From Flavivirga sp. 57AJ16 (GTDB lineage Bacteria; Bacteroidota; Bacteroidia; Flavobacteriales; Flavobacteriaceae): a DNA stretch of 64,000 nt. The DNA is taken from NCBI RefSeq assembly GCF_028736925.1, contig NZ_JAQZAT010000002.1:310001-374000 (forward strand), written 5' to 3'. How positions within the stretch are numbered: the stretch's first letter is position 1; each line of letters starts with the position of its first letter. The notes beneath the pieces are model-generated. The model saw only the letters and a list, made by a program, of their open reading frames with translations, did no database searches and had not been told where the DNA came from. Shown piece by piece: positions 1 to 64,000 of this stretch. A program made the translations under genes and the position numbers.

Positions 1-465
1 GCCTTTATTATTCTGGATGAGCCTACAAATGGTTTGGACCCTAATCAGATCATAGAAATTCGTAAACTCATCAAGGAAATTGCAGAAGATCGTGCGGTTT
101 TATTGTCTACACACATGCTTACAGAAGTACAAGCTATTTGTGATTATATATATATGATAGAGCATGGTAAAATGGTTTTTTCAGGAAAGATAGAAGATTT
201 TGATAGCTATTTAACTCCCAATACCATATTTGCTAGATTACTTGAAATGCCCTCTGTTGAGTCTCTAAAGCAAAATCTAGAGGGATTAGAGCACGTGGAA
301 GAAATGGGAGGGCCAAACTATCGATTAACATTTAACAATTTAAATGGTGCAACAGAACGGATTGTTATATCAAGTGTCAAAAACAATTGGCGACTGGATG
401 AAGTTCGAGCTGAGAAGAATTCAATGAACGACGTGTTCTCAGCATTATCAAAAAAAGAAAATTAA
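1..465 (+). CDS. ABC transporter ATP-binding protein, GldA-like (5' end outside window)
   Basis: This is the C-terminal half of an ABC ATPase whose start lies before base 1. The frame is open from base 1 and opens with the Walker B segment FIILDEPTNGLDP, followed by the H-loop LSTHMLTE. The Walker A and LSGG motifs must lie upstream. The rest matches the C-terminal region of GldA-type ATPases and resembles the complete paralogue at 16159-17088 over its whole length. The stop is 4 bases before the permease gene, so the two form one operon and presumably one transporter: this protein would hydrolyse ATP on the cytoplasmic face. The substrate is unknown. The TTG at base 34 is not the real start, because the Walker B motif lies in front of it. 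Confidence 0.93.
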   Translation, partial: AFIILDEPTNGLDPNQIIEIRKLIKEIAEDRAVLLSTHMLTEVQAICDYIYMIEHGKMVFSGKIEDFDSYLTPNTIFARLLEMPSVESLKQNLEGLEHVEEMGGPNYRLTFNNLNGATERIVISSVKNNWRLDEVRAEKNSMNDVFSALSKKEN

Positions 466-469
466 GCTT

Positions 470-2803
470 ATGAAAATGATATTGAAAATAGCGAGAATGG
501 AACTGCAAAAATTGTTTTATTCTCCAATAGCATGGTTGATTCTGATAATTTTCAGCATTCAATCTGGCATAGCTCTTATGGACATGATTAGTAACTATGT
601 AAGAAGTGCATCTTTAGGATACAATAATAGTAATATAACATTTAATATTTTTTCAGGTCCATACGGAGTATTTAGTAGCATTTTAAGAAATCTCTATTTA
701 TACATTCCGCTACTAACTATGGGATTGTTGAGTCGGGAATTTGGTTCTGGCTCCATTAAACTTTTATATTCTTCGCCTATTTCTAACCTGCAAATTGTTT
801 TGGGGAAATTTGTTTCCATGATGATTGTTGGCCTAGCTATGGTATTAATCATATTTACAGAGGTATTGTTAGGGGTTCCGGCTGTTAAGGATTTTGATTT
901 GCCTTTGGTATTAACGGGAATATTGGGAATATATTTAGTAATATGTACATACGCAGCTATAGGGCTTTTTATGTCCTCTTTAACGACCTATCAAATAGTA
1001 GCAGCTATAGGGACTTTTGCAACATTATTTGTTTTGGGTCAGGTAAAAGATGTATGGCAAGATGTGGAGTTTGTTAGGGATATTACTTATTGGTTATCAA
1101 TAAGTGGTAGATCGGGAACCTTAATTAATGGCCTTATATGTAGTGAAGACCTTCTGTATTTTATACTCGTTACGGGGTTATTTATTGCCTTTACGCTGTT
1201 CCGTTTAAAAGGTCTTAGGGAAAAAAGCCCCAGTTATATTTCTTTTGCACGGTATTTAGGTGCCTTTTCAATAGTAGCTGCCATTGGTTATGTTAGCACG
1301 CTTCCTTCCTTAATGGCCTATTATGACTCTAGTCGTACCAAGATGAATACCCTAACAGAGAACAGTCAGGAAGTGATATCGAAGTTAAAAGGCAAAATAG
1401 AATTGACCACCTATGTTAACATATTCGATCGGTTTTATTCTTTTGGCGCACCCATCGCACAAAAGCGCGATATGGATCGGTATAAGCAATACAGTAGATT
1501 TTATCCTAATATGGAATTCAGCTATAAATATTATTATGCACTTCCTATTGATGAGCGTTCATTAAAAAGTCATCAGAGTCGATACGAAGGTCTTACAGAG
1601 GAGCAAACGCTTGAAAAAGTATGTGATATTTATGATGTTAATACAAATAAATTTAAACCGGCCACAGCTTATGCCGAGGAGATAGATTTGAAGGTGGAAT
1701 TAAACCGTATGGTAACTACTATAAAAACTGAAGACGGAAAAAAAATCAACCTACGTTTATTTGATGACCAAATGGTTTATCCGGACGAGTCACAAATAAC
1801 AGCGGCTTTTAAAAACCTGGTAGCTGATTTGCCTGTAGTGGGCTTTGTTAAAGGGCATGGAGAAAGAGATGTTAACGATTATGGTTCTCGAGGATATTTC
1901 ACAATAACAGAGCAAAAACCTTTCCGTTATGCTTTAAAAAATAATGGATTCGATTTTAAAGAATGTGAACTCTACGTTCCTGTCCCAAAAAATATCAATA
2001 TTCTGGTTATTGCAGATGTAAAGACATCATTTTCAGATAAAGAGTTGCAGAATTTGACTAATTATATCAATCGTGGCGGTAATTTAATTATAGCTTGTGA
2101 TTTGAAGCGTCAGGAAAATATGAATCCGCTTGTAGATCAGTTTGGTGTTACATTTATGGACGGACAAATAGTTGAGCATAACAAAAATTATACATTAGAT
2201 TTGGTGACGGCCCAACCTACCAAATCTGCTAAAGAATTAATGTATCATTTTTCCCAGTTGTCCGATAGAGGGGGTGTTGTTAGCATGAATGGCGTCGTAG
2301 GTATTTCCTATAAAGAAAAAAAGGGATATAGTTATACGCCAATATTGACTTCAGATGTTGTGGAACAACAAAAAGCATTAGACTCTTTAGGTTCTTGGAA
2401 CGAATTGCAAACAACAGATTTTATTGATGATGTGCCTCAATATAATCCTGAAACAGGAGAAACGCTAGGGGCATTAACCACGGCATTGGCAGTAACCAGA
2501 CAAGTTAATGGCAAAGAGCAAAAGATTATGATTCTTGGAGATGCTGACTGTTTGAGCAATGGCGAATTAATGCAACAAAGAACAGGTTTTTTTGCGATGA
2601 ATTATAGTATGGTAGCGGGCATGTTTTATTGGCTATCAGATAATGAAGTGCCTATAGACGTTAGGAGGCCTACCCCGCCAGATGATAAAATATATTTAAA
2701 TAAAGACGATGTTGGCATCCTTAAGATTCTATATAAAGTCATTATTCCTTCTTTGTTGGCATTATGCTTCTTATTTATTTGGCTGCGCAGAAAAGGCCGT
2801 TAG
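470..2803 (+). CDS. GldF-GldG fusion-type ABC transporter permease/auxiliary protein
   Basis: This 777-residue protein joins two gliding-type ABC subunits. Residues about 1-245 are a GldF-like ABC-2 permease: an amphipathic start (ARMELQKLFYSPIAW) and about six membrane segments. From about residue 255 it becomes GldG-like: a membrane anchor, a large extracytoplasmic ABC-transporter auxiliary domain (including the conserved EITAAFK-type stretch and PVVGFVKGHGERD), and a last membrane helix near residues 750-770 followed by RRKGR. In flavobacterial gliding genes gldF and gldG are usually separate, and GldA/F/G support gliding or type IX secretion. This one is probably a paralogue with another cargo, since it sits beside MutS-like and SusCD genes. 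A second full paralogue lies at 17117-19402. Confidence 0.9.
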   Translation: MKMILKIARMELQKLFYSPIAWLILIIFSIQSGIALMDMISNYVRSASLGYNNSNITFNIFSGPYGVFSSILRNLYLYIPLLTMGLLSREFGSGSIKLLYSSPISNLQIVLGKFVSMMIVGLAMVLIIFTEVLLGVPAVKDFDLPLVLTGILGIYLVICTYAAIGLFMSSLTTYQIVAAIGTFATLFVLGQVKDVWQDVEFVRDITYWLSISGRSGTLINGLICSEDLLYFILVTGLFIAFTLFRLKGLREKSPSYISFARYLGAFSIVAAIGYVSTLPSLMAYYDSSRTKMNTLTENSQEVISKLKGKIELTTYVNIFDRFYSFGAPIAQKRDMDRYKQYSRFYPNMEFSYKYYYALPIDERSLKSHQSRYEGLTEEQTLEKVCDIYDVNTNKFKPATAYAEEIDLKVELNRMVTTIKTEDGKKINLRLFDDQMVYPDESQITAAFKNLVADLPVVGFVKGHGERDVNDYGSRGYFTITEQKPFRYALKNNGFDFKECELYVPVPKNINILVIADVKTSFSDKELQNLTNYINRGGNLIIACDLKRQENMNPLVDQFGVTFMDGQIVEHNKNYTLDLVTAQPTKSAKELMYHFSQLSDRGGVVSMNGVVGISYKEKKGYSYTPILTSDVVEQQKALDSLGSWNELQTTDFIDDVPQYNPETGETLGALTTALAVTRQVNGKEQKIMILGDADCLSNGELMQQRTGFFAMNYSMVAGMFYWLSDNEVPIDVRRPTPPDDKIYLNKDDVGILKILYKVIIPSLLALCFLFIWLRRKGR

Positions 2804-2815
2804 TAATATGTTTTA

Positions 2816-2851
2816 GAACGTACGTGGTAAAACTTTTTACCACGTACGTTC
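2816..2851. terminator. 17-bp perfect inverted repeat, probable terminator
   Basis: Arms 2816-2832 and 2835-2851 are perfectly complementary (5' arm GAACGTACGTGGTAAAA), with A and T runs at the tip. It follows the GldFG stop by 12 bases and precedes the MutS-like pair. No T tract follows the 3' arm, so a role in mRNA 3'-end formation or processing is as likely as intrinsic termination. Confidence 0.6.
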
Positions 2852-2876
2852 ACTTAAAAAATTGAATGATTAATCT

Positions 2877-4208
2877 ATGGCATTTAAAGCAGACAACCAG
2901 ACGATCAACGACCTTCGGATTATTGGCCAGGGCAAGGGGAACGATATCTATAGCTTGTTCAACAAGACCAAGACCCGAGGAGGCGCAAAAATCCTCAAGG
3001 ACATGTTTATGTACCCCCGTTCCCGGGCCGATGAAATCACCCATAGGGTAAACACGATCAAATATTTTAAAGAAGAGGGCACTGTATTTCCTTTCAACAA
3101 TGCCATTTTCGACACCATTGAGCTTTATTTGGGCGATACCGACGAACGTACCCGGCTTGTGACCCATTCAGACGGTGTAAAGCGTAAATTCGATCATATT
3201 ATAGGAGCAGATGCCCATTACCAACAAATCAGTAAAGGTGTTTCAGACACGCTTCAGTTCCTTATTGATTTAAACAGGTTTGTTGCCACCAAGGGAAACA
3301 AGCCAATAAAGGAGGACCTACATAAAGACATGGGTGCGGTAAAGGCCATTCTTGATACGCCACCAATAGTATTTATAAAAAGTATGGAAAAAGTTGGCAA
3401 ACGTTCCTATGCCAAAACGGTAGAGTACGACCAGTTGTTCCGTTTCACGATTAGAAAGGATATTCTAAAACTGCTCCATTATGCCTATGAAGTAGATGTT
3501 TTCATAGCGGTAGCAGAAGTCGCCCAAAACCTGGGCCTTACTTTTGCAGAGATCGAGAATGGGAAAAACAACATTATAGAGATGAAAGGCGTGTACCACC
3601 CGCTGGTACCGGGAGCGGTCGCCAACGACATTGTTATCACCGAGGAGAACAACATGGTTTTTTTGACCGGTGCCAACATGGCGGGCAAGTCCACCTTTAT
3701 GAAAACCTTCGGGATTGCCGTGTACCTGGCACATGTCGGTTTTCCCGTTCCGGCAAAACGAATGCGCTTGAGCATGCAAAACGGCATGTTCACCACTATA
3801 AACCTAGCAGATAACTTAAATATGGGCTTCAGCCATTTCTATGCCGAGGTTTCCCGGGTCAAGAAAGTGGCAGAAGCCGTAAACGGCAACGAGCGCTTGA
3901 TCGTGGTCTTTGACGAGCTCTTTAGGGGCACCAACGTAAAGGATGCCTATGAAGCTACAGTTGCAGTAGTAGGTGCCCTTGCCAACAAGCGCAAGTGTAC
4001 GTTCATTATTTCCACCCATATCATTGAAGCAGGCGCGGATTTAAAGGTCATGAAGGACAATATAAGGTTCCTGTACCTGCCAACGGTGATGAGAGGGACT
4101 AGGCCCGAATATACCTATACGCTTAAAGAGGGCATAACCAGCGATCGCCATGGGATGCTCATCATAGAAAATGAAAAGATCTTGGACATTTTAAAAACCG
4201 ATGCATAA
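2877..4208 (+). CDS. Short MutS-like ATPase, copy 1
   Basis: This is a 443-residue MutS-family protein. It has the lever/core region and the C-terminal ATPase, but lacks the N-terminal mismatch-recognition domain of true MutS (about 850 residues). The Walker A motif is GANMAGKST (residues 265-273). The NLNMGFSHFYAEV stretch corresponds to the MutS signature region. Walker B is LIVVFDEL (341-348), and H381 sits in FIISTHI. It has no signal peptide, so it is cytoplasmic. It overlaps the next gene by one base (TAATG), which implies translational coupling, and probably a heterodimer of the two paralogues, as MutS ATPase domains act as dimers. Its substrate is unknown. Mismatch repair is unlikely given the missing domain and the transporter/peptidase neighbours. 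Confidence 0.88.
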   Translation: MAFKADNQTINDLRIIGQGKGNDIYSLFNKTKTRGGAKILKDMFMYPRSRADEITHRVNTIKYFKEEGTVFPFNNAIFDTIELYLGDTDERTRLVTHSDGVKRKFDHIIGADAHYQQISKGVSDTLQFLIDLNRFVATKGNKPIKEDLHKDMGAVKAILDTPPIVFIKSMEKVGKRSYAKTVEYDQLFRFTIRKDILKLLHYAYEVDVFIAVAEVAQNLGLTFAEIENGKNNIIEMKGVYHPLVPGAVANDIVITEENNMVFLTGANMAGKSTFMKTFGIAVYLAHVGFPVPAKRMRLSMQNGMFTTINLADNLNMGFSHFYAEVSRVKKVAEAVNGNERLIVVFDELFRGTNVKDAYEATVAVVGALANKRKCTFIISTHIIEAGADLKVMKDNIRFLYLPTVMRGTRPEYTYTLKEGITSDRHGMLIIENEKILDILKTDA

Positions 4209-5536
4209 TGGAATTTGTAACCGATAAACAGACCTTGGACGACTTGAACATTTTAGGTAAATATAAAAACAATTCCATATTCAGTTTGTTTAACCGCACC
4301 GTGACCACGGGAGGGAGCTGGCTGTTGGAAAAAATGTTCCAGAACCCTTTTACGACAACAGAAGATATCAATAAGCGGGCAAAAGTATTTGCTTTTTTCC
4401 AGAAGATAAATGTTTCGCTGCCCTTTACTGCAGGAGAATTTGAAATCGTGGAGAACTATATCCGCAATGCGGAAACCAAAAACAGGCTTGTAGCCGCTTT
4501 TAATATTTCAAGAAGCCGTTTGTCAAATTACATTGCCAACGAGAAAGAGTACCCGGTACTACGGGAAGGCCTGGAGAAGAGCATAGCAGTGTTCTCAAAG
4601 TTAAAAGGATTGATAAAAACGATTGGAGAACAGTCAAACGACACCCCTTACCGGGAAAAAGTAAAAAAGATACAGGACTTATTAAGCAATAAACATTTTG
4701 ATCTGGCATATGGGTGCATTGGCATAAGCCCTTTGCCCTATAAAAAAGTTTTGCAACTGGATTATATCTTCAGGGGCTTATTAAATGAACAGCTTGAAGA
4801 TTTATTAAAAGAGCTTTATGAACTCGATGTGTACATCACGGTATCCAATGTTTCAAAAGAAAATGGCTTTGTCTATCCCCAAGCGGAGGATAAGGAAGAA
4901 CAATATATGAACATCAAAGGGCTTTACCACCCCAGTATCCCGAATGCCATTGCCAATGACGTACATATAGGAAAGGAACAGAACGTGTTCTTTTTGACCG
5001 GTGCAAACATGGCCGGGAAATCGACCCTTATGAAGTCCTTCGGAGTGGCGGTCTACCTGGCGCACATGGGCTTTCCGGTGGCGGCAAAAGAGATGACGTT
5101 TTCATTGCACGATGGCATATACACCTCCATCAATGTTCCGGACGACATTACCCAGGGCCACAGCCATTTTTATGCAGAGGTACTGCGCGTAAAGCATGTG
5201 GCTGAAGAAGTCGCTACCAACAAGCAATTAGTGGTCATTTTTGATGAACTATTTAAAGGCACGAATGTCAAGGACGCCTCAGACGGGACCATTGCCATAG
5301 TGGATGCTTTTTCCAAAAGGGATGGAACGTTTATCATATCCACCCACATCATGGAAGCAGGGGAATCACTTAGAAAGAGCAACGACAAGTTGTTCTTTAG
5401 GTACCTGCCAACGGTGGTAAAGGGAAGGGTACCGACATATCCCTATATTTTGGAAGACGGGATCACCGATGATAGGCAAGGCATGATGATCATTGAAAAC
5501 GAAGGGATTATTGATATAATCAATGGTAATCAATAA
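4208..5536 (+). CDS. Short MutS-like ATPase, copy 2
   Basis: A 442-residue paralogue of the preceding gene, recognisable along its length: both begin with a DxQTxxDLxIxGxxKxNxIxSLFN pattern. It keeps Walker A (GANMAGKST), the signature stretch (DDITQGHSHFYAEV), Walker B (LVVIFDELFKGTN) and the switch histidine in FIISTHI, so both copies look ATPase-competent. As in copy 1, the N-terminal mismatch-binding domain is absent. The start ATG overlaps the upstream TAA by one base. The central region (residues about 90-200) differs strongly from copy 1, so the pair probably has distinct partner or ligand surfaces. The process served is unknown. The M16 peptidase follows after 134 bases. Confidence 0.87.
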   Translation: MEFVTDKQTLDDLNILGKYKNNSIFSLFNRTVTTGGSWLLEKMFQNPFTTTEDINKRAKVFAFFQKINVSLPFTAGEFEIVENYIRNAETKNRLVAAFNISRSRLSNYIANEKEYPVLREGLEKSIAVFSKLKGLIKTIGEQSNDTPYREKVKKIQDLLSNKHFDLAYGCIGISPLPYKKVLQLDYIFRGLLNEQLEDLLKELYELDVYITVSNVSKENGFVYPQAEDKEEQYMNIKGLYHPSIPNAIANDVHIGKEQNVFFLTGANMAGKSTLMKSFGVAVYLAHMGFPVAAKEMTFSLHDGIYTSINVPDDITQGHSHFYAEVLRVKHVAEEVATNKQLVVIFDELFKGTNVKDASDGTIAIVDAFSKRDGTFIISTHIMEAGESLRKSNDKLFFRYLPTVVKGRVPTYPYILEDGITDDRQGMMIIENEGIIDIINGNQ

Positions 5537-5670
5537 TGATAGTCTAAAAAAACCAAGATGTATAACGTTTTAACAAAGCATTAAATGGTATGTCCACTAT
5601 TCAAAAAGGCATAAATATAATAAACTTATTAAATAGGGACGTCCTAATTAATACAAGCAAATAAAATAAT

Positions 5671-8484
5671 ATGAAGCGTATTTTAATTTTCACTTTTTCA
5701 TTACTTATGGTGTTTGGCCATAAAGGTTTTACGCAACCACTGGATTATAATGAAAAATTACCAGTAGATAAAACCATAAAAAAAGGCGTGCTACCCAATG
5801 GCATGACCTATTATATAAAGAGTACCGATGTGGTAAAGGATGCCGCCAGTTATTACATCATCCAGAACGTGGGCTCGATATTGGAGGACGACGACCAAAG
5901 GGGTCTGGCCCATTTTCTGGAGCACATGGCCTTCAACGGGACGGAAAATTTCCCGGGCAAGGGCATCTTGAACACCCTGCAGGAGCACGGGGCGGTATTC
6001 GGCAAGGACATCAATGCGTACACCGCTTTTGATGAGACGGTGTACAACCTGAACAACATCCCCACCAAAGAAGGCCTGGTCGATACCTGTTTGGCCGTTC
6101 TAAGGGATTGGTCAAATTACCTGTTGTTAACAGATGGGGAGATCGATGCGGAGCGCGGAGTTATAAAGGAAGAGTGGCGCACCCGGCAAAACGGCCAGAT
6201 GCGCCTTTACCAAACATCGATGCCAATAACATATAATGACTCAAAGTATTCCCGGCGCATGCCCATTGGGCTGATGTCGATAGTGGAAAACTTTGAATAC
6301 AAGGCACTTCGCGATTTCTATCACGACTGGTACCGAACCGATCTGCAGGCCATAGCTGTAATAGGCGACATCGATGTAGACGGGGTCGAGCAGAAAATCA
6401 TAGAAAGATTCTCAAAAATTCCAGCTGTAGAAAATCCAAGAGAACGGTTTGAGGTCAATATTCCAGATAATGAAGAGATGCTGTACAGTTTGGGAACGGA
6501 TCCCGAGGTGTCCTCCGCATCCATAAGCTTTGGCATCCGCCATAAAAAAAGCCAGCACCCGGAAACCATTGAAACGCTAAAGCAACAGTTGTTAAGGTCT
6601 GTGGCAATAAGTGCCATATCATCTAGAATTTCAGAACAGGCCCAAAAACCAGAAGCCCCATTTTTAGGGGCAAGGGTAGGTTACGGTCCCTTGTCCAGAA
6701 CATCCAATGTTTTTTCGATCTCAGTAAGCCCTAAAGAAAACCAGCAAAAAGAAGCTTTTGAGGCCGTTTTGACCGAAGTTGTCAGGGCCGTGAAATTTGG
6801 GTATACACAATCGGAGATCAATAGGGCCATTGCCCAAATAAAAAGCACATACGAGAATCAAATTGCCAAAAAGGACAATATAGGCCATGGACAAATTGAA
6901 CGTGCTATTCAAGGTAATTATCTAGAAAACAAAACCATTACAGATGTTGAAAAGGAGTATGAAATAGTGGCACAGTTGATTCCAGATATCACACCAGATA
7001 AACTGCACCAGGCCATAAAAAGAATATATGCCCAAAAGAACAGGTATTTAAATGTAACAGGAGTAGAAAAGCAAGATAATTTAACAGAAAAAGAAGCTAA
7101 ACAAATTATCGCCCTTGTGGAAAACAATAACAGCCTAAAACCATATTCAGAAGATATGGAAGGAAAGAACCTAATGTCTGGAACAGCTATTAAAAAAGGA
7201 ACGATTTTAGAAGAAACATCAAATACCGATTTGGGGTCTACCACATTTGTACTGGACAATGGGGTAAAGGTACATTACAGGTTTGTGGACAAAGACAAAG
7301 ATAATGTAGCCCTATACGCTACGAGCTATGGAGGGATGTCACTTTTAGCTGATGCCGACCTGCCCTCTGCAAGTTTAATGGGGAACCTGATTTCAATGTC
7401 CGGATTGGGCGATTTCCCGGCAACAGACCTAAGAAAGGTCTTGGCAGGAAAAACGGCCAATGTCAAGATCGGTTTGGGAGGTATTTCAGAGAGTATTTCA
7501 GGAGCTTCAAATACAAAAGATGTCGAGACCATGCTGCAAATGGTGCACCTGTATTTTGTAAAGCCCCGTTTCGATGAGCAAGCCTTTCAAGTTTTAAACA
7601 GCAACATAAGCAACTATATAACACGAAGAAGCCAAGATATAAATGAAAAAATGAAAGACAGCCTAACAGTTGCAATATATGGGGAGAACAACCCTAAAAG
7701 CCACCTGTTCAATCAGGAATATGCAGATAAGGTTTCATTCGAAGGGATCGAAAAGATTTACAGGGAACGTTTTGCGGATGCCTCCGATTTTGAGTTTTTT
7801 ATAGTGGGCGATGTCAAGGAAAACGATTTAAAACCCCTCTTGGAAAAGTATCTGGCCAGTATTCCTACAAACAACATCCATGAGCAATATAAAGATAATG
7901 GAGCCGAATGGATTTCGGACAATATCGATAAGGACATTTTTTTTAAAATGGAAGACCCAAAAGCCTCTGTAAATATTTCCTATAAAAAAGAAATTCCCCA
8001 TTCAATTAAAAACAGCATTTGCACAAAAGCACTGGGGGACATTTTACAATTGAGGGTGACGGAAACCATAAGGGAAGAAGCTGGAGGGGCCTATAGCCCA
8101 AGGGTATCGGCAAGCTTATCACGCGAACCAAGACCAGTGGCCTATGTTAACTTTAGTTTTGACTGTAATCCGGATCTAGCAGATAAATTAACAAAAATAG
8201 CCAAGAAGGAATTACAAAACATTGCAAATGGTAATATTAAAGAAGAAGATTTAAATAAAGTTAAGACAAACTTTATAAAAGAGCGAGAACAGTCAAAAGA
8301 CAGAAATAGTTATGACATGGCATTGCTTACCAACTTCTTTATGTACAATTATAATATTGATGATCCCAAAAATTTTGAGGACATCGTAAATGGGATGACC
8401 GCTAGGGACGTTCAGGAAATGGCGGGCAAGATTTTAAACGGCGCACAAACCTATGAGATCGTGTTCAAGCCTTTAAAGCAGTAA
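5671..8484 (+). CDS. Secreted M16 (insulinase-type) zinc metallopeptidase
   Basis: A 937-residue insulinase/pitrilysin-family peptidase. Residues 1-21 form a signal peptide ending FTQ, so the enzyme is periplasmic or surface-facing. The inverted zinc motif H81-FLE-H85 and the distal ligand E161 (in ERGVIKEEW, 76 residues after H85) are intact, so the N-terminal lobe should be active. A second M16 C-terminal domain pair from about residue 500 lacks the motif, as usual for the non-catalytic half of a single-chain clamshell. Such enzymes cut peptides short enough to enter the chamber. Its place between the MutS-like pair and a SusCD system suggests trimming of a peptide ligand; that is inference. 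The first third is visibly more GC-rich than later parts. Confidence 0.93.
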   Translation: MKRILIFTFSLLMVFGHKGFTQPLDYNEKLPVDKTIKKGVLPNGMTYYIKSTDVVKDAASYYIIQNVGSILEDDDQRGLAHFLEHMAFNGTENFPGKGILNTLQEHGAVFGKDINAYTAFDETVYNLNNIPTKEGLVDTCLAVLRDWSNYLLLTDGEIDAERGVIKEEWRTRQNGQMRLYQTSMPITYNDSKYSRRMPIGLMSIVENFEYKALRDFYHDWYRTDLQAIAVIGDIDVDGVEQKIIERFSKIPAVENPRERFEVNIPDNEEMLYSLGTDPEVSSASISFGIRHKKSQHPETIETLKQQLLRSVAISAISSRISEQAQKPEAPFLGARVGYGPLSRTSNVFSISVSPKENQQKEAFEAVLTEVVRAVKFGYTQSEINRAIAQIKSTYENQIAKKDNIGHGQIERAIQGNYLENKTITDVEKEYEIVAQLIPDITPDKLHQAIKRIYAQKNRYLNVTGVEKQDNLTEKEAKQIIALVENNNSLKPYSEDMEGKNLMSGTAIKKGTILEETSNTDLGSTTFVLDNGVKVHYRFVDKDKDNVALYATSYGGMSLLADADLPSASLMGNLISMSGLGDFPATDLRKVLAGKTANVKIGLGGISESISGASNTKDVETMLQMVHLYFVKPRFDEQAFQVLNSNISNYITRRSQDINEKMKDSLTVAIYGENNPKSHLFNQEYADKVSFEGIEKIYRERFADASDFEFFIVGDVKENDLKPLLEKYLASIPTNNIHEQYKDNGAEWISDNIDKDIFFKMEDPKASVNISYKKEIPHSIKNSICTKALGDILQLRVTETIREEAGGAYSPRVSASLSREPRPVAYVNFSFDCNPDLADKLTKIAKKELQNIANGNIKEEDLNKVKTNFIKEREQSKDRNSYDMALLTNFFMYNYNIDDPKNFEDIVNGMTARDVQEMAGKILNGAQTYEIVFKPLKQ

Positions 8485-8708
8485 ACGGAACAATTGAAAT
8501 GTCCACAAAGGGAATGGGAAGCAGGTTTTTTTGTATAGATCCAAAAAAACAGAAAACGATTGATAATGCATCTTAATTTTAGTTAAAGCGATCATTCCCT
8601 TTAAGGCATAAGAGACCAAAACAGTAACCCGAAATAACCATGTTGATTTAAAATGATCATAAATTATTTTATAGTTGTTTTTTTGAGTTAGTCACTTAAA
8701 TTGGATTA

Positions 8709-8728
8709 TTTTAATTCATAATTGGTAT
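8709..8728. repeat. Solitary end of a short inverted-repeat element
   Basis: The 20 bases TTTTAATTCATAATTGGTAT are identical to the right terminal repeat of the element at 45291-45453. No partner arm is visible upstream within 300 bases, so this is a lone end, probably left by a deleted or diverged copy. Confidence 0.7.
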
Positions 8729-8734
8729 TAGTTG

Positions 8735-8769
8735 CACGGCACTCCAGTGATGGGGTGTCGTGTTTTTTT
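8735..8769 (+). terminator. Rho-independent terminator
   Basis: A 12-bp stem (arms 8735-8746 and 8751-8762, two G-U wobbles) with a GTGA loop is followed directly by seven T residues. It lies 250 bases after the M16 stop and reads on the plus strand. The minus strand lacks a T tract, so it would not stop the convergent sigma-factor transcript. Confidence 0.8.
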
Positions 8770-9057
8770 AAAGCAGAACAGTATATTGTTTTTTCATAAT
8801 GAGCTCTAGGCATGTATGGGAACGTTGACCAACTGGAGTGTCCATGTTTTGTTTAATATTGTATTTAAAGCTCTATATCAATTAAAGGTGCAGTGATTCA
8901 ATGTTGTACCCGTTGCACGGTCGTTGCTTTTGATGTCTTTTGTAGTCAATAATGTTATTTTTTATAGAATATTGCTGTTTAATTGTCGCTGTTGTTTCAT
9001 TGATGCAGACTATTTCTAATCCTGACAGGATTTTTTTAATTAAAACACATACAATAA

Positions 9058-9636
9058 TTAAGATTTTAAATAAACAAACACATTCCTAATAAAGAACATG
9101 ATTAACTTATCATTGTCAAACCCTTTTCTTATTTTTTTAAAGGCAGAACTCATGTGTGATTCTACCGTTTTTTTTGAAATATTCAATCTTTCAGCAATTT
9201 CATTATACTTGAGTCCATCTAATTTATTTAGTTCTAATACCTTTTTACATACAGGAGGTAAGGAGTCAATAAGCTTTTTTAATTTTTTAATTCGGTTATC
9301 TAACATTTCAGTATCTTCCATTATAGAATCTCTCAAGGCTTGTGCTTTAATGTCGTCCAATAAATTCTGCCTGCGTTTAATTTTTCTGTATTGATCTATA
9401 TAGGAAGTATATGAAACCCAATATAGATAGCCTTTTACGGTTTTATCAATATTTAATTCATGCCTATTTATCCATAAGTTCATAAACACCTGCTGAACAA
9501 CATCTTCTGCTACATTAATGTTGTGAGATAGCGATTTGATATAACGCACAAGCAACTTGTAATACTTTTTAAAAAGCATATCAAAAGCGGCACGATCATC
9601 GTTTTTAATTTTTTGTAATAATTCAAGGTCTTTCAA
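9058..9636 (-). CDS. FecI-type RNA polymerase ECF sigma factor
   Basis: A 192-residue sigma-70 family factor of the Bacteroidetes ECF type. Region 2 is near residues 20-85 (AEDVVQQVFMNLWINRHE). Region 4 is near residues 125-180: LPPVCKKVLELNKLDGLKYNEIAERL, then the recognition helix region NISKKTVESHM. The start codon is TTG; no ATG fits the family start. It is divergent from the FecR gene at 9769 with 132 bases between, unlike the more usual fecI-fecR tandem order. With FecR and the STN-bearing SusC at 11388 it should form a cell-surface signalling circuit: ligand binding outside releases the factor, which then turns on the receptor genes. The circuit is inferred from family knowledge. Confidence 0.92.
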   Translation of the reverse strand: MKDLELLQKIKNDDRAAFDMLFKKYYKLLVRYIKSLSHNINVAEDVVQQVFMNLWINRHELNIDKTVKGYLYWVSYTSYIDQYRKIKRRQNLLDDIKAQALRDSIMEDTEMLDNRIKKLKKLIDSLPPVCKKVLELNKLDGLKYNEIAERLNISKKTVESHMSSAFKKIRKGFDNDKLIMFFIRNVFVYLKS

Positions 9637-9768
9637 TACGAAAATGATAATTTAATGAATATAAAGCATCGAAATATACATAATAAATAACTTTTTTTAA
9701 TTTTTGACTAGGGGTTTTTACAAACTCGTATCGATATAATAGTACACAGGCTACAAATTTATAATTTA

Positions 9769-10989
9769 ATGAAAAATATAATATTAAAATATTTAACAGA
9801 TGAATTAACAGATCTAGAGATAGAACAGTTACTTATTTGGCTTGAAAAACCAAAGAACCTAAAAGAATTTCAAACGCTTGTAAAAGAGAATTACAATATT
9901 AATATGGTGTATGATAATATTAATGAAGAAATGGCTCTACAAAAGGTGAGAAAGTTAATTCAAAAACGAAGCACATCGATTAGAAAACTATATATTAAAT
10001 ACGCCGCAGCCGCCATCTTTGTAATAGCCCTGACATCAACTTACTTCTTAAGAAACACTTTATTTAATAACAATATTGAAAACACAACACCCACCATTGT
10101 CAACAACCAAATAGAACCCGGTACCGATAAAGCCACCCTAACTTTGGAAACAGGTGAAACCATTATATTGGAAAAAGGTACCACCTACCAAACCCAAAAC
10201 GTCACCAGTAATGGAGAGACAATCAAGTACAGCCAGCTTGAAACAAGAAACCTGAAACCTGAAACCAACACATTAACCATTCCCCGAGGAGGCCAATTCC
10301 AGATCACCTTGGCAGATGGCACCCAAGTATGGCTTAATTCAGAAACCCAAATAAAATACCCGGTTGCCTTTGTTGATGGAGAACCCCGCAACGTTGAGCT
10401 TATCTACGGTGAAGCCTATTTTGACGTGAGCCCTAGCACCGACCACGACGGCTCCCATTTTAAAGTCATGAATAGCGGTCAGGAAGTCGAAGTCCTAGGT
10501 ACCGAATTCAACATCAAAGCCTACAAAGACGAAACCAACATATACACGACGTTAGTAGAGGGTAAAGTTCAAGTTAGCACTAATGTCACCTTGAACAGGG
10601 ACGAAGCGTTAAAAAATAGTCCTGAGGACTATTTTAGCGAAGGAGCCGGTCGGCGCGATGGCGAAGGACAAATACTGAGACCCGGCCAACAATCTACTCT
10701 TAACCCCGCTACCAACAGCTTAACCATAGCAACCGTTAACACCACTACAGAAACCTCCTGGCGCCATGGGATATTTGGCTTTCGGGGCAAGCCCCTGGAC
10801 GAGATCATGAAAGTGATTTCCAGATGGTATGATGTAGATGTGGTTTTTGAAAATAAAGATTTGAAAACCATCACTTTTAAGGGGGTTTTGGGTAAGGACC
10901 AAAGCATTATAGAGATATTAAATGCCATAAAAAGCTCGAGTATTATCAACAATTATGAGATACATGGGAAGACGGTCATTCTTAAATAG
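9769..10989 (+). CDS. FecR-family anti-sigma factor / signal transducer
   Basis: A 406-residue inner-membrane protein. A short cytoplasmic N-terminal region (residues 1-75) would bind the sigma factor. One membrane helix spans about 78-94 (AAAAIFVIALTSTYFL). The periplasmic part has the FecR domain from about 165 to 290 (IPRGGQFQITLADGTQVWLNSETQIKYP, then LIYGEAYFDV and VLGTEFNIKAY). A DUF4974-type C-terminal domain follows (FRGKPLDEIMKVISRWYDVDV). Residues about 275-300 (ALKNSPEDYFSEGAGRRDGEG) look like an added low-conservation loop. It would pass a signal from the STN domain of the SusC at 11388 to the sigma factor encoded divergently. Confidence 0.92.
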   Translation: MKNIILKYLTDELTDLEIEQLLIWLEKPKNLKEFQTLVKENYNINMVYDNINEEMALQKVRKLIQKRSTSIRKLYIKYAAAAIFVIALTSTYFLRNTLFNNNIENTTPTIVNNQIEPGTDKATLTLETGETIILEKGTTYQTQNVTSNGETIKYSQLETRNLKPETNTLTIPRGGQFQITLADGTQVWLNSETQIKYPVAFVDGEPRNVELIYGEAYFDVSPSTDHDGSHFKVMNSGQEVEVLGTEFNIKAYKDETNIYTTLVEGKVQVSTNVTLNRDEALKNSPEDYFSEGAGRRDGEGQILRPGQQSTLNPATNSLTIATVNTTTETSWRHGIFGFRGKPLDEIMKVISRWYDVDVVFENKDLKTITFKGVLGKDQSIIEILNAIKSSSIINNYEIHGKTVILK

Positions 10990-11387
10990 TTGACAATGGA
11001 AAATTGATAATTGAAAGTTCATGCTAAGCGGTATGCTATTCTGAGCATAGCGAAGAAGAATCGGCTAGGTAACGACTTTGAAAATTAGAATCTTAGCAAC
11101 TAAAAATAAACCAACAAAAAACACAAATTATGAAACGATGCCCAACTTAGACAAGTTCAGAGTTTAGAGTTACGAGTGAGCCAACTTAGTGCCTTTGCGC
11201 TCCTGCCATACCAAAAAGTGTGGTTTGCAAGAAAATATTGCAAGAGTAGGTAAACTTTAATCTCAAAACCTGAGATTCCCGTTTTAGAGGGAATAGAAAA
11301 GGAACAAAGTGGACACCTCGCTAAAAGTTACACTTCATCCCTTTTATCATTATTAATTAATTGTATAACTAATAACTATGTAAATTT
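10990..11387. other. Intergenic region with REP-like fragments
   Basis: No gene is supported in these 398 bases between FecR and SusC. Bases 11035-11062 (around CTGAGCATAGCGAAGAAGAATC) resemble the dispersed 'attctgagcgaagcgaagaatc' palindromic repeat family seen again at 46041-46072. The segment 10990-11015 is the low-complexity 'gttgacaatggaaaattgataattg' type that also occurs near 43400. The SusC promoter presumably lies within the last 100 bases, but no box is clear. Confidence 0.5.
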
Positions 11388-14300
11388 ATGAAAATTAAAT
11401 TAACCAATGCCTGTTTTCTTAGTAGAAGACAGCTTTTAATGATTATGATGAAAACCTTCATTTTCCTCTGTTGTTTATCGGTGTTCAGTATGACACCAAC
11501 ACGTATCTTATCTCAAAACGTGAAGATTAAAATTGCAGCCGATAAGGTGTTGACCGTTGATGAGGTATTCGACCTAATCATGAACCAAACCGACTACAAA
11601 TTCATTTACCAGGAAGGGATTTTTAAAGAATTTCCCCATGTTGCGGTAAATAAAGGGATTATAACAGCGAGCAGGTTGTTGCAGAAAAGCATTGCCGATA
11701 AAGACCTCAATGTCATTTTAACCACTAATAACACCATCATCATCAAATTAAAATCGTTGAGTAATGACCAACAAATACAGGTATCGGGTAAAGTGACCGA
11801 CGAAAAAGGCCTTGGTATTCCTGGCGCTACCGTGTTTATTAAAGGTACCGCTAGAGGTACAGCCACCAACTTGGACGGTTATTATACCATTGATATCCCC
11901 TTTGCAGAAAATGTTTTAGTATTCTCTGCCCTAGGCTTTACTACAGAAGAAGTGATGGTGGGCAATCAAAATACAATCGACATAACCTTAAAAGAAAATA
12001 TAGATGAACTGGGTGAAGTAACTATCAACGCAGGTTATTATACAACTTCCCAAAAAACAGCTACCGGAAGTATTTCTAAAATTACGGCTGAAGAGATTGA
12101 AAAACAACCCGTTACAGATGTGTTGCAGACTCTTAGAAACCGAATTCCCGGCCTACAAGTTACCCCAAGAAGTGGGACTTACGGGTCGGCGCCAGATATT
12201 CAGGTACGTGGTAGAAACTCCATCGCTGCCGGTACTATGCCACTTATTCTATTGGATGGTGTTCCTATTCAATCCAGTATCAATACTATTGGTTCACAAT
12301 CCCTAGATGGTTCCGCCTTTAGTCTCTTGCTTAATCTTAACCCTTCCGATATTGATGAAATCAATGTACTTAAAGATTCAGATGCTACATCATTATATGG
12401 GTCACGTGGTGCCAACGGTGTTATATTAATAACCACTAAAAAATCTAACGTCTCTGGATTGCAGTTAAGTGTGAATACTTACACCGGGATTCAGGAATTG
12501 CCCCATCGTGTAGAGTATCTAAACGCAGAACAATACCAGGATATGCGATACGAAGCTTTGGCCAATGACGATTTAACACCGTCCACGAGCAATGCAGCCG
12601 ATCTATTGGACTGGGATACCTCTAATGTTACCGATTGGCAGGAACTCTTTTTAGGAAAGACCAATATTACGAAAGATTTGAACGTCTCCTTAAAAGGTGG
12701 TAGCGAAACCACCCATTTCTATTTAAATGCCGGTTACCATGACGAAGGTTCCATATCTCCCGGCGATCGTAGTTTAATTCGAAAAAGCATCCGCGGTAAT
12801 ATTAACCACATATCCTTAGATCGTAGATTCCAATTGGATTTGGCTATGGCTTATGGTATTTCCAATGTCGATTTGAACCAACAAAACTTGGTTAACTCAA
12901 CCGACTTAGCACCTTATTACCCCATTTACGACAATAATGGCGCCCCCAATTGGTCAGCGGCAGGGTTTAGGGGCTTCCCTTTGGCTTATAGTATGCAACC
13001 TTTTAACAGCGACTCTAAAAACTACAGTGGTAATTTAAGTATGAGTTATGAGCTGTTCAAAAACTTTACAGTGGCTTTAACTTCTGGATTTAACAGCACC
13101 ACTAGCGATCAAATACTAATTCAGCCCACACCATCTTTAGATCCTAATGGATTCTTCAACACAGGATCGGCCCAATATGGTAATTACGATAACAATACCT
13201 GGATTATGGAGCCTCAATTGAAATATGAACTCAACCTTGGTATTCACAAACTTAATTTTCTAGTGGGTTCTACCTTTCAAAACGTTTTTACAGAATCCTT
13301 TTCTGCCACGGGACGCGATTATCCTAACGATGCTTTGCTTTACAATTTGGGCTCAGCAGGAAGTGTTTCCAATCTGGGTGGAACTACCAGTGAGTACAAC
13401 TATGCCTCCGTGTTTAGTAGGGTGTCTTATAATTACGCCAACAAGTATTTGGTAAATGCCAATTTTAGACGTGATGGATCGTCTAAATTCGGTCCAGGCA
13501 ACCGTTTTGGTAATTTTGGTTCCCTTGCAGCCGCCTGGGTATTTAGCGAAGAGACTTTCTTTCCTACAGGTAAAGTCTTTACCTTCGGAAAACTCCGTGG
13601 TAGTTATGGTATTAGCGGTAACGATCAGATTCCTGATTATGGTTATTTATCCAGTTACTCCAGTATCTCATCTGGATCCTTGGCCTATAACGGTGTGGCG
13701 CTGTCCCCTAGTGGCCTGTCCAATCCCAACTTTCGATGGGAAGAATCTAAAAAAACAGAACTTGCCATCGAAACGGGTTTCCTAAATAACCGTGTTCAAT
13801 TAAATGTAAATTACTTTAAAAGCAAGTCCGATAACCAACTGATCAGTTACAGCTTTTCACCACAATCGGGATTTACTAGTTTTCAGGCCAATTTCCCTGC
13901 TACTGTAGAGAATACAGGATTTGAAATTACTTTAAACACTACCAACGTTAAAACCCAAAATGTAAGGTGGACTACCAACCTCACCTTGTCCAAAAGCAAA
14001 AACAAAATAGCTCGGTTTGACGGTATTGAAAATACTTTCTATGCATCTCAATACGCTGTAGGTGAATCCTTAAGCGTGCGTAAAGCCTATGTTTTTGAAG
14101 GTTTGGACAATACCGGAGTTCCCGTATACACTGATTTGGACGATAGCGGAAGTATTAACGGTGAGGACAGAGTCATTATTGGAGATAGCGACCCCTTGTA
14201 CGGCGGCATACAAAACAACATCACTTATAAAAATTGGGACTTAGGATTCTTTATAGATTATACCCGTGTTAATGAATTTAGAAACTTCATTCCCGCCAGC

Positions 14301-14672
14301 CGTATAGGGCGGTTAAATATTAATACCACAACGTTCTTTTTAGATCGCTGGCAACAACCGGGCGATGAACTAACCACTAACATCCCGAAGTTTACAACCA
14401 GTAGTCGTACTTACAACGCACGGTTCTTCTCTCAATCATCATTATGGTGGGTGACCGAAAATATTTTTAGGCTGAGTAACGTATCCCTGGCATACAATCT
14501 GCCAAAGAGACTTATGAGCGATTTACATTTGGAGAGTGCCAAGTTGTACCTAAACGCCCAAAACGTATTTGTGTTTGACAAATACCGTGATCAGCGTTAC
14601 GATCCCTTAACAGGAAATGGTGTTGTACCGCCATTACGTACTATTGTTTTAGGAATCAATCTTAATCTTTAA
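11388..14672 (+). CDS. SusC/RagA-type TonB-dependent receptor with STN signalling domain
   Basis: A 1094-residue outer-membrane transporter. A long signal peptide ends near residue 43. Next comes an STN (secretin/TonB short N-terminal) domain at about 44-122, the hallmark of receptors that signal to FecR. Then come a carboxypeptidase-regulatory-like beta domain at about 132-205 (GKVTDEKGLGIPGATVFIKG), a plug domain (QVRGRNSIAAGTMPLILLDG, then LKDSDATSLYGSRGANGVILITTKK), and a beta-barrel to the C-terminal aromatic-rich end. With the SusD 10 bases downstream it should form a pedal-bin importer. The FecI/FecR pair upstream is its likely regulator. Such pairs import glycans or oligopeptides; the adjacent peptidase makes a peptide plausible. 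Confidence 0.95.
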   Translation: MKIKLTNACFLSRRQLLMIMMKTFIFLCCLSVFSMTPTRILSQNVKIKIAADKVLTVDEVFDLIMNQTDYKFIYQEGIFKEFPHVAVNKGIITASRLLQKSIADKDLNVILTTNNTIIIKLKSLSNDQQIQVSGKVTDEKGLGIPGATVFIKGTARGTATNLDGYYTIDIPFAENVLVFSALGFTTEEVMVGNQNTIDITLKENIDELGEVTINAGYYTTSQKTATGSISKITAEEIEKQPVTDVLQTLRNRIPGLQVTPRSGTYGSAPDIQVRGRNSIAAGTMPLILLDGVPIQSSINTIGSQSLDGSAFSLLLNLNPSDIDEINVLKDSDATSLYGSRGANGVILITTKKSNVSGLQLSVNTYTGIQELPHRVEYLNAEQYQDMRYEALANDDLTPSTSNAADLLDWDTSNVTDWQELFLGKTNITKDLNVSLKGGSETTHFYLNAGYHDEGSISPGDRSLIRKSIRGNINHISLDRRFQLDLAMAYGISNVDLNQQNLVNSTDLAPYYPIYDNNGAPNWSAAGFRGFPLAYSMQPFNSDSKNYSGNLSMSYELFKNFTVALTSGFNSTTSDQILIQPTPSLDPNGFFNTGSAQYGNYDNNTWIMEPQLKYELNLGIHKLNFLVGSTFQNVFTESFSATGRDYPNDALLYNLGSAGSVSNLGGTTSEYNYASVFSRVSYNYANKYLVNANFRRDGSSKFGPGNRFGNFGSLAAAWVFSEETFFPTGKVFTFGKLRGSYGISGNDQIPDYGYLSSYSSISSGSLAYNGVALSPSGLSNPNFRWEESKKTELAIETGFLNNRVQLNVNYFKSKSDNQLISYSFSPQSGFTSFQANFPATVENTGFEITLNTTNVKTQNVRWTTNLTLSKSKNKIARFDGIENTFYASQYAVGESLSVRKAYVFEGLDNTGVPVYTDLDDSGSINGEDRVIIGDSDPLYGGIQNNITYKNWDLGFFIDYTRVNEFRNFIPASRIGRLNINTTTFFLDRWQQPGDELTTNIPKFTTSSRTYNARFFSQSSLWWVTENIFRLSNVSLAYNLPKRLMSDLHLESAKLYLNAQNVFVFDKYRDQRYDPLTGNGVVPPLRTIVLGINLNL

Positions 14673-14682
14673 AAATAATATC

Positions 14683-16074
14683 ATGCAATATATAAAACAC
14701 ATCGCAGTACTTTCCGTAAGAAATGTGCTTATCCTATGTTTACTTGCTTTGTTAGCAGTGTCTTGTGAAGAATTTGTGGACACCCAATTTCCTGTTGATA
14801 AGATATCAGAAGAACAAGTATTCGAAAATAATGAAAGTCTAGTAAGTGCCTTGCGTTCCGTATATGGAAGACTTGCAAACGGGGCTTCTTTAATAGAAAT
14901 TTATCCGGTCTTATTTGCCGATGAGCTGATTGTTACCAATGCCGGTGGCAGTACGCAAGAAGCACAAGAAAATTCGTATAGCGATGCTACCGATTACGGT
15001 TATTTTAGCTATTTGTACAATGCCATTTACAGTGCGAATGCCATTTTAAAGAATTTGGAAAACCCTAGTCCCAAGCTATCGACTGATGTGGTGAATCAGG
15101 TGTTGGGAGAAACCTTTTTTTTAAGAGCTTACAGCTACTTTTTACTCGTTAACTTTTATGGCGATGTTCCCTATATAACCGAAACTGATCCTTACATTAG
15201 CGGTTTACAACCCAGAGATACCGAGGCATTTGTTTACGAAAACATAGAACAGGACTTATTGGATGCCCTCACGTATTTAGACAATACCTATCCCGAAACC
15301 GGCAAATTCAGGATCAACAGCCACGTTGTCAAAACCCTGCTGGCCAAAGTATACCTGTATCAGGAAGAATGGAGTTCTGCCGAAAGTTATGCGACTCAGG
15401 TTATCAGTGCCCCAGAATATGAACTGGAACCGGATTTATTGGATGTATTTACTGCGGGGAGCACAGAAACGCTTTGGCAGTTTTGGAACGAGAATAATTA
15501 TGTAAATATCACTGCTTCCTACGTGCCTTTTGATGTTACCAACGTGTTTTACAGATTACGCCCCACCTTAGTGAATTCCTTTGAGGCAGAAGACCAAAGA
15601 CTGGATGTATGGATTGGAGAAGGCACCGATTTAAACACCAATACAAGTGTTTACTTTCCATACAAATACCGTTTGCGCAATGCAGATGCTAACAGAACAG
15701 AATTTTTAATCCTGTTCCGATTGGCAGAATTGTATCTTATAAGGTCTGAAGCTAATGCCAATCTCGATACTCCTGCCTCTTTGGAAGCTGCTGTAGATGA
15801 TTTGGAAACCATACGATTACGGGCCGGTATTAGCACGCCGTTAATCGCTTCTACAAAAACGGAAGTCTTAAATGTAGTTTATACCGAGCGTCGTCACGAA
15901 CTCATGTTTGAGAATGCCAACCGTTGGTTTGATTTAATCCGCACAGACCGTGCTACCACTGTGCTATCTGCTATTAAACCCAATTTTAAATTGTTTACAA
16001 CAAAGTTGCCCATTCCCAATGCCATTTTGGAGAAAAACCCAAATTTAGAACAGACCACGGGCTACAATAACTAA
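14683..16074 (+). CDS. SusD/RagB-type surface lipoprotein
   Basis: A 463-residue SusD-family ligand-binding lipoprotein. The lipobox LAVSC puts the lipidated cysteine at residue 28, so the protein is anchored to the outer membrane and caps the SusC barrel encoded 10 bases upstream. The TPR-like SusD fold is seen in the segments VSALRSVYGRLANG, LGETFFLRAYSYFLLVNFYGDVPYI and, near the end, RLAELYLIRSEANANL and VYTERRHELMFENANRWFDLIRT. The protein is shorter than typical glycan SusDs (500-550 residues), nearer to the size of RagB-like members. A hairpin and the second ABC module follow. Confidence 0.94.
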   Translation: MQYIKHIAVLSVRNVLILCLLALLAVSCEEFVDTQFPVDKISEEQVFENNESLVSALRSVYGRLANGASLIEIYPVLFADELIVTNAGGSTQEAQENSYSDATDYGYFSYLYNAIYSANAILKNLENPSPKLSTDVVNQVLGETFFLRAYSYFLLVNFYGDVPYITETDPYISGLQPRDTEAFVYENIEQDLLDALTYLDNTYPETGKFRINSHVVKTLLAKVYLYQEEWSSAESYATQVISAPEYELEPDLLDVFTAGSTETLWQFWNENNYVNITASYVPFDVTNVFYRLRPTLVNSFEAEDQRLDVWIGEGTDLNTNTSVYFPYKYRLRNADANRTEFLILFRLAELYLIRSEANANLDTPASLEAAVDDLETIRLRAGISTPLIASTKTEVLNVVYTERRHELMFENANRWFDLIRTDRATTVLSAIKPNFKLFTTKLPIPNAILEKNPNLEQTTGYNN

Positions 16075-16103
16075 TCTGTTAAACATATAATCATTAGGAT
16101 CTA

Positions 16104-16130
16104 TCCGGGGATTCATATTTCCAATCCCCG
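16104..16130 (+). terminator. Hairpin between SusD and ABC genes
   Basis: Arms CCGGGGATT (16104-16112) and AATCCCCGG (16122-16130) are perfectly complementary over 9 bp with a 9-base loop. No T tract follows, so it may stabilise or process the SusCD mRNA, or weakly attenuate read-through into the ABC module. Confidence 0.5.
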
Positions 16131-16158
16131 GGTAATCTAATATCTAAACCCTTAGTAT

Positions 16159-17088
16159 ATGAGTGAGTCTATAATAAAGGTTCAGGGATTATCGCATCGA
16201 TATTCTAAATCCTGGGCTATAAAAGACATTAATTTTGAAATCAAAACCCATGGTATTCTTGGCCTTTTAGGTTCCAACGGTGCCGGTAAGTCAACTACCA
16301 TGAATATCATGTGTGGGGTGTTGAACCAAACAGAAGGAAAAGTGTTTATTGATGGTGTGGATATGCAAACCAACCGTCAGGAAGCCAAAAAACTTATTGG
16401 GTTTTTACCACAAAATGCCCCTTTGTACCACGACTTGACTGTCGATGAGTATTTGATCTACACCGCTAATTTAAGATTAATTTCCCATGAGAAGATTGCC
16501 GAAGCCGTGGAAGTGGCTAAGCATAAATGCGGTATTAGTCATTTTAGTAAACGTCTCATTAAAAACCTGTCCGGAGGGTATCGTCAGCGTGTTGGTATTG
16601 CTCAGGCTATTATCCACAACCCCAAAATAGTGGTGTTGGACGAACCAACCAATGGTCTGGATCCCAACCAAATCCTGGAAGTACGAAAACTGATGAAGTC
16701 CATCGCGCAAGAACGCGCCGTTATTCTGTCTACCCACATCCTCCCTGAAGTTCAGGCCACCTGTGACGAGATTCGGATGATAGACCACGGGAGGATGGTG
16801 TTTAGTGGTACCATGGCGTCCTTTAACAATTATATCCAGTCCAACACCTTGTTAATACAATTGACTAAACTTCCTAATATAGAAGCTTTATCAAATCTGG
16901 AAGGCATTTCAAAAGTAGAAACCCTACCACATCATTTTTATAGACTAGATATTGACACGAAAGACGCCGACCGCATCGAGCAAATCGTTGCTACTAGTGT
17001 TTCCAAAGGTTGGGGGGTTCAGGAAGTCGTTAAAGAAAAAGTGTCTCTGGAAGAAATCTTTGCCCAACTCTCCGTTAAACAATCTTAA
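16159..17088 (+). CDS. ABC transporter ATP-binding protein, GldA-like
   Basis: A complete 309-residue ABC ATPase: Walker A GSNGAGKST (38-46), Q-loop near GFLPQNAPL (81-89), signature LSGGY (137-141), Walker B IVVLDEP (157-163) and the H-loop histidine H193 (STHILPE). The size and the long C-terminal regulatory tail (about 220-309) match GldA-type ATPases. The fused GldFG permease follows after 28 bases, so together they form one transporter. It is a clear paralogue of the partial gene at the start of the window. The two modules therefore bracket the MutS/M16/SusCD genes. Confidence 0.93.
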   Translation: MSESIIKVQGLSHRYSKSWAIKDINFEIKTHGILGLLGSNGAGKSTTMNIMCGVLNQTEGKVFIDGVDMQTNRQEAKKLIGFLPQNAPLYHDLTVDEYLIYTANLRLISHEKIAEAVEVAKHKCGISHFSKRLIKNLSGGYRQRVGIAQAIIHNPKIVVLDEPTNGLDPNQILEVRKLMKSIAQERAVILSTHILPEVQATCDEIRMIDHGRMVFSGTMASFNNYIQSNTLLIQLTKLPNIEALSNLEGISKVETLPHHFYRLDIDTKDADRIEQIVATSVSKGWGVQEVVKEKVSLEEIFAQLSVKQS

Positions 17089-17116
17089 AGCATTAAAAAT
17101 AAACAACATAAATACA

Positions 17117-19402
17117 ATGAAGCGAATATTTAAAATAGCAAAACTCGACCTTAACCTATGGTTTTATTCTCCTGTGGCCTGGTTAATTCTAACCGTATTT
17201 TTTATACAAATAGGTGTGAAGTTTAATGAGTTGTTTGAAGTCTATAGCAAGGGAGAGTTTTTAGGAAGACAGTACACTAATTTAACACAAATTATTTTTG
17301 TACAGGATTGGGGGCTTTTTAGAAGCATTCAACAGAATTTATATTTATTTATCCCCCTTTTAACCATGGGACTCTTAAGTAGGGAGTATAGCCAAGGTAC
17401 TATTAAGTTATTATTATCTTCTCCAGTTAAGATATTACAAATTGTTATGGGCAAATTTTCGGCCATGGTTATATATGGTTTTCTAATGATGTTTATGTTA
17501 CTGCTTTTTGTGGTTATTGCTAATTTTTGGATATTGAACATGGATTGGGGATTGGTGCTCTCTGGTATGCTTGGGCTTTTTCTTGTGATTTGCGCTTATG
17601 CATCCATTGGCATTTTTATGTCCAGTTTAACCTCCTATCAAGTGGTGGCAGCTATTAGCACGTTATTAACATTGGGTGTTTTGAATTATGTGGGGCAAAT
17701 ATGGCAAGACATTCGATTTGTGAGTGATATTACCTATTTTCTGTCCATTTCAGGCAGAGCTGACGAGTTTATCCTAGGATTGATTACCACCAAAGATATC
17801 CTGTATTTCATCATCGTCATCACCTTGTTTTTAGGTCTTACCTATCTCAAATTAAAACACAGTACAGAATCCAATACCTTACCTATAAAGTCCGGACAGT
17901 ATGCCTTGCTGGTTACAGTGTTATTACTACTGGGCTATATTATTTCTAAACCACAGTTTATTGGCTATATAGACGCTACCGAAACTAACACACAAACTCT
18001 TACGCCCAATTCCCAGAAAGTGGTGAAGCAGTTACAAGGTAAGCCCATTACTATTACAACCTATGTTAATATTCTAGACTTTTTTAATTATTATAGCGGT
18101 TTGCCGGATCAACGGAATGCCGATTTTTCCCGATTCAAACAATACACCCGATTCTTACCTCAAATAGACATGAAATATGTGTATTATTACGATAAAGGTC
18201 CTTCTAATACCATTTATAAGCGAAATCCGGGATTGAATGATAGAGAACTGGCAAAAAAGATTGCCGAAACCCAAGATCTGGATTTTGATATGTTCCTGTC
18301 ACCTAATAAAATGAAAGCCATTAAAGATCTGGAATCTGAAAATTATACTTTTATTAGGGAAATAAAAGTAGGTGACTCCGCAATCTATTTAAGGGTTTTT
18401 CAAGATCAGATAAAATTTCCGATGGAACAGGAAATCACTGCTGCATTTAAAAGCCTGTTAGTGACCAACCCTGAAGTTGGCTTTTTAACAGGATATAACG
18501 AGCGTTCCCTTAATAAAATAGGTGATAAACATTATGCGTTGCCGACCATTCAAAAGGGGTTCCGTTATGCATTGATCAATCAGGGATTCCGGGTTAAGGA
18601 AGTAATGCCGAATGCAATTAATAAGGATAATATTAGTATTTTGGTAATTGCAGATCCTATTGATAGTTACAGTGATGCCGATATGGAAGCGATTATAGCT
18701 TATTACCAAAGTGGTAAAAATTTGTTGGTGCTAACCGAGCCAGAAAACAGTATCCGTTTAAAACCCTTATTGGATACTTTGGGCGTTACCATTCATAAAA
18801 ATTTTTTAATAACCGACTCCAAAGATGTGTCGCCTTTTGTTTTGAAAACCAAACTTACTGAAAATACTTCCGCATTATCCGAAACTTTCTCAGATTTAGT
18901 AAAAGAGGATACTATCTTTACCATGACCAGGCTTACCGATTTAAAAGTGACTAATCCTGCTTTTAAGACCTTTCCCTTATTACAATCTAAAGCAACCAAT
19001 TTAAAAACCATTGATTCCGTGCCACTAAATACAGAAACCATCGATTTTGAAGCTTTGCCGGAACTGACCCCAGATCATAAAACCACAGCTGTAGGGATGA
19101 CGCGTTTTATAAAGGATAGAACTCAAAAAATTGTGGTAATGTCTGATGCCGATGTATTTAGTAATGGCGAACTTACCCGGAGCAATATACCCCAACAGAA
19201 CTTTAAATTGTTTACGGCTTTATTTAATTGGTTTAGCGATGGTGAATTTCCTATCAATGTGAATCGGGAAACACCTCCGGATAAAAAGCTTACCGTTAGT
19301 AAATCTCAAATAAAATTTATAAATGTAGTGTTGGTTTGGATGGTTCCGATATTTTTGGTCGCCACTTCAATATTTATATTGTTGAGACGTAAAAAGAAAT
19401 AA
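17117..19402 (+). CDS. GldF-GldG fusion-type ABC transporter permease/auxiliary protein, copy 2
   Basis: A 761-residue GldF-GldG fusion. I place the start at the ATG at 17117 (MKRIFKIAKLDLNLWFYSPVAW), because the longer reading upstream overlaps the ATPase gene and adds 55 basic, non-homologous residues. Residues about 1-240 are the ABC-2 permease. From about 255 there is a GldG-like anchor, a large extracytoplasmic domain (SGLPDQRNADFSRFKQYTRF) and a last helix ending LLRRKKK. It aligns along its length with the protein at 470-2803, sharing FYSPxAWLIL, LLxxSSPxxxLQIVxGKF and the terminal RRK. The cargo is unknown. Confidence 0.9.
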   Translation: MKRIFKIAKLDLNLWFYSPVAWLILTVFFIQIGVKFNELFEVYSKGEFLGRQYTNLTQIIFVQDWGLFRSIQQNLYLFIPLLTMGLLSREYSQGTIKLLLSSPVKILQIVMGKFSAMVIYGFLMMFMLLLFVVIANFWILNMDWGLVLSGMLGLFLVICAYASIGIFMSSLTSYQVVAAISTLLTLGVLNYVGQIWQDIRFVSDITYFLSISGRADEFILGLITTKDILYFIIVITLFLGLTYLKLKHSTESNTLPIKSGQYALLVTVLLLLGYIISKPQFIGYIDATETNTQTLTPNSQKVVKQLQGKPITITTYVNILDFFNYYSGLPDQRNADFSRFKQYTRFLPQIDMKYVYYYDKGPSNTIYKRNPGLNDRELAKKIAETQDLDFDMFLSPNKMKAIKDLESENYTFIREIKVGDSAIYLRVFQDQIKFPMEQEITAAFKSLLVTNPEVGFLTGYNERSLNKIGDKHYALPTIQKGFRYALINQGFRVKEVMPNAINKDNISILVIADPIDSYSDADMEAIIAYYQSGKNLLVLTEPENSIRLKPLLDTLGVTIHKNFLITDSKDVSPFVLKTKLTENTSALSETFSDLVKEDTIFTMTRLTDLKVTNPAFKTFPLLQSKATNLKTIDSVPLNTETIDFEALPELTPDHKTTAVGMTRFIKDRTQKIVVMSDADVFSNGELTRSNIPQQNFKLFTALFNWFSDGEFPINVNRETPPDKKLTVSKSQIKFINVVLVWMVPIFLVATSIFILLRRKKK

Positions 19403-19452
19403 AGTGTCGCGCTGCCAAAGTTTTTTAGAGCTTTGGCAGAGCAATATATTTC
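19403..19452 (+). terminator. Hairpin after the second GldFG gene
   Basis: CTGCCAAAG and CTTTGGCAG (about 19411-19439) form a 9-bp stem around a T-rich loop directly after the GldFG stop. The T run is in the loop rather than after the stem, so intrinsic termination is uncertain. Confidence 0.45.
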
Positions 19453-19557
19453 TTATTCAATTTTAGCAGAACCCAGTCGGTAAGCAACCAAATCCTCCAA
19501 AACCATCTCCACCCATTCCTCGGTATTGCTTTTGGTTTGGTAACGTGCGGTGTTCTT
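19453..19557 (-). pseudogene. C-terminal remnant of an unidentified gene
   Basis: On the minus strand, 34 codons ending in TAA at 19453-19455 read as a natural protein tail (residues such as EEWVEMVLEDLVAYRLGSA). Upstream the frame runs into a stop at about 19567, where a repeat-bearing segment begins. It looks like a gene cut by the insertion of the following repeat. The family is not recognised. Confidence 0.4.
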
Positions 19558-19583
19558 AACAAGTAATTAAAGCGTTGTAAAAG

Positions 19584-19720
19584 AAAGAGGGTGTCTAAAA
19601 AGTCTTTATAATTTGATTTGTCGGGTTGAGCCTGTCGAAACCGATATTGATTATCAGTAAGTTAAAAATATTTCGACAAGCTCAATATGACATCGAACTT
19701 ACTTTTTAGACACCCTCTTT
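19584..19720. repeat. 137-bp element with 20-bp perfect terminal inverted repeats
   Basis: The arms AAAGAGGGTGTCTAAAAAGT (19584-19603) and its exact reverse complement (19701-19720) enclose a smaller inner palindrome built from the dispersed 'ggttgagcctgtcgaaa' repeat (19619-19640 and 19671-19692). The size and structure suit a non-autonomous mobile element (MITE). A diverged copy with different interior lies at 24312-24495. Both sit just beyond the 3' end of SusD remnants. Confidence 0.75.
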
Positions 19721-19748
19721 TAATAAAAAATAAACTCAAGATATGATA

Positions 19749-20210
19749 TTAATATCCAGGATTTTGTTTTAAAACATCTCTGGATGTATTTATGGCTTCA
19801 AGGGGAATAGGGTAGTATTCGCTTTTTCCCGATACAAAGCTGGCTCCATTAAGGTAAACACGTTTTGTGTGTTCAACTTGCAGATACTCATTTAGTACTT
19901 GATCTGCGATATTCCAACGGACTAGATCAAAAAATCTATGCCCTTCTGATGCTAATTCTAATCGGCGTTCAAATCGAACCGCTTTAATGCCATCATCAAT
20001 ATCTGGGAATGAAACATATTCTCCAATAACATAGTTGGCTGCATTAATGCCATCAGGATTTTTTACAAACCCATCTGGGTTTGCAGCACGTCTTCTTATT
20101 TGATTTACAATATCTCTTGTTAAATCTAGCTCACCTTTTTCATCATGAATTTCTGCTTTCCATAATAATACATCTGAATATCTTATTAAAGGGGTATTGA
20201 GGCTTGAATT
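19749..20210 (-). pseudogene. SusD/RagB C-terminal remnant
   Basis: The minus strand reads about 153 codons of a SusD-family C-terminus, ending KQNPGY and a TAA stop at 19749-19751. It includes the family stretch TPLIRYSDVLLWKAE, then RFERRLELASEGHRFFDLVRW. The frame meets a stop at 20211-20213, where the IS1595 relic begins, so the N-terminal two thirds are missing. The last part of this remnant is duplicated at 24524-24690. Confidence 0.8.
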
Positions 20211-20548
20211 TTATGCATGAGCGACCAACCGTTTAATATCTTGAGTGGTTTGGTTGCCTTTGCAATCCAAGGGCAGAAAGTCCTTTTTTGGAGAAAGACA
20301 TAAATGCCATCGCCTGATACCAAGTGCGTATGGGAAGGTTAGAATTTTCCATCATAGTACCGCTACCAAGAGCGGTTCTGAAATTACAGGACGAACATTG
20401 CCAAGCCCATTTGCCCTTGAGCCATAATGCTTCTTACAGCTACACTTCTTACAAACTACACCTTCATAATTTCGAGCTTTTACCATATGCTCATGGCAGG
20501 ATGATTCATCTGGAAATTCTTCTATAAAATTTAAAATATTTATACTTT
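20211..20548 (-). mobile_element. IS1595-family transposase relic
   Basis: The minus strand encodes a decayed N-terminal part of an IS1595-type transposase. It reads NFIEEFPDE, a Cys-rich zinc-ribbon segment (CHEH, CKKC), and after a one-base deletion near 20425 resumes as WQCSSCNFRTALGSGTMMENS and YQAMAFMSFSKKGLSALGLQRQ. The codon where the start ATG is expected reads ATA, and the catalytic C-terminal part is missing. It abuts the SusD remnant and probably caused its truncation. Confidence 0.75.
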
Positions 20549-20678
20549 TAGATTTGAAAACAAGATACGAGATATTAATAACTGGTGCAATTCCGTTTAA
20601 TCATATTATTTTATGATAATATCAAGTTTTGAACAAAACCTTTTATTATTTCATCAAAAATAATATATTAATTTTCAG

Positions 20679-20686
20679 TAACTTTG
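20679..20686 (+). promoter_or_regulatory. Candidate Bacteroidetes -7 promoter box
   Basis: TAACTTTG fits the Bacteroidetes -7 consensus TAnnTTTG and lies 20 bases before the TTG start at 20706. No clear TTTG -33 box is seen at the usual spacing, so only half of the promoter is supported. It would drive the MbnP/MbnH-type cluster. Confidence 0.45.
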
Positions 20687-20705
20687 TAGCAAGATTATTA
20701 ACACA

Positions 20706-21095
20706 TTGAAAAAAGTATTCTCTATAATTCTGCTACTCATTCTAATAGCAAAACCTGTATATGATTTAAGTTATTTGGCTTATTATCAATTAAATATAGA
20801 TTTTATAATAGAGAATTATTGTGTAAATAAAGAAAAGGTCGAGTTAAAATGTAACGGTAAATGTCATTTAGCAAAGCAACTTCAATCTGAAACCAATAAG
20901 CAAAATGAAAAAAAATCTTTAAATTTTTTTAATGATTTTTTTTCGTTGGTCTTTTATCAAAAAAATGCAACTTACAATTTAATTGAGTTAACCTCAAAGC
21001 ACAATAAAAAAATAAATAGTTCCTATTCTCAGAATTACACTTACAATTTTGAGAATTATTGCTTTAAGCCTCCAAAAAATATAATTTATATTTAG
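20706..21095 (+). CDS. Small membrane-anchored protein with CNGKC motif
   Basis: A 129-residue protein. It starts at TTG (LKKVFSIILLLILIAKP), giving one N-terminal membrane helix or uncleaved signal. A cysteine segment (ENYCVNKEKVELKCNGKCHLAKQL, about residues 36-60) contains C-x3-C, followed by a Lys/Asn-rich tail with one more Cys. Short Bacteroidetes proteins with this CNGKCxL motif occur next to metal-related outer-membrane genes. I do not know a named family. Given the MbnP and MbnH-like genes just downstream, a role in copper binding or delivery is the most likely inference. It is the first gene of that cluster and directly precedes a repeat element. Confidence 0.7.
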   Translation: MKKVFSIILLLILIAKPVYDLSYLAYYQLNIDFIIENYCVNKEKVELKCNGKCHLAKQLQSETNKQNEKKSLNFFNDFFSLVFYQKNATYNLIELTSKHNKKINSSYSQNYTYNFENYCFKPPKNIIYI

Positions 21096-21275
21096 AGATG
21101 ATTTAAACTTTTTTCAATTGGCTGCAACCTGCCTCGCCGGCAGGCAGGAATGCTCCTTTTCACCCTTTTTTCGTCTTTTTATTACTTCGTAACGCTGCTA
21201 TGAAGTGTAAAAAAGGTTTCAAAATGAATAAAAACGAGCTATTTTTAGCTTTAATCAAAAAAGTTTAGATCACTT
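21096..21275. repeat. 180-bp palindromic element after the CNGKC gene
   Basis: Imperfect terminal inverted repeats (about 17 of 20 matching, core TTTAAACTTTTTT) begin directly after the stop codon of the small gene and end near 21275. Inside are a CCTGCC/GGCAGGCAGG hairpin (21128-21148) and a 'cgtaacgctgctatgaag' core that resembles the centre of the element at 48340-48499. Confidence 0.6.
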
Positions 21276-21376
21276 CTTATATAAAAGTGAGTTAAACACT
21301 CTCAATCAAAAAAATACAATTTTAATGCATAGCCTGTTTTTTAGTATAGGCTATATATTCACATATAAAAAAACAA

Positions 21377-22171
21377 ATGAAAATCATAAAATTTACATTT
21401 GCGCTACTGCTATGCGCAACAATTTCATCTTGCTCTTCTGATGATGATACGGAGAACTTAACAGGGAAATTAGGAAACATAATAATTAAATTTGATAATG
21501 GTGTTGATGACCAAGATTTTATTTTTGGTACATCCTATAACACGTCAAGTGGAGAATCATATAAATTAGAAACATTAAAATACTTGATTAGTAATATTAG
21601 AATTAAGGACAACAATGGGGATACATTTATGTACCCATCAGAAAAAAATGTTTTTATAATTGATGAAGCTGATGGAAATAACGCAGGAGAGATATGGGTG
21701 ACACTAAATGATATAGCAGCTGCAAATTATACCGAAATTACTTTTGGTATAGGAATAGATCAAGATCGTTATGCTCTGGGAGCAGATGGTCAAGGAGATT
21801 TTCTTGCTAAAGCTGAAGAAGAAGGAATGATGTGGAGTTGGGCAACAGGCTTTAGGTTTACACGCTTAGACGGAACATATTCCTCTGACACGGTTACAGA
21901 TGAAGCTTTAAATATTCATATGGGAAGTGTAGGTACAGCTGTAGATAATTACCGTGAAGTAACTTTAAGTTTGCCGAACATGGCTATTGTGAGGGAAGAC
22001 AAAACCCCCGAACTTCATGTTAAAGCCGATATTGCAAAATTATTTGATGGTACTACATCGGTTAGTTTTGATGAAGGTTACAGCCAGGTTCATGTAGACG
22101 AAACTACAACAGGTGTTATTGCAAATAATGCGATGGACATGTTTATGGTGCATCATGTTCACAATGATTAA
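21377..22171 (+). CDS. MbnP-like copper-binding lipoprotein
   Basis: A 264-residue lipoprotein (lipobox ISSC, Cys19) with the MbnP-domain pattern: GNIIIKFDNGVDDQDFIFG, then SYKLETLKYLISNIRIKDNNGD and a His-rich end (MVHHVHND). In the characterised methanotroph pair, MbnP binds copper and has a tryptophan oxidised to kynurenine by the di-heme enzyme MbnH. Here a di-heme peroxidase homologue follows after a hairpin. WSWATGFRFTRLDG (about residues 154-167) supplies candidate Trp residues, but I cannot say which is modified. Probably lipid-anchored and periplasmic or surface-exposed; role in copper handling inferred from family. Confidence 0.85.
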   Translation: MKIIKFTFALLLCATISSCSSDDDTENLTGKLGNIIIKFDNGVDDQDFIFGTSYNTSSGESYKLETLKYLISNIRIKDNNGDTFMYPSEKNVFIIDEADGNNAGEIWVTLNDIAAANYTEITFGIGIDQDRYALGADGQGDFLAKAEEEGMMWSWATGFRFTRLDGTYSSDTVTDEALNIHMGSVGTAVDNYREVTLSLPNMAIVREDKTPELHVKADIAKLFDGTTSVSFDEGYSQVHVDETTTGVIANNAMDMFMVHHVHND

Positions 22172-22183
22172 GAATTAAATAAG

Positions 22184-22216
22184 ATCTATTGGATAATTAA
22201 ACATTATCCAATAGAT
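22184..22216 (+). terminator. 14-bp hairpin between the MbnP- and MbnH-like genes
   Basis: Arms ATCTATTGGATAAT (22184-22197) and its exact complement (22203-22216) form a perfect stem with a 5-base loop in the 64-base intergenic gap. No T tract follows. It probably acts as a partial terminator or mRNA stabiliser, setting more MbnP than peroxidase. Confidence 0.55.
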
Positions 22217-22235
22217 TGATTAATCATGTTTTGCA

Positions 22236-23282
22236 ATGAAAAAAATATTCCTTTTAGCATCAGCATTAATGTTTTGGTTAGGATGTGCTAAATCAGAAAT
22301 ACAAGAAAATTATGTACCAATTCCCCTAGAGGTAGAGCAACCATCGAATTTTCCGGATATTGTTTATAATTTAGATAATAACTTAGTTACAGAAGCAGGT
22401 TTTGAGTTGGGAAAGAGGTTGTTTTACGATGGGAAATTATCTGCAAACGGGGCCATTCCGTGTGCATTTTGCCATGAGCAGGCCTTTGCATTTACACACC
22501 ATGGCCATACTGTAAGTCATGGGGTTAATGGCGGAATAGGAACAAGAAATGCACAACCACTTCAAAATTTAGCATATCAATCAGAATTTATGTGGGATGG
22601 TGCTGCATCACATTTGGATTTTCAACCTATTATTCCCTTAACTAGTGAATTAGAAATGGGGGAAACTTTAACCAATGTAATAGATAAGTTAAGTTTAGAT
22701 ATTTATTATCAAGAACAGTTTAAGAAAGCGTTTGAAGATGGTGAAATTAATAGTGAAAATATGCTAAAAGCATTGTCTCAATTTATGTTAATGCTGGTGT
22801 CTTCAAATTCTAAATACGATAAATATGTTAGAGAAGAGGATAATGTTATGCTTACTCAAATAGAATTGGACGGTTTTGAAACATTTCAAAATAAATGTGC
22901 TTCTTGTCATGCAACAGATTTATTTACAGACCAAAGTTATAGAAATAATGGTTTGTCAATAAATCCAAAACTTAACGATGAAGGGCGTTACAGCATCTTT
23001 GAAAATCCAAATGATAAATATAAGTTTAAAGTTCCAAGTTTGCGTAATGTAGAAAAATCGTTTCCTTACATGCACGACGGTAGGTTTGCAACTCTTGAAG
23101 CGGTTTTAAATTTTTATGACTCAGGACTTGTTAATAATGGAAATGTAGACCCTACATTGTTAAGAAATGATAATACCTATGGAATTACGCTAAACGAATA
23201 TGAGAAGGAAAGTATTATAGCCTTTTTAAAAACTTTAACAGATAACGAATTTTTAACAGATGAAAGATTTTCAGAATATTAA
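22236..23282 (+). CDS. MbnH-like di-heme cytochrome c peroxidase
   Basis: A 348-residue lipoprotein (lipobox WLGC, Cys17) with two c-type heme sites, C76-AFC-H80 and C221-ASC-H225, in the usual di-heme peroxidase layout: LGKRLFYDGKLSANGAIPCAFCH, and the family stretch KFKVPSLRNVEKSFPYMHDGR. MbnH-type members of this family oxidise a tryptophan of their MbnP partner rather than detoxify peroxide. The adjacent MbnP gene makes that the likely role here. The 3' end overlaps the next gene by 23 bases, indicating tight coupling. Confidence 0.92.
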   Translation: MKKIFLLASALMFWLGCAKSEIQENYVPIPLEVEQPSNFPDIVYNLDNNLVTEAGFELGKRLFYDGKLSANGAIPCAFCHEQAFAFTHHGHTVSHGVNGGIGTRNAQPLQNLAYQSEFMWDGAASHLDFQPIIPLTSELEMGETLTNVIDKLSLDIYYQEQFKKAFEDGEINSENMLKALSQFMLMLVSSNSKYDKYVREEDNVMLTQIELDGFETFQNKCASCHATDLFTDQSYRNNGLSINPKLNDEGRYSIFENPNDKYKFKVPSLRNVEKSFPYMHDGRFATLEAVLNFYDSGLVNNGNVDPTLLRNDNTYGITLNEYEKESIIAFLKTLTDNEFLTDERFSEY

Positions 23283-24249
23283 AAAGATAGGAGTATTACT
23301 TATAATACTTGTTTTATTGCCATATATTACTCAGGCAAGAAATATAGATCCACCATTTAACGAGCATGAATATTTTAGTTTTGATTGTGATTTATGTAGT
23401 TGTTCAACTAGTAGTGGTAGTTTTGGTTTTGGTACACTTGGTAACGCCAATTTTATTGGTTTGAGATACATCTATCAAAAATTTGAATCAAAAAAGGGGA
23501 TTTTTGAAAATTCACCCATAAGTAAAGAAACTTTTAATACCTATCAATTATGGGCGCAAATTCCTATTAGTAATGCTCTTTATATTAATGTAAGCTTACC
23601 TTATCAAGATTTAAGTAGAAAAATAGATAATTCTAATGAGCAGATTAACGGAATAGGCGATAGTAATTTAATAGGTTGGTACAAGTTAAGGCTCTATAAG
23701 AAACAAAAAGATTCTGCAATGGTAAATATGGGTAGGGCAGCATCAGGACACGCATTACAATTTGGTGTTGGTATTAAACTGCCCACAGGAAAGTTTGAAG
23801 AGTCTTTAGCAGATAATGTTAACCCAGGTTTTCAAATAGGGACAGGTAGTGTAGATGGTATTTTCTCGTTAGGATATAATTATGGATCTAACAAGTTAGG
23901 TATTAATACGGTTATGACATATTATGTAAAAGGAGAAAACAAAAACGATTATCAATTTGGAAATCAATTTAGTTATTCAGCTAATTTTTACACAGCTTTT
24001 CCGAGAGAGAAAGTAAATATTATGCCTTTTGTTGGCTTGTCAGGGGATATTTACAACAAGATTACGCAATATGGAGAAACTCTTAATGATACAGACGGAA
24101 GCATAACAAACGCAACTTTAGGTACAGAGTTTGCCTTTTCAAAGTGTATTTTAGGTATTAATTATACTTTACCAGTAAATCAAGATTTGTTTGGTGGAAA
24201 TGTAGAATCTAAAAACAGGTTTTCTTTATATATAAATTATGCTTTATAG
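23260..24249 (+). CDS. Outer-membrane beta-barrel protein with N-terminal Cys motif
   Basis: A 329-residue exported protein; signal peptide to about residue 27 (VLLIILVLLPYITQA). Just after the signal is a Cys-rich patch, CDLCSC (C-x2-C-x-C). The rest is alternating aromatic/polar beta strands, ending in the aromatic-rich NRFSLYINYAL, as in outer-membrane channels of the phenol-degradation MetA-like or 'transporter' type. It overlaps the MbnH-like gene, so it belongs to the same operon. Its Cys patch could bind the same metal as the MbnP partner. That role is inference; the barrel assignment is from strand pattern and context. Confidence 0.75.
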   Translation: MKDFQNIKKIGVLLIILVLLPYITQARNIDPPFNEHEYFSFDCDLCSCSTSSGSFGFGTLGNANFIGLRYIYQKFESKKGIFENSPISKETFNTYQLWAQIPISNALYINVSLPYQDLSRKIDNSNEQINGIGDSNLIGWYKLRLYKKQKDSAMVNMGRAASGHALQFGVGIKLPTGKFEESLADNVNPGFQIGTGSVDGIFSLGYNYGSNKLGINTVMTYYVKGENKNDYQFGNQFSYSANFYTAFPREKVNIMPFVGLSGDIYNKITQYGETLNDTDGSITNATLGTEFAFSKCILGINYTLPVNQDLFGGNVESKNRFSLYINYAL

Positions 24250-24311
24250 ACAGGTTTTTAAAAAGCTTGAATTTTATTAATTCTTTGTAAATAATTAAAA
24301 CGTTGTAAAAG

Positions 24312-24495
24312 AAAGAGGCAGTCTGAAAAGTAATATAATTTGCTCAGTACAGGCTATAGTGAAGAATCTTATAGTTTAGTAAAACAATATATTATGTTTT
24401 TAAGAGATTCATCACAGCTTCGCTGCTACCTTCTAAACAAAATATTTTTTGTTTCTCGGTAATATTCTGAATGACACTTTTCAGACAGCCTCTTT
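24312..24495. repeat. Element with 20-bp terminal inverted repeats, second copy
   Basis: The arms AAAGAGGCAGTCTGAAAAGT (24312-24331) and 24476-24495 pair with one mismatch. Compared with 19584-19720, both arms have changed in concert at two positions, so pairing is mostly kept. The interior differs, carrying 'agtgaagaatct' REP-like sequence. Flanks on both sides (ATTAAAxCGTTGTAAAAG before, AATAAAAAATAAACTC after) are shared with copy 1. Confidence 0.75.
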
Positions 24496-24523
24496 TAATA
24501 AAAAATAAACTCAAGATATGATA

Positions 24524-24690
24524 TTAATATCCAGGATTTTGTTTTAAAACATCTCTGGATGTATTTATAGCTTCAAGGGGAATAGGGTAGTATTCGCTTT
24601 TTCCCGATACAAAGCTGTCTCCATTAAGGTATACACGTTTTGTTTGTTCTACTTGCAGATACTTAGTACTTGATCTGCGAATAAGACTAT
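24524..24690 (-). pseudogene. Second copy of SusD C-terminal remnant
   Basis: The minus strand again encodes the SusD tail ending QNPGY with TAA at 24524-24526. It is nearly identical to 19749-19900 but has a 5-base deletion near 24662 and then diverges. With the repeat just before it, this duplicates the left flank of the MbnP/MbnH cluster on its right side. Confidence 0.75.
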
Positions 24691-24762
24691 TCCAGAAGTA
24701 AATATGTTAGAAACTGGAAAATGCTCTTTCGATAGGCCCGTTGTATTAATCTAAGTATTTAG

Positions 24763-25479
24763 CTATGGAAAAGCTAAAAATGACACTTGTAATTTGCCTA
24801 ATTTTTTGTAGCCCAATGCATTCATATGAATAGGGTCACTATAATATAGATCCTTATTGAATATATTATAGCCACCTAAAGTAAACTGATCAAGAAACGG
24901 AATGCCGTGAAGTTCACAAATCATTTTTTGTATTTCAACATACTGAACCATCCCTTGTTCATGAAAAGGATCATATGCGCCTCTGTCAACAAACGCCTTA
25001 CTTGATGTAAAAAAGTAAATCGTGGCATTGGGGTTTATCTCATAGATCTTTTTTATACAATAATTTATTCCACCTGCTTGAGTCGTTAGTTTTGACTCAT
25101 CGTAACCATCAAATTCGGTATAATCGGTATATTCGCCAATCTTCCTGTCATTTGTATAATCATTTGTTGATGCCCACAAAATATAAATGTCGAACACACC
25201 AGCTTCATCAACTTGCAATTGAAGAGACTTTCCCTGCAATGAAGAAAACCCTGCGCCTGGAACGCCATAATTTGTAATGGTCATTCCCAAATATTCTTCC
25301 CACAAGATTTTTGCGCTATCACTTGCTGGTATGACCGAAACAGAGCCACCAAAAACAGCTACTGACTTTCCGTAATTGAAAGATTCCTTTAGTGATAATG
25401 TCTCAAGTTCATTTTGGGAAAAAACACTATTAGAGAAGACAAAAAATTGAACAACCAAACAAACAATGCTTTTTTTCAT
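24763..25479 (-). CDS. Secreted SGNH/GDSL-type hydrolase
   Basis: A 238-residue exported protein (start at the ATG at 25479, MKKSIVCLVVQFFVFSNSVFSQ signal peptide). The SGNH blocks are visible: I, FGGSVS with the nucleophile serine; II, the GVPGAG glycine; III, WASTNDY with the block Asn; V, DPIHMNALGY with the Asp-x-x-His pair. Family members deacetylate carbohydrates or cleave simple esters. The block I sequence GGS replaces the usual GDS. It stands alone on the minus strand next to the SusD remnant and could be a survivor of that older glycan locus. Confidence 0.85.
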   Translation of the reverse strand: MKKSIVCLVVQFFVFSNSVFSQNELETLSLKESFNYGKSVAVFGGSVSVIPASDSAKILWEEYLGMTITNYGVPGAGFSSLQGKSLQLQVDEAGVFDIYILWASTNDYTNDRKIGEYTDYTEFDGYDESKLTTQAGGINYCIKKIYEINPNATIYFFTSSKAFVDRGAYDPFHEQGMVQYVEIQKMICELHGIPFLDQFTLGGYNIFNKDLYYSDPIHMNALGYKKLGKLQVSFLAFP

Positions 25480-25733
25480 AATAGTATAATTCATAATAAT
25501 CGATATTTTATTTTAGTACAGCCGTTTTTAAAACAGGCCAAATTTATGCAAAACGGTCTCTTATAACCCTCGGTTAAGGAGTTAAAGTTAGTGTTTTCCG
25601 AATTTATTTAGTTCATCATTTACTAATTTAGACCTAATATTCATAAACCTATAATTTTTGTTTCTGGTGAAATAATTGAGGTTTTCTAACGTAAGAAGCT
25701 AATATTGTTGTTGTTACAATTAAAATCGCTACT

Positions 25734-26003
25734 TCATAGGGTTTTCCTTTGTACATATGAATAAACACTATAAAAGTCATATAAAGAGCTAAAAAGAGTT
25801 GTACCGATAAGTATTGTTTTATTGTACAAGAACATTGCTGTTGATACTAGAAGAAATATTCCAGTGGCAATCATTATACTGCTATTAGCTACTATTTTAT
25901 CTGTTTGGTTTGAGTTAAGAATTTTATCCAATGCGTTTGGGATAAAAAACAATGTAATTACCACTGAAGGCAACCATATAGCTAAATCCATATAAAATAA
26001 CAT
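25734..26003 (-). CDS. Small hypothetical membrane protein
   Basis: An 89-residue protein with two or three hydrophobic helices (LAIWLPSVVITLFFIPNAL; IMIATGIFLLVSTAMFLY; TLFSSLYDFYSVYSY). No family is recognised. The start may instead be Met5. Base composition is like its surroundings. It sits alone among repeat-rich DNA, so it could be a small cassette gene. Confidence 0.55.
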   Translation of the reverse strand: MLFYMDLAIWLPSVVITLFFIPNALDKILNSNQTDKIVANSSIMIATGIFLLVSTAMFLYNKTILIGTTLFSSLYDFYSVYSYVQRKTL

Positions 26004-27155
26004 GAACCTTCAGAGTAAAAAACCGAATTTCTTCGTTAAAAATACTCGCCGTAACTAAGCTATGCCTGCGCTTTTTATCTAGAACTTCATTTTTTTATAT
26101 CTAAATATTCTATGCCATTTTATATCGACTTAGCTATATTAATAATATTCTTAAAATTTTATTCATTATCATTCAGTTATAAATTAATTATTCGGTTCGT
26201 TATAAATGCCCGTTAAGGTACATAGTTTACAAAGTTAAAGTCGCATGCTTTACACTAGATTTTGACTTAGTCTACGTTTGGTGTAAGGATAGTTGCGTAT
26301 GCAAACAACTAACTTACTAAAATTGGAACGAAATAAAGGAAAACCCATAGGATTTTAGGAGTAGACAAGACCTCAGCAATTAATTTTTTCATCCATGAAA
26401 AAGCAGTAAGTCGAGTACCTTTAAAGTTCACCAAAACAATAAGATAAGAACACTCTAATTACTGCCTCCACTAAATTAACGTGAGTTCGATTTAAAGCCT
26501 GTCTGCCGACAGGCAGGCAAGGGAGTTTTTAACAATAAATTCACTAATAATGCTATTTGTCGCCTTGAGCCTTTCGTCTTCCTGCCCGTCCGGCAGGCGG
26601 GCGCTCAAGATAAACTAAAGTCGAAAGGACATTAAAACCGTTATTTAAATGGGTTTCGACAGAGCCTGTGCTGAGTTTACCGAAGTGCTCAACCTGACAG
26701 CTAAGGTTAAATTATTGATAATCAGATTGATAATATTATTCTTGCATCGAACTCACGTTAAATTATACATGGGAATTGACATATACAAACGAAGTTGGAA
26801 AGAAAATGAAGAGCATCATCATAAAAGTAGCAAAGCTACTTAGTAGAACCTTGGCCGTAATAAAAACAGAGACTCCTGGGGTAATTATAGCTTATAATCA
26901 TACAGATGCAGGTGATGACCATTATGAGTTGAATACAAATAAGATGCGGAGCAAGTTATATGTGGTATTGAAGTATTGATAATTCTAAGGAACTACCAAT
27001 GTTTCAATATCCAAAAACCATTAATATGAGATATTTAAAAAAATAAATATTAACATTGAAGAACTAGGTTAGTGCTTTTCATAGGATACGGTGTTCAAGG
27101 CATATAGCGTTGGCCTATCGGCACGCCATATGCTTAGTTATTGTACAACGGTTTT
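26004..27155. other. Repeat-rich region without a convincing gene
   Basis: Apart from the element at 26476-26761, this stretch shows several patterns. A segment at 26290-26400 resembles 28370-28470: both have TAGTTGCGT, then AACTTA/AGCTTA, a CCxxxGGATTTT hairpin and AGCAATTAxTTTTT. Bases 27095-27131 form an 11-bp stem (GCATATAGCGT with ACGCCATATGC). A short reading MGIDIYKRSWKEN at 26770-26810 resembles the start of an IS110-type transposase but soon loses the frame. The ORFs across 26649-26979 run through repeats and look spurious. Confidence 0.45.
26476..26761. repeat. 286-bp element with 16-bp terminal inverted repeats
   Basis: TTAACGTGAGTTCGAT (26476-26491) is repeated in perfect inversion at 26746-26761. 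The interior holds two GC-rich hairpins (CCTGTCTGCCGACAGGCAGG near 26497-26517, and 26582-26602) and the 'gttgagc...gtcgaaa' palindrome (26654-26700). The right 75 bases have a homologue at 48542-48620. It has no coding capacity, so it is probably a MITE. Confidence 0.75.
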
Positions 27156-27788
27156 TTATTTCGCTTTTGCCAATGCCATTTTTACAGCAAGCCCAGTTAA
27201 TACTGAAGCCATAAACCACTTCTGTATTCTTAACCAAATTGGCTTTTTCGAGAACCAACTTGCCATTTTAGCAGCCGATATAACAATCAAAAGATTAACT
27301 GAAAAACTTATTATTATTTGTATAATTCCGAGTTGAAAACTTTGACCTAAGATAGAACCATATTCAGGTTTTATAAATTGAGGAAAAAATGAAAGATAAA
27401 ATACTGCCATTTTTGGATTTAGGATATTTGTCAAAAGTCCAATGTTAAAGAGTTTAAGAGGTTTGTCCGATTTCAGGTTTTGGTCAGCGTCAAAAATTTT
27501 GTTTTTAGATTTAACAGTATTATAAGCTAAATATAATAAGTAACCAACTCCAAGAAATTTAATCGCTATAAAGGCATAAGGGACAGCAAAAAATATTGCA
27601 GTAAGACCAAAAGATACCATAAGTATATGGAATAAAAATCCGCACATGACTCCCAAAAGAGAGATAATTCCAGCTTTTTTCCCTTGAGACAACGACCTTG
27701 AGATTAAATAAATCATATTCGGTCCAGGAGAAAGTACCATGATCAATGCCGCTAACCCAAATAGTAATAAATCGTTAATTGGTATCAT
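27156..27788 (-). CDS. LysE/RhtB-family amino-acid exporter
   Basis: A 210-residue inner-membrane protein with about six hydrophobic helices. I use the ATG at 27788 (MIPINDLLLFGLAALIMVLSPGPNM), which gives the normal family length; the longer start adds a basic non-membrane tail. The family signature SPGPNMIYL and the conserved NILNPKMAVFYLSFFPQF are present. Members export amino acids or homoserine-lactone-like compounds. It stands alone between repeats and beside an unrelated small gene. Confidence 0.88.
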   Translation of the reverse strand: MIPINDLLLFGLAALIMVLSPGPNMIYLISRSLSQGKKAGIISLLGVMCGFLFHILMVSFGLTAIFFAVPYAFIAIKFLGVGYLLYLAYNTVKSKNKIFDADQNLKSDKPLKLFNIGLLTNILNPKMAVFYLSFFPQFIKPEYGSILGQSFQLGIIQIIISFSVNLLIVISAAKMASWFSKKPIWLRIQKWFMASVLTGLAVKMALAKAK

Positions 27789-27897
27789 ATTTCTGCTTTT
27801 AGTTCTTGGCTTTTTTTTGCACCACAACGGCTCAAATAAAAGTCGTTTTAATGCTTTTTATTTTGTGTTATAAGGTGTTTTTTGAGTATTATATATA

Positions 27898-28335
27898 CTA
27901 TTTATCTATGATTTTTGTGAATTTAAAAGAGTCTACATGGAAGAAATACAGTTTTCGAATATGCTCAAACCTTTGCATTTCTTTACTAAGTAAATTTTTT
28001 ATAAAAGTCACCACTTTTTTGTCGCTATCCTCAAAGTTATTTGGCCATTGGGGGTAGAAAACAGAAAGATTTATGTCAAACGTAGAACTGTAAAATTCAT
28101 CTAAAACATCCCACATAAAGCCTTCATCTTGCTGTTTCGAAGCAGTCTTAATTGCTTCATCAAAATCCTCATTATCAAGGGTTTTATTGCCAAATACATT
28201 TAAGAAAGGAACTATGTTCGATTCATCATCATAAGAAGTGTCAATATATACCATTATAACATCTGGTTTCTCATTTTGATTAGCAACTTCAAGCATTACT
28301 CTTTCTATTTCTTTCTTGATAATTATTATGTCCAT
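27898..28335 (-). CDS. Hypothetical protein, acidic, 145 residues
   Basis: The ATG at 28335 (MDIIIIKKEIERVMLEVANQNEKPD) is preferred over one 57 bases upstream, whose added residues come from a repeat. The protein has no signal or membrane helix. It alternates helices and strands (DVIMVYIDTSYDDESN; FEHIRKLYFFHVDSFKFTKI). No family is recognised. It lies 109 bases upstream of the LysE gene on the same strand. Confidence 0.6.
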   Translation of the reverse strand: MDIIIIKKEIERVMLEVANQNEKPDVIMVYIDTSYDDESNIVPFLNVFGNKTLDNEDFDEAIKTASKQQDEGFMWDVLDEFYSSTFDINLSVFYPQWPNNFEDSDKKVVTFIKNLLSKEMQRFEHIRKLYFFHVDSFKFTKIIDK

Positions 28336-28473
28336 TTGAAATTTTTGTACTGTACAACAATCTCGGCTATGAGTAGTTGCGTGGTTTAGCACTTAGCTTA
28401 TCAAGTACACACCAAACTAAAAAACCGCAGGATTTTCCAAGTTGGCTAGAACCAAGCAATTATTTTTACACAT

Positions 28474-28880
28474 TGTGCCTGTTGCACAAAGACTTGTTAA
28501 AGATAGAGAAAATTCGTATTTAGTTCTATGCAAGGCAAGAAAGATTACCAAGAAAAGTTATTTGCATAATTTCAGCACAGTGAGCATATTCCCGAGGAGA
28601 ATTTTTATCGGCGATTAAAGGAGGCTCTAGATCTGGATTTCCTGTATGGGTTGACCGCACACTATTATGGCTCAAGAGGACAAAAGAGTATCGACCCCGT
28701 GGTGCTCTTTAAATTGTGTTTGGTTGGTTATTTAGAAAATATCATCAGCGAAAGGCAATTGAACCAGCATAGCAACTTGCGTTAGGACGCCCGATGCCCG
28801 AATCAGTGTGAAACCGGGCAAGGCACGCAAGCTCAATCACATGAGCCTGCTTAGTGTAGATACTACCACCCATCATGTCA
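28474..28880 (+). mobile_element. IS1182-family transposase relic
   Basis: From the ATG at 28528 the plus strand reads MQGKKDYQEKLFA, a stop, then HIPEENFYRRLKEALDLDFLYG and QKSIDPVVLFKLCLVGYLEN, the N-terminal part of an IS1182-type transposase. After a stop at about 28784 another frame resumes with DARISVKPGKARKLN and a degraded VDTTTHH. About 70 codons are missing between the two parts and the C-terminal catalytic region is gone. TGTGCCTGTTGCACAAAG (28474-28491) may be the left end. The relic runs into the 3' end of the beta-propeller gene. Confidence 0.78.
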
Positions 28881-30449
28881 TTAATCGTAGCCATGATAAA
28901 GGTACAGAGCCCCATAAGACCAATTAGAACCGTTCAGGCCTGGATAATTAAATCTGTCCATCATTAGGGCTACATAGCGAAATGGATAGCCATCTGGCAG
29001 TTGGACAATATTTGGCCATACTCTTGTGCCAGATGTTTCATCCCAGGGAGGTAAATCCATCATTAAAGATCCTACTTCCTTAAGGTCTGGATAGGAATAT
29101 ATAAAGATCTTTCTTTCACTACTACCTGAAAAACAATACAATTTTCCTCCTATTTTTTGAATAGAGGTCCCTGTTGAATTGTGCTCGACAGGTCCATGAA
29201 CCTTTTTATAGTTTTTATTCCAATCATTCGATTCTAATACAATAGCTTTGTAACTACCATTGTTGTTTTCACAAGCAAGCATTCGCCATTTATTAGCTTC
29301 TGAATCAAACAAAATATGTGGGTCTTCAATGTCCCCGACCATACCAAATGGAACGGCATTCATTATAGAGAACCCAAATCGAGGATCCCTTTTACTTTCA
29401 ATAGCGAGCAATTGTTTTTTCTCACTTTTAGGATTGGCATATGCGCTAAATCCTGTTGTTAATCCACGCCAGATATCTTGTTTTCTGTCATAAAAAAGAT
29501 GTGAAGCAATCTCATTTCTGAGTAAACCATCATTACGGTCAAACAATATGATTCCTTCAAGTTTGAGGTCAAATCCTGTTGGATTCATGCTAAATACACC
29601 TTGAATATGATGAGGCAAGGCACGTCCGCGAATCGACATGGTATACCATAATCGTCCTTGGTCAAGCATTGGATCGTTGTTTTCATAGGTAATGGCCCTA
29701 ATATCAGCCAATCCAACGCCAGTGGTGAGCGCCATTTCAACCTTTTTAATTTGAACTTCCCCATCATTAAGATGTATAAAGAGGTGCGATTGGAAAGAAT
29801 ATATATGTTCTTTTTTTCGCAAATCGATATAGGTATTAAAATCACTTTGACCAATAACTTTTGGTAGTCCTTTATCTTGTAAATACAAAGTAAGTCCACT
29901 GCCCAACATTTGGAGAATGATTTTACCTTTAGTATTTACTTCTTTATCAAGGTCAACTGCAATTGATTTATCCACAATAACCTTAGAGTTATTAATCACT
30001 TTGAGTTTTACTCCAGTGATAATAGAATCATTATATCCGATTTTAATAAAAAACTGTTCCTTTTCGTTGGTATTTGAAAATTTAAAACCGATCTCTCCAT
30101 TTCCAGCGCAAGAATGTAGATCGATTGAATAGGTTGCAAATGGGTTAAAACCGCCAAACCATATTTCTGATTGGGTTTCTTTTTTAGATTGAATGATAAG
30201 ATTTCCATCACGGATGTCAATATTGGAATGTTCGTCAGAATAATTCTTTACTGGGTGCATTGAGGATAATCCAATAATTGTATTAGGTTCTAGGCTCGCC
30301 AATGGAATTGCTTGATTTTCGTCAAATATCATTCTTTGTACCCCTTGTCTAACAAAGTTTATCTTTTCTGGAGAAGTTTGACAAATGGAGACATGATTTA
30401 CAGTAATGATTAGAATTATGGAGAGAAAGATTTTATTCAATATTTTCAT
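28881..30449 (-). CDS. Secreted beta-propeller glycan-active-like protein
   Basis: A 522-residue exported protein. I use the ATG at 30449 because it opens a proper signal peptide (MKILNKIFLSIILIITVNHVSIC). Residues about 60-240 look like a beta-sandwich (concanavalin-like, GNLIIQSKKETQSEIWFGGF). The rest repeats short propeller-type blades: DPMLDQGRLWYTMSIRGR, DPHILFDSEANKWRMLACEN, GKLYCFSGSSERKIFIYSYPDL. This resembles five-bladed GH43/GH32-like hydrolases, but I cannot place it in a numbered family or fix catalytic acids. The 3' end abuts an IS1182 relic, so the last residues (LYLYHGYD) may not be native. It is tandem to the HTCS gene on the minus strand. Confidence 0.65.
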   Translation of the reverse strand: MKILNKIFLSIILIITVNHVSICQTSPEKINFVRQGVQRMIFDENQAIPLASLEPNTIIGLSSMHPVKNYSDEHSNIDIRDGNLIIQSKKETQSEIWFGGFNPFATYSIDLHSCAGNGEIGFKFSNTNEKEQFFIKIGYNDSIITGVKLKVINNSKVIVDKSIAVDLDKEVNTKGKIILQMLGSGLTLYLQDKGLPKVIGQSDFNTYIDLRKKEHIYSFQSHLFIHLNDGEVQIKKVEMALTTGVGLADIRAITYENNDPMLDQGRLWYTMSIRGRALPHHIQGVFSMNPTGFDLKLEGIILFDRNDGLLRNEIASHLFYDRKQDIWRGLTTGFSAYANPKSEKKQLLAIESKRDPRFGFSIMNAVPFGMVGDIEDPHILFDSEANKWRMLACENNNGSYKAIVLESNDWNKNYKKVHGPVEHNSTGTSIQKIGGKLYCFSGSSERKIFIYSYPDLKEVGSLMMDLPPWDETSGTRVWPNIVQLPDGYPFRYVALMMDRFNYPGLNGSNWSYGALYLYHGYD

Positions 30450-30904
30450 GTTTTTTTTACTCGTAATTGAATTTATAAATATATCAGCATTAAGCATAAT
30501 GACAACCTGTCTCAAAACTACCAATTAAAGTTTAAAAATAGCTTAAAAAGTGAAGAATAGTAAAGAACAATTGCACATTCGTAATCTGGGCTTAAAAGAC
30601 GTTCACCAGATCAATATTTCCGTTTTCTATGCTGTGATATGCCCTTTGGATATAGGTTTTAGGGCTATTTTCAGGATGAACATAGCATGAAATAATAATA
30701 ACCGAAGGTTATTAAATAAAGTAATTGTAATTACTCTATAAAAAATAAATAAGATATGCCTTTATCAAATAAAAGGAGCTAACGACCTGTAGTTATAATT
30801 ATAGGAGTGTTCTTCATTTATATTTGGTAGTACTTCCTATATCTCTTTTGTTATTAAGGCATTGCCTGCTTCCTATATTTTAAATAGGATATTAGCCGAA
30901 CTTT
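30450..30904. other. Intergenic region between HTCS and beta-propeller genes
   Basis: No gene is supported. Bases 30562-30690 read as one open plus-strand frame (with HIRNLGLKDVHQINIS), which may be a gene fragment of unknown origin. The stretch before 30904 is AT-rich. The promoter of the beta-propeller gene would lie just upstream of 30449 (higher coordinates), but no TAnnTTTG box is clear. Confidence 0.4.
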
Positions 30905-33900
30905 TTAATTTTCTGCATTAATATAATCACTAGGGGTCATATTAAACTGTTTCTGAAAATTTCTAAGAAGGCTTATTTGAGAATTATAGCCCACCATGTA
31001 TGCGATCTCATAAATTTTATAATCACCCGTTCTTAAATATTCTGCTGCTTTTTTTAATCTAGTAATATTTATAAGTTCATTCGGACTGAGGTTGGATAAA
31101 TTTTTTATCTTTCGATACAGGGTGGATTTGCTCATATTCATTAATTCTGCTAACCTTTCAACGTTTAAGGTGCCATCTGAAATGTTTGCATAGATAGCTT
31201 CATCTAATTTTTTTATAAATACCTCGTCAGTTTTAGTGTGGGCAATACTTTTTACGTGGGCCAATGGGGAACTCGAATAATGCTCTATAAGAGTTTTTCT
31301 ATTTAATAATAAGTTATTAATTTGAGCCTTTAAATGCTCTATTGAAAAAGGTTTTTCTATATACGCATCGGCTCCTGACTCTAACCCTTCTATTTTTGCT
31401 GTAAGCGTATTTTTTGCCGTAAGGAGTATTATTGGAATATGACTTGTCTCTATGTTGGTTTTCACCTCTTTACATAATTCAAATCCATTCATTCCGGGCA
31501 TCATAACATCACTGATAATTAATTGAATATTTTCGGTACTCAGTTTTTCAAGGGCTTTATTTGCGTTTATGGATTTGATTACATGATATTTATTTGTTAG
31601 ATCGTTTGCCAGAAAATCCAATAAATCTTGGTTATCTTCAACTAATAATATTTTTGATTTTTCATCTTCTTCAATCTCTATGATATTGTCTTCATTTAAT
31701 TCTTCCTCTCTTACTTGAGTTGTTTCGAACAAATTAAATTCGTTTTCTTGATGAATTGGCAGGTTGAGAGCAAATGTGTTAAAATTGGGATCACTTAGTT
31801 CCAATTTTAAACTTCCTTTATGAAGTTCGACTAAAGAATGCGCTAATGAAAGGCCTATTCCTGTACTAGATTTATTTTCATAATCAACCTCAGGAACCAT
31901 AAAATATGGTTGAAAGATTTCATGTTTTAAATGGTCAGGAATAATTTTACCATCATTTTTAATTTTTAGTTCTAAAAATTCTTCATCACTAGATAATGAT
32001 AATAAAATCTTTCCTTCGGCATATTTAATGGCATTGTTAAATAGATTGCTAAGTATTTTTTTCAACGCCTCAAGGTCCACATAAGCATAAATATTTGTAG
32101 GGCCTAAATCTAGAACGAAGTCAATATTCCTACTGCTTACTACAGGTGTAAACCTGGTATAGATGTCTCTTATCAATTCAGAAATATTAACCTTTATGAA
32201 GTTAAGATTGGTTCCTTTTAATTCTGCTTTTCTAAAATCTAAAAGCTGGTTTACTAAATTCAATAATCGATCTGTATTTTTACCCATTATTGAAAGATTG
32301 TTTAAAAGATCCTCATCGTGATCTGTATTTTTAAGGATTTTTTCCAGTGGACTCTTAATTAAAGTTAAAGGGGTTCTTATTTCATGAGAAATATTGGTAA
32401 AAAACTCAATCTTAGAATTATAAAGTTCCTTTTCTTTCTGTCTGTTTAATTCAACAATTAAACGGTCATTTTTTGCCTTTGTTCTAGAATGATAGAACCA
32501 TAATAATAAATAAACAACTAATAAAAAAACAATGAAGTATACCGCATAAGCCAAGTTGCTTTTCCACCAAGGTGGTAGCACATTGATTTTCAAATTGGTT
32601 GATTCGTAGCTCCAAACGCCATTACTATTTCTTGATTTTATATGAAAATTATAATCGCCAGAAGGTAATCCAGTAAAAGAAACGCTGTGATTTTTGTCCA
32701 AAAACACCCAACCTTCGTTTAACCCTTCCAATTTATACCAGTACTCTGTCATTTTTGGAGCATTAAAGCTAAGAGCCGCAAAATCAATAGTTATTGAAAG
32801 ATCTTTAGGGTTAAGGGTGATCTCCTCTAGTGAAGTAACAGATTTAGGAATGTCTGATTTTTTATTGCCAATGGAAACCTCCTTATTATTAATGCTTATC
32901 TTGGTTATAAAAATTTGAGGCTTAAATTCGTTTTTACCAAACTCCATTGGGTTGAAGCTAATCATGCCATCAACGCTACCAAAATACATAGTTCCGTCTT
33001 CTGCTTTATAAGCTGAATGATAGTTAAATTGGTCACTTAATAATCCGTTTGCTTTTGTATAGGTGTTTATTTCTTCTGTTTTTGGATTAAACTCCACTAA
33101 GCCCTTAGATGTGGTAATCCAAAGATAATGTCTGTGGTCCTCCAGTATTGAGTAGGTTACATTGCTTGGAAGGCCTTCTTTTGTGGTATAGTGTTTAAAT
33201 AATTGTTTTTGGGCATTATACTTATTTAAACCATTTTCTGTAGTAATCCATACGTTATTATTGCTATCTTCAAAAATACCGTTAATGGCATTGCTGCTAA
33301 TAGTTTTGAGATTTTCTTTGTCATACCTAAAAACCTTTGCTCTTTTGCTTTTAGGATCAAAAAAGTAAAGCCCTTCCCAATAGGTGCCTGCCCAAAACCT
33401 ACCTTTGCTGTCTTCAAGTAAAGATGTGTAAAAATAACCTTCAGGAAACCCTTTGAATTTAATAAACTCCTTTTGTTCGTTATTAAATAATTGAATCCCT
33501 GAAGTTGTTATGGCGTAAATGTCTTCATTTTTATCTTTATAGAAAGCATAAATAAAATTACTGCGCAGGTTACCTTTGGTTGAGGTACTATAATGTTCAT
33601 TAACAAGTCCCGTTTTAATATCCATGATGTCAAGACCATGCTCAAAAGTCCCGACCCAAATTTTATGGTCCTTAATTAAAAGACCATGTATATTGTCGTG
33701 CGAAATGGAATGTATACTTTTATCAGGCAGATAATTAGTGAACTCTCCAGTTTTTATATTAAGTTTGTTTAGACCGGCATCTTCCGTACCTATCCATAAA
33801 TTACCTAATTGATCTGATTCAATTTCCCTTACGGCATTACCGCTTATTGAGTTTTCGCCAAGTTTTGGAATGTATTTTTTAAAAGGGGTATATTGTTTAG

Positions 33901-34858
33901 GAAAGTAATTAATGCCTCCAAAATAAGTTCCAGCCCATATGCCCTCTTCTTTGTCTAGGGTTAAGCAATAGACCGCATTATCGGATAAAGAAAAAGGATC
34001 ATTGTAGTTCTTTTTTAAATTCTTAACAGATCCATCTTTTAAATTGTAAATCCAGAGCCCAGATTCTGTTGCAATTAATAAATCATTTTCTTTTTTTAGA
34101 AAATCTCTGACGTACAATTGCTTTTCGGTTTTTATGGCTAGTTTTTTTAATTCATTTTTTTGGGTATTATATATTATGGTCCCATTGTTTTGAGTTCCTA
34201 AAGCTATTTCATGTTCACTAATAGCATAAATTTTGCTAATAAGTGCATATTGGTTATTATCCGTTTTTAAACTAATTTCCTTTTGTACAAAAGAATCGGT
34301 TTCTCTTTTGTATTCATATATATAATTATGTATGGCAACCCATATGTTACCCTCTGGTGTTTTGGTTATTTCTTGAGCCGTAACGAGGTTATTTGAATAA
34401 GATTTACTCTTCTTGCTCTTTATATTGTATTTAAAAACCGTTATTCCTGCAACGAACCATATATTTCCATGATTATCACTTTCTATATCTAAGATTGATA
34501 GACCATTGGAGCTTTCTATTAGCTCGAAGCTTTCATCAATACGATTGTATTTATATAGCCCATTGTCGGTTCCCAACCATAGCATATCATTAAACTCTAA
34601 AATACATTCAACAAAATTACTGCCCAAACTTTTTGGATTAGCAATATCTTGCTTGTAATACTTAAAAGTATAACCATCAAACCTATTTAGACCATCCTTT
34701 GTCCCAAACCACAAAAAGCCTTTGGAATCTTGTAAAGAGCAAAGTATTGTATTATGGGATAATCCGTTTTCTACTTTATAGTGTCTAAAGTAGTATTCTT
34801 GAGATTGAACAACACTAAATTGTAAGAAAATTAAAAAAAGCAGTGTATATCTCGTCAT
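30905..34858 (-). CDS. Hybrid two-component system regulator (HTCS)
   Basis: A 1317-residue one-protein signalling system of the Bacteroidetes PUL type. After a signal peptide there are about fourteen Reg_prop-type propeller repeats (GFLWFGTKDGLNRFDGYTF and similar) and a Y_Y_Y domain (about 700-770), which sense oligosaccharide in the periplasm. A membrane helix lies near 775-795, then a histidine kinase with H825 in SHEIRTPLT and a GIGLSLAHS box, a receiver domain with phosphoacceptor D1117 (ISDVMMPGMNG), and an AraC-type HTH at the C-terminus (LAELMNMSKSTLYRKIK). It is divergent from the SusC at 35072 and presumably activates that operon. Confidence 0.97.
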   Translation of the reverse strand: MTRYTLLFLIFLQFSVVQSQEYYFRHYKVENGLSHNTILCSLQDSKGFLWFGTKDGLNRFDGYTFKYYKQDIANPKSLGSNFVECILEFNDMLWLGTDNGLYKYNRIDESFELIESSNGLSILDIESDNHGNIWFVAGITVFKYNIKSKKSKSYSNNLVTAQEITKTPEGNIWVAIHNYIYEYKRETDSFVQKEISLKTDNNQYALISKIYAISEHEIALGTQNNGTIIYNTQKNELKKLAIKTEKQLYVRDFLKKENDLLIATESGLWIYNLKDGSVKNLKKNYNDPFSLSDNAVYCLTLDKEEGIWAGTYFGGINYFPKQYTPFKKYIPKLGENSISGNAVREIESDQLGNLWIGTEDAGLNKLNIKTGEFTNYLPDKSIHSISHDNIHGLLIKDHKIWVGTFEHGLDIMDIKTGLVNEHYSTSTKGNLRSNFIYAFYKDKNEDIYAITTSGIQLFNNEQKEFIKFKGFPEGYFYTSLLEDSKGRFWAGTYWEGLYFFDPKSKRAKVFRYDKENLKTISSNAINGIFEDSNNNVWITTENGLNKYNAQKQLFKHYTTKEGLPSNVTYSILEDHRHYLWITTSKGLVEFNPKTEEINTYTKANGLLSDQFNYHSAYKAEDGTMYFGSVDGMISFNPMEFGKNEFKPQIFITKISINNKEVSIGNKKSDIPKSVTSLEEITLNPKDLSITIDFAALSFNAPKMTEYWYKLEGLNEGWVFLDKNHSVSFTGLPSGDYNFHIKSRNSNGVWSYESTNLKINVLPPWWKSNLAYAVYFIVFLLVVYLLLWFYHSRTKAKNDRLIVELNRQKEKELYNSKIEFFTNISHEIRTPLTLIKSPLEKILKNTDHDEDLLNNLSIMGKNTDRLLNLVNQLLDFRKAELKGTNLNFIKVNISELIRDIYTRFTPVVSSRNIDFVLDLGPTNIYAYVDLEALKKILSNLFNNAIKYAEGKILLSLSSDEEFLELKIKNDGKIIPDHLKHEIFQPYFMVPEVDYENKSSTGIGLSLAHSLVELHKGSLKLELSDPNFNTFALNLPIHQENEFNLFETTQVREEELNEDNIIEIEEDEKSKILLVEDNQDLLDFLANDLTNKYHVIKSINANKALEKLSTENIQLIISDVMMPGMNGFELCKEVKTNIETSHIPIILLTAKNTLTAKIEGLESGADAYIEKPFSIEHLKAQINNLLLNRKTLIEHYSSSPLAHVKSIAHTKTDEVFIKKLDEAIYANISDGTLNVERLAELMNMSKSTLYRKIKNLSNLSPNELINITRLKKAAEYLRTGDYKIYEIAYMVGYNSQISLLRNFQKQFNMTPSDYINAEN

Positions 34859-34919
34859 GATTCTTTATTTATTTAAATTTAAGAATTAATACCATATAAA
34901 TTCTTTCATTTTTTTACAA

Positions 34920-34991
34920 TTCGTGTCAAATGTAGGTTTTTAACAATACAAATTGAGGGCTTGAATGATTTAACTAATTTAATGACACGAA
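34920..34991. promoter_or_regulatory. Inverted 9-bp sites in the HTCS/SusC divergent region
   Basis: TTCGTGTCA (34920-34928) and its exact inverse TGACACGAA (34983-34991) flank 54 bases in the only intergenic space between the divergent HTCS and SusC genes. Position and symmetry suit a binding site for the AraC-type HTH of the HTCS; this is inference. A TAATATTG sequence near 35021-35030 is a possible -7 box for SusC, one base off consensus. Confidence 0.45.
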
Positions 34992-35071
34992 ATGAAAACT
35001 GTTTTTTAGAATCATCTATTAATATTGGACATTACTTGCTAAACAAATACTAACAACTAAATTTTTAACGA

Positions 35072-38000
35072 ATGAAAAAAAGCAATACAATAACATTTAA
35101 AGGAACATTTTTGATGTTACTTTTTATATGTTTATTTCAAAACAGTTTTGCACAAGGCGAAATAAATATATCAGGAACGGTTAAGGATACAGATGGCGTT
35201 CCTTTGGCTGGAGCTAACGTTATAAATATAGGTACAGCCAATGGGGCATCAGCAGATTTTGATGGGAATTTTAGCTTAAGCGGCGTTTCTCCGAACTCTT
35301 TATTAAGTATTAGTTATCTTGGTTATAAGACACAGGAAATACCAGTTAATGGTAGGACAACCATAAACATTGTTCTTGAAATAGACAGTAATAGTTTGGA
35401 TGAAATTGTCGTTATTGGTTATCAATCTATACGCAAATCGGATTTAACGGGAGCAACTTCAATCATTGATCCAGATGATTCTAATAAAATTGTATCAAAC
35501 TCTTTAGCGGAATCGTTACAAGGGCTTACGTCTGGAGTAACTGTTAGAAATGGTGGGCAACCAGGCCAAAATTCCCAAATAGAAATCCGGGGGACATCGA
35601 GTTTTGTGAATTCTAGTCCATTGTACATTATTGATGGTATGATAGCTGATGCAAATCAAACGATCAACAACAATGATATTGAAAGCATACAAATTTTAAA
35701 AGATGCATCAGCAGCTGCTATTTATGGTTCAAGGGCTGCTAATGGTGTCATTATCATTACAACTAAATCAGGAAAAGAAGGGCCACTTAAGGTTTCATTA
35801 TCTGTGAATACAGGTGTTCAGGAAATTCCTAAAACATGGGATTTAATGAATAATAGGGAATTTGCGGATATGCAAATAACTAGTTATAACAACTCCGGTT
35901 TAACACCTCCACCATCTGTGGAATCGAATTTTGATCCAAGCATTAATACCGATTGGCAAAATGAAATTGTTCGTACAGGTAATACGACTGATTTGAATAT
36001 CTCTCTATCTGGAGGTGGTAATAATGCTTCTTATTTTGTATCGGGAAGTCATTTTGAAAATAAAGGCGTTTTAATAGGGCGTTCATTTAGAAGATCTTCC
36101 TTCAGGGTAAATACTCAAATGACTAGGGGAAAAGTAACATTTGGAGAAAATATCCTTTTTTCAAATTCAAATACAAGACAGCCATTAGGCTCATTCGATA
36201 CAGGAAACCCTTTCTTTGATATGGCAGTTATGTTACCTGTAATACCTGTTAGAGGTGATAATTTTATTAGTGATCTAAACCCTGGAGGATGGGGAATTGG
36301 TAATGTTGATGCCGTGACATTTGCGAAAAACCAAGTTGCTGTTGCCGATATTCTACGTGAAAAAATAAACTATGCCAAAATTGTTGGTAATGCCTTTATA
36401 AAAGTAGATATTCTTGAAGGATTGAGTTATAAATTCAATGCAGGAGTAGAAGCAAGTTTTGATTTTTCAAAAGGTATTAGACGTAATGGAATCACCCAAT
36501 TTAACGCAGCTCAAAGACCAAGTTTTATTGCAGATAATAGATCTCGTTTTGCAAGCTTTTTAATGGAGCATACACTTAATTTCAATAAAAGTTTTGGGAA
36601 CCATAACTTTAATGGTGTAATAGGTATTTCAGATCAACAAACAAAGAGGGATTTTTCATTAGCTATTCGAAGTGAGATAACCGAATTGGGAGACCAAATT
36701 TTTACAGAGATAAACTCTACTACAGGAACTCCCAACAGTGAGGGAGCTACTACCGATGATTATAGGACTTTTGGTTATTTAGGAAGAATAAATTATGACT
36801 ACGATAGCAAATATTATTTAACTTTAACAGGAAGGCTAGATAAAGATAGTCGTTTTAGTAAAGAAAATAGAACTGGCTTCTTTCCATCTATCGCAGGTTC
36901 ATGGAGAATAAGTAAAGAAAAGTTTTTTGATTCTAATTGGATAAATGATTTAAAAATTAATGCATCTTATGGAGAATTAGGTATTGTTACCTTAGGATCA
37001 TTTGACTGGCAAGGCACTATAAATAATAGCACTAGAGCTATATTAGGAGGTGTTCCTCAAGTCGGCTCCTACCAAGCATCTTTGGTTAATCCAGATTTAA
37101 GATGGGAAAATAGAAAAACCCAAAATTACGGATTAGAAACTTCATTGTTCGATAACAGTTTAAGATTATCAATGGCCTACTATAATACATTATCTGAGGA
37201 TGCCTTGGTGACTAATTTACCGATAGCCCAATATCTTGGTAATTTAGGTGGAACCCCTCCTGTTAATGCTGGTTCAATACGAAATTCTGGATTTGAATTC
37301 GATGCAAACTATTCAAACCGTAAAAAAGATTTTAAATGGAAGATTGGTTTGAACTTTACTACAATAAAGAACCGAGTGGAAGAGGTAGGAAACCAAGGGG
37401 AAGGAATAGATTATATACAAACGGGCTTAACCAGATCTAAAGTAGGGCAACCTCTTGGACAATGGTACTTGTTAAGAACAGACGGTATTTTCCAAAGTCA
37501 AGCAGAAATTGATGCACATTCATTGAATGGAAATCCTATCCAACCATTTGCTCAACCAGGAGATATTAGGTTTATTGATGTTAATGGTGATGGAAGTATT
37601 ACTGACGAAGACAGGGATTTTAGTGGCTCTTCTCCTTGGCCGACATTGCAAACAGGATTGCAATTTGCAGCAGATTATAAAAATTTTGATTTGAGTTTGC
37701 AATTCGTAGGGATTTTTGGCAATGAAATATTTAATAGTGTAAGAAGGGAGTTGGATTCATATCAAAATACCAACTTTAGAAGTGATATAAATCCATGGAC
37801 ACCAACCAATACAAATACAAGTGACCCAAGAATCGGAGTTGCTACAGGAGATCAAGGACTTGTTGATAACGCTAGGTTTAGTTCTGACAGGTGGTTAGAG
37901 GATGGCTCTTATATAAGACTTAGAAATATTCAGTTAGGATATAATATGAATGAGAATTTAGTTAATAAAATAGGAATGTCCAAATTAAGACTATATGCTA

Positions 38001-38143
38001 GTGCACAAAATCTTTTTACCATTACCGATTATTCAGGGTTAGATCCTGATGTACAGGGTAATGGAATTTTAGAAAGGGGTGTAGACAACGGGAATTGGCC
38101 CTCAAGTAGAATTTTTTCTATTGGTTTAAATGTTGAATTTTAA
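35072..38143 (+). CDS. SusC-type TonB-dependent receptor
   Basis: A 1023-residue outer-membrane importer with a signal peptide to residue 28 (FQNSFAQ), a carboxypeptidase-regulatory-like domain at about 31-110 (ISGTVKDTDGVPLAGANVINIG), a plug (IEIRGTSSFVNSSPLYIIDG, then LKDASAAAIYGSRAANGVIIITTKSG) and a barrel to the terminal SIGLNVEF. Unlike the receptor at 11388 it has no STN domain, in keeping with control by the HTCS rather than by FecI/FecR. It pairs with the SusD just downstream and should bring in the oligosaccharides made by the GH43 and other hydrolases of this operon. Confidence 0.97.
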   Translation: MKKSNTITFKGTFLMLLFICLFQNSFAQGEINISGTVKDTDGVPLAGANVINIGTANGASADFDGNFSLSGVSPNSLLSISYLGYKTQEIPVNGRTTINIVLEIDSNSLDEIVVIGYQSIRKSDLTGATSIIDPDDSNKIVSNSLAESLQGLTSGVTVRNGGQPGQNSQIEIRGTSSFVNSSPLYIIDGMIADANQTINNNDIESIQILKDASAAAIYGSRAANGVIIITTKSGKEGPLKVSLSVNTGVQEIPKTWDLMNNREFADMQITSYNNSGLTPPPSVESNFDPSINTDWQNEIVRTGNTTDLNISLSGGGNNASYFVSGSHFENKGVLIGRSFRRSSFRVNTQMTRGKVTFGENILFSNSNTRQPLGSFDTGNPFFDMAVMLPVIPVRGDNFISDLNPGGWGIGNVDAVTFAKNQVAVADILREKINYAKIVGNAFIKVDILEGLSYKFNAGVEASFDFSKGIRRNGITQFNAAQRPSFIADNRSRFASFLMEHTLNFNKSFGNHNFNGVIGISDQQTKRDFSLAIRSEITELGDQIFTEINSTTGTPNSEGATTDDYRTFGYLGRINYDYDSKYYLTLTGRLDKDSRFSKENRTGFFPSIAGSWRISKEKFFDSNWINDLKINASYGELGIVTLGSFDWQGTINNSTRAILGGVPQVGSYQASLVNPDLRWENRKTQNYGLETSLFDNSLRLSMAYYNTLSEDALVTNLPIAQYLGNLGGTPPVNAGSIRNSGFEFDANYSNRKKDFKWKIGLNFTTIKNRVEEVGNQGEGIDYIQTGLTRSKVGQPLGQWYLLRTDGIFQSQAEIDAHSLNGNPIQPFAQPGDIRFIDVNGDGSITDEDRDFSGSSPWPTLQTGLQFAADYKNFDLSLQFVGIFGNEIFNSVRRELDSYQNTNFRSDINPWTPTNTNTSDPRIGVATGDQGLVDNARFSSDRWLEDGSYIRLRNIQLGYNMNENLVNKIGMSKLRLYASAQNLFTITDYSGLDPDVQGNGILERGVDNGNWPSSRIFSIGLNVEF

Positions 38144-38153
38144 AAAATACAAA

Positions 38154-39665
38154 ATGAAAAAAATATTATTTCTATTATTTGTTACTGTTGGTCTTTATTC
38201 TTGTGAAGACGAATTAGATATAGTGAACCCTAATGAAATTACCAATGAGAGTTTTTGGCAAGATGAAGTTGATGCTATCAAAGGAGTTAATGCTTGTTAT
38301 AGTACACTTCATAGGGGAGGGTTTTCAAGATGGCAACCCATGTTCTATGATCTGCGTTCGGATGTGGGTGCAAGTTTCAGCCCTTGGAGTGATTTAGCAA
38401 ATGCTTTGAACAATTTTATACAACCAGATTCTAATTTTGGCCCTGCGGTTGATGTATACTTTGATAATTATGTTGGAATTAATAGAGCAAATCAAGTCAT
38501 TGCGAATGTCCCCGATATCAATATGGATGAAAATTTAAAATCTAGAATATTAGGTGAAGCTTATTTTTTTAGAGGTATGCACTATTATCATTTGGCGAGC
38601 TTGTGGGGTAATGTAGTTTTGCAATTGGAACCATCTAAACCAACAGATTTATCACCCAACGCTTCTGAAGCTGAAGTATGGTCTCAGGTAGCAAGTGATT
38701 TAACCGAAGCCGCTAATAGATTGCCCATAAGTTATAGTGATAATAATGATATAGGGAGAATAACCAAAGGAGGAGCAAATGCTCTTTTGGCAAAAGCTTA
38801 TATGCAAATGCAAGATTATAATTCGGCAAAAATAGCCCTAGATTACTTTATTACTGGAGAAGGTTTAAATGTTTATGATCTTGTTGCAGATTATTATGAC
38901 AATTTTAAGGTAAGCACTGAATTTAACCAAGAGTCAATAATTGAGTGGAGTTATATAGAAAACCCAACTGAAGGTACAGATAATGATGTAGACACTGCAA
39001 ATCATAATTACGGTACATCTATAGGACAATTTTATGGACCTCCTGGTGTAGGATTTACTGATGCTGAGGCGCTTAGATGGGTTGTAGGCGAATTTGAAAT
39101 TGAAAGAACAATTTCAGATGAAAGAGATCCAAGGCTTCCTGTTACATTCTTATATGATCATACTAATGAGGCTGGTCCAACTGCTACTATGGTGTATGGT
39201 CAATCTTTTCAAGATAGGTATGGTAATAGTGAGCGAGTATTTTTTAGAAAATTCCTTCACGATCATACAAGAGATTTCGAAGGTTTTAGAGGCATCAATA
39301 ATTATAGATTTATTCGATTTGCAGATGTTCTTTTAATGTATGCTGAATGCTTAAATGCCATTGGAAGTACAAATGATGCTTATCAATATGTTGATCGAGT
39401 AAGAGCCAGAGCTGGTTTAGCTCCGTTAGCAACAGGGATGTCCCAACAAGAATTCTTAAACCAATTAAAACACGAACGCTTAATGGAATTGACGGGTGAA
39501 GGCCATCGTTGGAACGATTTAAAACGATGGGGAGATTTAGGGTCGCAATTAAGCGATAAAGATCCTGGTTTTAACAATTTTATAATTGGTAAACATGAGC
39601 TATTGCCTATTCCTCAACGAGATTTGGATATTAACCCTAATATGGATCAAAACCCAATGTGGTAA
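38154..39665 (+). CDS. SusD-type surface glycan-binding lipoprotein
   Basis: A 503-residue SusD-family lipoprotein. I use the ATG at 38154, which gives a clean lipoprotein signal (MKKILFLLFVTVGLYSC, Cys17) and starts 10 bases after the SusC stop; the longer frame overlaps SusC. SusD features include AIKGVNACYSTLHRGG, GEAYFFRGMHYYHLASLWGNV, RFADVLLMYAECLNAIG and the C-terminal LKHERLMELTGEGHRWNDLKRWG followed by LPIPQRDLDINPNMDQNP. It should cap SusC on the cell surface and bind the PUL glycan. Confidence 0.97.
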   Translation: MKKILFLLFVTVGLYSCEDELDIVNPNEITNESFWQDEVDAIKGVNACYSTLHRGGFSRWQPMFYDLRSDVGASFSPWSDLANALNNFIQPDSNFGPAVDVYFDNYVGINRANQVIANVPDINMDENLKSRILGEAYFFRGMHYYHLASLWGNVVLQLEPSKPTDLSPNASEAEVWSQVASDLTEAANRLPISYSDNNDIGRITKGGANALLAKAYMQMQDYNSAKIALDYFITGEGLNVYDLVADYYDNFKVSTEFNQESIIEWSYIENPTEGTDNDVDTANHNYGTSIGQFYGPPGVGFTDAEALRWVVGEFEIERTISDERDPRLPVTFLYDHTNEAGPTATMVYGQSFQDRYGNSERVFFRKFLHDHTRDFEGFRGINNYRFIRFADVLLMYAECLNAIGSTNDAYQYVDRVRARAGLAPLATGMSQQEFLNQLKHERLMELTGEGHRWNDLKRWGDLGSQLSDKDPGFNNFIIGKHELLPIPQRDLDINPNMDQNPMW

Positions 39666-39713
39666 CCGAATATATATAATGCTAAAAGTATACCTATTAA
39701 TTAATATTGCTAC

Positions 39714-40820
39714 ATGAAACTACTTATAAAAAAAATATTGAATCGCATACATTTTATTATACTATGTCTCTCACTAATATGTTTTAGTGCTTGTGTATCA
39801 TGTAGCAGTGGCTCAGGTGAGGTAGAGAAACCGCCTGAGGAGAATCCGGTAGATAATCCAGTAGATAATACAACATTTAGAAACCCCATTTTGGATTCAG
39901 GGCCAGATCCATGGGTTTTTAAAAATGGAGAAGAATATTTTGTAACGTTTACAACTGGTTATAATATTACTTTAAGAAGAACCAGTAAAATGTCTGATCT
40001 TAAAAATGGGGCGCAAAAGGTTATTTGGACACCTCCTGCTTCTGGTTTTAATTCCAAAGAAATATGGGCGCCAGAATTACACAAAATAGATGGTAAATGG
40101 TATGTGTATTATGCAGCCAGCGACGGGAATAATGATAACCACAAAATGTGGGTCTTAGAGAACACCTCCAATGATCCATTTCAGGGAACATGGGAAGATA
40201 AAGGAGAATTGTTGCTTCCTGATAACAAGTGGGCTATTGATGGATCGCCTTTCGAGTTAAATGGGGAATATTATTTTATCTGGTCAGGTTGGGAAGGAAA
40301 TACCAATGTACAGCAAAATGTATATATAGCTAAAATGCAGGATCCTTTGACAGTAGTTGGAGAAAGGGTTTGTCTTATTAAACCAACTGATTCTTGGGAA
40401 ACTAATAACGTCTTTCCAACAGTTACGGAAGGTCCTCAATTTTTAAAGAAGGATGACAAGTTGTTCATATTTTATTCCGCAGGAGGCTGTTGGACCGATG
40501 GTTATAGTATAGGGTTAATATGGACTGATGAGCATAGCGATTTGCTTAATCCCGATCTTTGGGAGCGGGCAAATAACAATCCTCTATTTGTTTCAAATAC
40601 TTTGGGTAATGCTTTTGGACCTGGTCATAATTCATTTTTTAAATCTCTTGATGGTACAGAAGATTGGATTTTGTACCATGCTAATCCATTAGCAAATCAA
40701 GGGTGCGGTAATAGTAGGACCGTTAGAATGCAAAAAATGACCTGGGAGAATAATGGATTCCCCGTTTTAGGGATTCCCGAATCCCTTAATAAAGATTTAT
40801 TAAAGCCTAGTGGAGAATAA
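39714..40820 (+). CDS. GH43-family glycosidase, lipoprotein (arabinofuranosidase-like)
   Basis: A 368-residue five-bladed propeller hydrolase, exported as a lipoprotein (Cys27 or Cys30 in SACVSC) with a Pro/Asn/Asp linker. GH43 catalytic positions are visible: general base D65 (GPDPW), pKa-modulating D176 (IDGSP) and general acid E239 (TEGPQF). Other family blocks are IWAPELHKIDGKWYVYYAAS and FGPGHNSFFKSLDGTEDWILYHA. The sequence type is that often described as alpha-L-arabinofuranosidase. It lies 48 bases after SusD in the PUL operon. A broken paralogue is at 43472. Confidence 0.92.
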   Translation: MKLLIKKILNRIHFIILCLSLICFSACVSCSSGSGEVEKPPEENPVDNPVDNTTFRNPILDSGPDPWVFKNGEEYFVTFTTGYNITLRRTSKMSDLKNGAQKVIWTPPASGFNSKEIWAPELHKIDGKWYVYYAASDGNNDNHKMWVLENTSNDPFQGTWEDKGELLLPDNKWAIDGSPFELNGEYYFIWSGWEGNTNVQQNVYIAKMQDPLTVVGERVCLIKPTDSWETNNVFPTVTEGPQFLKKDDKLFIFYSAGGCWTDGYSIGLIWTDEHSDLLNPDLWERANNNPLFVSNTLGNAFGPGHNSFFKSLDGTEDWILYHANPLANQGCGNSRTVRMQKMTWENNGFPVLGIPESLNKDLLKPSGE

Positions 40821-40879
40821 AGCTTTTTGCTTTCCCTTAACTAGCATTTGAGTTTATTGAGTTAGTTTTAATTATGACG

Positions 40880-40909
40880 GCCCATCTATACAGGATTGGA
40901 TAGATGGGC
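40880..40909 (+). terminator. 10-bp hairpin after the first GH43 gene
   Basis: GCCCATCTAT (40880-40889) pairs perfectly with 40900-40909 around a 10-base loop. No T tract follows, so partial termination or mRNA protection is more likely than full stop. The next gene begins 45 bases later on the same strand. Confidence 0.5.
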
Positions 40910-40954
40910 TATCTGTAAAAATGTTATCAGTAATCGAATTTTAAAAGTAATAAA

Positions 40955-42040
40955 ATGAAAAAACTATTATTAAACGTGTGTATTTTGCTTTTAACAACGC
41001 TTTGTTATTCTCAATATTCAGATACCGCCAGCACAGTAATAAACGATAAATGGTCTAGAGAGAAAGCCAATTCTTGGTACGCCAACCATAATTGGATAGT
41101 AGGCGCAAATTTTAATCCTAGCACAGCAATTAATCAACTGGAGATGTGGCAAGAGCGTACTTTTGATCCAGAAACCATAGATAAAGAGTTAGGGTATGCC
41201 AAAGAAATAGGCTTTAATACGATGCGTGTTTATCTCCATAGTCTTGCTTATAAGGTTGATCCATCGGGTTTTAAAAATCGAATGGAGACATACCTTCAAA
41301 TTGCAGACAAGAATGATATAAAAACAATGTTTGTCATTTTTGATGATGTATGGGGTAAAAGCCCAAAAATAGGAATACAGCCTGAGCCTAAACCTGGTGT
41401 TCATAATTCGGGATGGGTGCAAGACCCTGGAGACCCAGCCTCAAAAGAGTTAGAAAATTTTCCTGAACTAGAAATGTACGTGAAGGATGTTATCGGTACT
41501 TTTAAGAAGGATAAAAGAATTTTAATGTGGGATTTATATAACGAGCCTGGAAACAGTGGGAAGTTTAGCGCTTCGGTCAATCTTTTAAATGCCGTTTTTA
41601 AATGGGCAAGAGAAGTGAACCCTTTGCAGCCTTTAACTGCTGGCATATGGCGGTGGGAAAAAAGGTTTCAAGAAGTTAATGAGATTCAAGCATTAAATTC
41701 TGATATCATTACCTATCATCATTATGGTGAGCCCGGAGATCACTTGCAGGTACTTAATCTACTTAAAACCCATGGAAGGCCAATGGTATGTACAGAATAC
41801 ATGGCAAGAACAAGAAACAGTAGGTTTTCAAACATACTCCCCATACTAAAGGAAGAAAAAATTGGAGCTATAAATTGGGGACTTGTTGCGGGAAAGACAA
41901 ATACTATATACGAGTGGGATAAGCCCATTGAAAGTGGGGAAGAACCTATCGAATGGTTCCATGACATATTTAGAAAAGATGGGACACCATACCGTCAAGA
42001 TGAAGTGGACCTAATTAAAAAATTAACATCAAAAGATTAA
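40955..42040 (+). CDS. Clan GH-A glycoside hydrolase (GH5-like)
   Basis: A 361-residue secreted (beta/alpha)8 enzyme; signal peptide to residue 19 (TLCYSQ). The acid/base is E197 in MWDLYNEPGN and the nucleophile E281 in MVCTEYMAR, spaced as in clan GH-A; IITYHHYG lies between them. The fold blocks GFNTMRVYLHSLAYKVDP and DIKTMFVIFDDVWG are at strands 2 and 3. Relatives are usually annotated as beta-xylanase- or cellulase-like; I cannot fix the number or substrate. Flanked by two GH43 genes, it may cut the backbone while they trim arabinose or xylose. Confidence 0.85.
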   Translation: MKKLLLNVCILLLTTLCYSQYSDTASTVINDKWSREKANSWYANHNWIVGANFNPSTAINQLEMWQERTFDPETIDKELGYAKEIGFNTMRVYLHSLAYKVDPSGFKNRMETYLQIADKNDIKTMFVIFDDVWGKSPKIGIQPEPKPGVHNSGWVQDPGDPASKELENFPELEMYVKDVIGTFKKDKRILMWDLYNEPGNSGKFSASVNLLNAVFKWAREVNPLQPLTAGIWRWEKRFQEVNEIQALNSDIITYHHYGEPGDHLQVLNLLKTHGRPMVCTEYMARTRNSRFSNILPILKEEKIGAINWGLVAGKTNTIYEWDKPIESGEEPIEWFHDIFRKDGTPYRQDEVDLIKKLTSKD

Positions 42041-42082
42041 TCGTTATATAATAAAGGATTTTTCGCTATCAAAAACAAAATC

Positions 42083-43255
42083 ATGAAACACGGCATTTTT
42101 AATAAAATATTTATTCTTATTGGATTAATAGGTGCAACAAGCTTTTATTCCTGTAAAAAGCAAGCAAAAAAACATAAAGAAAATAAAATGGCTTCTATTG
42201 ATACCATAACCTATAAGAACCCACTCAATGTTAAATTTGGCGATCCGTATATACTGGACGATGGCGATACATTTTATTTATATGGTACTGGCGGAGGAGC
42301 TGTTGATGGCTTTTCAGTGTACGCATCAAAAAATTTGATTGATTGGAAATATGAGAATCAAATATATCAAGGAAATAAAGCAGATAGTTGGTGTATAAGT
42401 GATTTTTGGGCACCAGAATGTTATAAGGTAAACGGTAAATACTATTTGTTTTATAGTGCCAATTGGAGGCATAATCCAACTAATGAACAAGAGAACTTCC
42501 ATATAGGTGTTGCTGTTTCCGATAAGCCTACGGGGCCATTTACAGACTTAAAAGATGGACCATTATTTGAACCTGGCTACCCAGTTATAGACGCTAATGT
42601 ATTTCAAGATAGTGATGGTAAATATTATTTATACTATTCTAGGGTTTGTTATAAACACCCTGTAGAAAGTGAAATTCAAGAATGGGCTAAAAAAGAAAAC
42701 CTGTTTGAAGAAATAGAAGAAAGTTGGGTATATGGTGTAGAGCTCAGTCCAGATTTTATGTCGGTTATAGGAACGCCTAAACTACTTTTAAGACCTCCGG
42801 TTAAACTTGGTGATGTGAATGCCGAATGGGAAAGTAGGTCTGTGACATCTAAAGAAATTAACCGAAGATGGACAGAAGGTTCATTTACTTTTAAAAAAGA
42901 CAGCACATATTATATTATGTATTCGGCAAATTACTATGCTGGAGAAAATTATGCTGTTGGATATGCTACTTCAACGTCTCCATTAGGACCATTTATAAAA
43001 TCTAGCAATAACCCTGTATTAGAAAAAAACTCTGATAAAGGAGGGGATGTAACGGGGACTGGACATAACAGCGTTTTATTTCTTGATAGTATAGGGAAAA
43101 TGTACTGTGTTTATCATGGAAGAACTACAGAAACAGGCGAAAAGCGAGTTGTATTTATAGATGAAATGGAAATCTTACCAGATGGTACTTTAAAAGTTTT
43201 GGGACCAACTACCGAGCCACAAAATTTACTTATAACCAAAGAAGGTCAATTATAA
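42083..43255 (+). CDS. GH43-family glycosidase, lipoprotein
   Basis: A 390-residue GH43 lipoprotein (SFYSC, Cys24). The three catalytic acids are D54 (FGDPY), D170 (VIDAN) and E265 (WTEGSF). Other blocks are DFWAPECYKVNGKYYLFYSAN, YYIMYSANYYAGENYAVGYATS and GTGHNSVLFLDSIGKMYCVYHGR. It differs strongly from the GH43 at 39714, so it is another subfamily, perhaps a beta-xylosidase or arabinofuranosidase with a different linkage. It lies 42 bases after the GH-A gene and ends the intact catalytic part of the operon. Confidence 0.92.
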   Translation: MKHGIFNKIFILIGLIGATSFYSCKKQAKKHKENKMASIDTITYKNPLNVKFGDPYILDDGDTFYLYGTGGGAVDGFSVYASKNLIDWKYENQIYQGNKADSWCISDFWAPECYKVNGKYYLFYSANWRHNPTNEQENFHIGVAVSDKPTGPFTDLKDGPLFEPGYPVIDANVFQDSDGKYYLYYSRVCYKHPVESEIQEWAKKENLFEEIEESWVYGVELSPDFMSVIGTPKLLLRPPVKLGDVNAEWESRSVTSKEINRRWTEGSFTFKKDSTYYIMYSANYYAGENYAVGYATSTSPLGPFIKSSNNPVLEKNSDKGGDVTGTGHNSVLFLDSIGKMYCVYHGRTTETGEKRVVFIDEMEILPDGTLKVLGPTTEPQNLLITKEGQL

Positions 43256-43471
43256 GTTTAAAATAAAAAAATGAAGTTATTGTATTTCTAGAACCACTAA
43301 TTCAAAAATACAGGAAATAAACGAGTAGGTTTTATTAATAAGAGAAAACGTTTACAATACCGGCCCATAATCTAACTATAAATACACCACCTAATAATTG
43401 ATAATGGACAATTATAGATTTTGTTCTTAGCACACTTGGGACATTGTTTAGCTAAAAGACAGAAAACAATT

Positions 43472-43720
43472 ATGAAAAATTCATTACGAAACTATGTAAT
43501 TCTTTCATTTACATTATGTTTGTATAATCTGTCTGTTGGTCAATCTATGGTGTATTCAGCAAATGGGTGTTGGACTCCAGATTATGAACTACGCATGTTA
43601 TCAATAGACGATACTTTTAATCTTTTAATAGACCCGTGGACTGTGAGTGCTAATACAGTTTTTTACTCTAACCCTGATATTAGTGCTTATGGGCTTGGGC
43701 ATCATTCCTTTTTTAAATAA
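43472..43720 (+). pseudogene. Internally deleted GH43 remnant
   Basis: From the ATG at 43472 a signal peptide (MKNSLRNYVILSFTLCLYNLSVG) is followed at once by YSANGCWTPDYELRMLSIDD and ISAYGLGHHSFFK, then a stop. These match the distal part of the intact GH43 at 39714 (YSAGGCWTDGYSIGLIWTDE; FGPGHNSFFKS). All three catalytic acids are missing, so about 200 codons were lost. A following frame at 43711-43797 (DLDARDLKFTIKGLNSEKV) may be the tail of yet another lost gene. Confidence 0.8.
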
Positions 43721-43812
43721 CCGATTTGGATGCTAGAGATCTCAAATTTACAATCAAAGGATTAAATAGTGAAAAAGTAGATAGTAGTATTAAATAATAA
43801 ACCCTATAGAAA

Positions 43813-44961
43813 ATGTATTTAAAAAAAGTAGTTTTACCATTAGCAATTCTTTTTATATGTAGTGCCTGTAAAGACCAAAACTTAAGCCTTAAAACAAATG
43901 AAATTAAGCTATTAAACAAAGACGCCTTTAAAAAAGAGGTGGATGGAAAGCTAATAAACCTGTATGTTTTAAAAAATAAAGATGGTTTGGTATCCGAAAT
44001 CACAAACTATGGAGGTAAGGTGGTTTCTCTATGGGTTCCAGACAAGTTAGGCCATTTTGAAGACATCGTATTGGGACATTCAAATATAGATGATTACTTA
44101 ACTTCTAAAGAAAAATATTTTGGTGCTTTAGTTGGACGTTATGGAAATCGCATTGCAAATGGAACGTTTTCAATAAATGGTAAGGAATATCATCTTGCAA
44201 AAAATAATGGAGAGAATCATCTTCATGGAGGTAATTTAGGTTACGATTCAGTCATTTGGGAAGCAACCCAATTAGATGAACAAACTTTAGAGTTGCACTA
44301 TATCTCCCAAGATTTAGAAGAAGGATATCCAGGAACATTAAGCATTAAGGTCATTTATCAACTTACAGATAACAATGAATTAAAAGTTGAATATTGGGCA
44401 ACAACCGATCAAACTACCGTTGTTAACCTTACACATCATTCATTTTTTAATCTTAAAGGCCATGGGAATGGTACTATAAATGACCATCAACTTCTTATAA
44501 ATGCACCGTACTATACACCTGTAAAAGAGGGGTTGATACCTACTGGTAAAATTACTACGGTTGAAAATACACCATTTGATTTCCAAAAGCTAACGGCCAT
44601 AGGAAAACGAGTTAATGATAATAATCAACAATTAGAATATGGATTTGGTTACGACCATAATTTTGTATTAAATCAAAATTTAGAAGCGCTTAATTATGCC
44701 GCTAAGGTTAAAGAACCTGTTTCTGGACGAATCATGGAAGTTTTTACAAACGAACCTGGGCTACAATTCTATGGTGGTAATTTTTTGGATGGTAGTATAA
44801 AAGGTAAAGACGGAAAAGCCTATAAATACCGAACAGCGTTTTGTTTGGAAACACAACATTTTCCAGATAGCCCAAATAACTCACATTTTCCTTCTACAGT
44901 ATTAAATCCCGGAAAACAATATTATTCTATTTGTATTTATAAGTTTTCAACGTCTAAATAA
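43813..44961 (+). CDS. galM: Aldose 1-epimerase (mutarotase), lipoprotein
   Basis: A 382-residue galactose-mutarotase-type enzyme carried as a lipoprotein (FICSACK, Cys20). Family blocks are TNYGGKVVSLWVPD, GRYGNRIANGTFSINGKEY, NHLHGG, the catalytic histidine in LTHHSFFNLKGHG, and the catalytic glutamate in FCLETQHFPDSP. It interconverts alpha and beta anomers of free sugars. In PULs an exported copy readies monosaccharides such as arabinose, xylose or galactose for uptake. It is the last intact gene of this operon. Confidence 0.95.
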   Translation: MYLKKVVLPLAILFICSACKDQNLSLKTNEIKLLNKDAFKKEVDGKLINLYVLKNKDGLVSEITNYGGKVVSLWVPDKLGHFEDIVLGHSNIDDYLTSKEKYFGALVGRYGNRIANGTFSINGKEYHLAKNNGENHLHGGNLGYDSVIWEATQLDEQTLELHYISQDLEEGYPGTLSIKVIYQLTDNNELKVEYWATTDQTTVVNLTHHSFFNLKGHGNGTINDHQLLINAPYYTPVKEGLIPTGKITTVENTPFDFQKLTAIGKRVNDNNQQLEYGFGYDHNFVLNQNLEALNYAAKVKEPVSGRIMEVFTNEPGLQFYGGNFLDGSIKGKDGKAYKYRTAFCLETQHFPDSPNNSHFPSTVLNPGKQYYSICIYKFSTSK

Positions 44962-44971
44962 ACACGAGTTA

Positions 44972-45127
44972 TACCCAAAGGATATTCACCCCAAAAACAA
45001 ATAAGATGTAGGTGAAAGACTAGCAGCCTCCATGGCGCTTAATAAAGAGTACAATAAAAATGTAGTTTTTAAGGGACCTAGTTTTAGATCATTGGAAATA
45101 AAAGAAAATAAAATGACAATAACCTAG
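44972..45127 (+). pseudogene. Sialate O-acetylesterase C-terminal remnant
   Basis: One frame reads YPKDIHPKNK, a TAA stop at 45002-45004, then DVGERLAASMALNKEYN and VVFKGPSFRSLEI before a TAG at 45125-45127. This is the conserved DIHPxNKQDVGxRLA region of sialate O-acetylesterases, with the Gln codon changed to a stop (CAA to TAA). Nothing of the N-terminal SGNH domain remains. Such esterases deacetylate glycans such as acetylated xylan in PULs. Confidence 0.75.
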
Positions 45128-45196
45128 ATCGCTCTAATTTTATGTTTTGGTAAAAAAGAGTGATTTATAATATTTGAGCAACCTCAAAGGTGGATG

Positions 45197-45232
45197 AGAA
45201 CCCTAAAATTCATGAATTTTAGGGTTCTTTTT
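45197..45232 (+). terminator. Rho-independent terminator, perfect palindrome
   Basis: Bases 45197-45228 are a perfect 32-base palindrome (16-bp arm AGAACCCTAAAATTCA), with a T run to 45232. It would end transcripts of the PUL. The inner 20 bases, CTAAAATTCATGAATTTTAG, recur exactly at 57107-57126. Confidence 0.8.
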
Positions 45233-45290
45233 GTATTTATAAACTCATTTTTGACCCCTTACTATGTACATTCGTTGTCATGACATATTA

Positions 45291-45453
45291 ATACCAATTA
45301 TGAATTAAAATACGCAATTCAAACACATTCATTAATTCGTTTTATCACTTTACTCCTCATTTCCATAGCTTAGGCTATGCAAATAACACGCAGCAGGCAA
45401 AAACAAATAAGCAATATCGTTTTCTGTAGCTCATTTTAATTCATAATTGGTAT
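45291..45453. repeat. 163-bp element with 20-bp perfect terminal inverted repeats
   Basis: ATACCAATTATGAATTAAAA (45291-45310) is exactly inverted at 45434-45453. The interior is non-coding and has a central 'catagcttaggctatg' hairpin. Its right end touches a truncated SusC reading frame, so its insertion or excision probably cut that gene. A lone end occurs at 8709-8728. Confidence 0.8.
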
Positions 45454-45696
45454 AAATTCTTTAAAAAAGAAGTGACCTCCGCAATAACTCGTGTGAAAGA
45501 AGGAGATTTTAATAACGGTCGGGTTCGAAATGCTGTGGATCTGGTTGAGGGTAAAGTAGCGGGGTTGGTTATTATGAGAGTTAATGGTAGTGATCCAAAT
45601 TCTAGATATGGATTTAGCTATATCTTAGTAACAACAAAAAAAGGAAAAAAAACAATAGCACCATGTACAATACTTATGTACAACAAGAACATATAG
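45454..45696 (+). pseudogene. SusC plug-domain remnant
   Basis: The frame reads KKEVTSAITRVKEGDFNNG, then VEGKVAGLVIMRVNGSDPNS, a segment typical of SusC plug domains, and jumps directly to ILVTTKKGKK, the end of the plug. About 60 codons between these blocks are missing and no barrel follows. The left edge is set by the inverted-repeat element. The GTG at 45472 is not a real start. Confidence 0.8.
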
Positions 45697-46379
45697 ATAA
45701 AAAAATAAGTTGTTTAAATGCTTCCCAATTCCTGAGCCCTAAAGCTAACAACCCTAATCTTGTTTAAAACCAGGGCTATTAGAGGTTGCTATAAATAACT
45801 TTTTTTGAGTTAGTCAAGGGACAGTGGCAATTTTATTATTGTTGCTGTTCTTTTTTGTGCTCGGTAAATAAGATATATGATATTTAATCTATAACAATAT
45901 AATGGTAGATGGTAGTTAGCTTATTGTATCAGCTAGCAACATTTTTTGCTATTTATGTTTTAAATTTACATTTTAAAGGGTTTCGTTCATTTAATTATTT
46001 TAATTTTTTCTGAATGTCCGTAATCATACATAATGATATTTTTGTCATTCTGAACGAAGTGAAGAATCTGTTGATAATCAATGGGATCCCTCGTTGCCTC
46101 GGGATGACAAAAACAATATATTTTTAGGTCTATAACAAATTACGGACAATCAATAACTTTTACACAAAAAAATGATGCAAAATTTATTGTGATGAATAAT
46201 TAAAAAAACAAGAGCGATTTCCTAACTTGTAAAGATAAAATGACTGTTAATCCTGATTGTAGGATTAATTAGGTCGGGCCATAGATCGATTCAAAAAAAC
46301 TGTTTCATAATGAAGCATGGCCTTATTGATAACCACATTAATTAAGATTAAATAGGTATAATAAGTATAAAATTTTAAG
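45697..46379. other. Intergenic region with nested repeats
   Basis: No gene is supported. The stretch holds a T-run plus GAGTTAGTCA (about 45800-45816) shared with 8677-8693, and the element at 46015-46148. The AT-rich sequence just before 46380 should hold the promoter for the regulator gene, but no consensus box is clear. Confidence 0.5.
46015..46148. repeat. 134-bp element with 10-bp terminal inverted repeats
   Basis: TGTCCGTAAT (46015-46024) is inverted at 46139-46148. Between them is a REP-type palindrome with TTTTTGTCATTCTGAACGAAG at the left (from 46039) and GGGATGACAAAAA at the right, as dispersed in many flavobacterial genomes. It looks like a REP unit nested in a short terminal-repeat element. 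Confidence 0.6.
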
Positions 46380-48263
46380 TTGAATAAATTTTTAAAAATA
46401 GTCGTAATAATTATAATATTTCATTGCTGTGTTTCGGGATATTCCCAAATAACACAGAAGGATTCCATACAAAATTATTTTAGACGGATTGAGGCCTTAA
46501 TTGACAATGTTAACCAAGGAAAAAGGAAAGAACCTACAAAGGGTATCGCACATAAAAAAGTGGCGAAAGACAGTGATATACGGAAGGTAGATTTGTTGCT
46601 CAACCTTTACACTACTTATAAATACAAGAACACTAAATATGCAAATAAATGTAACAATAAAGCTTTACAGCTCTCTTTAAGCTCAGGCTATAAAAAAGGA
46701 GCGTTACAGGCTAATTATAACAATGCTTATCAATTATTTGTTAATGGTCAGTTTGATAGAGCCACTGATTTATTGGGCACCATTAATATGCCATCAAATT
46801 ATAAGGACTATCCCCATGTATATTCTGATGTTATTTGTTTAAAATCTTTAATTCATACAGAAAGGGGAGCGTATGATATTGCTTTAGATATGTCTCTTAA
46901 ATTATTAGATATAGGAGAAAAAGATAACAGCAATTATACATTGATGAAGGCACATGGTGCTTTATTACATTGTTATTTAAGAAAAGAAGATTATTCCAAA
47001 GCTTTAAATCATTGTTTAAAAGGGCTTGATTATACGATTAAATTGGAAGAAGTTCAGTATTTGTATTTTAAGATTGATGAAATTGCTCGGCTCTTATTTA
47101 AGCTAGGAAATACAAAAGGAGCATTACATGCCTATGATTTTTATTTAAAATTGGAGAATAAAATAACGCCTCCGGGTGATTATATACAAAGTATTGTATA
47201 CATGAATATGTCGGATATTTATACTTCAAGCAATCAATTCAAAAAAGCACATAATCACATATCAAAGGCTTTAGAATTGAACTATAAAAATAATTTTAGA
47301 TTTAGAATTCCTAGGGCTTTAATTTTACAGGCGGAGTTATATTTAAAAGAAAAAGATACGATAAATGCTATTGATTCTTATGAGAGAAGTTTAAGTGCAG
47401 CAAAAGACATCAATGCCTTTGACGTTGTCCAGTCAACCAGTGAAATTTTAAGTGATTTATATGAAAAGAGCGGGGAGTCTTTAAAAGCTTTTGAATATAT
47501 GGCGTTGCATAATTCTATAAAAGATTCTCTTTTTCCAAATGAAAAAGAACAAAAATTTGTGATTTTGGAAGCTCAAAGAAAGATAAAAGAGATCACCCAA
47601 AAACAAAAAATTTTGGCCCTCGAAAACGAAGCCCAAAAAACAAAAATGCGAACTATAGTAAGTGTCCTTTTAGGAATTCTAGCCTTGAGCCTAATTGTTT
47701 TGTTTTCTTATTTAAAAGTTAAAAGCAAGAACAAATTTTTATATACTAAAACGGTAGAACTCGCTAAAGTCCAATTACATATGCGTAATAAGATTGAGGC
47801 ACTAGAACGTTTAAGCCCTGGGACTGACCCAAATATAGATAATAATAATGATAATGAAATTTTAGATAAAATCGGCTTTTCTACCATTGATGAAAGTGTA
47901 AAAAATATAATATTAAACAAGCTTGATAAGTTGGAAAAGACACTTTTTTTTACAGATCAAGGCTGTACATTAAGGAAATTGGCCGAACAGTTAAAAACAA
48001 ATCCCAAATATCTATCACAGGTTATTAATCAAGAAAAGAAGTCTAATTTTAGTAACTATATCAATGAATTAAGGATTAATCATTTATTAACTAAATTACT
48101 TAAAGAAAAGGATTTTAGAGAAAGTAAATTAAGTTATATAGCGGTATCGGTTGGGTTTAATAATTTAAATACCTTCAATGCAGCATTTAAGAAAAGACAA
48201 GGTATACTGCCTTCTTATTTTATTAAAGAACTTATTCAGGAGTCTGAAAAGGAAATTGGTTGA
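46380..48263 (+). CDS. TPR-sensor AraC-type transcriptional regulator
   Basis: A 627-residue membrane-bound regulator, starting at TTG (no ATG fits). A signal sequence (IVVIIIIFHCCVSGYS) leads to a periplasmic array of TPR-like helices from about 60 to 400 (ALDMSLKLLDIGEKDNSNYTL, ALNHCLKGLDYTIKLEEVQ, AIDSYERSLSAAKDINAFD). One membrane helix lies at about 424-446, followed by a short coiled coil. The C-terminal AraC HTH (LRKLAEQLKTNPKYLSQVI; LSYIAVSVGFNNLNTFNAAFKKRQG) binds DNA. It may control the mannosidase operon or the remnants to its left; this is not shown by sequence. Confidence 0.9.
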   Translation: MNKFLKIVVIIIIFHCCVSGYSQITQKDSIQNYFRRIEALIDNVNQGKRKEPTKGIAHKKVAKDSDIRKVDLLLNLYTTYKYKNTKYANKCNNKALQLSLSSGYKKGALQANYNNAYQLFVNGQFDRATDLLGTINMPSNYKDYPHVYSDVICLKSLIHTERGAYDIALDMSLKLLDIGEKDNSNYTLMKAHGALLHCYLRKEDYSKALNHCLKGLDYTIKLEEVQYLYFKIDEIARLLFKLGNTKGALHAYDFYLKLENKITPPGDYIQSIVYMNMSDIYTSSNQFKKAHNHISKALELNYKNNFRFRIPRALILQAELYLKEKDTINAIDSYERSLSAAKDINAFDVVQSTSEILSDLYEKSGESLKAFEYMALHNSIKDSLFPNEKEQKFVILEAQRKIKEITQKQKILALENEAQKTKMRTIVSVLLGILALSLIVLFSYLKVKSKNKFLYTKTVELAKVQLHMRNKIEALERLSPGTDPNIDNNNDNEILDKIGFSTIDESVKNIILNKLDKLEKTLFFTDQGCTLRKLAEQLKTNPKYLSQVINQEKKSNFSNYINELRINHLLTKLLKEKDFRESKLSYIAVSVGFNNLNTFNAAFKKRQGILPSYFIKELIQESEKEIG

Positions 48264-48287
48264 ATAAACCTTTTTTGGTTATAGTAA

Positions 48288-48335
48288 AAAAGTTAAATAT
48301 AAAGCGGGTTGCAGTTCTCTTTATATTTAACTTTT
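48288..48335 (+). terminator. 17-bp perfect hairpin terminator
   Basis: AAAAGTTAAATATAAAG (48288-48304) pairs exactly with 48319-48335, with a 14-base loop. It starts 25 bases after the regulator stop and ends in a T-rich arm, so it is a good intrinsic terminator for that gene and could work in both directions. Confidence 0.7.
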
Positions 48336-48339
48336 ATAT

Positions 48340-48499
48340 GAACTCATCTTGACTTTTTGTGTTTAACCGAAAATGAGATAAAATTTGTCCAAATAAGGCA
48401 CTTTTTGAAAGGCATAGCATTGCTACGGATAATAAAAGTAACGAAATATGGGCGGATTTTAGCCATTTTTTAGGAAATAGAAAAAGTCAAGATGAGTTC
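48340..48499. repeat. 160-bp element with 19-bp perfect terminal inverted repeats
   Basis: GAACTCATCTTGACTTTTT (48340-48358) is exactly inverted at 48481-48499. The interior contains 'ggcatagcattgctacgg' followed by 'ataataaaagtaacgaaata', similar to the centre of the element at 21096-21275 although the terminal arms differ. No coding capacity. Confidence 0.78.
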
Positions 48500-48502
48500 T
48501 CT

Positions 48503-48722
48503 ATTTAATTATTGTTGTCCGATAAAAACTATAGACTATAATTAACGTGAGTTCGATGTAAGCATAATGTTATTAAACTGACTATCAACAACTTAATATT
48601 GACTGTCAGGTTGAGCAGTCGAAACAATAGAGGAGTCTCTGTTTGTCTGTTAGTTACAATCAAGTCTTTGTTCTTGGTTCAAATAGCGAAGCGGTCTTAC
48701 GTCTTTAGTCGGACACTAATGA
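48503..48722. repeat. Inverted-repeat element, left flank of the GH92 operon
   Basis: Bases 48622-48723 match the reverse complement of 57427-57535 almost perfectly (one mismatch seen in about 100), and 48503-48535 match the complement of 57640-57671. The ends (TTGTCCGATAAAA and TTTAGTCGGACACTAATGA) are themselves roughly inverted, like a MITE. The middle (48542-48620) carries half of the element at 26476-26761, showing nested insertion. Confidence 0.78.
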
Positions 48723-48740
48723 TATTTTATGAGATATACT

Positions 48741-50276
48741 CTATATATTAATCCAATCGATTCTTTTCTTCTTAACGGGTTTGTTACGTTTATTATACTC
48801 GGCTACATAGTTAGTATATTCTTCCCATAGTTCATCGACATCCCTATCTAAAATTTGATTCATTGCCGCTTTATAACTCCATGGTTTTATAGTTTTCACA
48901 GAAGCGTTGAATTTATAGATAAAGTCATTGTCATAAGTATCAACAATCCACTTTAAGAAAAAGCCCGTTGTTGTATACCCAGAAAGATATTTATGACCAT
49001 TAGAGCCTAAATCTGGATGTCTAGTTTTATGGTACCCAGCATTAATTCGTACTAAATCTGCTTCGCCTTCTAAAAAAGCGAAATAATCATATCCGGTTTT
49101 ATATTGATTGTCTGCCGTAAATGGGCTAAACTGGTATCCATGTGTTAATTCATGCCATAAAACGCCATAAAGTTCATATTTAACAGCATCATCGGGCTCG
49201 TCTTTTAAAGCATTTTGTATGTACTTAGTACTAAACCAAAGTTCCATAGCAGAGGCATTACCGCCTCTAGCTGCTAAAACATCACTCCAGTTAAAGGTGA
49301 AATTTACTTTTTCAAAATCGGGAACTTCAGATATATTTCGGTACAATTGTTTACATACTCCTAAAGTAACTTCATTAATAGCTTTCTTAAAATCAGGAAT
49401 TACAGAAATGGCTCTTTTGTAGCCCTTGGAGATAGTATCGGTTGGAGTTAATGCTATCTCAGGATAATAAAAGCCTTCCCATGGGTTTTCGGGATCATAT
49501 ACTTTCATTTTTCGTTTAATTAACAGCGTGTCTACCCCAAATTTATTTTTCGTTATTAAAGTAACGCTATGATTGCCTGGCGTGCTATAGATTATTTTGG
49601 GATTTTGTAATGTACTAGTACCTGGCGTTCCATTTTCAAAAATCCATAGCCATGAATTTGGTGCGTTAGCCGAAATATCTTTAAAGTGAATGGTGTCATT
49701 AATTTTTGCTCGACTCATATTAGATGTAAATTCTGAAATAGGTTCATTGGTCAATGCAACCAATTTAATTTCTGCAATTTGTAAATAGTCATCGCCATAA
49801 ACAGACGTGTGCGCATGTTTCAAATTTAACTTATAAAAAGAATATGCTTGGTTGTTATTTTCTAATTTATAACTGTTGGTTACGCCTCGTTTTTTAAACT
49901 CTTGGTTACTCTGGGTGTCTATAACCACCCAAGTAGTACCATCTATCGATCCGCTTAATGTCCAATCCTTGGGATCTCTTCCCGGAGCATCATTGGCAGA
50001 AGTTATTTCATATTTTTTTAATACTGTTTTATTTTTATTCTCTATGGTAATTGTATTCTTTGGGTGATTTACTAAAAATTTTGTGTTTTTGTCTGCATCA
50101 AATAGTTTTTCTAAACTTTCAGTTTCACTAAAATGAGGTTGTTCACTTTTAATAATTGTTTGCTCGGTTACAATGTTTTTATAGCCTTGTTTAAAAGGAG
50201 CCGTATTTTTGACTTTTTCCTCACAACCAAAAATAATAACAGTGGAAGCAATTAAAACTAAAAAAGTATTTTTCAT
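48741..50276 (-). CDS. Basic-secretory-protein-type metallopeptidase with discoidin and PKD domains
   Basis: A 511-residue lipoprotein (IFGC, Cys18). N-terminal residues about 40-175 form an F5/8-type (discoidin) module (KDWTLSGSIDGTTWVVIDTQ). A PKD-like domain follows at about 180-260 (SWLWIFENGTPGTSTLQNPKIIYSTPGNHSVTLI). The BSP-family peptidase domain is at about 290-490, with zinc motif H375-ELT-H379 (GVLWHELTHGYQ) and FLEGEADLVR downstream. It is the last gene of the minus-strand operon, 13 bases after a GH92. Cleavage of glycoprotein near mannose glycans is a plausible role, but inferred. Confidence 0.87.
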   Translation of the reverse strand: MKNTFLVLIASTVIIFGCEEKVKNTAPFKQGYKNIVTEQTIIKSEQPHFSETESLEKLFDADKNTKFLVNHPKNTITIENKNKTVLKKYEITSANDAPGRDPKDWTLSGSIDGTTWVVIDTQSNQEFKKRGVTNSYKLENNNQAYSFYKLNLKHAHTSVYGDDYLQIAEIKLVALTNEPISEFTSNMSRAKINDTIHFKDISANAPNSWLWIFENGTPGTSTLQNPKIIYSTPGNHSVTLITKNKFGVDTLLIKRKMKVYDPENPWEGFYYPEIALTPTDTISKGYKRAISVIPDFKKAINEVTLGVCKQLYRNISEVPDFEKVNFTFNWSDVLAARGGNASAMELWFSTKYIQNALKDEPDDAVKYELYGVLWHELTHGYQFSPFTADNQYKTGYDYFAFLEGEADLVRINAGYHKTRHPDLGSNGHKYLSGYTTTGFFLKWIVDTYDNDFIYKFNASVKTIKPWSYKAAMNQILDRDVDELWEEYTNYVAEYNKRNKPVKKKRIDWINI

Positions 50277-50289
50277 ATTTTTAATATAT

Positions 50290-53229
50290 TTATTTGTAAA
50301 ATGAAGAAGCAGGAATTTCCTGTCTTTTTAAATTTGGGCCTTGCCAAAATGCTGATAAGCCTATATTATCAGAACATTGAAAATATTTTACTTCAAACCT
50401 ATGAAGCCCTTTGGATAGGATAATATCGTTCTTTTGGGTAAAACTGAATGATTTTCTACCATCACTTTCAAATAGTTCGTTACCATCGATCAAAAGTTGA
50501 GCGCCATCATTTGCCGATATTTCAAAATTATAGGTTCCCGACTTGGGAATATCTATGTAACCTTCAAATTCAAAGCCAATCCATTCATCCCTTAATCTTT
50601 TAGAAATCTCGATATTGTTAACAGTCCCGGTTGTTAATGGTTTTTCTCTTGAAAAATCATAAACAGAACGGAAAATACCTTCATAATAGCTGTAGCGGAG
50701 TCCGTTGGACAATAGGCTTTTATCAAGATTACCAACAGGTTTTTGTTTTTCCAAAGTATAAGTAGCAATATAACTAGGAACTAAACCGTTACGATAGGCT
50801 TTTATTTTTAGAGAAGTGGTTTTATCAACTTTAAAAGGTTTCGTAAACCTAGTACTTTGTTTAGTAGGTTCAGACCCATCAACAGAATAAAAAATGACAG
50901 CATTCTCTGTATCGCAATCTAAATCTAAAACCATATCATTTAGAAATGTCGTATGATCTGATTTTAGATAAGGAATTTTAACCGTTTCTTGCGTGTCGGA
51001 AAGCGGCCAATGCTTTTTTGAGACACCCCATTCTTTGTTTGGTTTATTGGTCATTTCAAAAACCAGTTCACCACCCTTTATAATATCTTCGTGTTTTAAA
51101 TAAGAATATGGATACGGTTTACCATTTAATTCTAACGAAGAAAAATATATATTTTCTTTTGAAGCATTGTTCGCTTTAATAGTGAATTTTTTTCCATGGT
51201 CCAAATTAATAGTAGCTTCGCTAAAAGTGGGGCTGCCAATAACATAATAAGGACTGCCAGGTGTCACGGAATAAAACCCTAAACTGCTCAAGACATACCA
51301 AGCAGACATTTGCCCTGCATCATCATTTCCACATAACCCATCAACTTTAGAAGAATATAATTTGTTCAATATGTCATGCACTTTTTCTTGTGTCTTCCAG
51401 GGTTTGCCAATGTAATTGTACAGATAAGCTATATGATGGCTCGGTTCATTGCCATGAGCATATTGACCGATTAAGCCCGAAACATCGGAGTCTTCTTCTT
51501 GTGGTTTTGCCTTGGCTTTGAACAAGTCGTCCAGCCACTCATCAAATTGATTTTTGCCTCCTACTAAATCAACCATAGTAGCTATATCATGAGGCACAAA
51601 TAAACTGTATTGATATGAATTGCCTTCTGTAAAATTAAAGTTATAGGTTTGTCCGACAGAGGTCGGATCAAAGTCTTCATACCACCTTCTGTCCGAATAT
51701 CTAGGACGCATGAAATTGGTATTGGTATCAAACAAGTTCTCAAAAAAGCGAGCCCTTTTTGAAAATACGTCATAAACTTCTGAATTTCCTATAGCCTTGG
51801 CCATTTGAGCAATACACCAGTCGTCGTATGCATATTCCAAAGTCTTTGAAACAGATTGACTACTTTTATTAGTTGGCACAAAACCAAGTTCTTTATAATA
51901 ATTTATGCCTCTTTTTTCTACATTGGCACTATTCACCATAGCCTCTAAGACTTTACTGGCATCTACATTGGTAATTCCTTTTACATAAGCATCGGCCATA
52001 ACAGAAACGGCATGATATCCAATCATGCAACGCGTGTCATTTGCTGCTAGTTCCCACATAGGGAGTTCCCCAAATTGCTCGTATTTTTTTTGAAGTGCTA
52101 CAACAATATCCCTAGTAACTTCAGGCTCCACAATGGTTAACAAAGGGTGTAACCCCCTAAAGGTATCCCAAAGTGAAAAAACGGTATAGTTATTAAAGTC
52201 ATTGGCCGTATGAATAGCATCATCCATACCTCTATAACTACCGTCTACATCACTATAAAGGTTTGGTGTTAAAAGGCTGTGATACAAAGAGGTGTAGAAT
52301 ATTTCTTTTTTGTCTTCATCAGTATCCGTTATTTCAATTTTGTTTAAAGATTTGTTCCAAATGTTTTTAGCCTCGTTTTTTACTTTATCAAAATCCCAAT
52401 TGGCAAATTCAGCATCTAAATTCTTTTTTGCACCTTCAATACTAACAGCCGAAAGGGCAACTTGTACCAATACCTCATTATTGGAAGTATCGAAATTTAA
52501 GGCCGCTATTATTTTTTTATTGTTGAATTTTTTTCCTTCTGAAGATGTTTTGTCCCCATGAAGAATTTCGTAAGATTCAAAAGGTTTTGAAAACTTAGCT
52601 ACAAAATACTGACGCTGATTTCCTGCCCATGCTTTTGATCTCCTATAACCTGTAATTTCGGTATTGCTTACCATATTGATCTCGGATTCAATGACTGGGT
52701 CCCTATGTTCTAAATCTATAATAATATGGGCAGCACTTGCTGTTGGAAAAGTATAACGGTGTAAGCCCGTTCTTAAAGTCGTGGTCAGCTCAGCTTTTAT
52801 ATTATAATCATCGAGTATAACCGAATAATAACCAGGAGAGGCCATTTCATTATCATGACTGAATTTTGAGCGATACCCAACTTCTGTATTTTCAACGGTT
52901 CCAGTTTCAGTTTGTATTTTACCCGTTGTAGGCATCAATAAAATATCGCCTAAATCCGGAACACCAGTTCCAGAGAGATGCGTGTGGCTAAAACCAAAGA
53001 TAGAAGTATCGGTATAATCATATCCAGCACATGCTGGCCAACTTGTATGGTCGTTTCTGGTATCTGGACTTAATTGAACCATTCCGAAAGGTAACGAAGG
53101 TCCAGGATAGGTATGCCCAGGAGATTTTGTACCTATAAAGACATCAACATAGTCGGCAGGTGTGTGTGCTACTTTATCTTTGCAGCCTATTAATAGTATA
53201 GCTATAAAGCAGTATGCTAATTTTTTCAT
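50290..53229 (-). CDS. GH92 alpha-mannosidase with C-terminal Chb/PA14-type domains
   Basis: A 979-residue lipoprotein (LIGC, Cys16) of family GH92, calcium-dependent exo-alpha-mannosidases. Family blocks are YVDVFIGTKSPGHTYPGPSLPFGMVQLSP, FSHTHLSGTGVPDLGD, HGNEPSHHIAYLYNYIG with the likely acid Glu, and CGNDDAGQMSAWYVLSSLGFY with the base Asp region. Beyond about residue 745 the chain adds a chitobiase-type beta domain (VIFYSVDGSEPTKQS) and a PA14-like module (YNFEISANDGAQLLIDGNELF), which may bind glycan. It is 10 bases downstream of the other GH92 gene. Confidence 0.95.
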   Translation of the reverse strand: MKKLAYCFIAILLIGCKDKVAHTPADYVDVFIGTKSPGHTYPGPSLPFGMVQLSPDTRNDHTSWPACAGYDYTDTSIFGFSHTHLSGTGVPDLGDILLMPTTGKIQTETGTVENTEVGYRSKFSHDNEMASPGYYSVILDDYNIKAELTTTLRTGLHRYTFPTASAAHIIIDLEHRDPVIESEINMVSNTEITGYRRSKAWAGNQRQYFVAKFSKPFESYEILHGDKTSSEGKKFNNKKIIAALNFDTSNNEVLVQVALSAVSIEGAKKNLDAEFANWDFDKVKNEAKNIWNKSLNKIEITDTDEDKKEIFYTSLYHSLLTPNLYSDVDGSYRGMDDAIHTANDFNNYTVFSLWDTFRGLHPLLTIVEPEVTRDIVVALQKKYEQFGELPMWELAANDTRCMIGYHAVSVMADAYVKGITNVDASKVLEAMVNSANVEKRGINYYKELGFVPTNKSSQSVSKTLEYAYDDWCIAQMAKAIGNSEVYDVFSKRARFFENLFDTNTNFMRPRYSDRRWYEDFDPTSVGQTYNFNFTEGNSYQYSLFVPHDIATMVDLVGGKNQFDEWLDDLFKAKAKPQEEDSDVSGLIGQYAHGNEPSHHIAYLYNYIGKPWKTQEKVHDILNKLYSSKVDGLCGNDDAGQMSAWYVLSSLGFYSVTPGSPYYVIGSPTFSEATINLDHGKKFTIKANNASKENIYFSSLELNGKPYPYSYLKHEDIIKGGELVFEMTNKPNKEWGVSKKHWPLSDTQETVKIPYLKSDHTTFLNDMVLDLDCDTENAVIFYSVDGSEPTKQSTRFTKPFKVDKTTSLKIKAYRNGLVPSYIATYTLEKQKPVGNLDKSLLSNGLRYSYYEGIFRSVYDFSREKPLTTGTVNNIEISKRLRDEWIGFEFEGYIDIPKSGTYNFEISANDGAQLLIDGNELFESDGRKSFSFTQKNDIILSKGLHRFEVKYFQCSDNIGLSAFWQGPNLKRQEIPASSFYK

Positions 53230-53239
53230 ATTGAAAGCT

Positions 53240-55591
53240 TTATAGCGTACTTGATAAATGGGGATCTTTACCTAAATAAAAGGTCATAGTACCTCCTTCT
53301 AAGAGGTCATTATGGCTCAATATAGGCTTGTCTATTTGTCTTCCATTGATATTTACCTTCTGTACATAAACATTTTCTTTACTCTGGTTTTCTGTTTTTA
53401 TCGTGAGCGTTTTTCCGTTTTCTAAATGAATAATAGCTTCTTTTACTAAGGGGCTACCTATAGCATAATCTTGAGATCCAGGCGTTACAGGATAAAATCC
53501 AAGACTGCTAAAAATGTACCAAGCACTCATTTGTCCTGCATCGTCATTACCACAGAGACCTTCAACTGTTGGCGCATACATGGTATCCATAATCATCCGT
53601 ACTCTTGCTTGTGTTTTTTCTGGGTGACCTGTCCAATTGTACAGATAGGGGATATGATGGCCCGGCTCATTACCGTGAACATAATTCCCTATAATGCCAT
53701 CTCGTGTAATATCTTCATGGTTTTCAATGTACTTATCTTCAATTTCCATGGTAAAGAGTGAATCCAATTGCGATGTAAAATGTTCTTTACCTCCCATGAG
53801 GTCTATCATTTTGTCAATATTTTGAGGTACATACAATCCATAATTCCAGGCATTGCCCTCAATAAAGCCTTGTCCATGCGTATCCATTGGGTCAAAGTTT
53901 TTCCTAAACGTACCATCAGATAATTTAGGGCGCATAAAGCCTATGGAAGGGTCGTAAACGTTGTTATAATATTCTGAACGTTTCATAAACGCTTCTTTTA
54001 CCGAAGTAGCGTTTACTTTTTCCGCTATTTGAGCTATGCACCAGTCATTATAGGCATATTCTAATGTTTTTGATACAGAGGAATGACTTTTGTCATCGGG
54101 TACATATTTGTTGTCTATATAATCACCCAGCCCTTCAAAGTACCTAACGTTGGCCGTGTTTGTCGATGCTTGTAAAGCTCGGTTGTAATCAAAATCGCCC
54201 ACATTCTTTGCTATAGCATCTGCAATAACAGATGTTGCATGGTAACCGATCATACACCAATTCTCGTTAGCATAATGAGACCAAATGGGAAGCATATTAT
54301 GGACACTTTGATCATGATGGGCCAACATCGATTTAATCATATCATTATTACGCTTTGGTTGTGTAATATTGAATAGCGGATGCAAAGCTCTGTAGGTATC
54401 CCAGAGTGAAAAAACCGTATAATTTGTAAACCCTTCAGAATTATAAATATTTTGGTCTAAGCCCCGGTATTGACCATCTACATCTTCGTAAATAATAGGT
54501 GAAAGGTTAGCGTGATACATGGCCGTGTAAAAGTTGGTCTTATCGTCTTCGGTTAAAGTGGTCACTTCTATTTTGGAAAGTTCGTTATTCCATTTAGTTT
54601 TAGCTTCCTTTTTGGTTTTATTAAAGTCCCAATGCGGAATTTCAGCTTTTAAATTTTTCAAGGCTCCGTTTGTGCTTACAGATGACAGCGCAAACTTAAT
54701 ATTGATTTTTTCACCTTCCTCTGTATCAAAATTAAAATAGGCCCTTATGTCTTTTCCTGCCATTTCAGGGAAGTTTTTATATTGATTAAAACGTCTATAA
54801 AAACCAGAATAAGTTACCTTTTCATATCTTTTATGTCCATAGCTTTTAAAAGGCTTTGAGAATTGCATCGCGAAAAACACTTTTCTGGTTTTTGCCCATC
54901 CATTAGTTTGTCTATAACCAGTTACTAACGTATCGTTTTCAACGCGAATAAAAGTCCACACATTTTTATTATCATGATGGTAAACATTGTAAACCATATC
55001 TAAAATAATATGGGCATCATTCGATTTGGGGAAAGTATATTGATGAAACCCTACGCGATCACTTGAAGTTAGTTCCGCTTTTATTTTATAGCTATCTAGG
55101 TCAACCTTATAATAGCCAGGAGAAGCTTCTTCTTTATCATGCGAGAATGAAGAATAAAACCCTTTTTTATCATTTTTAGTTTTTAATGGATCTAATACTA
55201 GTTCTCCTGTAGTTGGCATGACTAGGAAATCGCCTAAATCGGCATGTCCTGTACCACTAAAATTGGTATGCGAAAAACCAATTATAGTCGTATCACGATA
55301 CTGATAACCAGCACAATACTCGTAAGTTTCTGCATTGTAACGCCCCTTGTCATCAAACATAACTTCAAAATTGGTTTGAGGACTCAGCTGTACCATTCCA
55401 AAAGGAGTTGTTGCCCCAGGAAACACATGTCCCATTTTACTAGTACCAATTAGCGGATTTACGTATTGAGTATAATCTGTTTTTAAAGTATTCATAGGTA
55501 TACCGTCCACTGATTTCTCTCTAATAGATGTTTCATCTTTACATCCCAAAGTCGTTCCTATTAAAAGGAGTACTCCTATTTTTTTAAGCAT
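53240..55591 (-). CDS. GH92 alpha-mannosidase
   Basis: A 783-residue GH92 lipoprotein. I use the ATG at 55591 (MLKKIGVLLLIGTTLGC, Cys17), which overlaps the permease stop by 8 bases (ATGCTTAA); the longer frame has no good signal. Family blocks are NPLIGTSKMGHVFPGATTPFGMVQLSP, FSHTNFSGTGHADLGD, VHGNEPGHHIPYLYNWTG and CGNDDAGQMSAWYIFSSLGFY. It lacks the added C-terminal modules of its neighbour, so it is the plain catalytic form. The two enzymes probably differ in linkage preference (alpha-1,2, 1,3, 1,4 or 1,6), which sequence alone cannot settle here. Confidence 0.95.
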   Translation of the reverse strand: MLKKIGVLLLIGTTLGCKDETSIREKSVDGIPMNTLKTDYTQYVNPLIGTSKMGHVFPGATTPFGMVQLSPQTNFEVMFDDKGRYNAETYEYCAGYQYRDTTIIGFSHTNFSGTGHADLGDFLVMPTTGELVLDPLKTKNDKKGFYSSFSHDKEEASPGYYKVDLDSYKIKAELTSSDRVGFHQYTFPKSNDAHIILDMVYNVYHHDNKNVWTFIRVENDTLVTGYRQTNGWAKTRKVFFAMQFSKPFKSYGHKRYEKVTYSGFYRRFNQYKNFPEMAGKDIRAYFNFDTEEGEKINIKFALSSVSTNGALKNLKAEIPHWDFNKTKKEAKTKWNNELSKIEVTTLTEDDKTNFYTAMYHANLSPIIYEDVDGQYRGLDQNIYNSEGFTNYTVFSLWDTYRALHPLFNITQPKRNNDMIKSMLAHHDQSVHNMLPIWSHYANENWCMIGYHATSVIADAIAKNVGDFDYNRALQASTNTANVRYFEGLGDYIDNKYVPDDKSHSSVSKTLEYAYNDWCIAQIAEKVNATSVKEAFMKRSEYYNNVYDPSIGFMRPKLSDGTFRKNFDPMDTHGQGFIEGNAWNYGLYVPQNIDKMIDLMGGKEHFTSQLDSLFTMEIEDKYIENHEDITRDGIIGNYVHGNEPGHHIPYLYNWTGHPEKTQARVRMIMDTMYAPTVEGLCGNDDAGQMSAWYIFSSLGFYPVTPGSQDYAIGSPLVKEAIIHLENGKTLTIKTENQSKENVYVQKVNINGRQIDKPILSHNDLLEGGTMTFYLGKDPHLSSTL

Positions 55592-56897
55592 GTGAAATAG
55601 ATTTTTTTGAATTTTTATACCCATACCATAAGATATAGGCATAACAAGTTATTACGAATATAAAAGCAGGCTTAAACCCAATAATATCAGTGAAATACCC
55701 ATACAGTGGCGGAATTATTGCTCCCCCCACAATAGCTGTACACAACAACCCTGATGCTTTTGGTTTTAGCTCTCCAATGCCATCAATAGCTAATGTGAAT
55801 ATGGTTGGAAACATTATTGAATTGAACAGTCCAACAGCTAGAATGCTCCACATACTGACCACGCCAGTTGTGCCAATTGAAATTAATATTAATGAAATTG
55901 CTATAGTAGCAAATATGCCAAGCACCTTTCCTGGGGAGATAATTTTGGTAAGGTATGATCCTATAAAACGTCCAATCATGGCTCCAGACCAATAAAACGT
56001 TACAAATACTCCCACAATGGCTTTATTGTCGTTATCGGCAAGCCCAGAATTAAGTATCCCTTCGGCTATTGATGTCATTAAATTATTTTCTTTAATGACA
56101 CTTACTAGTTTCATATCTAGAAAATAATTAACTAAATAGCTCCCAATGGCAACTTCTGCCCCTACATAGAACAAGATACCTAAAACACCTTGCATAAGAT
56201 TTTTTTGTTTAAAAACTTCAGTATAAGTTCCTGTTGAAGCTTCATTGATCAACGTTGGTAGTTTTGCGAAAAGAAAGATTCCAGCAATTAAGAGAATGAA
56301 TAGCGCTAAGCCTAAAAAAGGTGTTTGAACGGCAGAAGCTTCGCTGGCTAAATAGGTTTCTTTTGAAATTGCTGAAAGTGCCGCAATTTCATCTTTGGAT
56401 TTTATGGTATCACTAAGAATGAATAATGCGCCGACGGCCGGCGCTATAGCGGTTCCTAATGAGTTGAAAGCTTGAGAAAGATTTAATCTACTTGATGCTC
56501 CTTCTTCAGAACCTAAAACAGCAACATAGGGGTTTGCAGCTACTTGTAATATGGTCATGCCTCCGGCTAAGACAAAATAGGCGAGCATGAAAATACCAAA
56601 GACACGGTATGATGCCGCAGGATAAAATAATAAACAGCCGGTTGCCATAGTCGCTAGGCCCAAAATGATCCCTTTTTTGTATCCGATTTTCGAAAGTATG
56701 AAACTGGCAGGAATAGAAAGAACAAAATAAGCCCCAAAAAATGCGAATTGCACCATGCCAGCTTGAAAATAGGATAGTGTAAACAATTCTCTTAGGCGAG
56801 GGATTAAAGAATCTACTAATACCGTTATAAATCCCCAAAGGAAGAATAAGGTAGTCAATAAAATAAAAGATGGAAGGTATGATTTTTTCTGATTCAC
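55584..56897 (-). CDS. MFS sugar permease, FucP/glucose-galactose type
   Basis: A 437-residue inner-membrane transporter with twelve hydrophobic segments, of the fucose-galactose-glucose:proton symporter group. Family blocks are FFLWGFITVLVDSLIPRLRELF, FGAYFVLSIPASFI, GYKKGIILGL, AANPYVAVLG, LNLSQAFNSLGTAIAP and FWSGAMIGRFIGSYL. It is the first gene of the operon, overlapping the GH92 start by 8 bases. Given the two alpha-mannosidases, mannose is the probable cargo. Confidence 0.93.
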   Translation of the reverse strand: MNQKKSYLPSFILLTTLFFLWGFITVLVDSLIPRLRELFTLSYFQAGMVQFAFFGAYFVLSIPASFILSKIGYKKGIILGLATMATGCLLFYPAASYRVFGIFMLAYFVLAGGMTILQVAANPYVAVLGSEEGASSRLNLSQAFNSLGTAIAPAVGALFILSDTIKSKDEIAALSAISKETYLASEASAVQTPFLGLALFILLIAGIFLFAKLPTLINEASTGTYTEVFKQKNLMQGVLGILFYVGAEVAIGSYLVNYFLDMKLVSVIKENNLMTSIAEGILNSGLADNDNKAIVGVFVTFYWSGAMIGRFIGSYLTKIISPGKVLGIFATIAISLILISIGTTGVVSMWSILAVGLFNSIMFPTIFTLAIDGIGELKPKASGLLCTAIVGGAIIPPLYGYFTDIIGFKPAFIFVITCYAYILWYGYKNSKKSISHA

Positions 56898-57684
56898 TTT
56901 AGATATGTTTAATTTTTAATATATGTACATATTGAAATCAATCAAATTGGCTATGATTAATCCCTAAAATTTACTTTGGATTTTTATTACTTGAGTTAAA
57001 ATTTGATCAGTATTTATTTTTGAAACGTATAATATAGACTTACGTATTTACTTGTGCAAAGTATGTAGAAGATTTCTATTGTTTTTCCTTTTACGGAAGA
57101 AGCATGCTAAAATTCATGAATTTTAGCACGTTTCTTCTTGAGATTTCTCAATTAATCTAGTGTTATAGTGAACTTAACAAGATATCGTGTTTGTTTAAGG
57201 TTTAAGTAGTCCAAATGATAAGACTTTATCAAAAAAAATATATGGAAGGCTAAATGAAAAAATTATAAAGGATCTATTTCCTTAGAAGTTTGGATAAGAA
57301 CTCCAAATTTATCAGATATCCAAAACAAAGATTTTTAATCGAAAAACATACCGCAATGGCTCTGCCTCGATCTTGTCTTCCGACTAAGTAGGGATAGTTC
57401 GTTTTATGAAATTCTTTTATTAAGTTTCATTAGTGTCCGACTAAAGACGTAAGACCGCTTCGCTATTTGAACCAAGAACAAAGACTTGATTGTAACTAAC
57501 AGACAAACAGAGACACCTCTATTGTTTTACTTCGAGAAACCTAAATATTTCTTGATAGATTTAACTGGTATTAAAAGCAAGGCGTCTGATCTGTAATGCT
57601 TTTACAAATACTATTATAGATGGGCTTCAAATAATAATCAATAGTTTTAATCGGACAACAATAATTAAGTTTATTAAATCTTTT
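56898..57684. other. Intergenic region upstream of the GH92 operon
   Basis: No gene is supported in 787 bases. A 20-base perfect palindrome, CTAAAATTCATGAATTTTAG (57107-57126), sits within a longer imperfect hairpin (about 57095-57138) and is identical to the core of the terminator at 45197. The repeat element at 57427-57671 follows. The operon promoter should lie at 56900-57050; no box is clear. Confidence 0.55.
57427..57671. repeat. Inverted-repeat element, right flank of the GH92 operon
   Basis: In reverse orientation this shares both ends with the element at 48503-48722: about 100 bases at 57427-57535 and about 30 at 57640-57671. The middle (57536-57635) is unrelated. The two copies face each other across the permease/GH92/GH92/peptidase operon. 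Confidence 0.78.
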
Positions 57685-60600
57685 TTAGCGTTTCAAGGTA
57701 AAATGTCCCATAAATGTTCTGCCGTCCTGGAGGATAACTTTAAACCAATAGTCGTCAGAGCTTAACCGTTCACCATTAAAGGAACCGTCCCATCCATTGG
57801 AGGACGTGGCCAGTTGCTTAATAAGCTTTCCGTAGCGGTCAAAGATGTATATACTACTATTGGGCTGGAACTGGGTATTAACCCCTTTAATTTGCCAGTA
57901 ATCGTTGAACCCATCGTTGTTTGGGGTAAAAAACTTGGGATAACCAATAACGGATATATCAATAGAAGCCGTACCACATCCCTTTTTGTCCCTAACAAAG
58001 AGCGTATATATCCCTGCTTTTACCTGTTCAAAGAAAGGTTCGTCACGATAAAATCCAAATTCGTCATCCAGAGCAAATTCATAATCGCCCAGTCCTAGGT
58101 TGTTTTCATTGATTGTGATGGTATTGTTGTCGGAAAGATCTACAATGGTAATATCACCCTGGGCAATGGTAGCCAGTTCGGAGGCATTGACAAATGCCTC
58201 TCTAGATCTGGAACATCCGGTACCGTTCGTTTTGGTCAAGGTAATTGTATACGTTCCGGGTGTTGACACGGATAAGGTAGGATCGTTGGATAGTACACTA
58301 CCGTTTTGATCGTGCCATTCATAGTCGAATACTTCATTGGGATCAGCTTCGACCGGATCCAATACTATTGTAAATGTAGGGTCGGACGAGCACACGATTT
58401 GTGGGGTTTCGATGGTGAAATCGGGCAACTGGTTAACCAAGAGCTGTATATTGGTAGATGCCGAGCAGGCTGTGTTTAGCGGGTTTATAACCTCTGCCGT
58501 AATAGTTTGTGCTCCCGATAAGAATGTATTGGGCAGCGTTGGGCTGTCTGTAACAGGCATACCATTTTCATCGGTATAGTTATAATAAATCTCCATGCCC
58601 GTTTGAGCACCTAAAATTGTACTTGTAAAGTTTGATGTATCAAAGGGGTATTTGCCATCATCATCTATATCTCCAGCATCGCCATCACAGACGACTTGAT
58701 CTGCTAACGGGTTAGCAACTGGTTGGGCATCCACAATAAACTCCAAAGTAGTTTCATGAAAGCAAGGGCCATCAGGGTCACTGGTGTTATTATTGGTCAC
58801 TCGGATGGTAATGGTCTGACTGTCTATTAAAAGGGTATTTGGTAAAGGACTGGTTACGTCGTTACCATTAAAATCCTTTAAAGGATTGCCCGAGCTGTCA
58901 TAATAGGTTATGGATACATCACTATAGGATTGTCCTCCCAACACGGTCGTTTCCACAGCAGAAACAAGAAAGGGATAGGCGCCGTCAAAATCGTCGTCAC
59001 ATTGCCTGGCTATAGTGATCGGATTAGCTAACGGCAAGGCCTCCACAATAAGTAAACCTGGAAATTCTTCTAGTCCCAAACAGTTGTTATTGAGATCACT
59101 TTTAACGCGTACCCAGATGTTCTGACTATAGGGAGAGCTCATGTTTTGATGGTTATTGGGATCCGTTATTTCATTGATTTCCAGTTCTGCATCCGATTGG
59201 GATTCATAAAGGTGTGCAGAGGTGTTAAATGTTGAAAAAATAACATTTTCTATGTGGTCTTTAAAATTAGATAGATCGAAAGTGGCAACGCCGTCCCTGG
59301 GATCAAGGCCATCATCGCATTGATGGATAGGATCAGGATTATAAAGCGCTAAGGAACCACTATAAGGACTTACTTCTAGGGTTAAGGGCACGACTCTGTA
59401 ACATCCGTTGGAATTTTCAATTCGTATATAAATCGTTTCAGGAACAAAACCGGGATCATCTAGGTAGGCCTCAGGATTGGTTATAGCAGTGCCGTTGTTT
59501 TCTGCTTCGGTTTGATCTTCATAATAAGTGAATTGAAGTCCTTCAGCAGCATAATCTGGATTGACCTCAGCCTTAATACTATCCAATGTAAGGTTAAAAA
59601 ATGCTTGCCCATCATTAGAAGCATCATCACATTGCAAATAGGCACCAGGATTATTGGCTATAGGAAGTGAGAATACTTCAATTTGAACTGCGGTATCGGC
59701 AAGGCAATCGTTAAACTGATTATTGGTAACCCGTACATATATGGTTTGTCCGCCAGAAATCGTGTTTTCAAATGCTGATGGATTGGAGATTAGACTGGTA
59801 TAGGTGTCATCAGTGTAATAAGAAAGCGTAAAATCGGCCGGATCTTGTCCGTTTAAAATGGCGGTTTCTCTTTGTGTTATATCAAAAACCACAAAGCCAT
59901 CGGTATCGGTACCTGCCGAAGTATTATCGCATACCTCTATGTGAGGGATGCTGGTAGCGTCCAAAGGAAAGGGGGTTTCGTAAACTTCCAGATTAAAACT
60001 GGAAATAGCATAACAAGATGGGTTTAGTTTGTTTTCAACCCGTGCATAAATAGTGGTGCTTCCACTTTCAAAAGGACTTGTTAGAGGGGTATTTCCGGAT
60101 TCGGCTAATGGTTGCGAGGTATAATAGGTAACAGTAACATCTGTTTGACTTTCTTGAATGTCGTTGTCCTGGTCAGTTAAGTTGAACATAGCAAGCCCAT
60201 GAATATCACCACAGGCTTTCATGTTTTCGGGTGTGGCAGCAGTGGGTATAGGGTATGTGTTTATAGTAAAGCTTTCAGTATATGTCTCGCCACATTTTTC
60301 GGTAATCTCTACTTGATAGGTGGTTGTTGTACTTGGAGAGAAAACAGGGGTTGGGGATGTTGGATCACTAATATCTGTAGTTGGAGTCCAATTATAAGAA
60401 ATGGCCCCAGTAACGGTAGCATCTATTGTATCTACATGATCTCCAATGCAAATATTTTGATCCTGTAAGTTTAAATTTTCAATAAAGGTGATACGTTTAA
60501 AGCAAATTTTTTGTTCATTAGTAGATCCTCCGGTAGAGCCTGTAAATCCAAAATAGGCTGTCGAACTTCCGTTTAATGCCTGATTGACAATATTACCTGT

Positions 60601-61149
60601 ATATGCTATTATCTGAACACAATCTTTAGTTATTGTTATGGTTTGGGTTGCGGCGTTCCAGGAAAATTTAATCTCATGGAACTGTCCGTTTTCCAAATTT
60701 GGTAATTCGGCAATAGCCAGGTCGGAATTATGATTAGCATTTCCGTTAATCATCAGGCCAATATGGTCTGCAATCGGATCGTTATGTTCCGTATTTTGCC
60801 AAGTATCAAATTCTACAGCTAATGAATGCGAAATCCCTCCATAACCAATTTCTCCGCCTAAATTTCCTAATTGTGGTGTGGAATTAGGTTTTAAGACCAA
60901 TGCTATTCCATCGGCACCATTTGCATCATTGATACCAAAATAAGCATCGAAAACTATTTCAAAATCTGTGGTGAAATCTATCGGATTACCATACCATACC
61001 GCTCCATGTTGGCCCTCGGCATCTGGCGTTATAAGATAGCAATTATTACCCTGATTAACAGCATCACCAATTAGTTCAGCATTTAATTGCCCAAAAGTTT
61101 TGGGAATAAAGCTAAAAAAAAGACAGGGGAGAATTAAATATTTAAACAT
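57685..61149 (-). CDS. Large secreted lectin-domain protein with gliding-motility C-terminal (T9SS type B) domain
   Basis: A 1154-residue exported protein; signal peptide to about residue 20 (FIPKTFGQ). Residues about 22-220 form an L-type (legume-lectin-like) domain: NDANGADGIALVLKPN, then GGEIGYGGISHSLAVEFDTW. About eight repeated beta domains follow, each with a pattern like QCDDxxDGxxxFDL and TIYVRVxN. Several keep a DxDxDG-like calcium loop. Residues about 1065-1154 are the CHU_C/gliding-motility-associated domain (PKFFTPNNDGFNDYWQIKG, DRYGKLIKQL, GWDGSFNGERLSSDDYWFKV), which directs type IX secretion. It is probably a surface adhesin binding glycans. Confidence 0.93.
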   Translation of the reverse strand: MFKYLILPCLFFSFIPKTFGQLNAELIGDAVNQGNNCYLITPDAEGQHGAVWYGNPIDFTTDFEIVFDAYFGINDANGADGIALVLKPNSTPQLGNLGGEIGYGGISHSLAVEFDTWQNTEHNDPIADHIGLMINGNANHNSDLAIAELPNLENGQFHEIKFSWNAATQTITITKDCVQIIAYTGNIVNQALNGSSTAYFGFTGSTGGSTNEQKICFKRITFIENLNLQDQNICIGDHVDTIDATVTGAISYNWTPTTDISDPTSPTPVFSPSTTTTYQVEITEKCGETYTESFTINTYPIPTAATPENMKACGDIHGLAMFNLTDQDNDIQESQTDVTVTYYTSQPLAESGNTPLTSPFESGSTTIYARVENKLNPSCYAISSFNLEVYETPFPLDATSIPHIEVCDNTSAGTDTDGFVVFDITQRETAILNGQDPADFTLSYYTDDTYTSLISNPSAFENTISGGQTIYVRVTNNQFNDCLADTAVQIEVFSLPIANNPGAYLQCDDASNDGQAFFNLTLDSIKAEVNPDYAAEGLQFTYYEDQTEAENNGTAITNPEAYLDDPGFVPETIYIRIENSNGCYRVVPLTLEVSPYSGSLALYNPDPIHQCDDGLDPRDGVATFDLSNFKDHIENVIFSTFNTSAHLYESQSDAELEINEITDPNNHQNMSSPYSQNIWVRVKSDLNNNCLGLEEFPGLLIVEALPLANPITIARQCDDDFDGAYPFLVSAVETTVLGGQSYSDVSITYYDSSGNPLKDFNGNDVTSPLPNTLLIDSQTITIRVTNNNTSDPDGPCFHETTLEFIVDAQPVANPLADQVVCDGDAGDIDDDGKYPFDTSNFTSTILGAQTGMEIYYNYTDENGMPVTDSPTLPNTFLSGAQTITAEVINPLNTACSASTNIQLLVNQLPDFTIETPQIVCSSDPTFTIVLDPVEADPNEVFDYEWHDQNGSVLSNDPTLSVSTPGTYTITLTKTNGTGCSRSREAFVNASELATIAQGDITIVDLSDNNTITINENNLGLGDYEFALDDEFGFYRDEPFFEQVKAGIYTLFVRDKKGCGTASIDISVIGYPKFFTPNNDGFNDYWQIKGVNTQFQPNSSIYIFDRYGKLIKQLATSSNGWDGSFNGERLSSDDYWFKVILQDGRTFMGHFTLKR

Positions 61150-61810
61150 TCGTAAAAAGATATATGAAAAAGCAGGTTAAGTAAGAATAAAGTAATTAAT
61201 TGAAATTGAAGCTTACATTGCATATTTAAAATAAATAAAATATTTTCGTTTGAAGCCATAATGTTCAACTAATAGTTTTTAAACTTAGTAGAACTTATCC
61301 AAAATATGTATTAATAATAAAATGCTTATGCCTATCTATGATTATGCGAAATATTCGTAATAATTATCACATGTTTCCCCCTAAGGAAAGATTCTAAAAT
61401 CATATGCAATAAGATACATTAATTATTTTTAGTAGTTATATTTTTACAATATAACTAAATCGTTTTACTGAAAAAGCCAATATACAAAAATATAGATTAT
61501 GAAAGTCAAGACAGTGATATAATTTCACTATTTTATTAATTTGAATTAATTAAGAGAAGAAGAAAATTTGTAAGGGTTCAGTGTTAATAAGAGGGTATAC
61601 CATGCTTGATCCTATGGAAACTATCAACACCCAAGCTGGAGCTAAGAAAGAATTTCCAATGCTTAGAGTTGTACCTCACAGACATTTTAAAAGCGAGATG
61701 GTTGAAAATGCAATAAAGGAATTTTAGAATAATACCATCTAACTTTTTACGATAGTTAGTCTAGATCTAGTGGCGGAAATGATGCAGGAAATATTAATGG
61801 GCACTGAGGT
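61150..61810. other. Intergenic region with degraded coding sequence
   Basis: Mostly AT-rich with no gene. Bases 61603-61728 read MLDPMETINTQAGAKKEFPM followed by RVVPHRHFKSEMVENAIKEF, which resembles the start of a GH125-type chain. A separate frame, 61762-61848, reads LVAEMMQEILMGTEVTKTL. These look like scraps of lost genes. Confidence 0.4.
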
Positions 61811-61969
61811 GACCAAGACCTTAAAAGAGTTGAGTTCAGAGGTATGAATTATGTTATAGTAACATACCATAAATTTGGAGAGATTTTTGCCTTTGACATA
61901 GATGGTTATGGTAATTACTTGATGATGGACGATACAAATAGCATTGCATTATATGGTTTCAATCTGTAA
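61811..61969 (+). pseudogene. GH125-like exo-alpha-mannosidase remnant
   Basis: The frame reads FRGMNYVIVTYHKFGEIFA, then FDIDGYGNYLMMDDTNSIAL and a stop at 61967-61969. This is close to the conserved GH125 segment (YAYEVDGxGNxLLMDDANVPSLL). The preceding and following family parts are missing. GH125 enzymes act on alpha-1,6-mannose and often accompany GH92, so an intact copy would have fitted the neighbouring operon. Confidence 0.65.
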
Positions 61970-62195
61970 GCAAAAGATTTTAATAACTCATATTCGAATA
62001 TATTTTTTTAAGTAATCAGGTAGGTACAGGATGTGCTTTTTTTTCAAAAGATAGAAATTTACCTCGTAAGCAATGTTTAAATAAAGGTTTTTGTGAAAAT
62101 AGTTGTGATTTTCGACTGGAATTTAAATAGCAAAATGACTAATAAAAAAAATGGTAATAATTCTCTGTTCAATTTTGAAGTGTGGATTTAATAGA

Positions 62196-64000
62196 TTGTT
62201 AAAAAGGTATGGATTGTTTTGTTTTCTAATTTTAGTAAACATCGTCAATTGTCAAAATATTAAGGTAGATAAAATTCTATGTGAAAATAGAGTTAACCCT
62301 ATTGGAATTGATGTTACTGTTCCTCGGTTTAGTTGGATTTTATCGTCAAGAAGTAGGAACGTTAGACAATCTGCCTATTATATTCAAGTTTCTAACAATA
62401 AAGAAAGATTTGAAAGTAATACTCTGTGGGAAAGTGGTAAAGTGGAATCTGAGCTATCGGTCTTACTAAACTATGCCGGTCCAAAATTAAGTTCAAACAA
62501 TAAATATTATTGGAGAGTAAAGGTATGGGACCAAAATGGAAAGCCTTCAAAGTGGAGTGATGTAGGTTTGTGGCAAATGGGACCTATTGATATATCTGAT
62601 TGGGCAGCTGAATGGATTCAAGTGAATTCAGAAAATAGTATTGAACATTCAAGTCCTATATTTAGAAATGAATTTAAGGTTCTGAAAAAAATAGAATCTG
62701 CTACAGCAAATATAACATCCCATGGTTTGTATGTGGCCTACATAAACGGACATAAAATTGGGGATGCTTATTTTACTCCAGGTTGGACAAGTTATAATAA
62801 AAGGTTGCAGTATCAAACCTACGATGTTACCGCCATGATACAAAAAGGGTATAATGCAATTGGGGCTATGTTAGGAAGTGGATGGTATAGTGGAAATCTT
62901 GTTTGGGAAGGACATGAAAATTTTTATGGAGAAAGTTTGGCGTTGCTTTTACAAATAAAATTAAACTATACAGATGGTACTTCAGAAATTATAGGAACTA
63001 ACAAAAATTGGAAAACTACTACCGGAGAAGTAATAGACTCTGAAATTTATCATGGAGAAATAATTGATGCAAGAAAAAGAAAGAAAGGTTGGTATCTTGT
63101 AGGTTATAATGATGATAACTGGGAGCCAGTTAGAGTGGTAAATTATAGTAAAAAGAATTTAGTTGCCACTATTAATGAGCCTATTCGAAAACATGAAGTT
63201 TTTAAGCCCATTGAAGTTATTACTACACCTGATGGAGACAAGGTTTTGGATTTTGGGCAAAACTTGGTAGGATTTGTGCAAGTAAAAATCAAAGGAAAAA
63301 GCGGAGATCATATAATTTTAAAACATGCAGAAGTATTAGATAAGAACGGTAATTTTTATACAGAAAATTTAAGGTCTGCAAAACAAGAAAATAAGTATAT
63401 TTTAAAAGGGGGAGAAGAAGAAATTTTTGAACCTAACTTTACTTGGCAGGGCTTTAGATATGTTAAAGTGGAAGGAATTTCAGGTATGATAAATCCTGAA
63501 GATTTTACAGCTGTAGCACTTTATTCAGACATGCCCAAGACAGGTAGCTTTTCAACTTCAAACGAGTTGATTAATAAACTACAACATAATATTGAATGGG
63601 GGCAGAAGGGCAATTTTTTAGATGTCCCCACTGATTGCCCTCAACGAGATGAACGTTTAGGGTGGACTGGTGACGCTCAGGTATTTTTTAATACAGCGGC
63701 GTTTAACATGAAAGTTGATAATTTTTTCAGTAAATGGATGAGGGATGTTGAGGCAGATCAATTAGAAAATGGTAGTGTTCCACATGTGATTCCGAATGTG
63801 CTGGGTTCAAACGCATCGGGGTCCGCAGGTTGGGCAGATGTTGCTACAATTATTCCATGGAGTATTTACCTTAACTATGGCGATAAAAATATTTTAAAGC
63901 AGCAATATAAGAGTATGGAAGCTTGGGTAGATTACATTAGTAGTCAAACTGAAGATTATTTATGGAATAAGGGATCTCATTTTGGAGACTGGCTTTATTA
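62196..64000 (+). CDS. GH78 alpha-L-rhamnosidase (3' end outside window)
   Basis: About 600 residues of a GH78 enzyme, open to the window end. I prefer the TTG at 62196, which gives a clean signal peptide (LLKRYGLFCFLILVNIVNCQ); the in-frame ATG at 62151 would add an odd hydrophobic stretch. Domain order is a fibronectin-type start (ENRVNPIGIDVTVPRFSW), the lectin-like N domain (VAYINGHKIGDAYFTPGWTSY), the rhamnosidase beta domain (DFGQNLVGFVQVKI), and the catalytic barrel with VPTDCPQRDERLGWTGDAQ, which contains the acid residues. It hydrolyses terminal alpha-L-rhamnose from glycans. Confidence 0.9.
   Translation, partial: MLKRYGLFCFLILVNIVNCQNIKVDKILCENRVNPIGIDVTVPRFSWILSSRSRNVRQSAYYIQVSNNKERFESNTLWESGKVESELSVLLNYAGPKLSSNNKYYWRVKVWDQNGKPSKWSDVGLWQMGPIDISDWAAEWIQVNSENSIEHSSPIFRNEFKVLKKIESATANITSHGLYVAYINGHKIGDAYFTPGWTSYNKRLQYQTYDVTAMIQKGYNAIGAMLGSGWYSGNLVWEGHENFYGESLALLLQIKLNYTDGTSEIIGTNKNWKTTTGEVIDSEIYHGEIIDARKRKKGWYLVGYNDDNWEPVRVVNYSKKNLVATINEPIRKHEVFKPIEVITTPDGDKVLDFGQNLVGFVQVKIKGKSGDHIILKHAEVLDKNGNFYTENLRSAKQENKYILKGGEEEIFEPNFTWQGFRYVKVEGISGMINPEDFTAVALYSDMPKTGSFSTSNELINKLQHNIEWGQKGNFLDVPTDCPQRDERLGWTGDAQVFFNTAAFNMKVDNFFSKWMRDVEADQLENGSVPHVIPNVLGSNASGSAGWADVATIIPWSIYLNYGDKNILKQQYKSMEAWVDYISSQTEDYLWNKGSHFGDWLY

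Follow-up and report, generated by a model that had tools for sequence, protein, structure and literature searches.

Bacteroidota are rich in SusCD operons, which encode members of an importer family and have for the most part been interpreted as glycan loci. Control by FecI/FecR is a usual feature of iron systems, and in Bacteroidota FecI/FecR-SusC systems extend beyond iron. The Fus system of Pectobacterium and the Ydd/PqqL system of E. coli have an ABC transporter. ABC-2 permeases are usually exporters, whereas NosDFY is a mechanotransmitting ABC transporter that sends energy to the periplasm. MutS2, with its ribosome role, is a case of a MutS core outside mismatch repair. According to PMC6793856, PqqL and FusC are M16 partners of TonB receptors, and the Fus/Ydd receptors, described in Proteobacteria, are not SusC-type; in a figure legend of the same paper SusC is shown as a distant family of its own, and the main text mentions neither MutS nor SusD.

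The locus compared here with these systems occupies positions 1-19402 of the window, a stretch of 64,000 nucleotides from Flavivirga sp. 57AJ16 (contig NZ_JAQZAT010000002.1, 310,001 to 374,000). It comprises the 3' part of one operon (unit 1) and a complete second operon (unit 2). The first-pass annotation had described 1-19402 as a single locus; the arrangement was real, but the boundaries were wrong, as the window start cuts an operon. Unit 1 begins 10.2 kb upstream of the window and has the order FecI-FecR-SusC-SusD-DUF4843-PKD-GldA-GldFG-MutS1-MutS2-M16. Its FecI, FecR, SusC, SusD, DUF4843, PKD_2 and GldA start lie upstream, in the extended locus L009 (L009 position = window position + 12000). 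Inside the window, all on the plus strand, are the 3' part of the GldA-type ABC ATPase (1..465; full gene L009:11536-12465, 309 aa), a GldFG fusion (470..2803), two short MutS-like ATPases, MutS1 (2877..4208, 443 aa) and "MutS2" (4208..5536, 442 aa; not of the MutS2 family), the start codon of the latter overlapping the stop of the former, and a single-chain M16 peptidase with a signal-peptide-like N-terminus (5671..8484). Unit 2 has a FecI-type ECF sigma factor on the minus strand (9058..9636), divergent from FecR. It continues on the plus strand with the FecR anti-sigma factor (9769..10989; PF04773 and PF16344 above cut-off), a SusC/RagA TonB-linked receptor (11388..14672; TIGR04056 696 bits, cut-off 368), a SusD-family surface lipoprotein (14683..16074; SusD-like_3 and SusD_RagB over cut-off, lipobox-like AVSC), a GldA-type ABC ATPase (16159..17088) and a GldFG fusion of 761 aa (17117..19402), after which no MutS pair follows. 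Judging by its N-terminus, which resembles the unit 1 copy, this GldFG probably starts at ATG 17117 and not at the upstream TTG 16952. The gene set was present with open frames and active-site motifs, as had been claimed (HFLEH in M16, Walker A in the MutS pair). The same window also holds ordinary glycan loci, which carry GH43 and GH92.

The two GldFG proteins had been taken for duplicated exporters bracketing the MutS pair. Instead, each belongs to its own neighbouring operon. The GldFG proteins of units 1 and 2 were 39% identical, against 57% and 63% between unit 1 and the other two MutS-linked copies of this genome, and unit 2 did therefore not arise as a recent copy of unit 1. Bracketing through recent duplication was rejected on these identities and on a repeat search of 1-19500, which gave no direct repeat of at least 40 bases. 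Inverted repeats in 1-19500 were limited to five weak pairs (20-27 bases, 74-85% complementary).

Like SusCD/RagAB loci, the operons combine a SusC/RagA receptor (TIGR04056) followed by a SusD lipoprotein with surface lipoproteins and, in both units, an ECF sigma factor and FecR. They differ from those loci in a dedicated GldA-GldFG machine and a MutS-like pair within the operon, and no recurrent glycosidase was found. The control by FecI/FecR that had been proposed is backed by the presence of both genes, with the qualification that FecI of unit 2 is divergent. The receptor was also said to carry an STN domain. PF07660 was matched in 26 of 32 SusC N-termini of such modules (4 from this genome and 28 of 60 others), whereas Pfam reported none in the window's own SusC, the N-terminal extension of which aligns to STN-bearing relatives. 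In common with Fus and Ydd/PqqL there is a TonB-dependent receptor, an ABC transporter and, in unit 1, a PqqL/FusC-like single-chain M16 enzyme (HxxEH); in contrast to them, the receptor is of the SusC/RagA and not the FusA/YddB type and comes with SusD, the M16 gene is optional, and there is a MutS pair.

The ABC genes share a homologous ATPase, permease and GldG-type domain with gliding GldA, GldF and GldG, but here GldF and GldG are fused and the scores fall far under the curated cut-offs: 272 (unit 1) and 274 bits against 402.6 for GldA (TIGR03522), and 85 and 89 bits against 288.5 for GldF. A separate strong GldG-type match, in a frame of 558 residues, exists elsewhere in the genome. The ABC proteins are thus not gliding subunits in the curated sense. 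After GldA itself, the ATPases scored best with DrrA- and lantibiotic-protection-type ATPases. The unit 1 GldFG consists of an ABC-2 permease, a large GIFT/OST48-like domain, predicted to be periplasmic, and a C-terminal transmembrane part, with eight hydrophobic segments. Its AF2 model (pLDDT 89.4, pTM 0.85) was matched by Foldseek to IFT52, an oligosaccharyltransferase chain and NosDFY chains, the last weakly (E of 8e-4 at best, query TM around 0.2) and presumably through the membrane subunit NosY. GldFG thus models as a NosY-like membrane part plus an IFT52/OST48-like domain. The likeness to NosDFY is one of fold only: the ATPase is GldA-like, neither NosD nor NosL turned up in the Pfam scans of the two units, and the GIFT/OST48-like domain is found instead.

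In both MutS proteins of the window Pfam found only MutS_III and MutS_V, with no Smr domain. Aligned to the ordinary 893-aa MutS of the same genome, they covered residues 290-763, left 1-289 unmatched and had a gap of about 54 residues, which probably corresponds to a missing lever/clamp. On the Pfam and alignment results the mismatch-binding and connector regions are absent. The ATPase motifs are kept; Walker A was present at both positions in 82 of 82 pairs, and the fold of the pair proteins was MutS-like. Scores were far under the equivalog cut-offs for MutS1 mismatch repair (120 and 115 bits, cut-off 641.7), MutS2 (92 and 100, cut-off 400) and KamC (115 and 117, cut-off 300). KamC, going by its NCBIfam name of lysine 5,6-aminomutase reactivase ATPase, likewise has a MutS core ATPase outside mismatch repair; besides the scores, the present proteins are set apart from it and from MutS2 by coming as a fusion or as two subunits that have diverged from each other, and by their linkage to ABC and SusCD genes. 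A quick tree of 36 pairs and 16 others, in which long branches make deep nodes unsure, placed the pair proteins apart from single MutS proteins (SH-aLRT 99) and mostly separated first from second positions, with the order swapped in L073, L076 and L101. The pair proteins look unfit for DNA repair.

We next consider how constant this neighbourhood is across Bacteroidota. Among relatives kept by MutS similarity alone, 80 of 80 loci were tandem or fused pairs (16 fused into one polypeptide; L070 counted as a pair, its second gene being cut by a contig end). Whether the pair rarely adjoins SusCD was answered in the negative. SusC was on the same strand in 50 of the 53 MutS-pair loci with full flanks and FecR in 44, and in three whole genomes all but one of the 39 complete pairs lay in a same-strand cluster with SusC, SusD, GldA and GldFG (10/10, 7/7 and 21/22). 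Chance expectations, for which SusC density was set at an upper bound and places were treated as independent, were about 6e-10 for the 10/10 genome and about 1e-6 for the 7/7 genome. Median spacers were short (SusC-SusD 10.5 bp in 68 cases, SusD-GldA 42 bp, GldA-GldFG 12, GldFG-MutS 8, MutS-MutS -4). Reordered copies kept the gene set, with the MutS pair first in L174-L177 and the receptor half divergent in contig C11 and L012. Loci sampled by GldFG had SusC and SusD in 7 of 7 cases. Prevalence estimates for the pair are lower bounds, since no more than 2 to 4 candidates were scored in each genome. Across 149 genomes of Flavobacteriaceae, judged by identity and tandem places, the pair occurred in the window's own genome only, and six others gave weaker single matches.

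The components did not vary at the same rate. Co-variation was high between SusC and SusD (rho 0.74) and within GldA-GldFG-MutS (0.45-0.78), and low between SusC/D and MutS (0.14-0.27), though the blocks were not clean (SusC/SusD to GldA/GldFG 0.32-0.35, FecR to MutS 0.40-0.46). In the three MutS modules of this genome the core proteins were 57-77% identical and SusC 29-31%, receptors overall being about 28% identical. Diversified receptors on a constant ABC-MutS core suggest that one machine serves many ligands. The modules also carry variable surface lipoproteins (DUF4843, PKD_2, LPc1, DUF4397).

Clues to the ligand came from the accessory genes. The M16 protein has HFLEH at residue 81 and ERGVIKEE at residue 161 and matched PDB 9ldy (1e-167), PqqL (1e-70) and 6b03 (2e-45), PqqL being the closest among the named structures, followed by FusC (PMC12731061 names 6b05 as FusC). 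M16 had been listed as part of the system's set, but it occurred in 27 of 70 loci and 3 of 17 complete copies; it is optional and not core. Recurring peptidase families were M16, S41 and met-zincin, accompanied by TlpA thioredoxins; a recognised peptidase was found in 35 of 101 gene runs, a peptidase or TlpA in 44 and neither in 57. One of 55 unlabelled neighbours, chosen from 93, carried a glycoside hydrolase (GH2), going by the 25 matched families listed out of 66; peptidases of the M16, S41, met-zincin and S46 families occur, as does a POT peptide transporter. The Pfam scans of both units were free of glycosidases, and the units hence lack the mark of a polysaccharide utilisation locus. A search of 592 short frames in 357 gaps for a ribosomal-peptide precursor gave no family in more than two loci among the 12 largest clusters listed. 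Comparison of SusC with solved structures returned the same best match for all three receptors tested, including a glycan-type control, and so did not separate ligand classes. The peptide-like ligand that had been suggested is thus favoured because M16, S41, met-zincin and TlpA genes lie in the operons, but for most copies it is not established, since 57 runs lack any recognised peptidase or TlpA.

From these data we arrive at a tentative reading, which we hold with a little less than even confidence: a dedicated TonB-dependent system that takes up and handles peptide-like ligands, with an ABC machine and a cytoplasmic MutS-family ATPase heterodimer. Judging from the protein families, the SusC channel, often with STN, the SusD lid and the surface lipoproteins would catch an external ligand, and capture would induce the operon itself through FecR and FecI. 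What reaches the periplasm would most likely be a peptide or a small modified protein, and there M16, S41 or a met-zincin and/or TlpA might trim or reduce it if the operon has one. By their fold, GldA and GldFG may be an ABC machine of the NosFY kind, in which the large IFT52/OST48-like domain would make contact with the ligand or a carrier, cytoplasmic ATP hydrolysis driving inner-membrane work or translocation. MutS1 and MutS2 would pair in the cytoplasm as a heterodimer that has two composite ATP sites; powered by ATP, it would serve as a clamp, chaperone or gate, its target being the ABC machine or the emerging ligand and not mismatched DNA. Such a role of MutS in an uptake machine is inferred, as is the cytoplasmic MutS-like switch conjectured in the first-pass annotation. 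A more specific version, in which the clamp is a motor docked on GldA-GldFG and its closure gates or pulls the SusCD-delivered peptide, is possible but doubtful.

Other explanations account for parts of these data. A chance neighbourhood would be conceivable in genomes as crowded with SusCD operons as these (57 TIGR04056 matches in the 4.9 Mb of this genome, with 53 rows over the cut-off; up to 287 SusC candidates, 30 of them scored, in another genome of 8.3 Mb), but the counts from full-flank loci and whole genomes, the chance expectations, the reordered copies and the GldFG-chosen loci already refute it, and the probability left to it is negligible. The MutS pair could also act on DNA, regulating the receptor genes or switching them by recombination, for example in SusCD phase variation. 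MutS family membership, the strong variation of receptors between copies and the positive N-domain charge of the window's own pair (MutS1 +7, MutS2 +3) would suit it; however, mean charges over 82 pairs were near zero (-2.0 and -0.4), the mismatch and connector domains and probably the lever/clamp are missing, the genome also encodes an ordinary MutS, the repeat search gave nothing beyond weak inverted pairs, and MutS tracked the ABC genes more closely than the receptors. We consider this switch very unlikely. Export or protection, by analogy with BceAB-type detoxification, would have SusCD/FecR sense an antimicrobial peptide or a rival's product and GldA/GldFG with MutS expel it or free its target. 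The exporter habit of ABC-2 permeases, the next-best scores of GldA, peptidases that would destroy a peptide too, and many copies with diverged receptors, as in an arms race, all agree with this; SusCD is nevertheless an importer family, SusD would be needless for protection, the operon is fixed with a TonB-linked channel, and PADLOC gave a weak generic match for MutS1 and generic ATPase matches for GldA. We regard export as unlikely. As PADLOC yielded generic ATPase matches only, with no match for MutS2, M16, GldFG, DUF4843 or PKD_2, a defence system was rejected.

That the operons are polysaccharide utilisation loci of an unusual kind, with oligosaccharides handled by the GIFT/OST48-like domain of GldFG, is quite unlikely: SusCD, the GIFT-like domain with its oligosaccharyltransferase resemblance and the single GH2 speak for it, whereas units 1 and 2 have no glycosidase, peptidases and a peptide transporter occur, and the ordinary glycan loci of this window do carry their hydrolases. 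A low probability likewise attaches to acquisition of iron, haem or a cofactor from a carrier protein or peptide by analogy with Fus and PqqL. It draws on the M16 similarity to PqqL and FusC and on the FecI/FecR control, but most copies lack M16, FecI/FecR-SusC systems of Bacteroidota are not iron-only, and the receptors described for Fus/Ydd in Proteobacteria are of another type (PMC6793856).

Uptake and handling of a peptide-like ligand thus remains the preferred reading, and the gene set points to an uptake system that is new to the literature searched and probably handles peptides. In agreement with the earlier statement that no system with this set had been described, no paper in open-access PMC combined MutS, SusD, M16 and FecR or MutS, GldG and SusC, and none of the matches listed was relevant to this gene set by title or abstract start; co-mentions of MutS and SusD, as far as the matched text goes, concerned an ordinary 894-aa MutS and a mutator mutation. 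Among SusCD loci the operons form a recurrent subclass in which a constant ABC machine of the inner membrane goes together with a MutS-like heterodimer. This subclass is expanded in Pseudoflavitalea rhizosphaerae, where 21 of 22 MutS pairs had their own SusCD. They offer a concrete candidate for the handling of some SusCD cargo after the outer membrane and supply genetic context for GldFG-type transporters. If the proposed mechanism is true, the fold of mismatch-repair MutS is used in transport; in any case, short MutS proteins in Bacteroidota need not be repair proteins.

SusCD-GldA-GldFG units without MutS, such as unit 2, recurred outside the window, and the MutS pair is therefore not needed for the base function. 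In a sample of 11 regions chosen by eye, L153-L156, L158 and L159 had GldFG and SusCD and no MutS; L160 and L161, which stop at contig edges, had GldFG and SusCD, L162 lacked SusCD and had a strong GldG match of canonical type (frame of 809), L157 (weak match) showed no GldFG, and L163 is the window's own; the weak sub-cut-off matches G547:C40 and G536:C28 were left out. In the GldFG tree, whose "noMutS" group wrongly took in four copies from L160 and L161, MutS-less copies were scattered, which indicates loss or gain of MutS several times. Single short MutS proteins without the set were seen in L173 (G854) and L152. No SusC lay within the flanks of L054, L058 and L126; L190 had the ABC and MutS genes and FecI/FecR, but SusCD was absent from the roughly 13 kb upstream of them. 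GldFG was not seen beside the fused MutS of L057, L059 and L060, from Odoribacteraceae assemblies (contigs of about 7 kb for L059 and L060). A supposed variant of MutS pairs without ABC genes (L078, L091, L097 and L098) was discarded, because GldA-GldFG was found beyond the 10-kb flank, after PKD2. The order in L083, with 215 bases upstream, was as in these four loci.

Pfam searches confirmed the genes that the first-pass annotation had listed at 1-19402. However, its reading of two ABC exporters bracketing the MutS, M16 and SusCD genes was not upheld. Examination of 12 kb of upstream sequence showed that the start of the window interrupts an operon. This operon (unit 1, about 18.7 kb, with its 3' part at 1-8484) encodes, on one strand, FecI, FecR, SusC, SusD, DUF4843, PKD_2, the ABC ATPase GldA, the fused permease GldFG, MutS1 (2877-4208), MutS2 (4208-5536) and M16. 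Unit 2 (9058-19402) contains a divergent FecI gene, then FecR, SusC, SusD, GldA and GldFG genes. Since unit 1 begins upstream of the window and unit 2 has its own GldA-GldFG, the apparent bracket is two adjacent operons.

Two further MutS pairs were found in this 4.9-Mb genome (contigs C50 and C11), each with FecI, FecR, SusCD, GldA, GldFG and M16; in the C11 module, the receptor half and M16 are divergent from the ABC-MutS half. Among the three modules, identity was 69-74% for GldA, 57-63% for GldFG, 69-77% for MutS and 29-31% for SusC, while M16 showed 76% identity between two modules and 47% to the third. A Cas9 gene (1553 aa, with HNH_4, RuvC_III and bridge helix; L013:726-5390, minus strand) is located some 4 kb away from this C11 pair.

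The spread of the pair was analyzed by a profile search of a species-level genome collection, which gave at least 596 matching stretches, 523 of them encoding a relative. The best 80 loci, retained on MutS similarity alone, were all paired: 64 in tandem (in one of these, a contig end truncates the second gene) and 16 fused into one polypeptide. All were from Bacteroidota (Chitinophagaceae 30, Sphingobacteriaceae 22, Odoribacteraceae 8, Flavobacteriaceae 2, others or unplaced 18). In loci whose flanks reached at least 9 kb on the upstream and 8 kb on the downstream side, SusC was on the same strand in 50/53 and FecR was present in 44/53, and GldA plus GldFG lay upstream in 57 of the 68 loci with 4.5 kb of upstream sequence. 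The proposed neighborhood of the pair held for these genes, but M16 was found in only 23/53. No description of the association of the MutS pair with SusCD-GldA-GldFG was found in the open-access literature searched.

Whole genomes were also investigated. Pseudoflavitalea sp. G-6-1-2 and Chitinophaga arvensicola carried 10 and 7 complete MutS pairs, respectively (one interrupted by an S41 gene); unpaired genes and two fragments at contig ends were left out of this count. Each of the 17 showed the order SusC-SusD-[lipoprotein]-GldA-GldFG-MutS-MutS; the chance expectation, calculated with all SusC candidates (of which 30 in each genome were scored) as the maximum SusC density, was about 6e-10 for 10/10 and 1e-6 for 7/7. 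In P. rhizosphaerae, 47 MutS matches resolved into 22 pairs and 3 unpaired genes. The order SusC-SusD-GldA-GldFG-MutS was present in 20 of the 21 pairs with the upstream region read, and the remaining one (L190) lacked SusCD in about 13 kb upstream. The 22nd pair (L177) belonged to a reordered set of four loci. These had been candidates for MutS pairs lacking the ABC genes, which was rejected when GldA-GldFG was found at the opposite cluster end (MutS1-MutS2-FecI-FecR-SusC-SusD-DUF4843-PKD2-GldA-GldFG). The gene set is preserved despite the changes in order. P. rhizosphaerae was extremely expanded, with about 36 GldFG-type places alongside its 22 pairs.

GldFG fusions without MutS adjoined SusCD in six loci (L153-L156, L158 and L159), and some other regions did not fit. 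A GldFG search of 395 genomes drawn from the class matched 7 genomes, including that of the window. From the other six, 7 loci were retrieved, and every one contained SusC, SusD, GldA and GldFG; three had M16 and two had MutS genes (both in genome G245, one of them lying at the edge of a contig). A search of this draw for MutS showed the pair in the window's genome and in G245, and an unpaired MutS in G854. The pair thus seems to be an add-on to a SusCD-GldA-GldFG unit. Tandem GldFG genes were seen in L138, L139, L160, L161, L073 and L076, where first and second copies fell into separate tree clades, a pattern that would suit a heterodimeric permease; L178, L195, L196 and L198 also had tandem copies.

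Distance matrices were correlated across loci (n = 46 to 80 for pairings of SusC, SusD, GldA, GldFG and MutS). Correlations were 0.45-0.78 among GldA, GldFG, MutS1 and MutS2, 0.74 for SusC-SusD, intermediate for SusC/SusD against GldA/GldFG (0.32-0.35), and only 0.14-0.27 for MutS against SusC or SusD. M16, where present (n = 22-27), tracked MutS (0.75 and 0.68), SusC (0.63) and GldFG (0.61). Mean identity was 0.61 for GldA, 0.52 and 0.49 for MutS, 0.43 for GldFG and 0.28 for both SusC and SusD, with the same trend inside Pseudoflavitalea and C. arvensicola (MutS 0.51-0.52, SusC 0.27-0.30; 9 and 6 unfused copies).

Among 101 gene runs, which include three duplicated loci and truncated contigs, M16 occurred in 30, TlpA in 15, S41 in 4 and a DUF5117 met-zincin in 1, the S41 and DUF5117 queries being drawn from these loci. 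One S41 gene lay between MutS1 and MutS2 (L135), and a Tsp-type S41 between a lipoprotein and GldA (L146). In P. rhizosphaerae, M16 was found in 3/21 regions and DUF5117 in 1/21. Families listed for 55 further neighbors included one each of S46 peptidase, POT peptide transporter and GH2. The SusD-GldA interval held a lipoprotein of about 307 aa (LPc1, e.g. L086:5669-6589) in 13/80 loci and in further census copies. LPc1 had no Pfam match, weakly matched TIGR04549, 'substrate import-associated zinc metallohydrolase lipoprotein' (E 0.004), and lacked HExxH in five sequences inspected by eye.

Of the MutS domains in Pfam, MutS1 and MutS2 match only MutS_III and MutS_V. Profile alignment with the genome's own 893-residue MutS covered residues 290-763, leaving about 54 residues unmatched after residue 509; by the known layout of MutS, this stretch would belong to the lever/clamp, and residues 1-289 would be the mismatch and connector domains. 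Motifs were checked in 82 pairs, three of them from the window's genome and the others from 79 of the 80 loci. Walker A was intact in every first and second member, and all four ATPase motifs were present in 77/82 first and 80/82 second members. The modeled structure of the fused protein (mean pLDDT 84.3, pTM 0.70) matched chains of MutS and MutSbeta in Foldseek (E from 5e-18). The pair proteins formed one tree group separate from single short MutS proteins, and the closest rows outside the window's genome were a Bacteroidales assembly, Galbibacter and Aestuariibaculum. Other clades held the unpaired MutS-like proteins, which are about 440 aa long (single loci such as L022 and L023); L022 and L023 adjoin a dihydroorotase-like gene, as judged by eye, and the single short MutS locus L152, read with wide flanks, had no SusCD-ABC context.

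The GldFG model (mean pLDDT 89.4, pTM 0.85) matched the IFT52 N-terminal domain (E 1e-6), oligosaccharyltransferase chain 6s7t_G, presumably OST48 (E 2e-5), and NosDFY chains (E no better than 8e-4). GldFG has eight hydrophobic segments; the stretch of about 470 residues that separates the last two is probably periplasmic. GldA-GldFG may pass ATP energy to this domain, and a MutS heterodimer would act on the GldA-GldFG machine. The ligand may be peptide-like.

Just 3' of unit 2, an MbnP-family gene precedes one for a di-haem MauG-type peroxidase (21377-23282, plus strand); with an unknown gene at 23260-24249, they resemble an MbnP/MbnH-type pair. The region 30905-61149 holds ordinary glycan loci, with a hybrid two-component regulator, SusC/SusD alongside GH43 and an aldose epimerase, GH92, and an L-type lectin bearing a CHU_C secretion signal.
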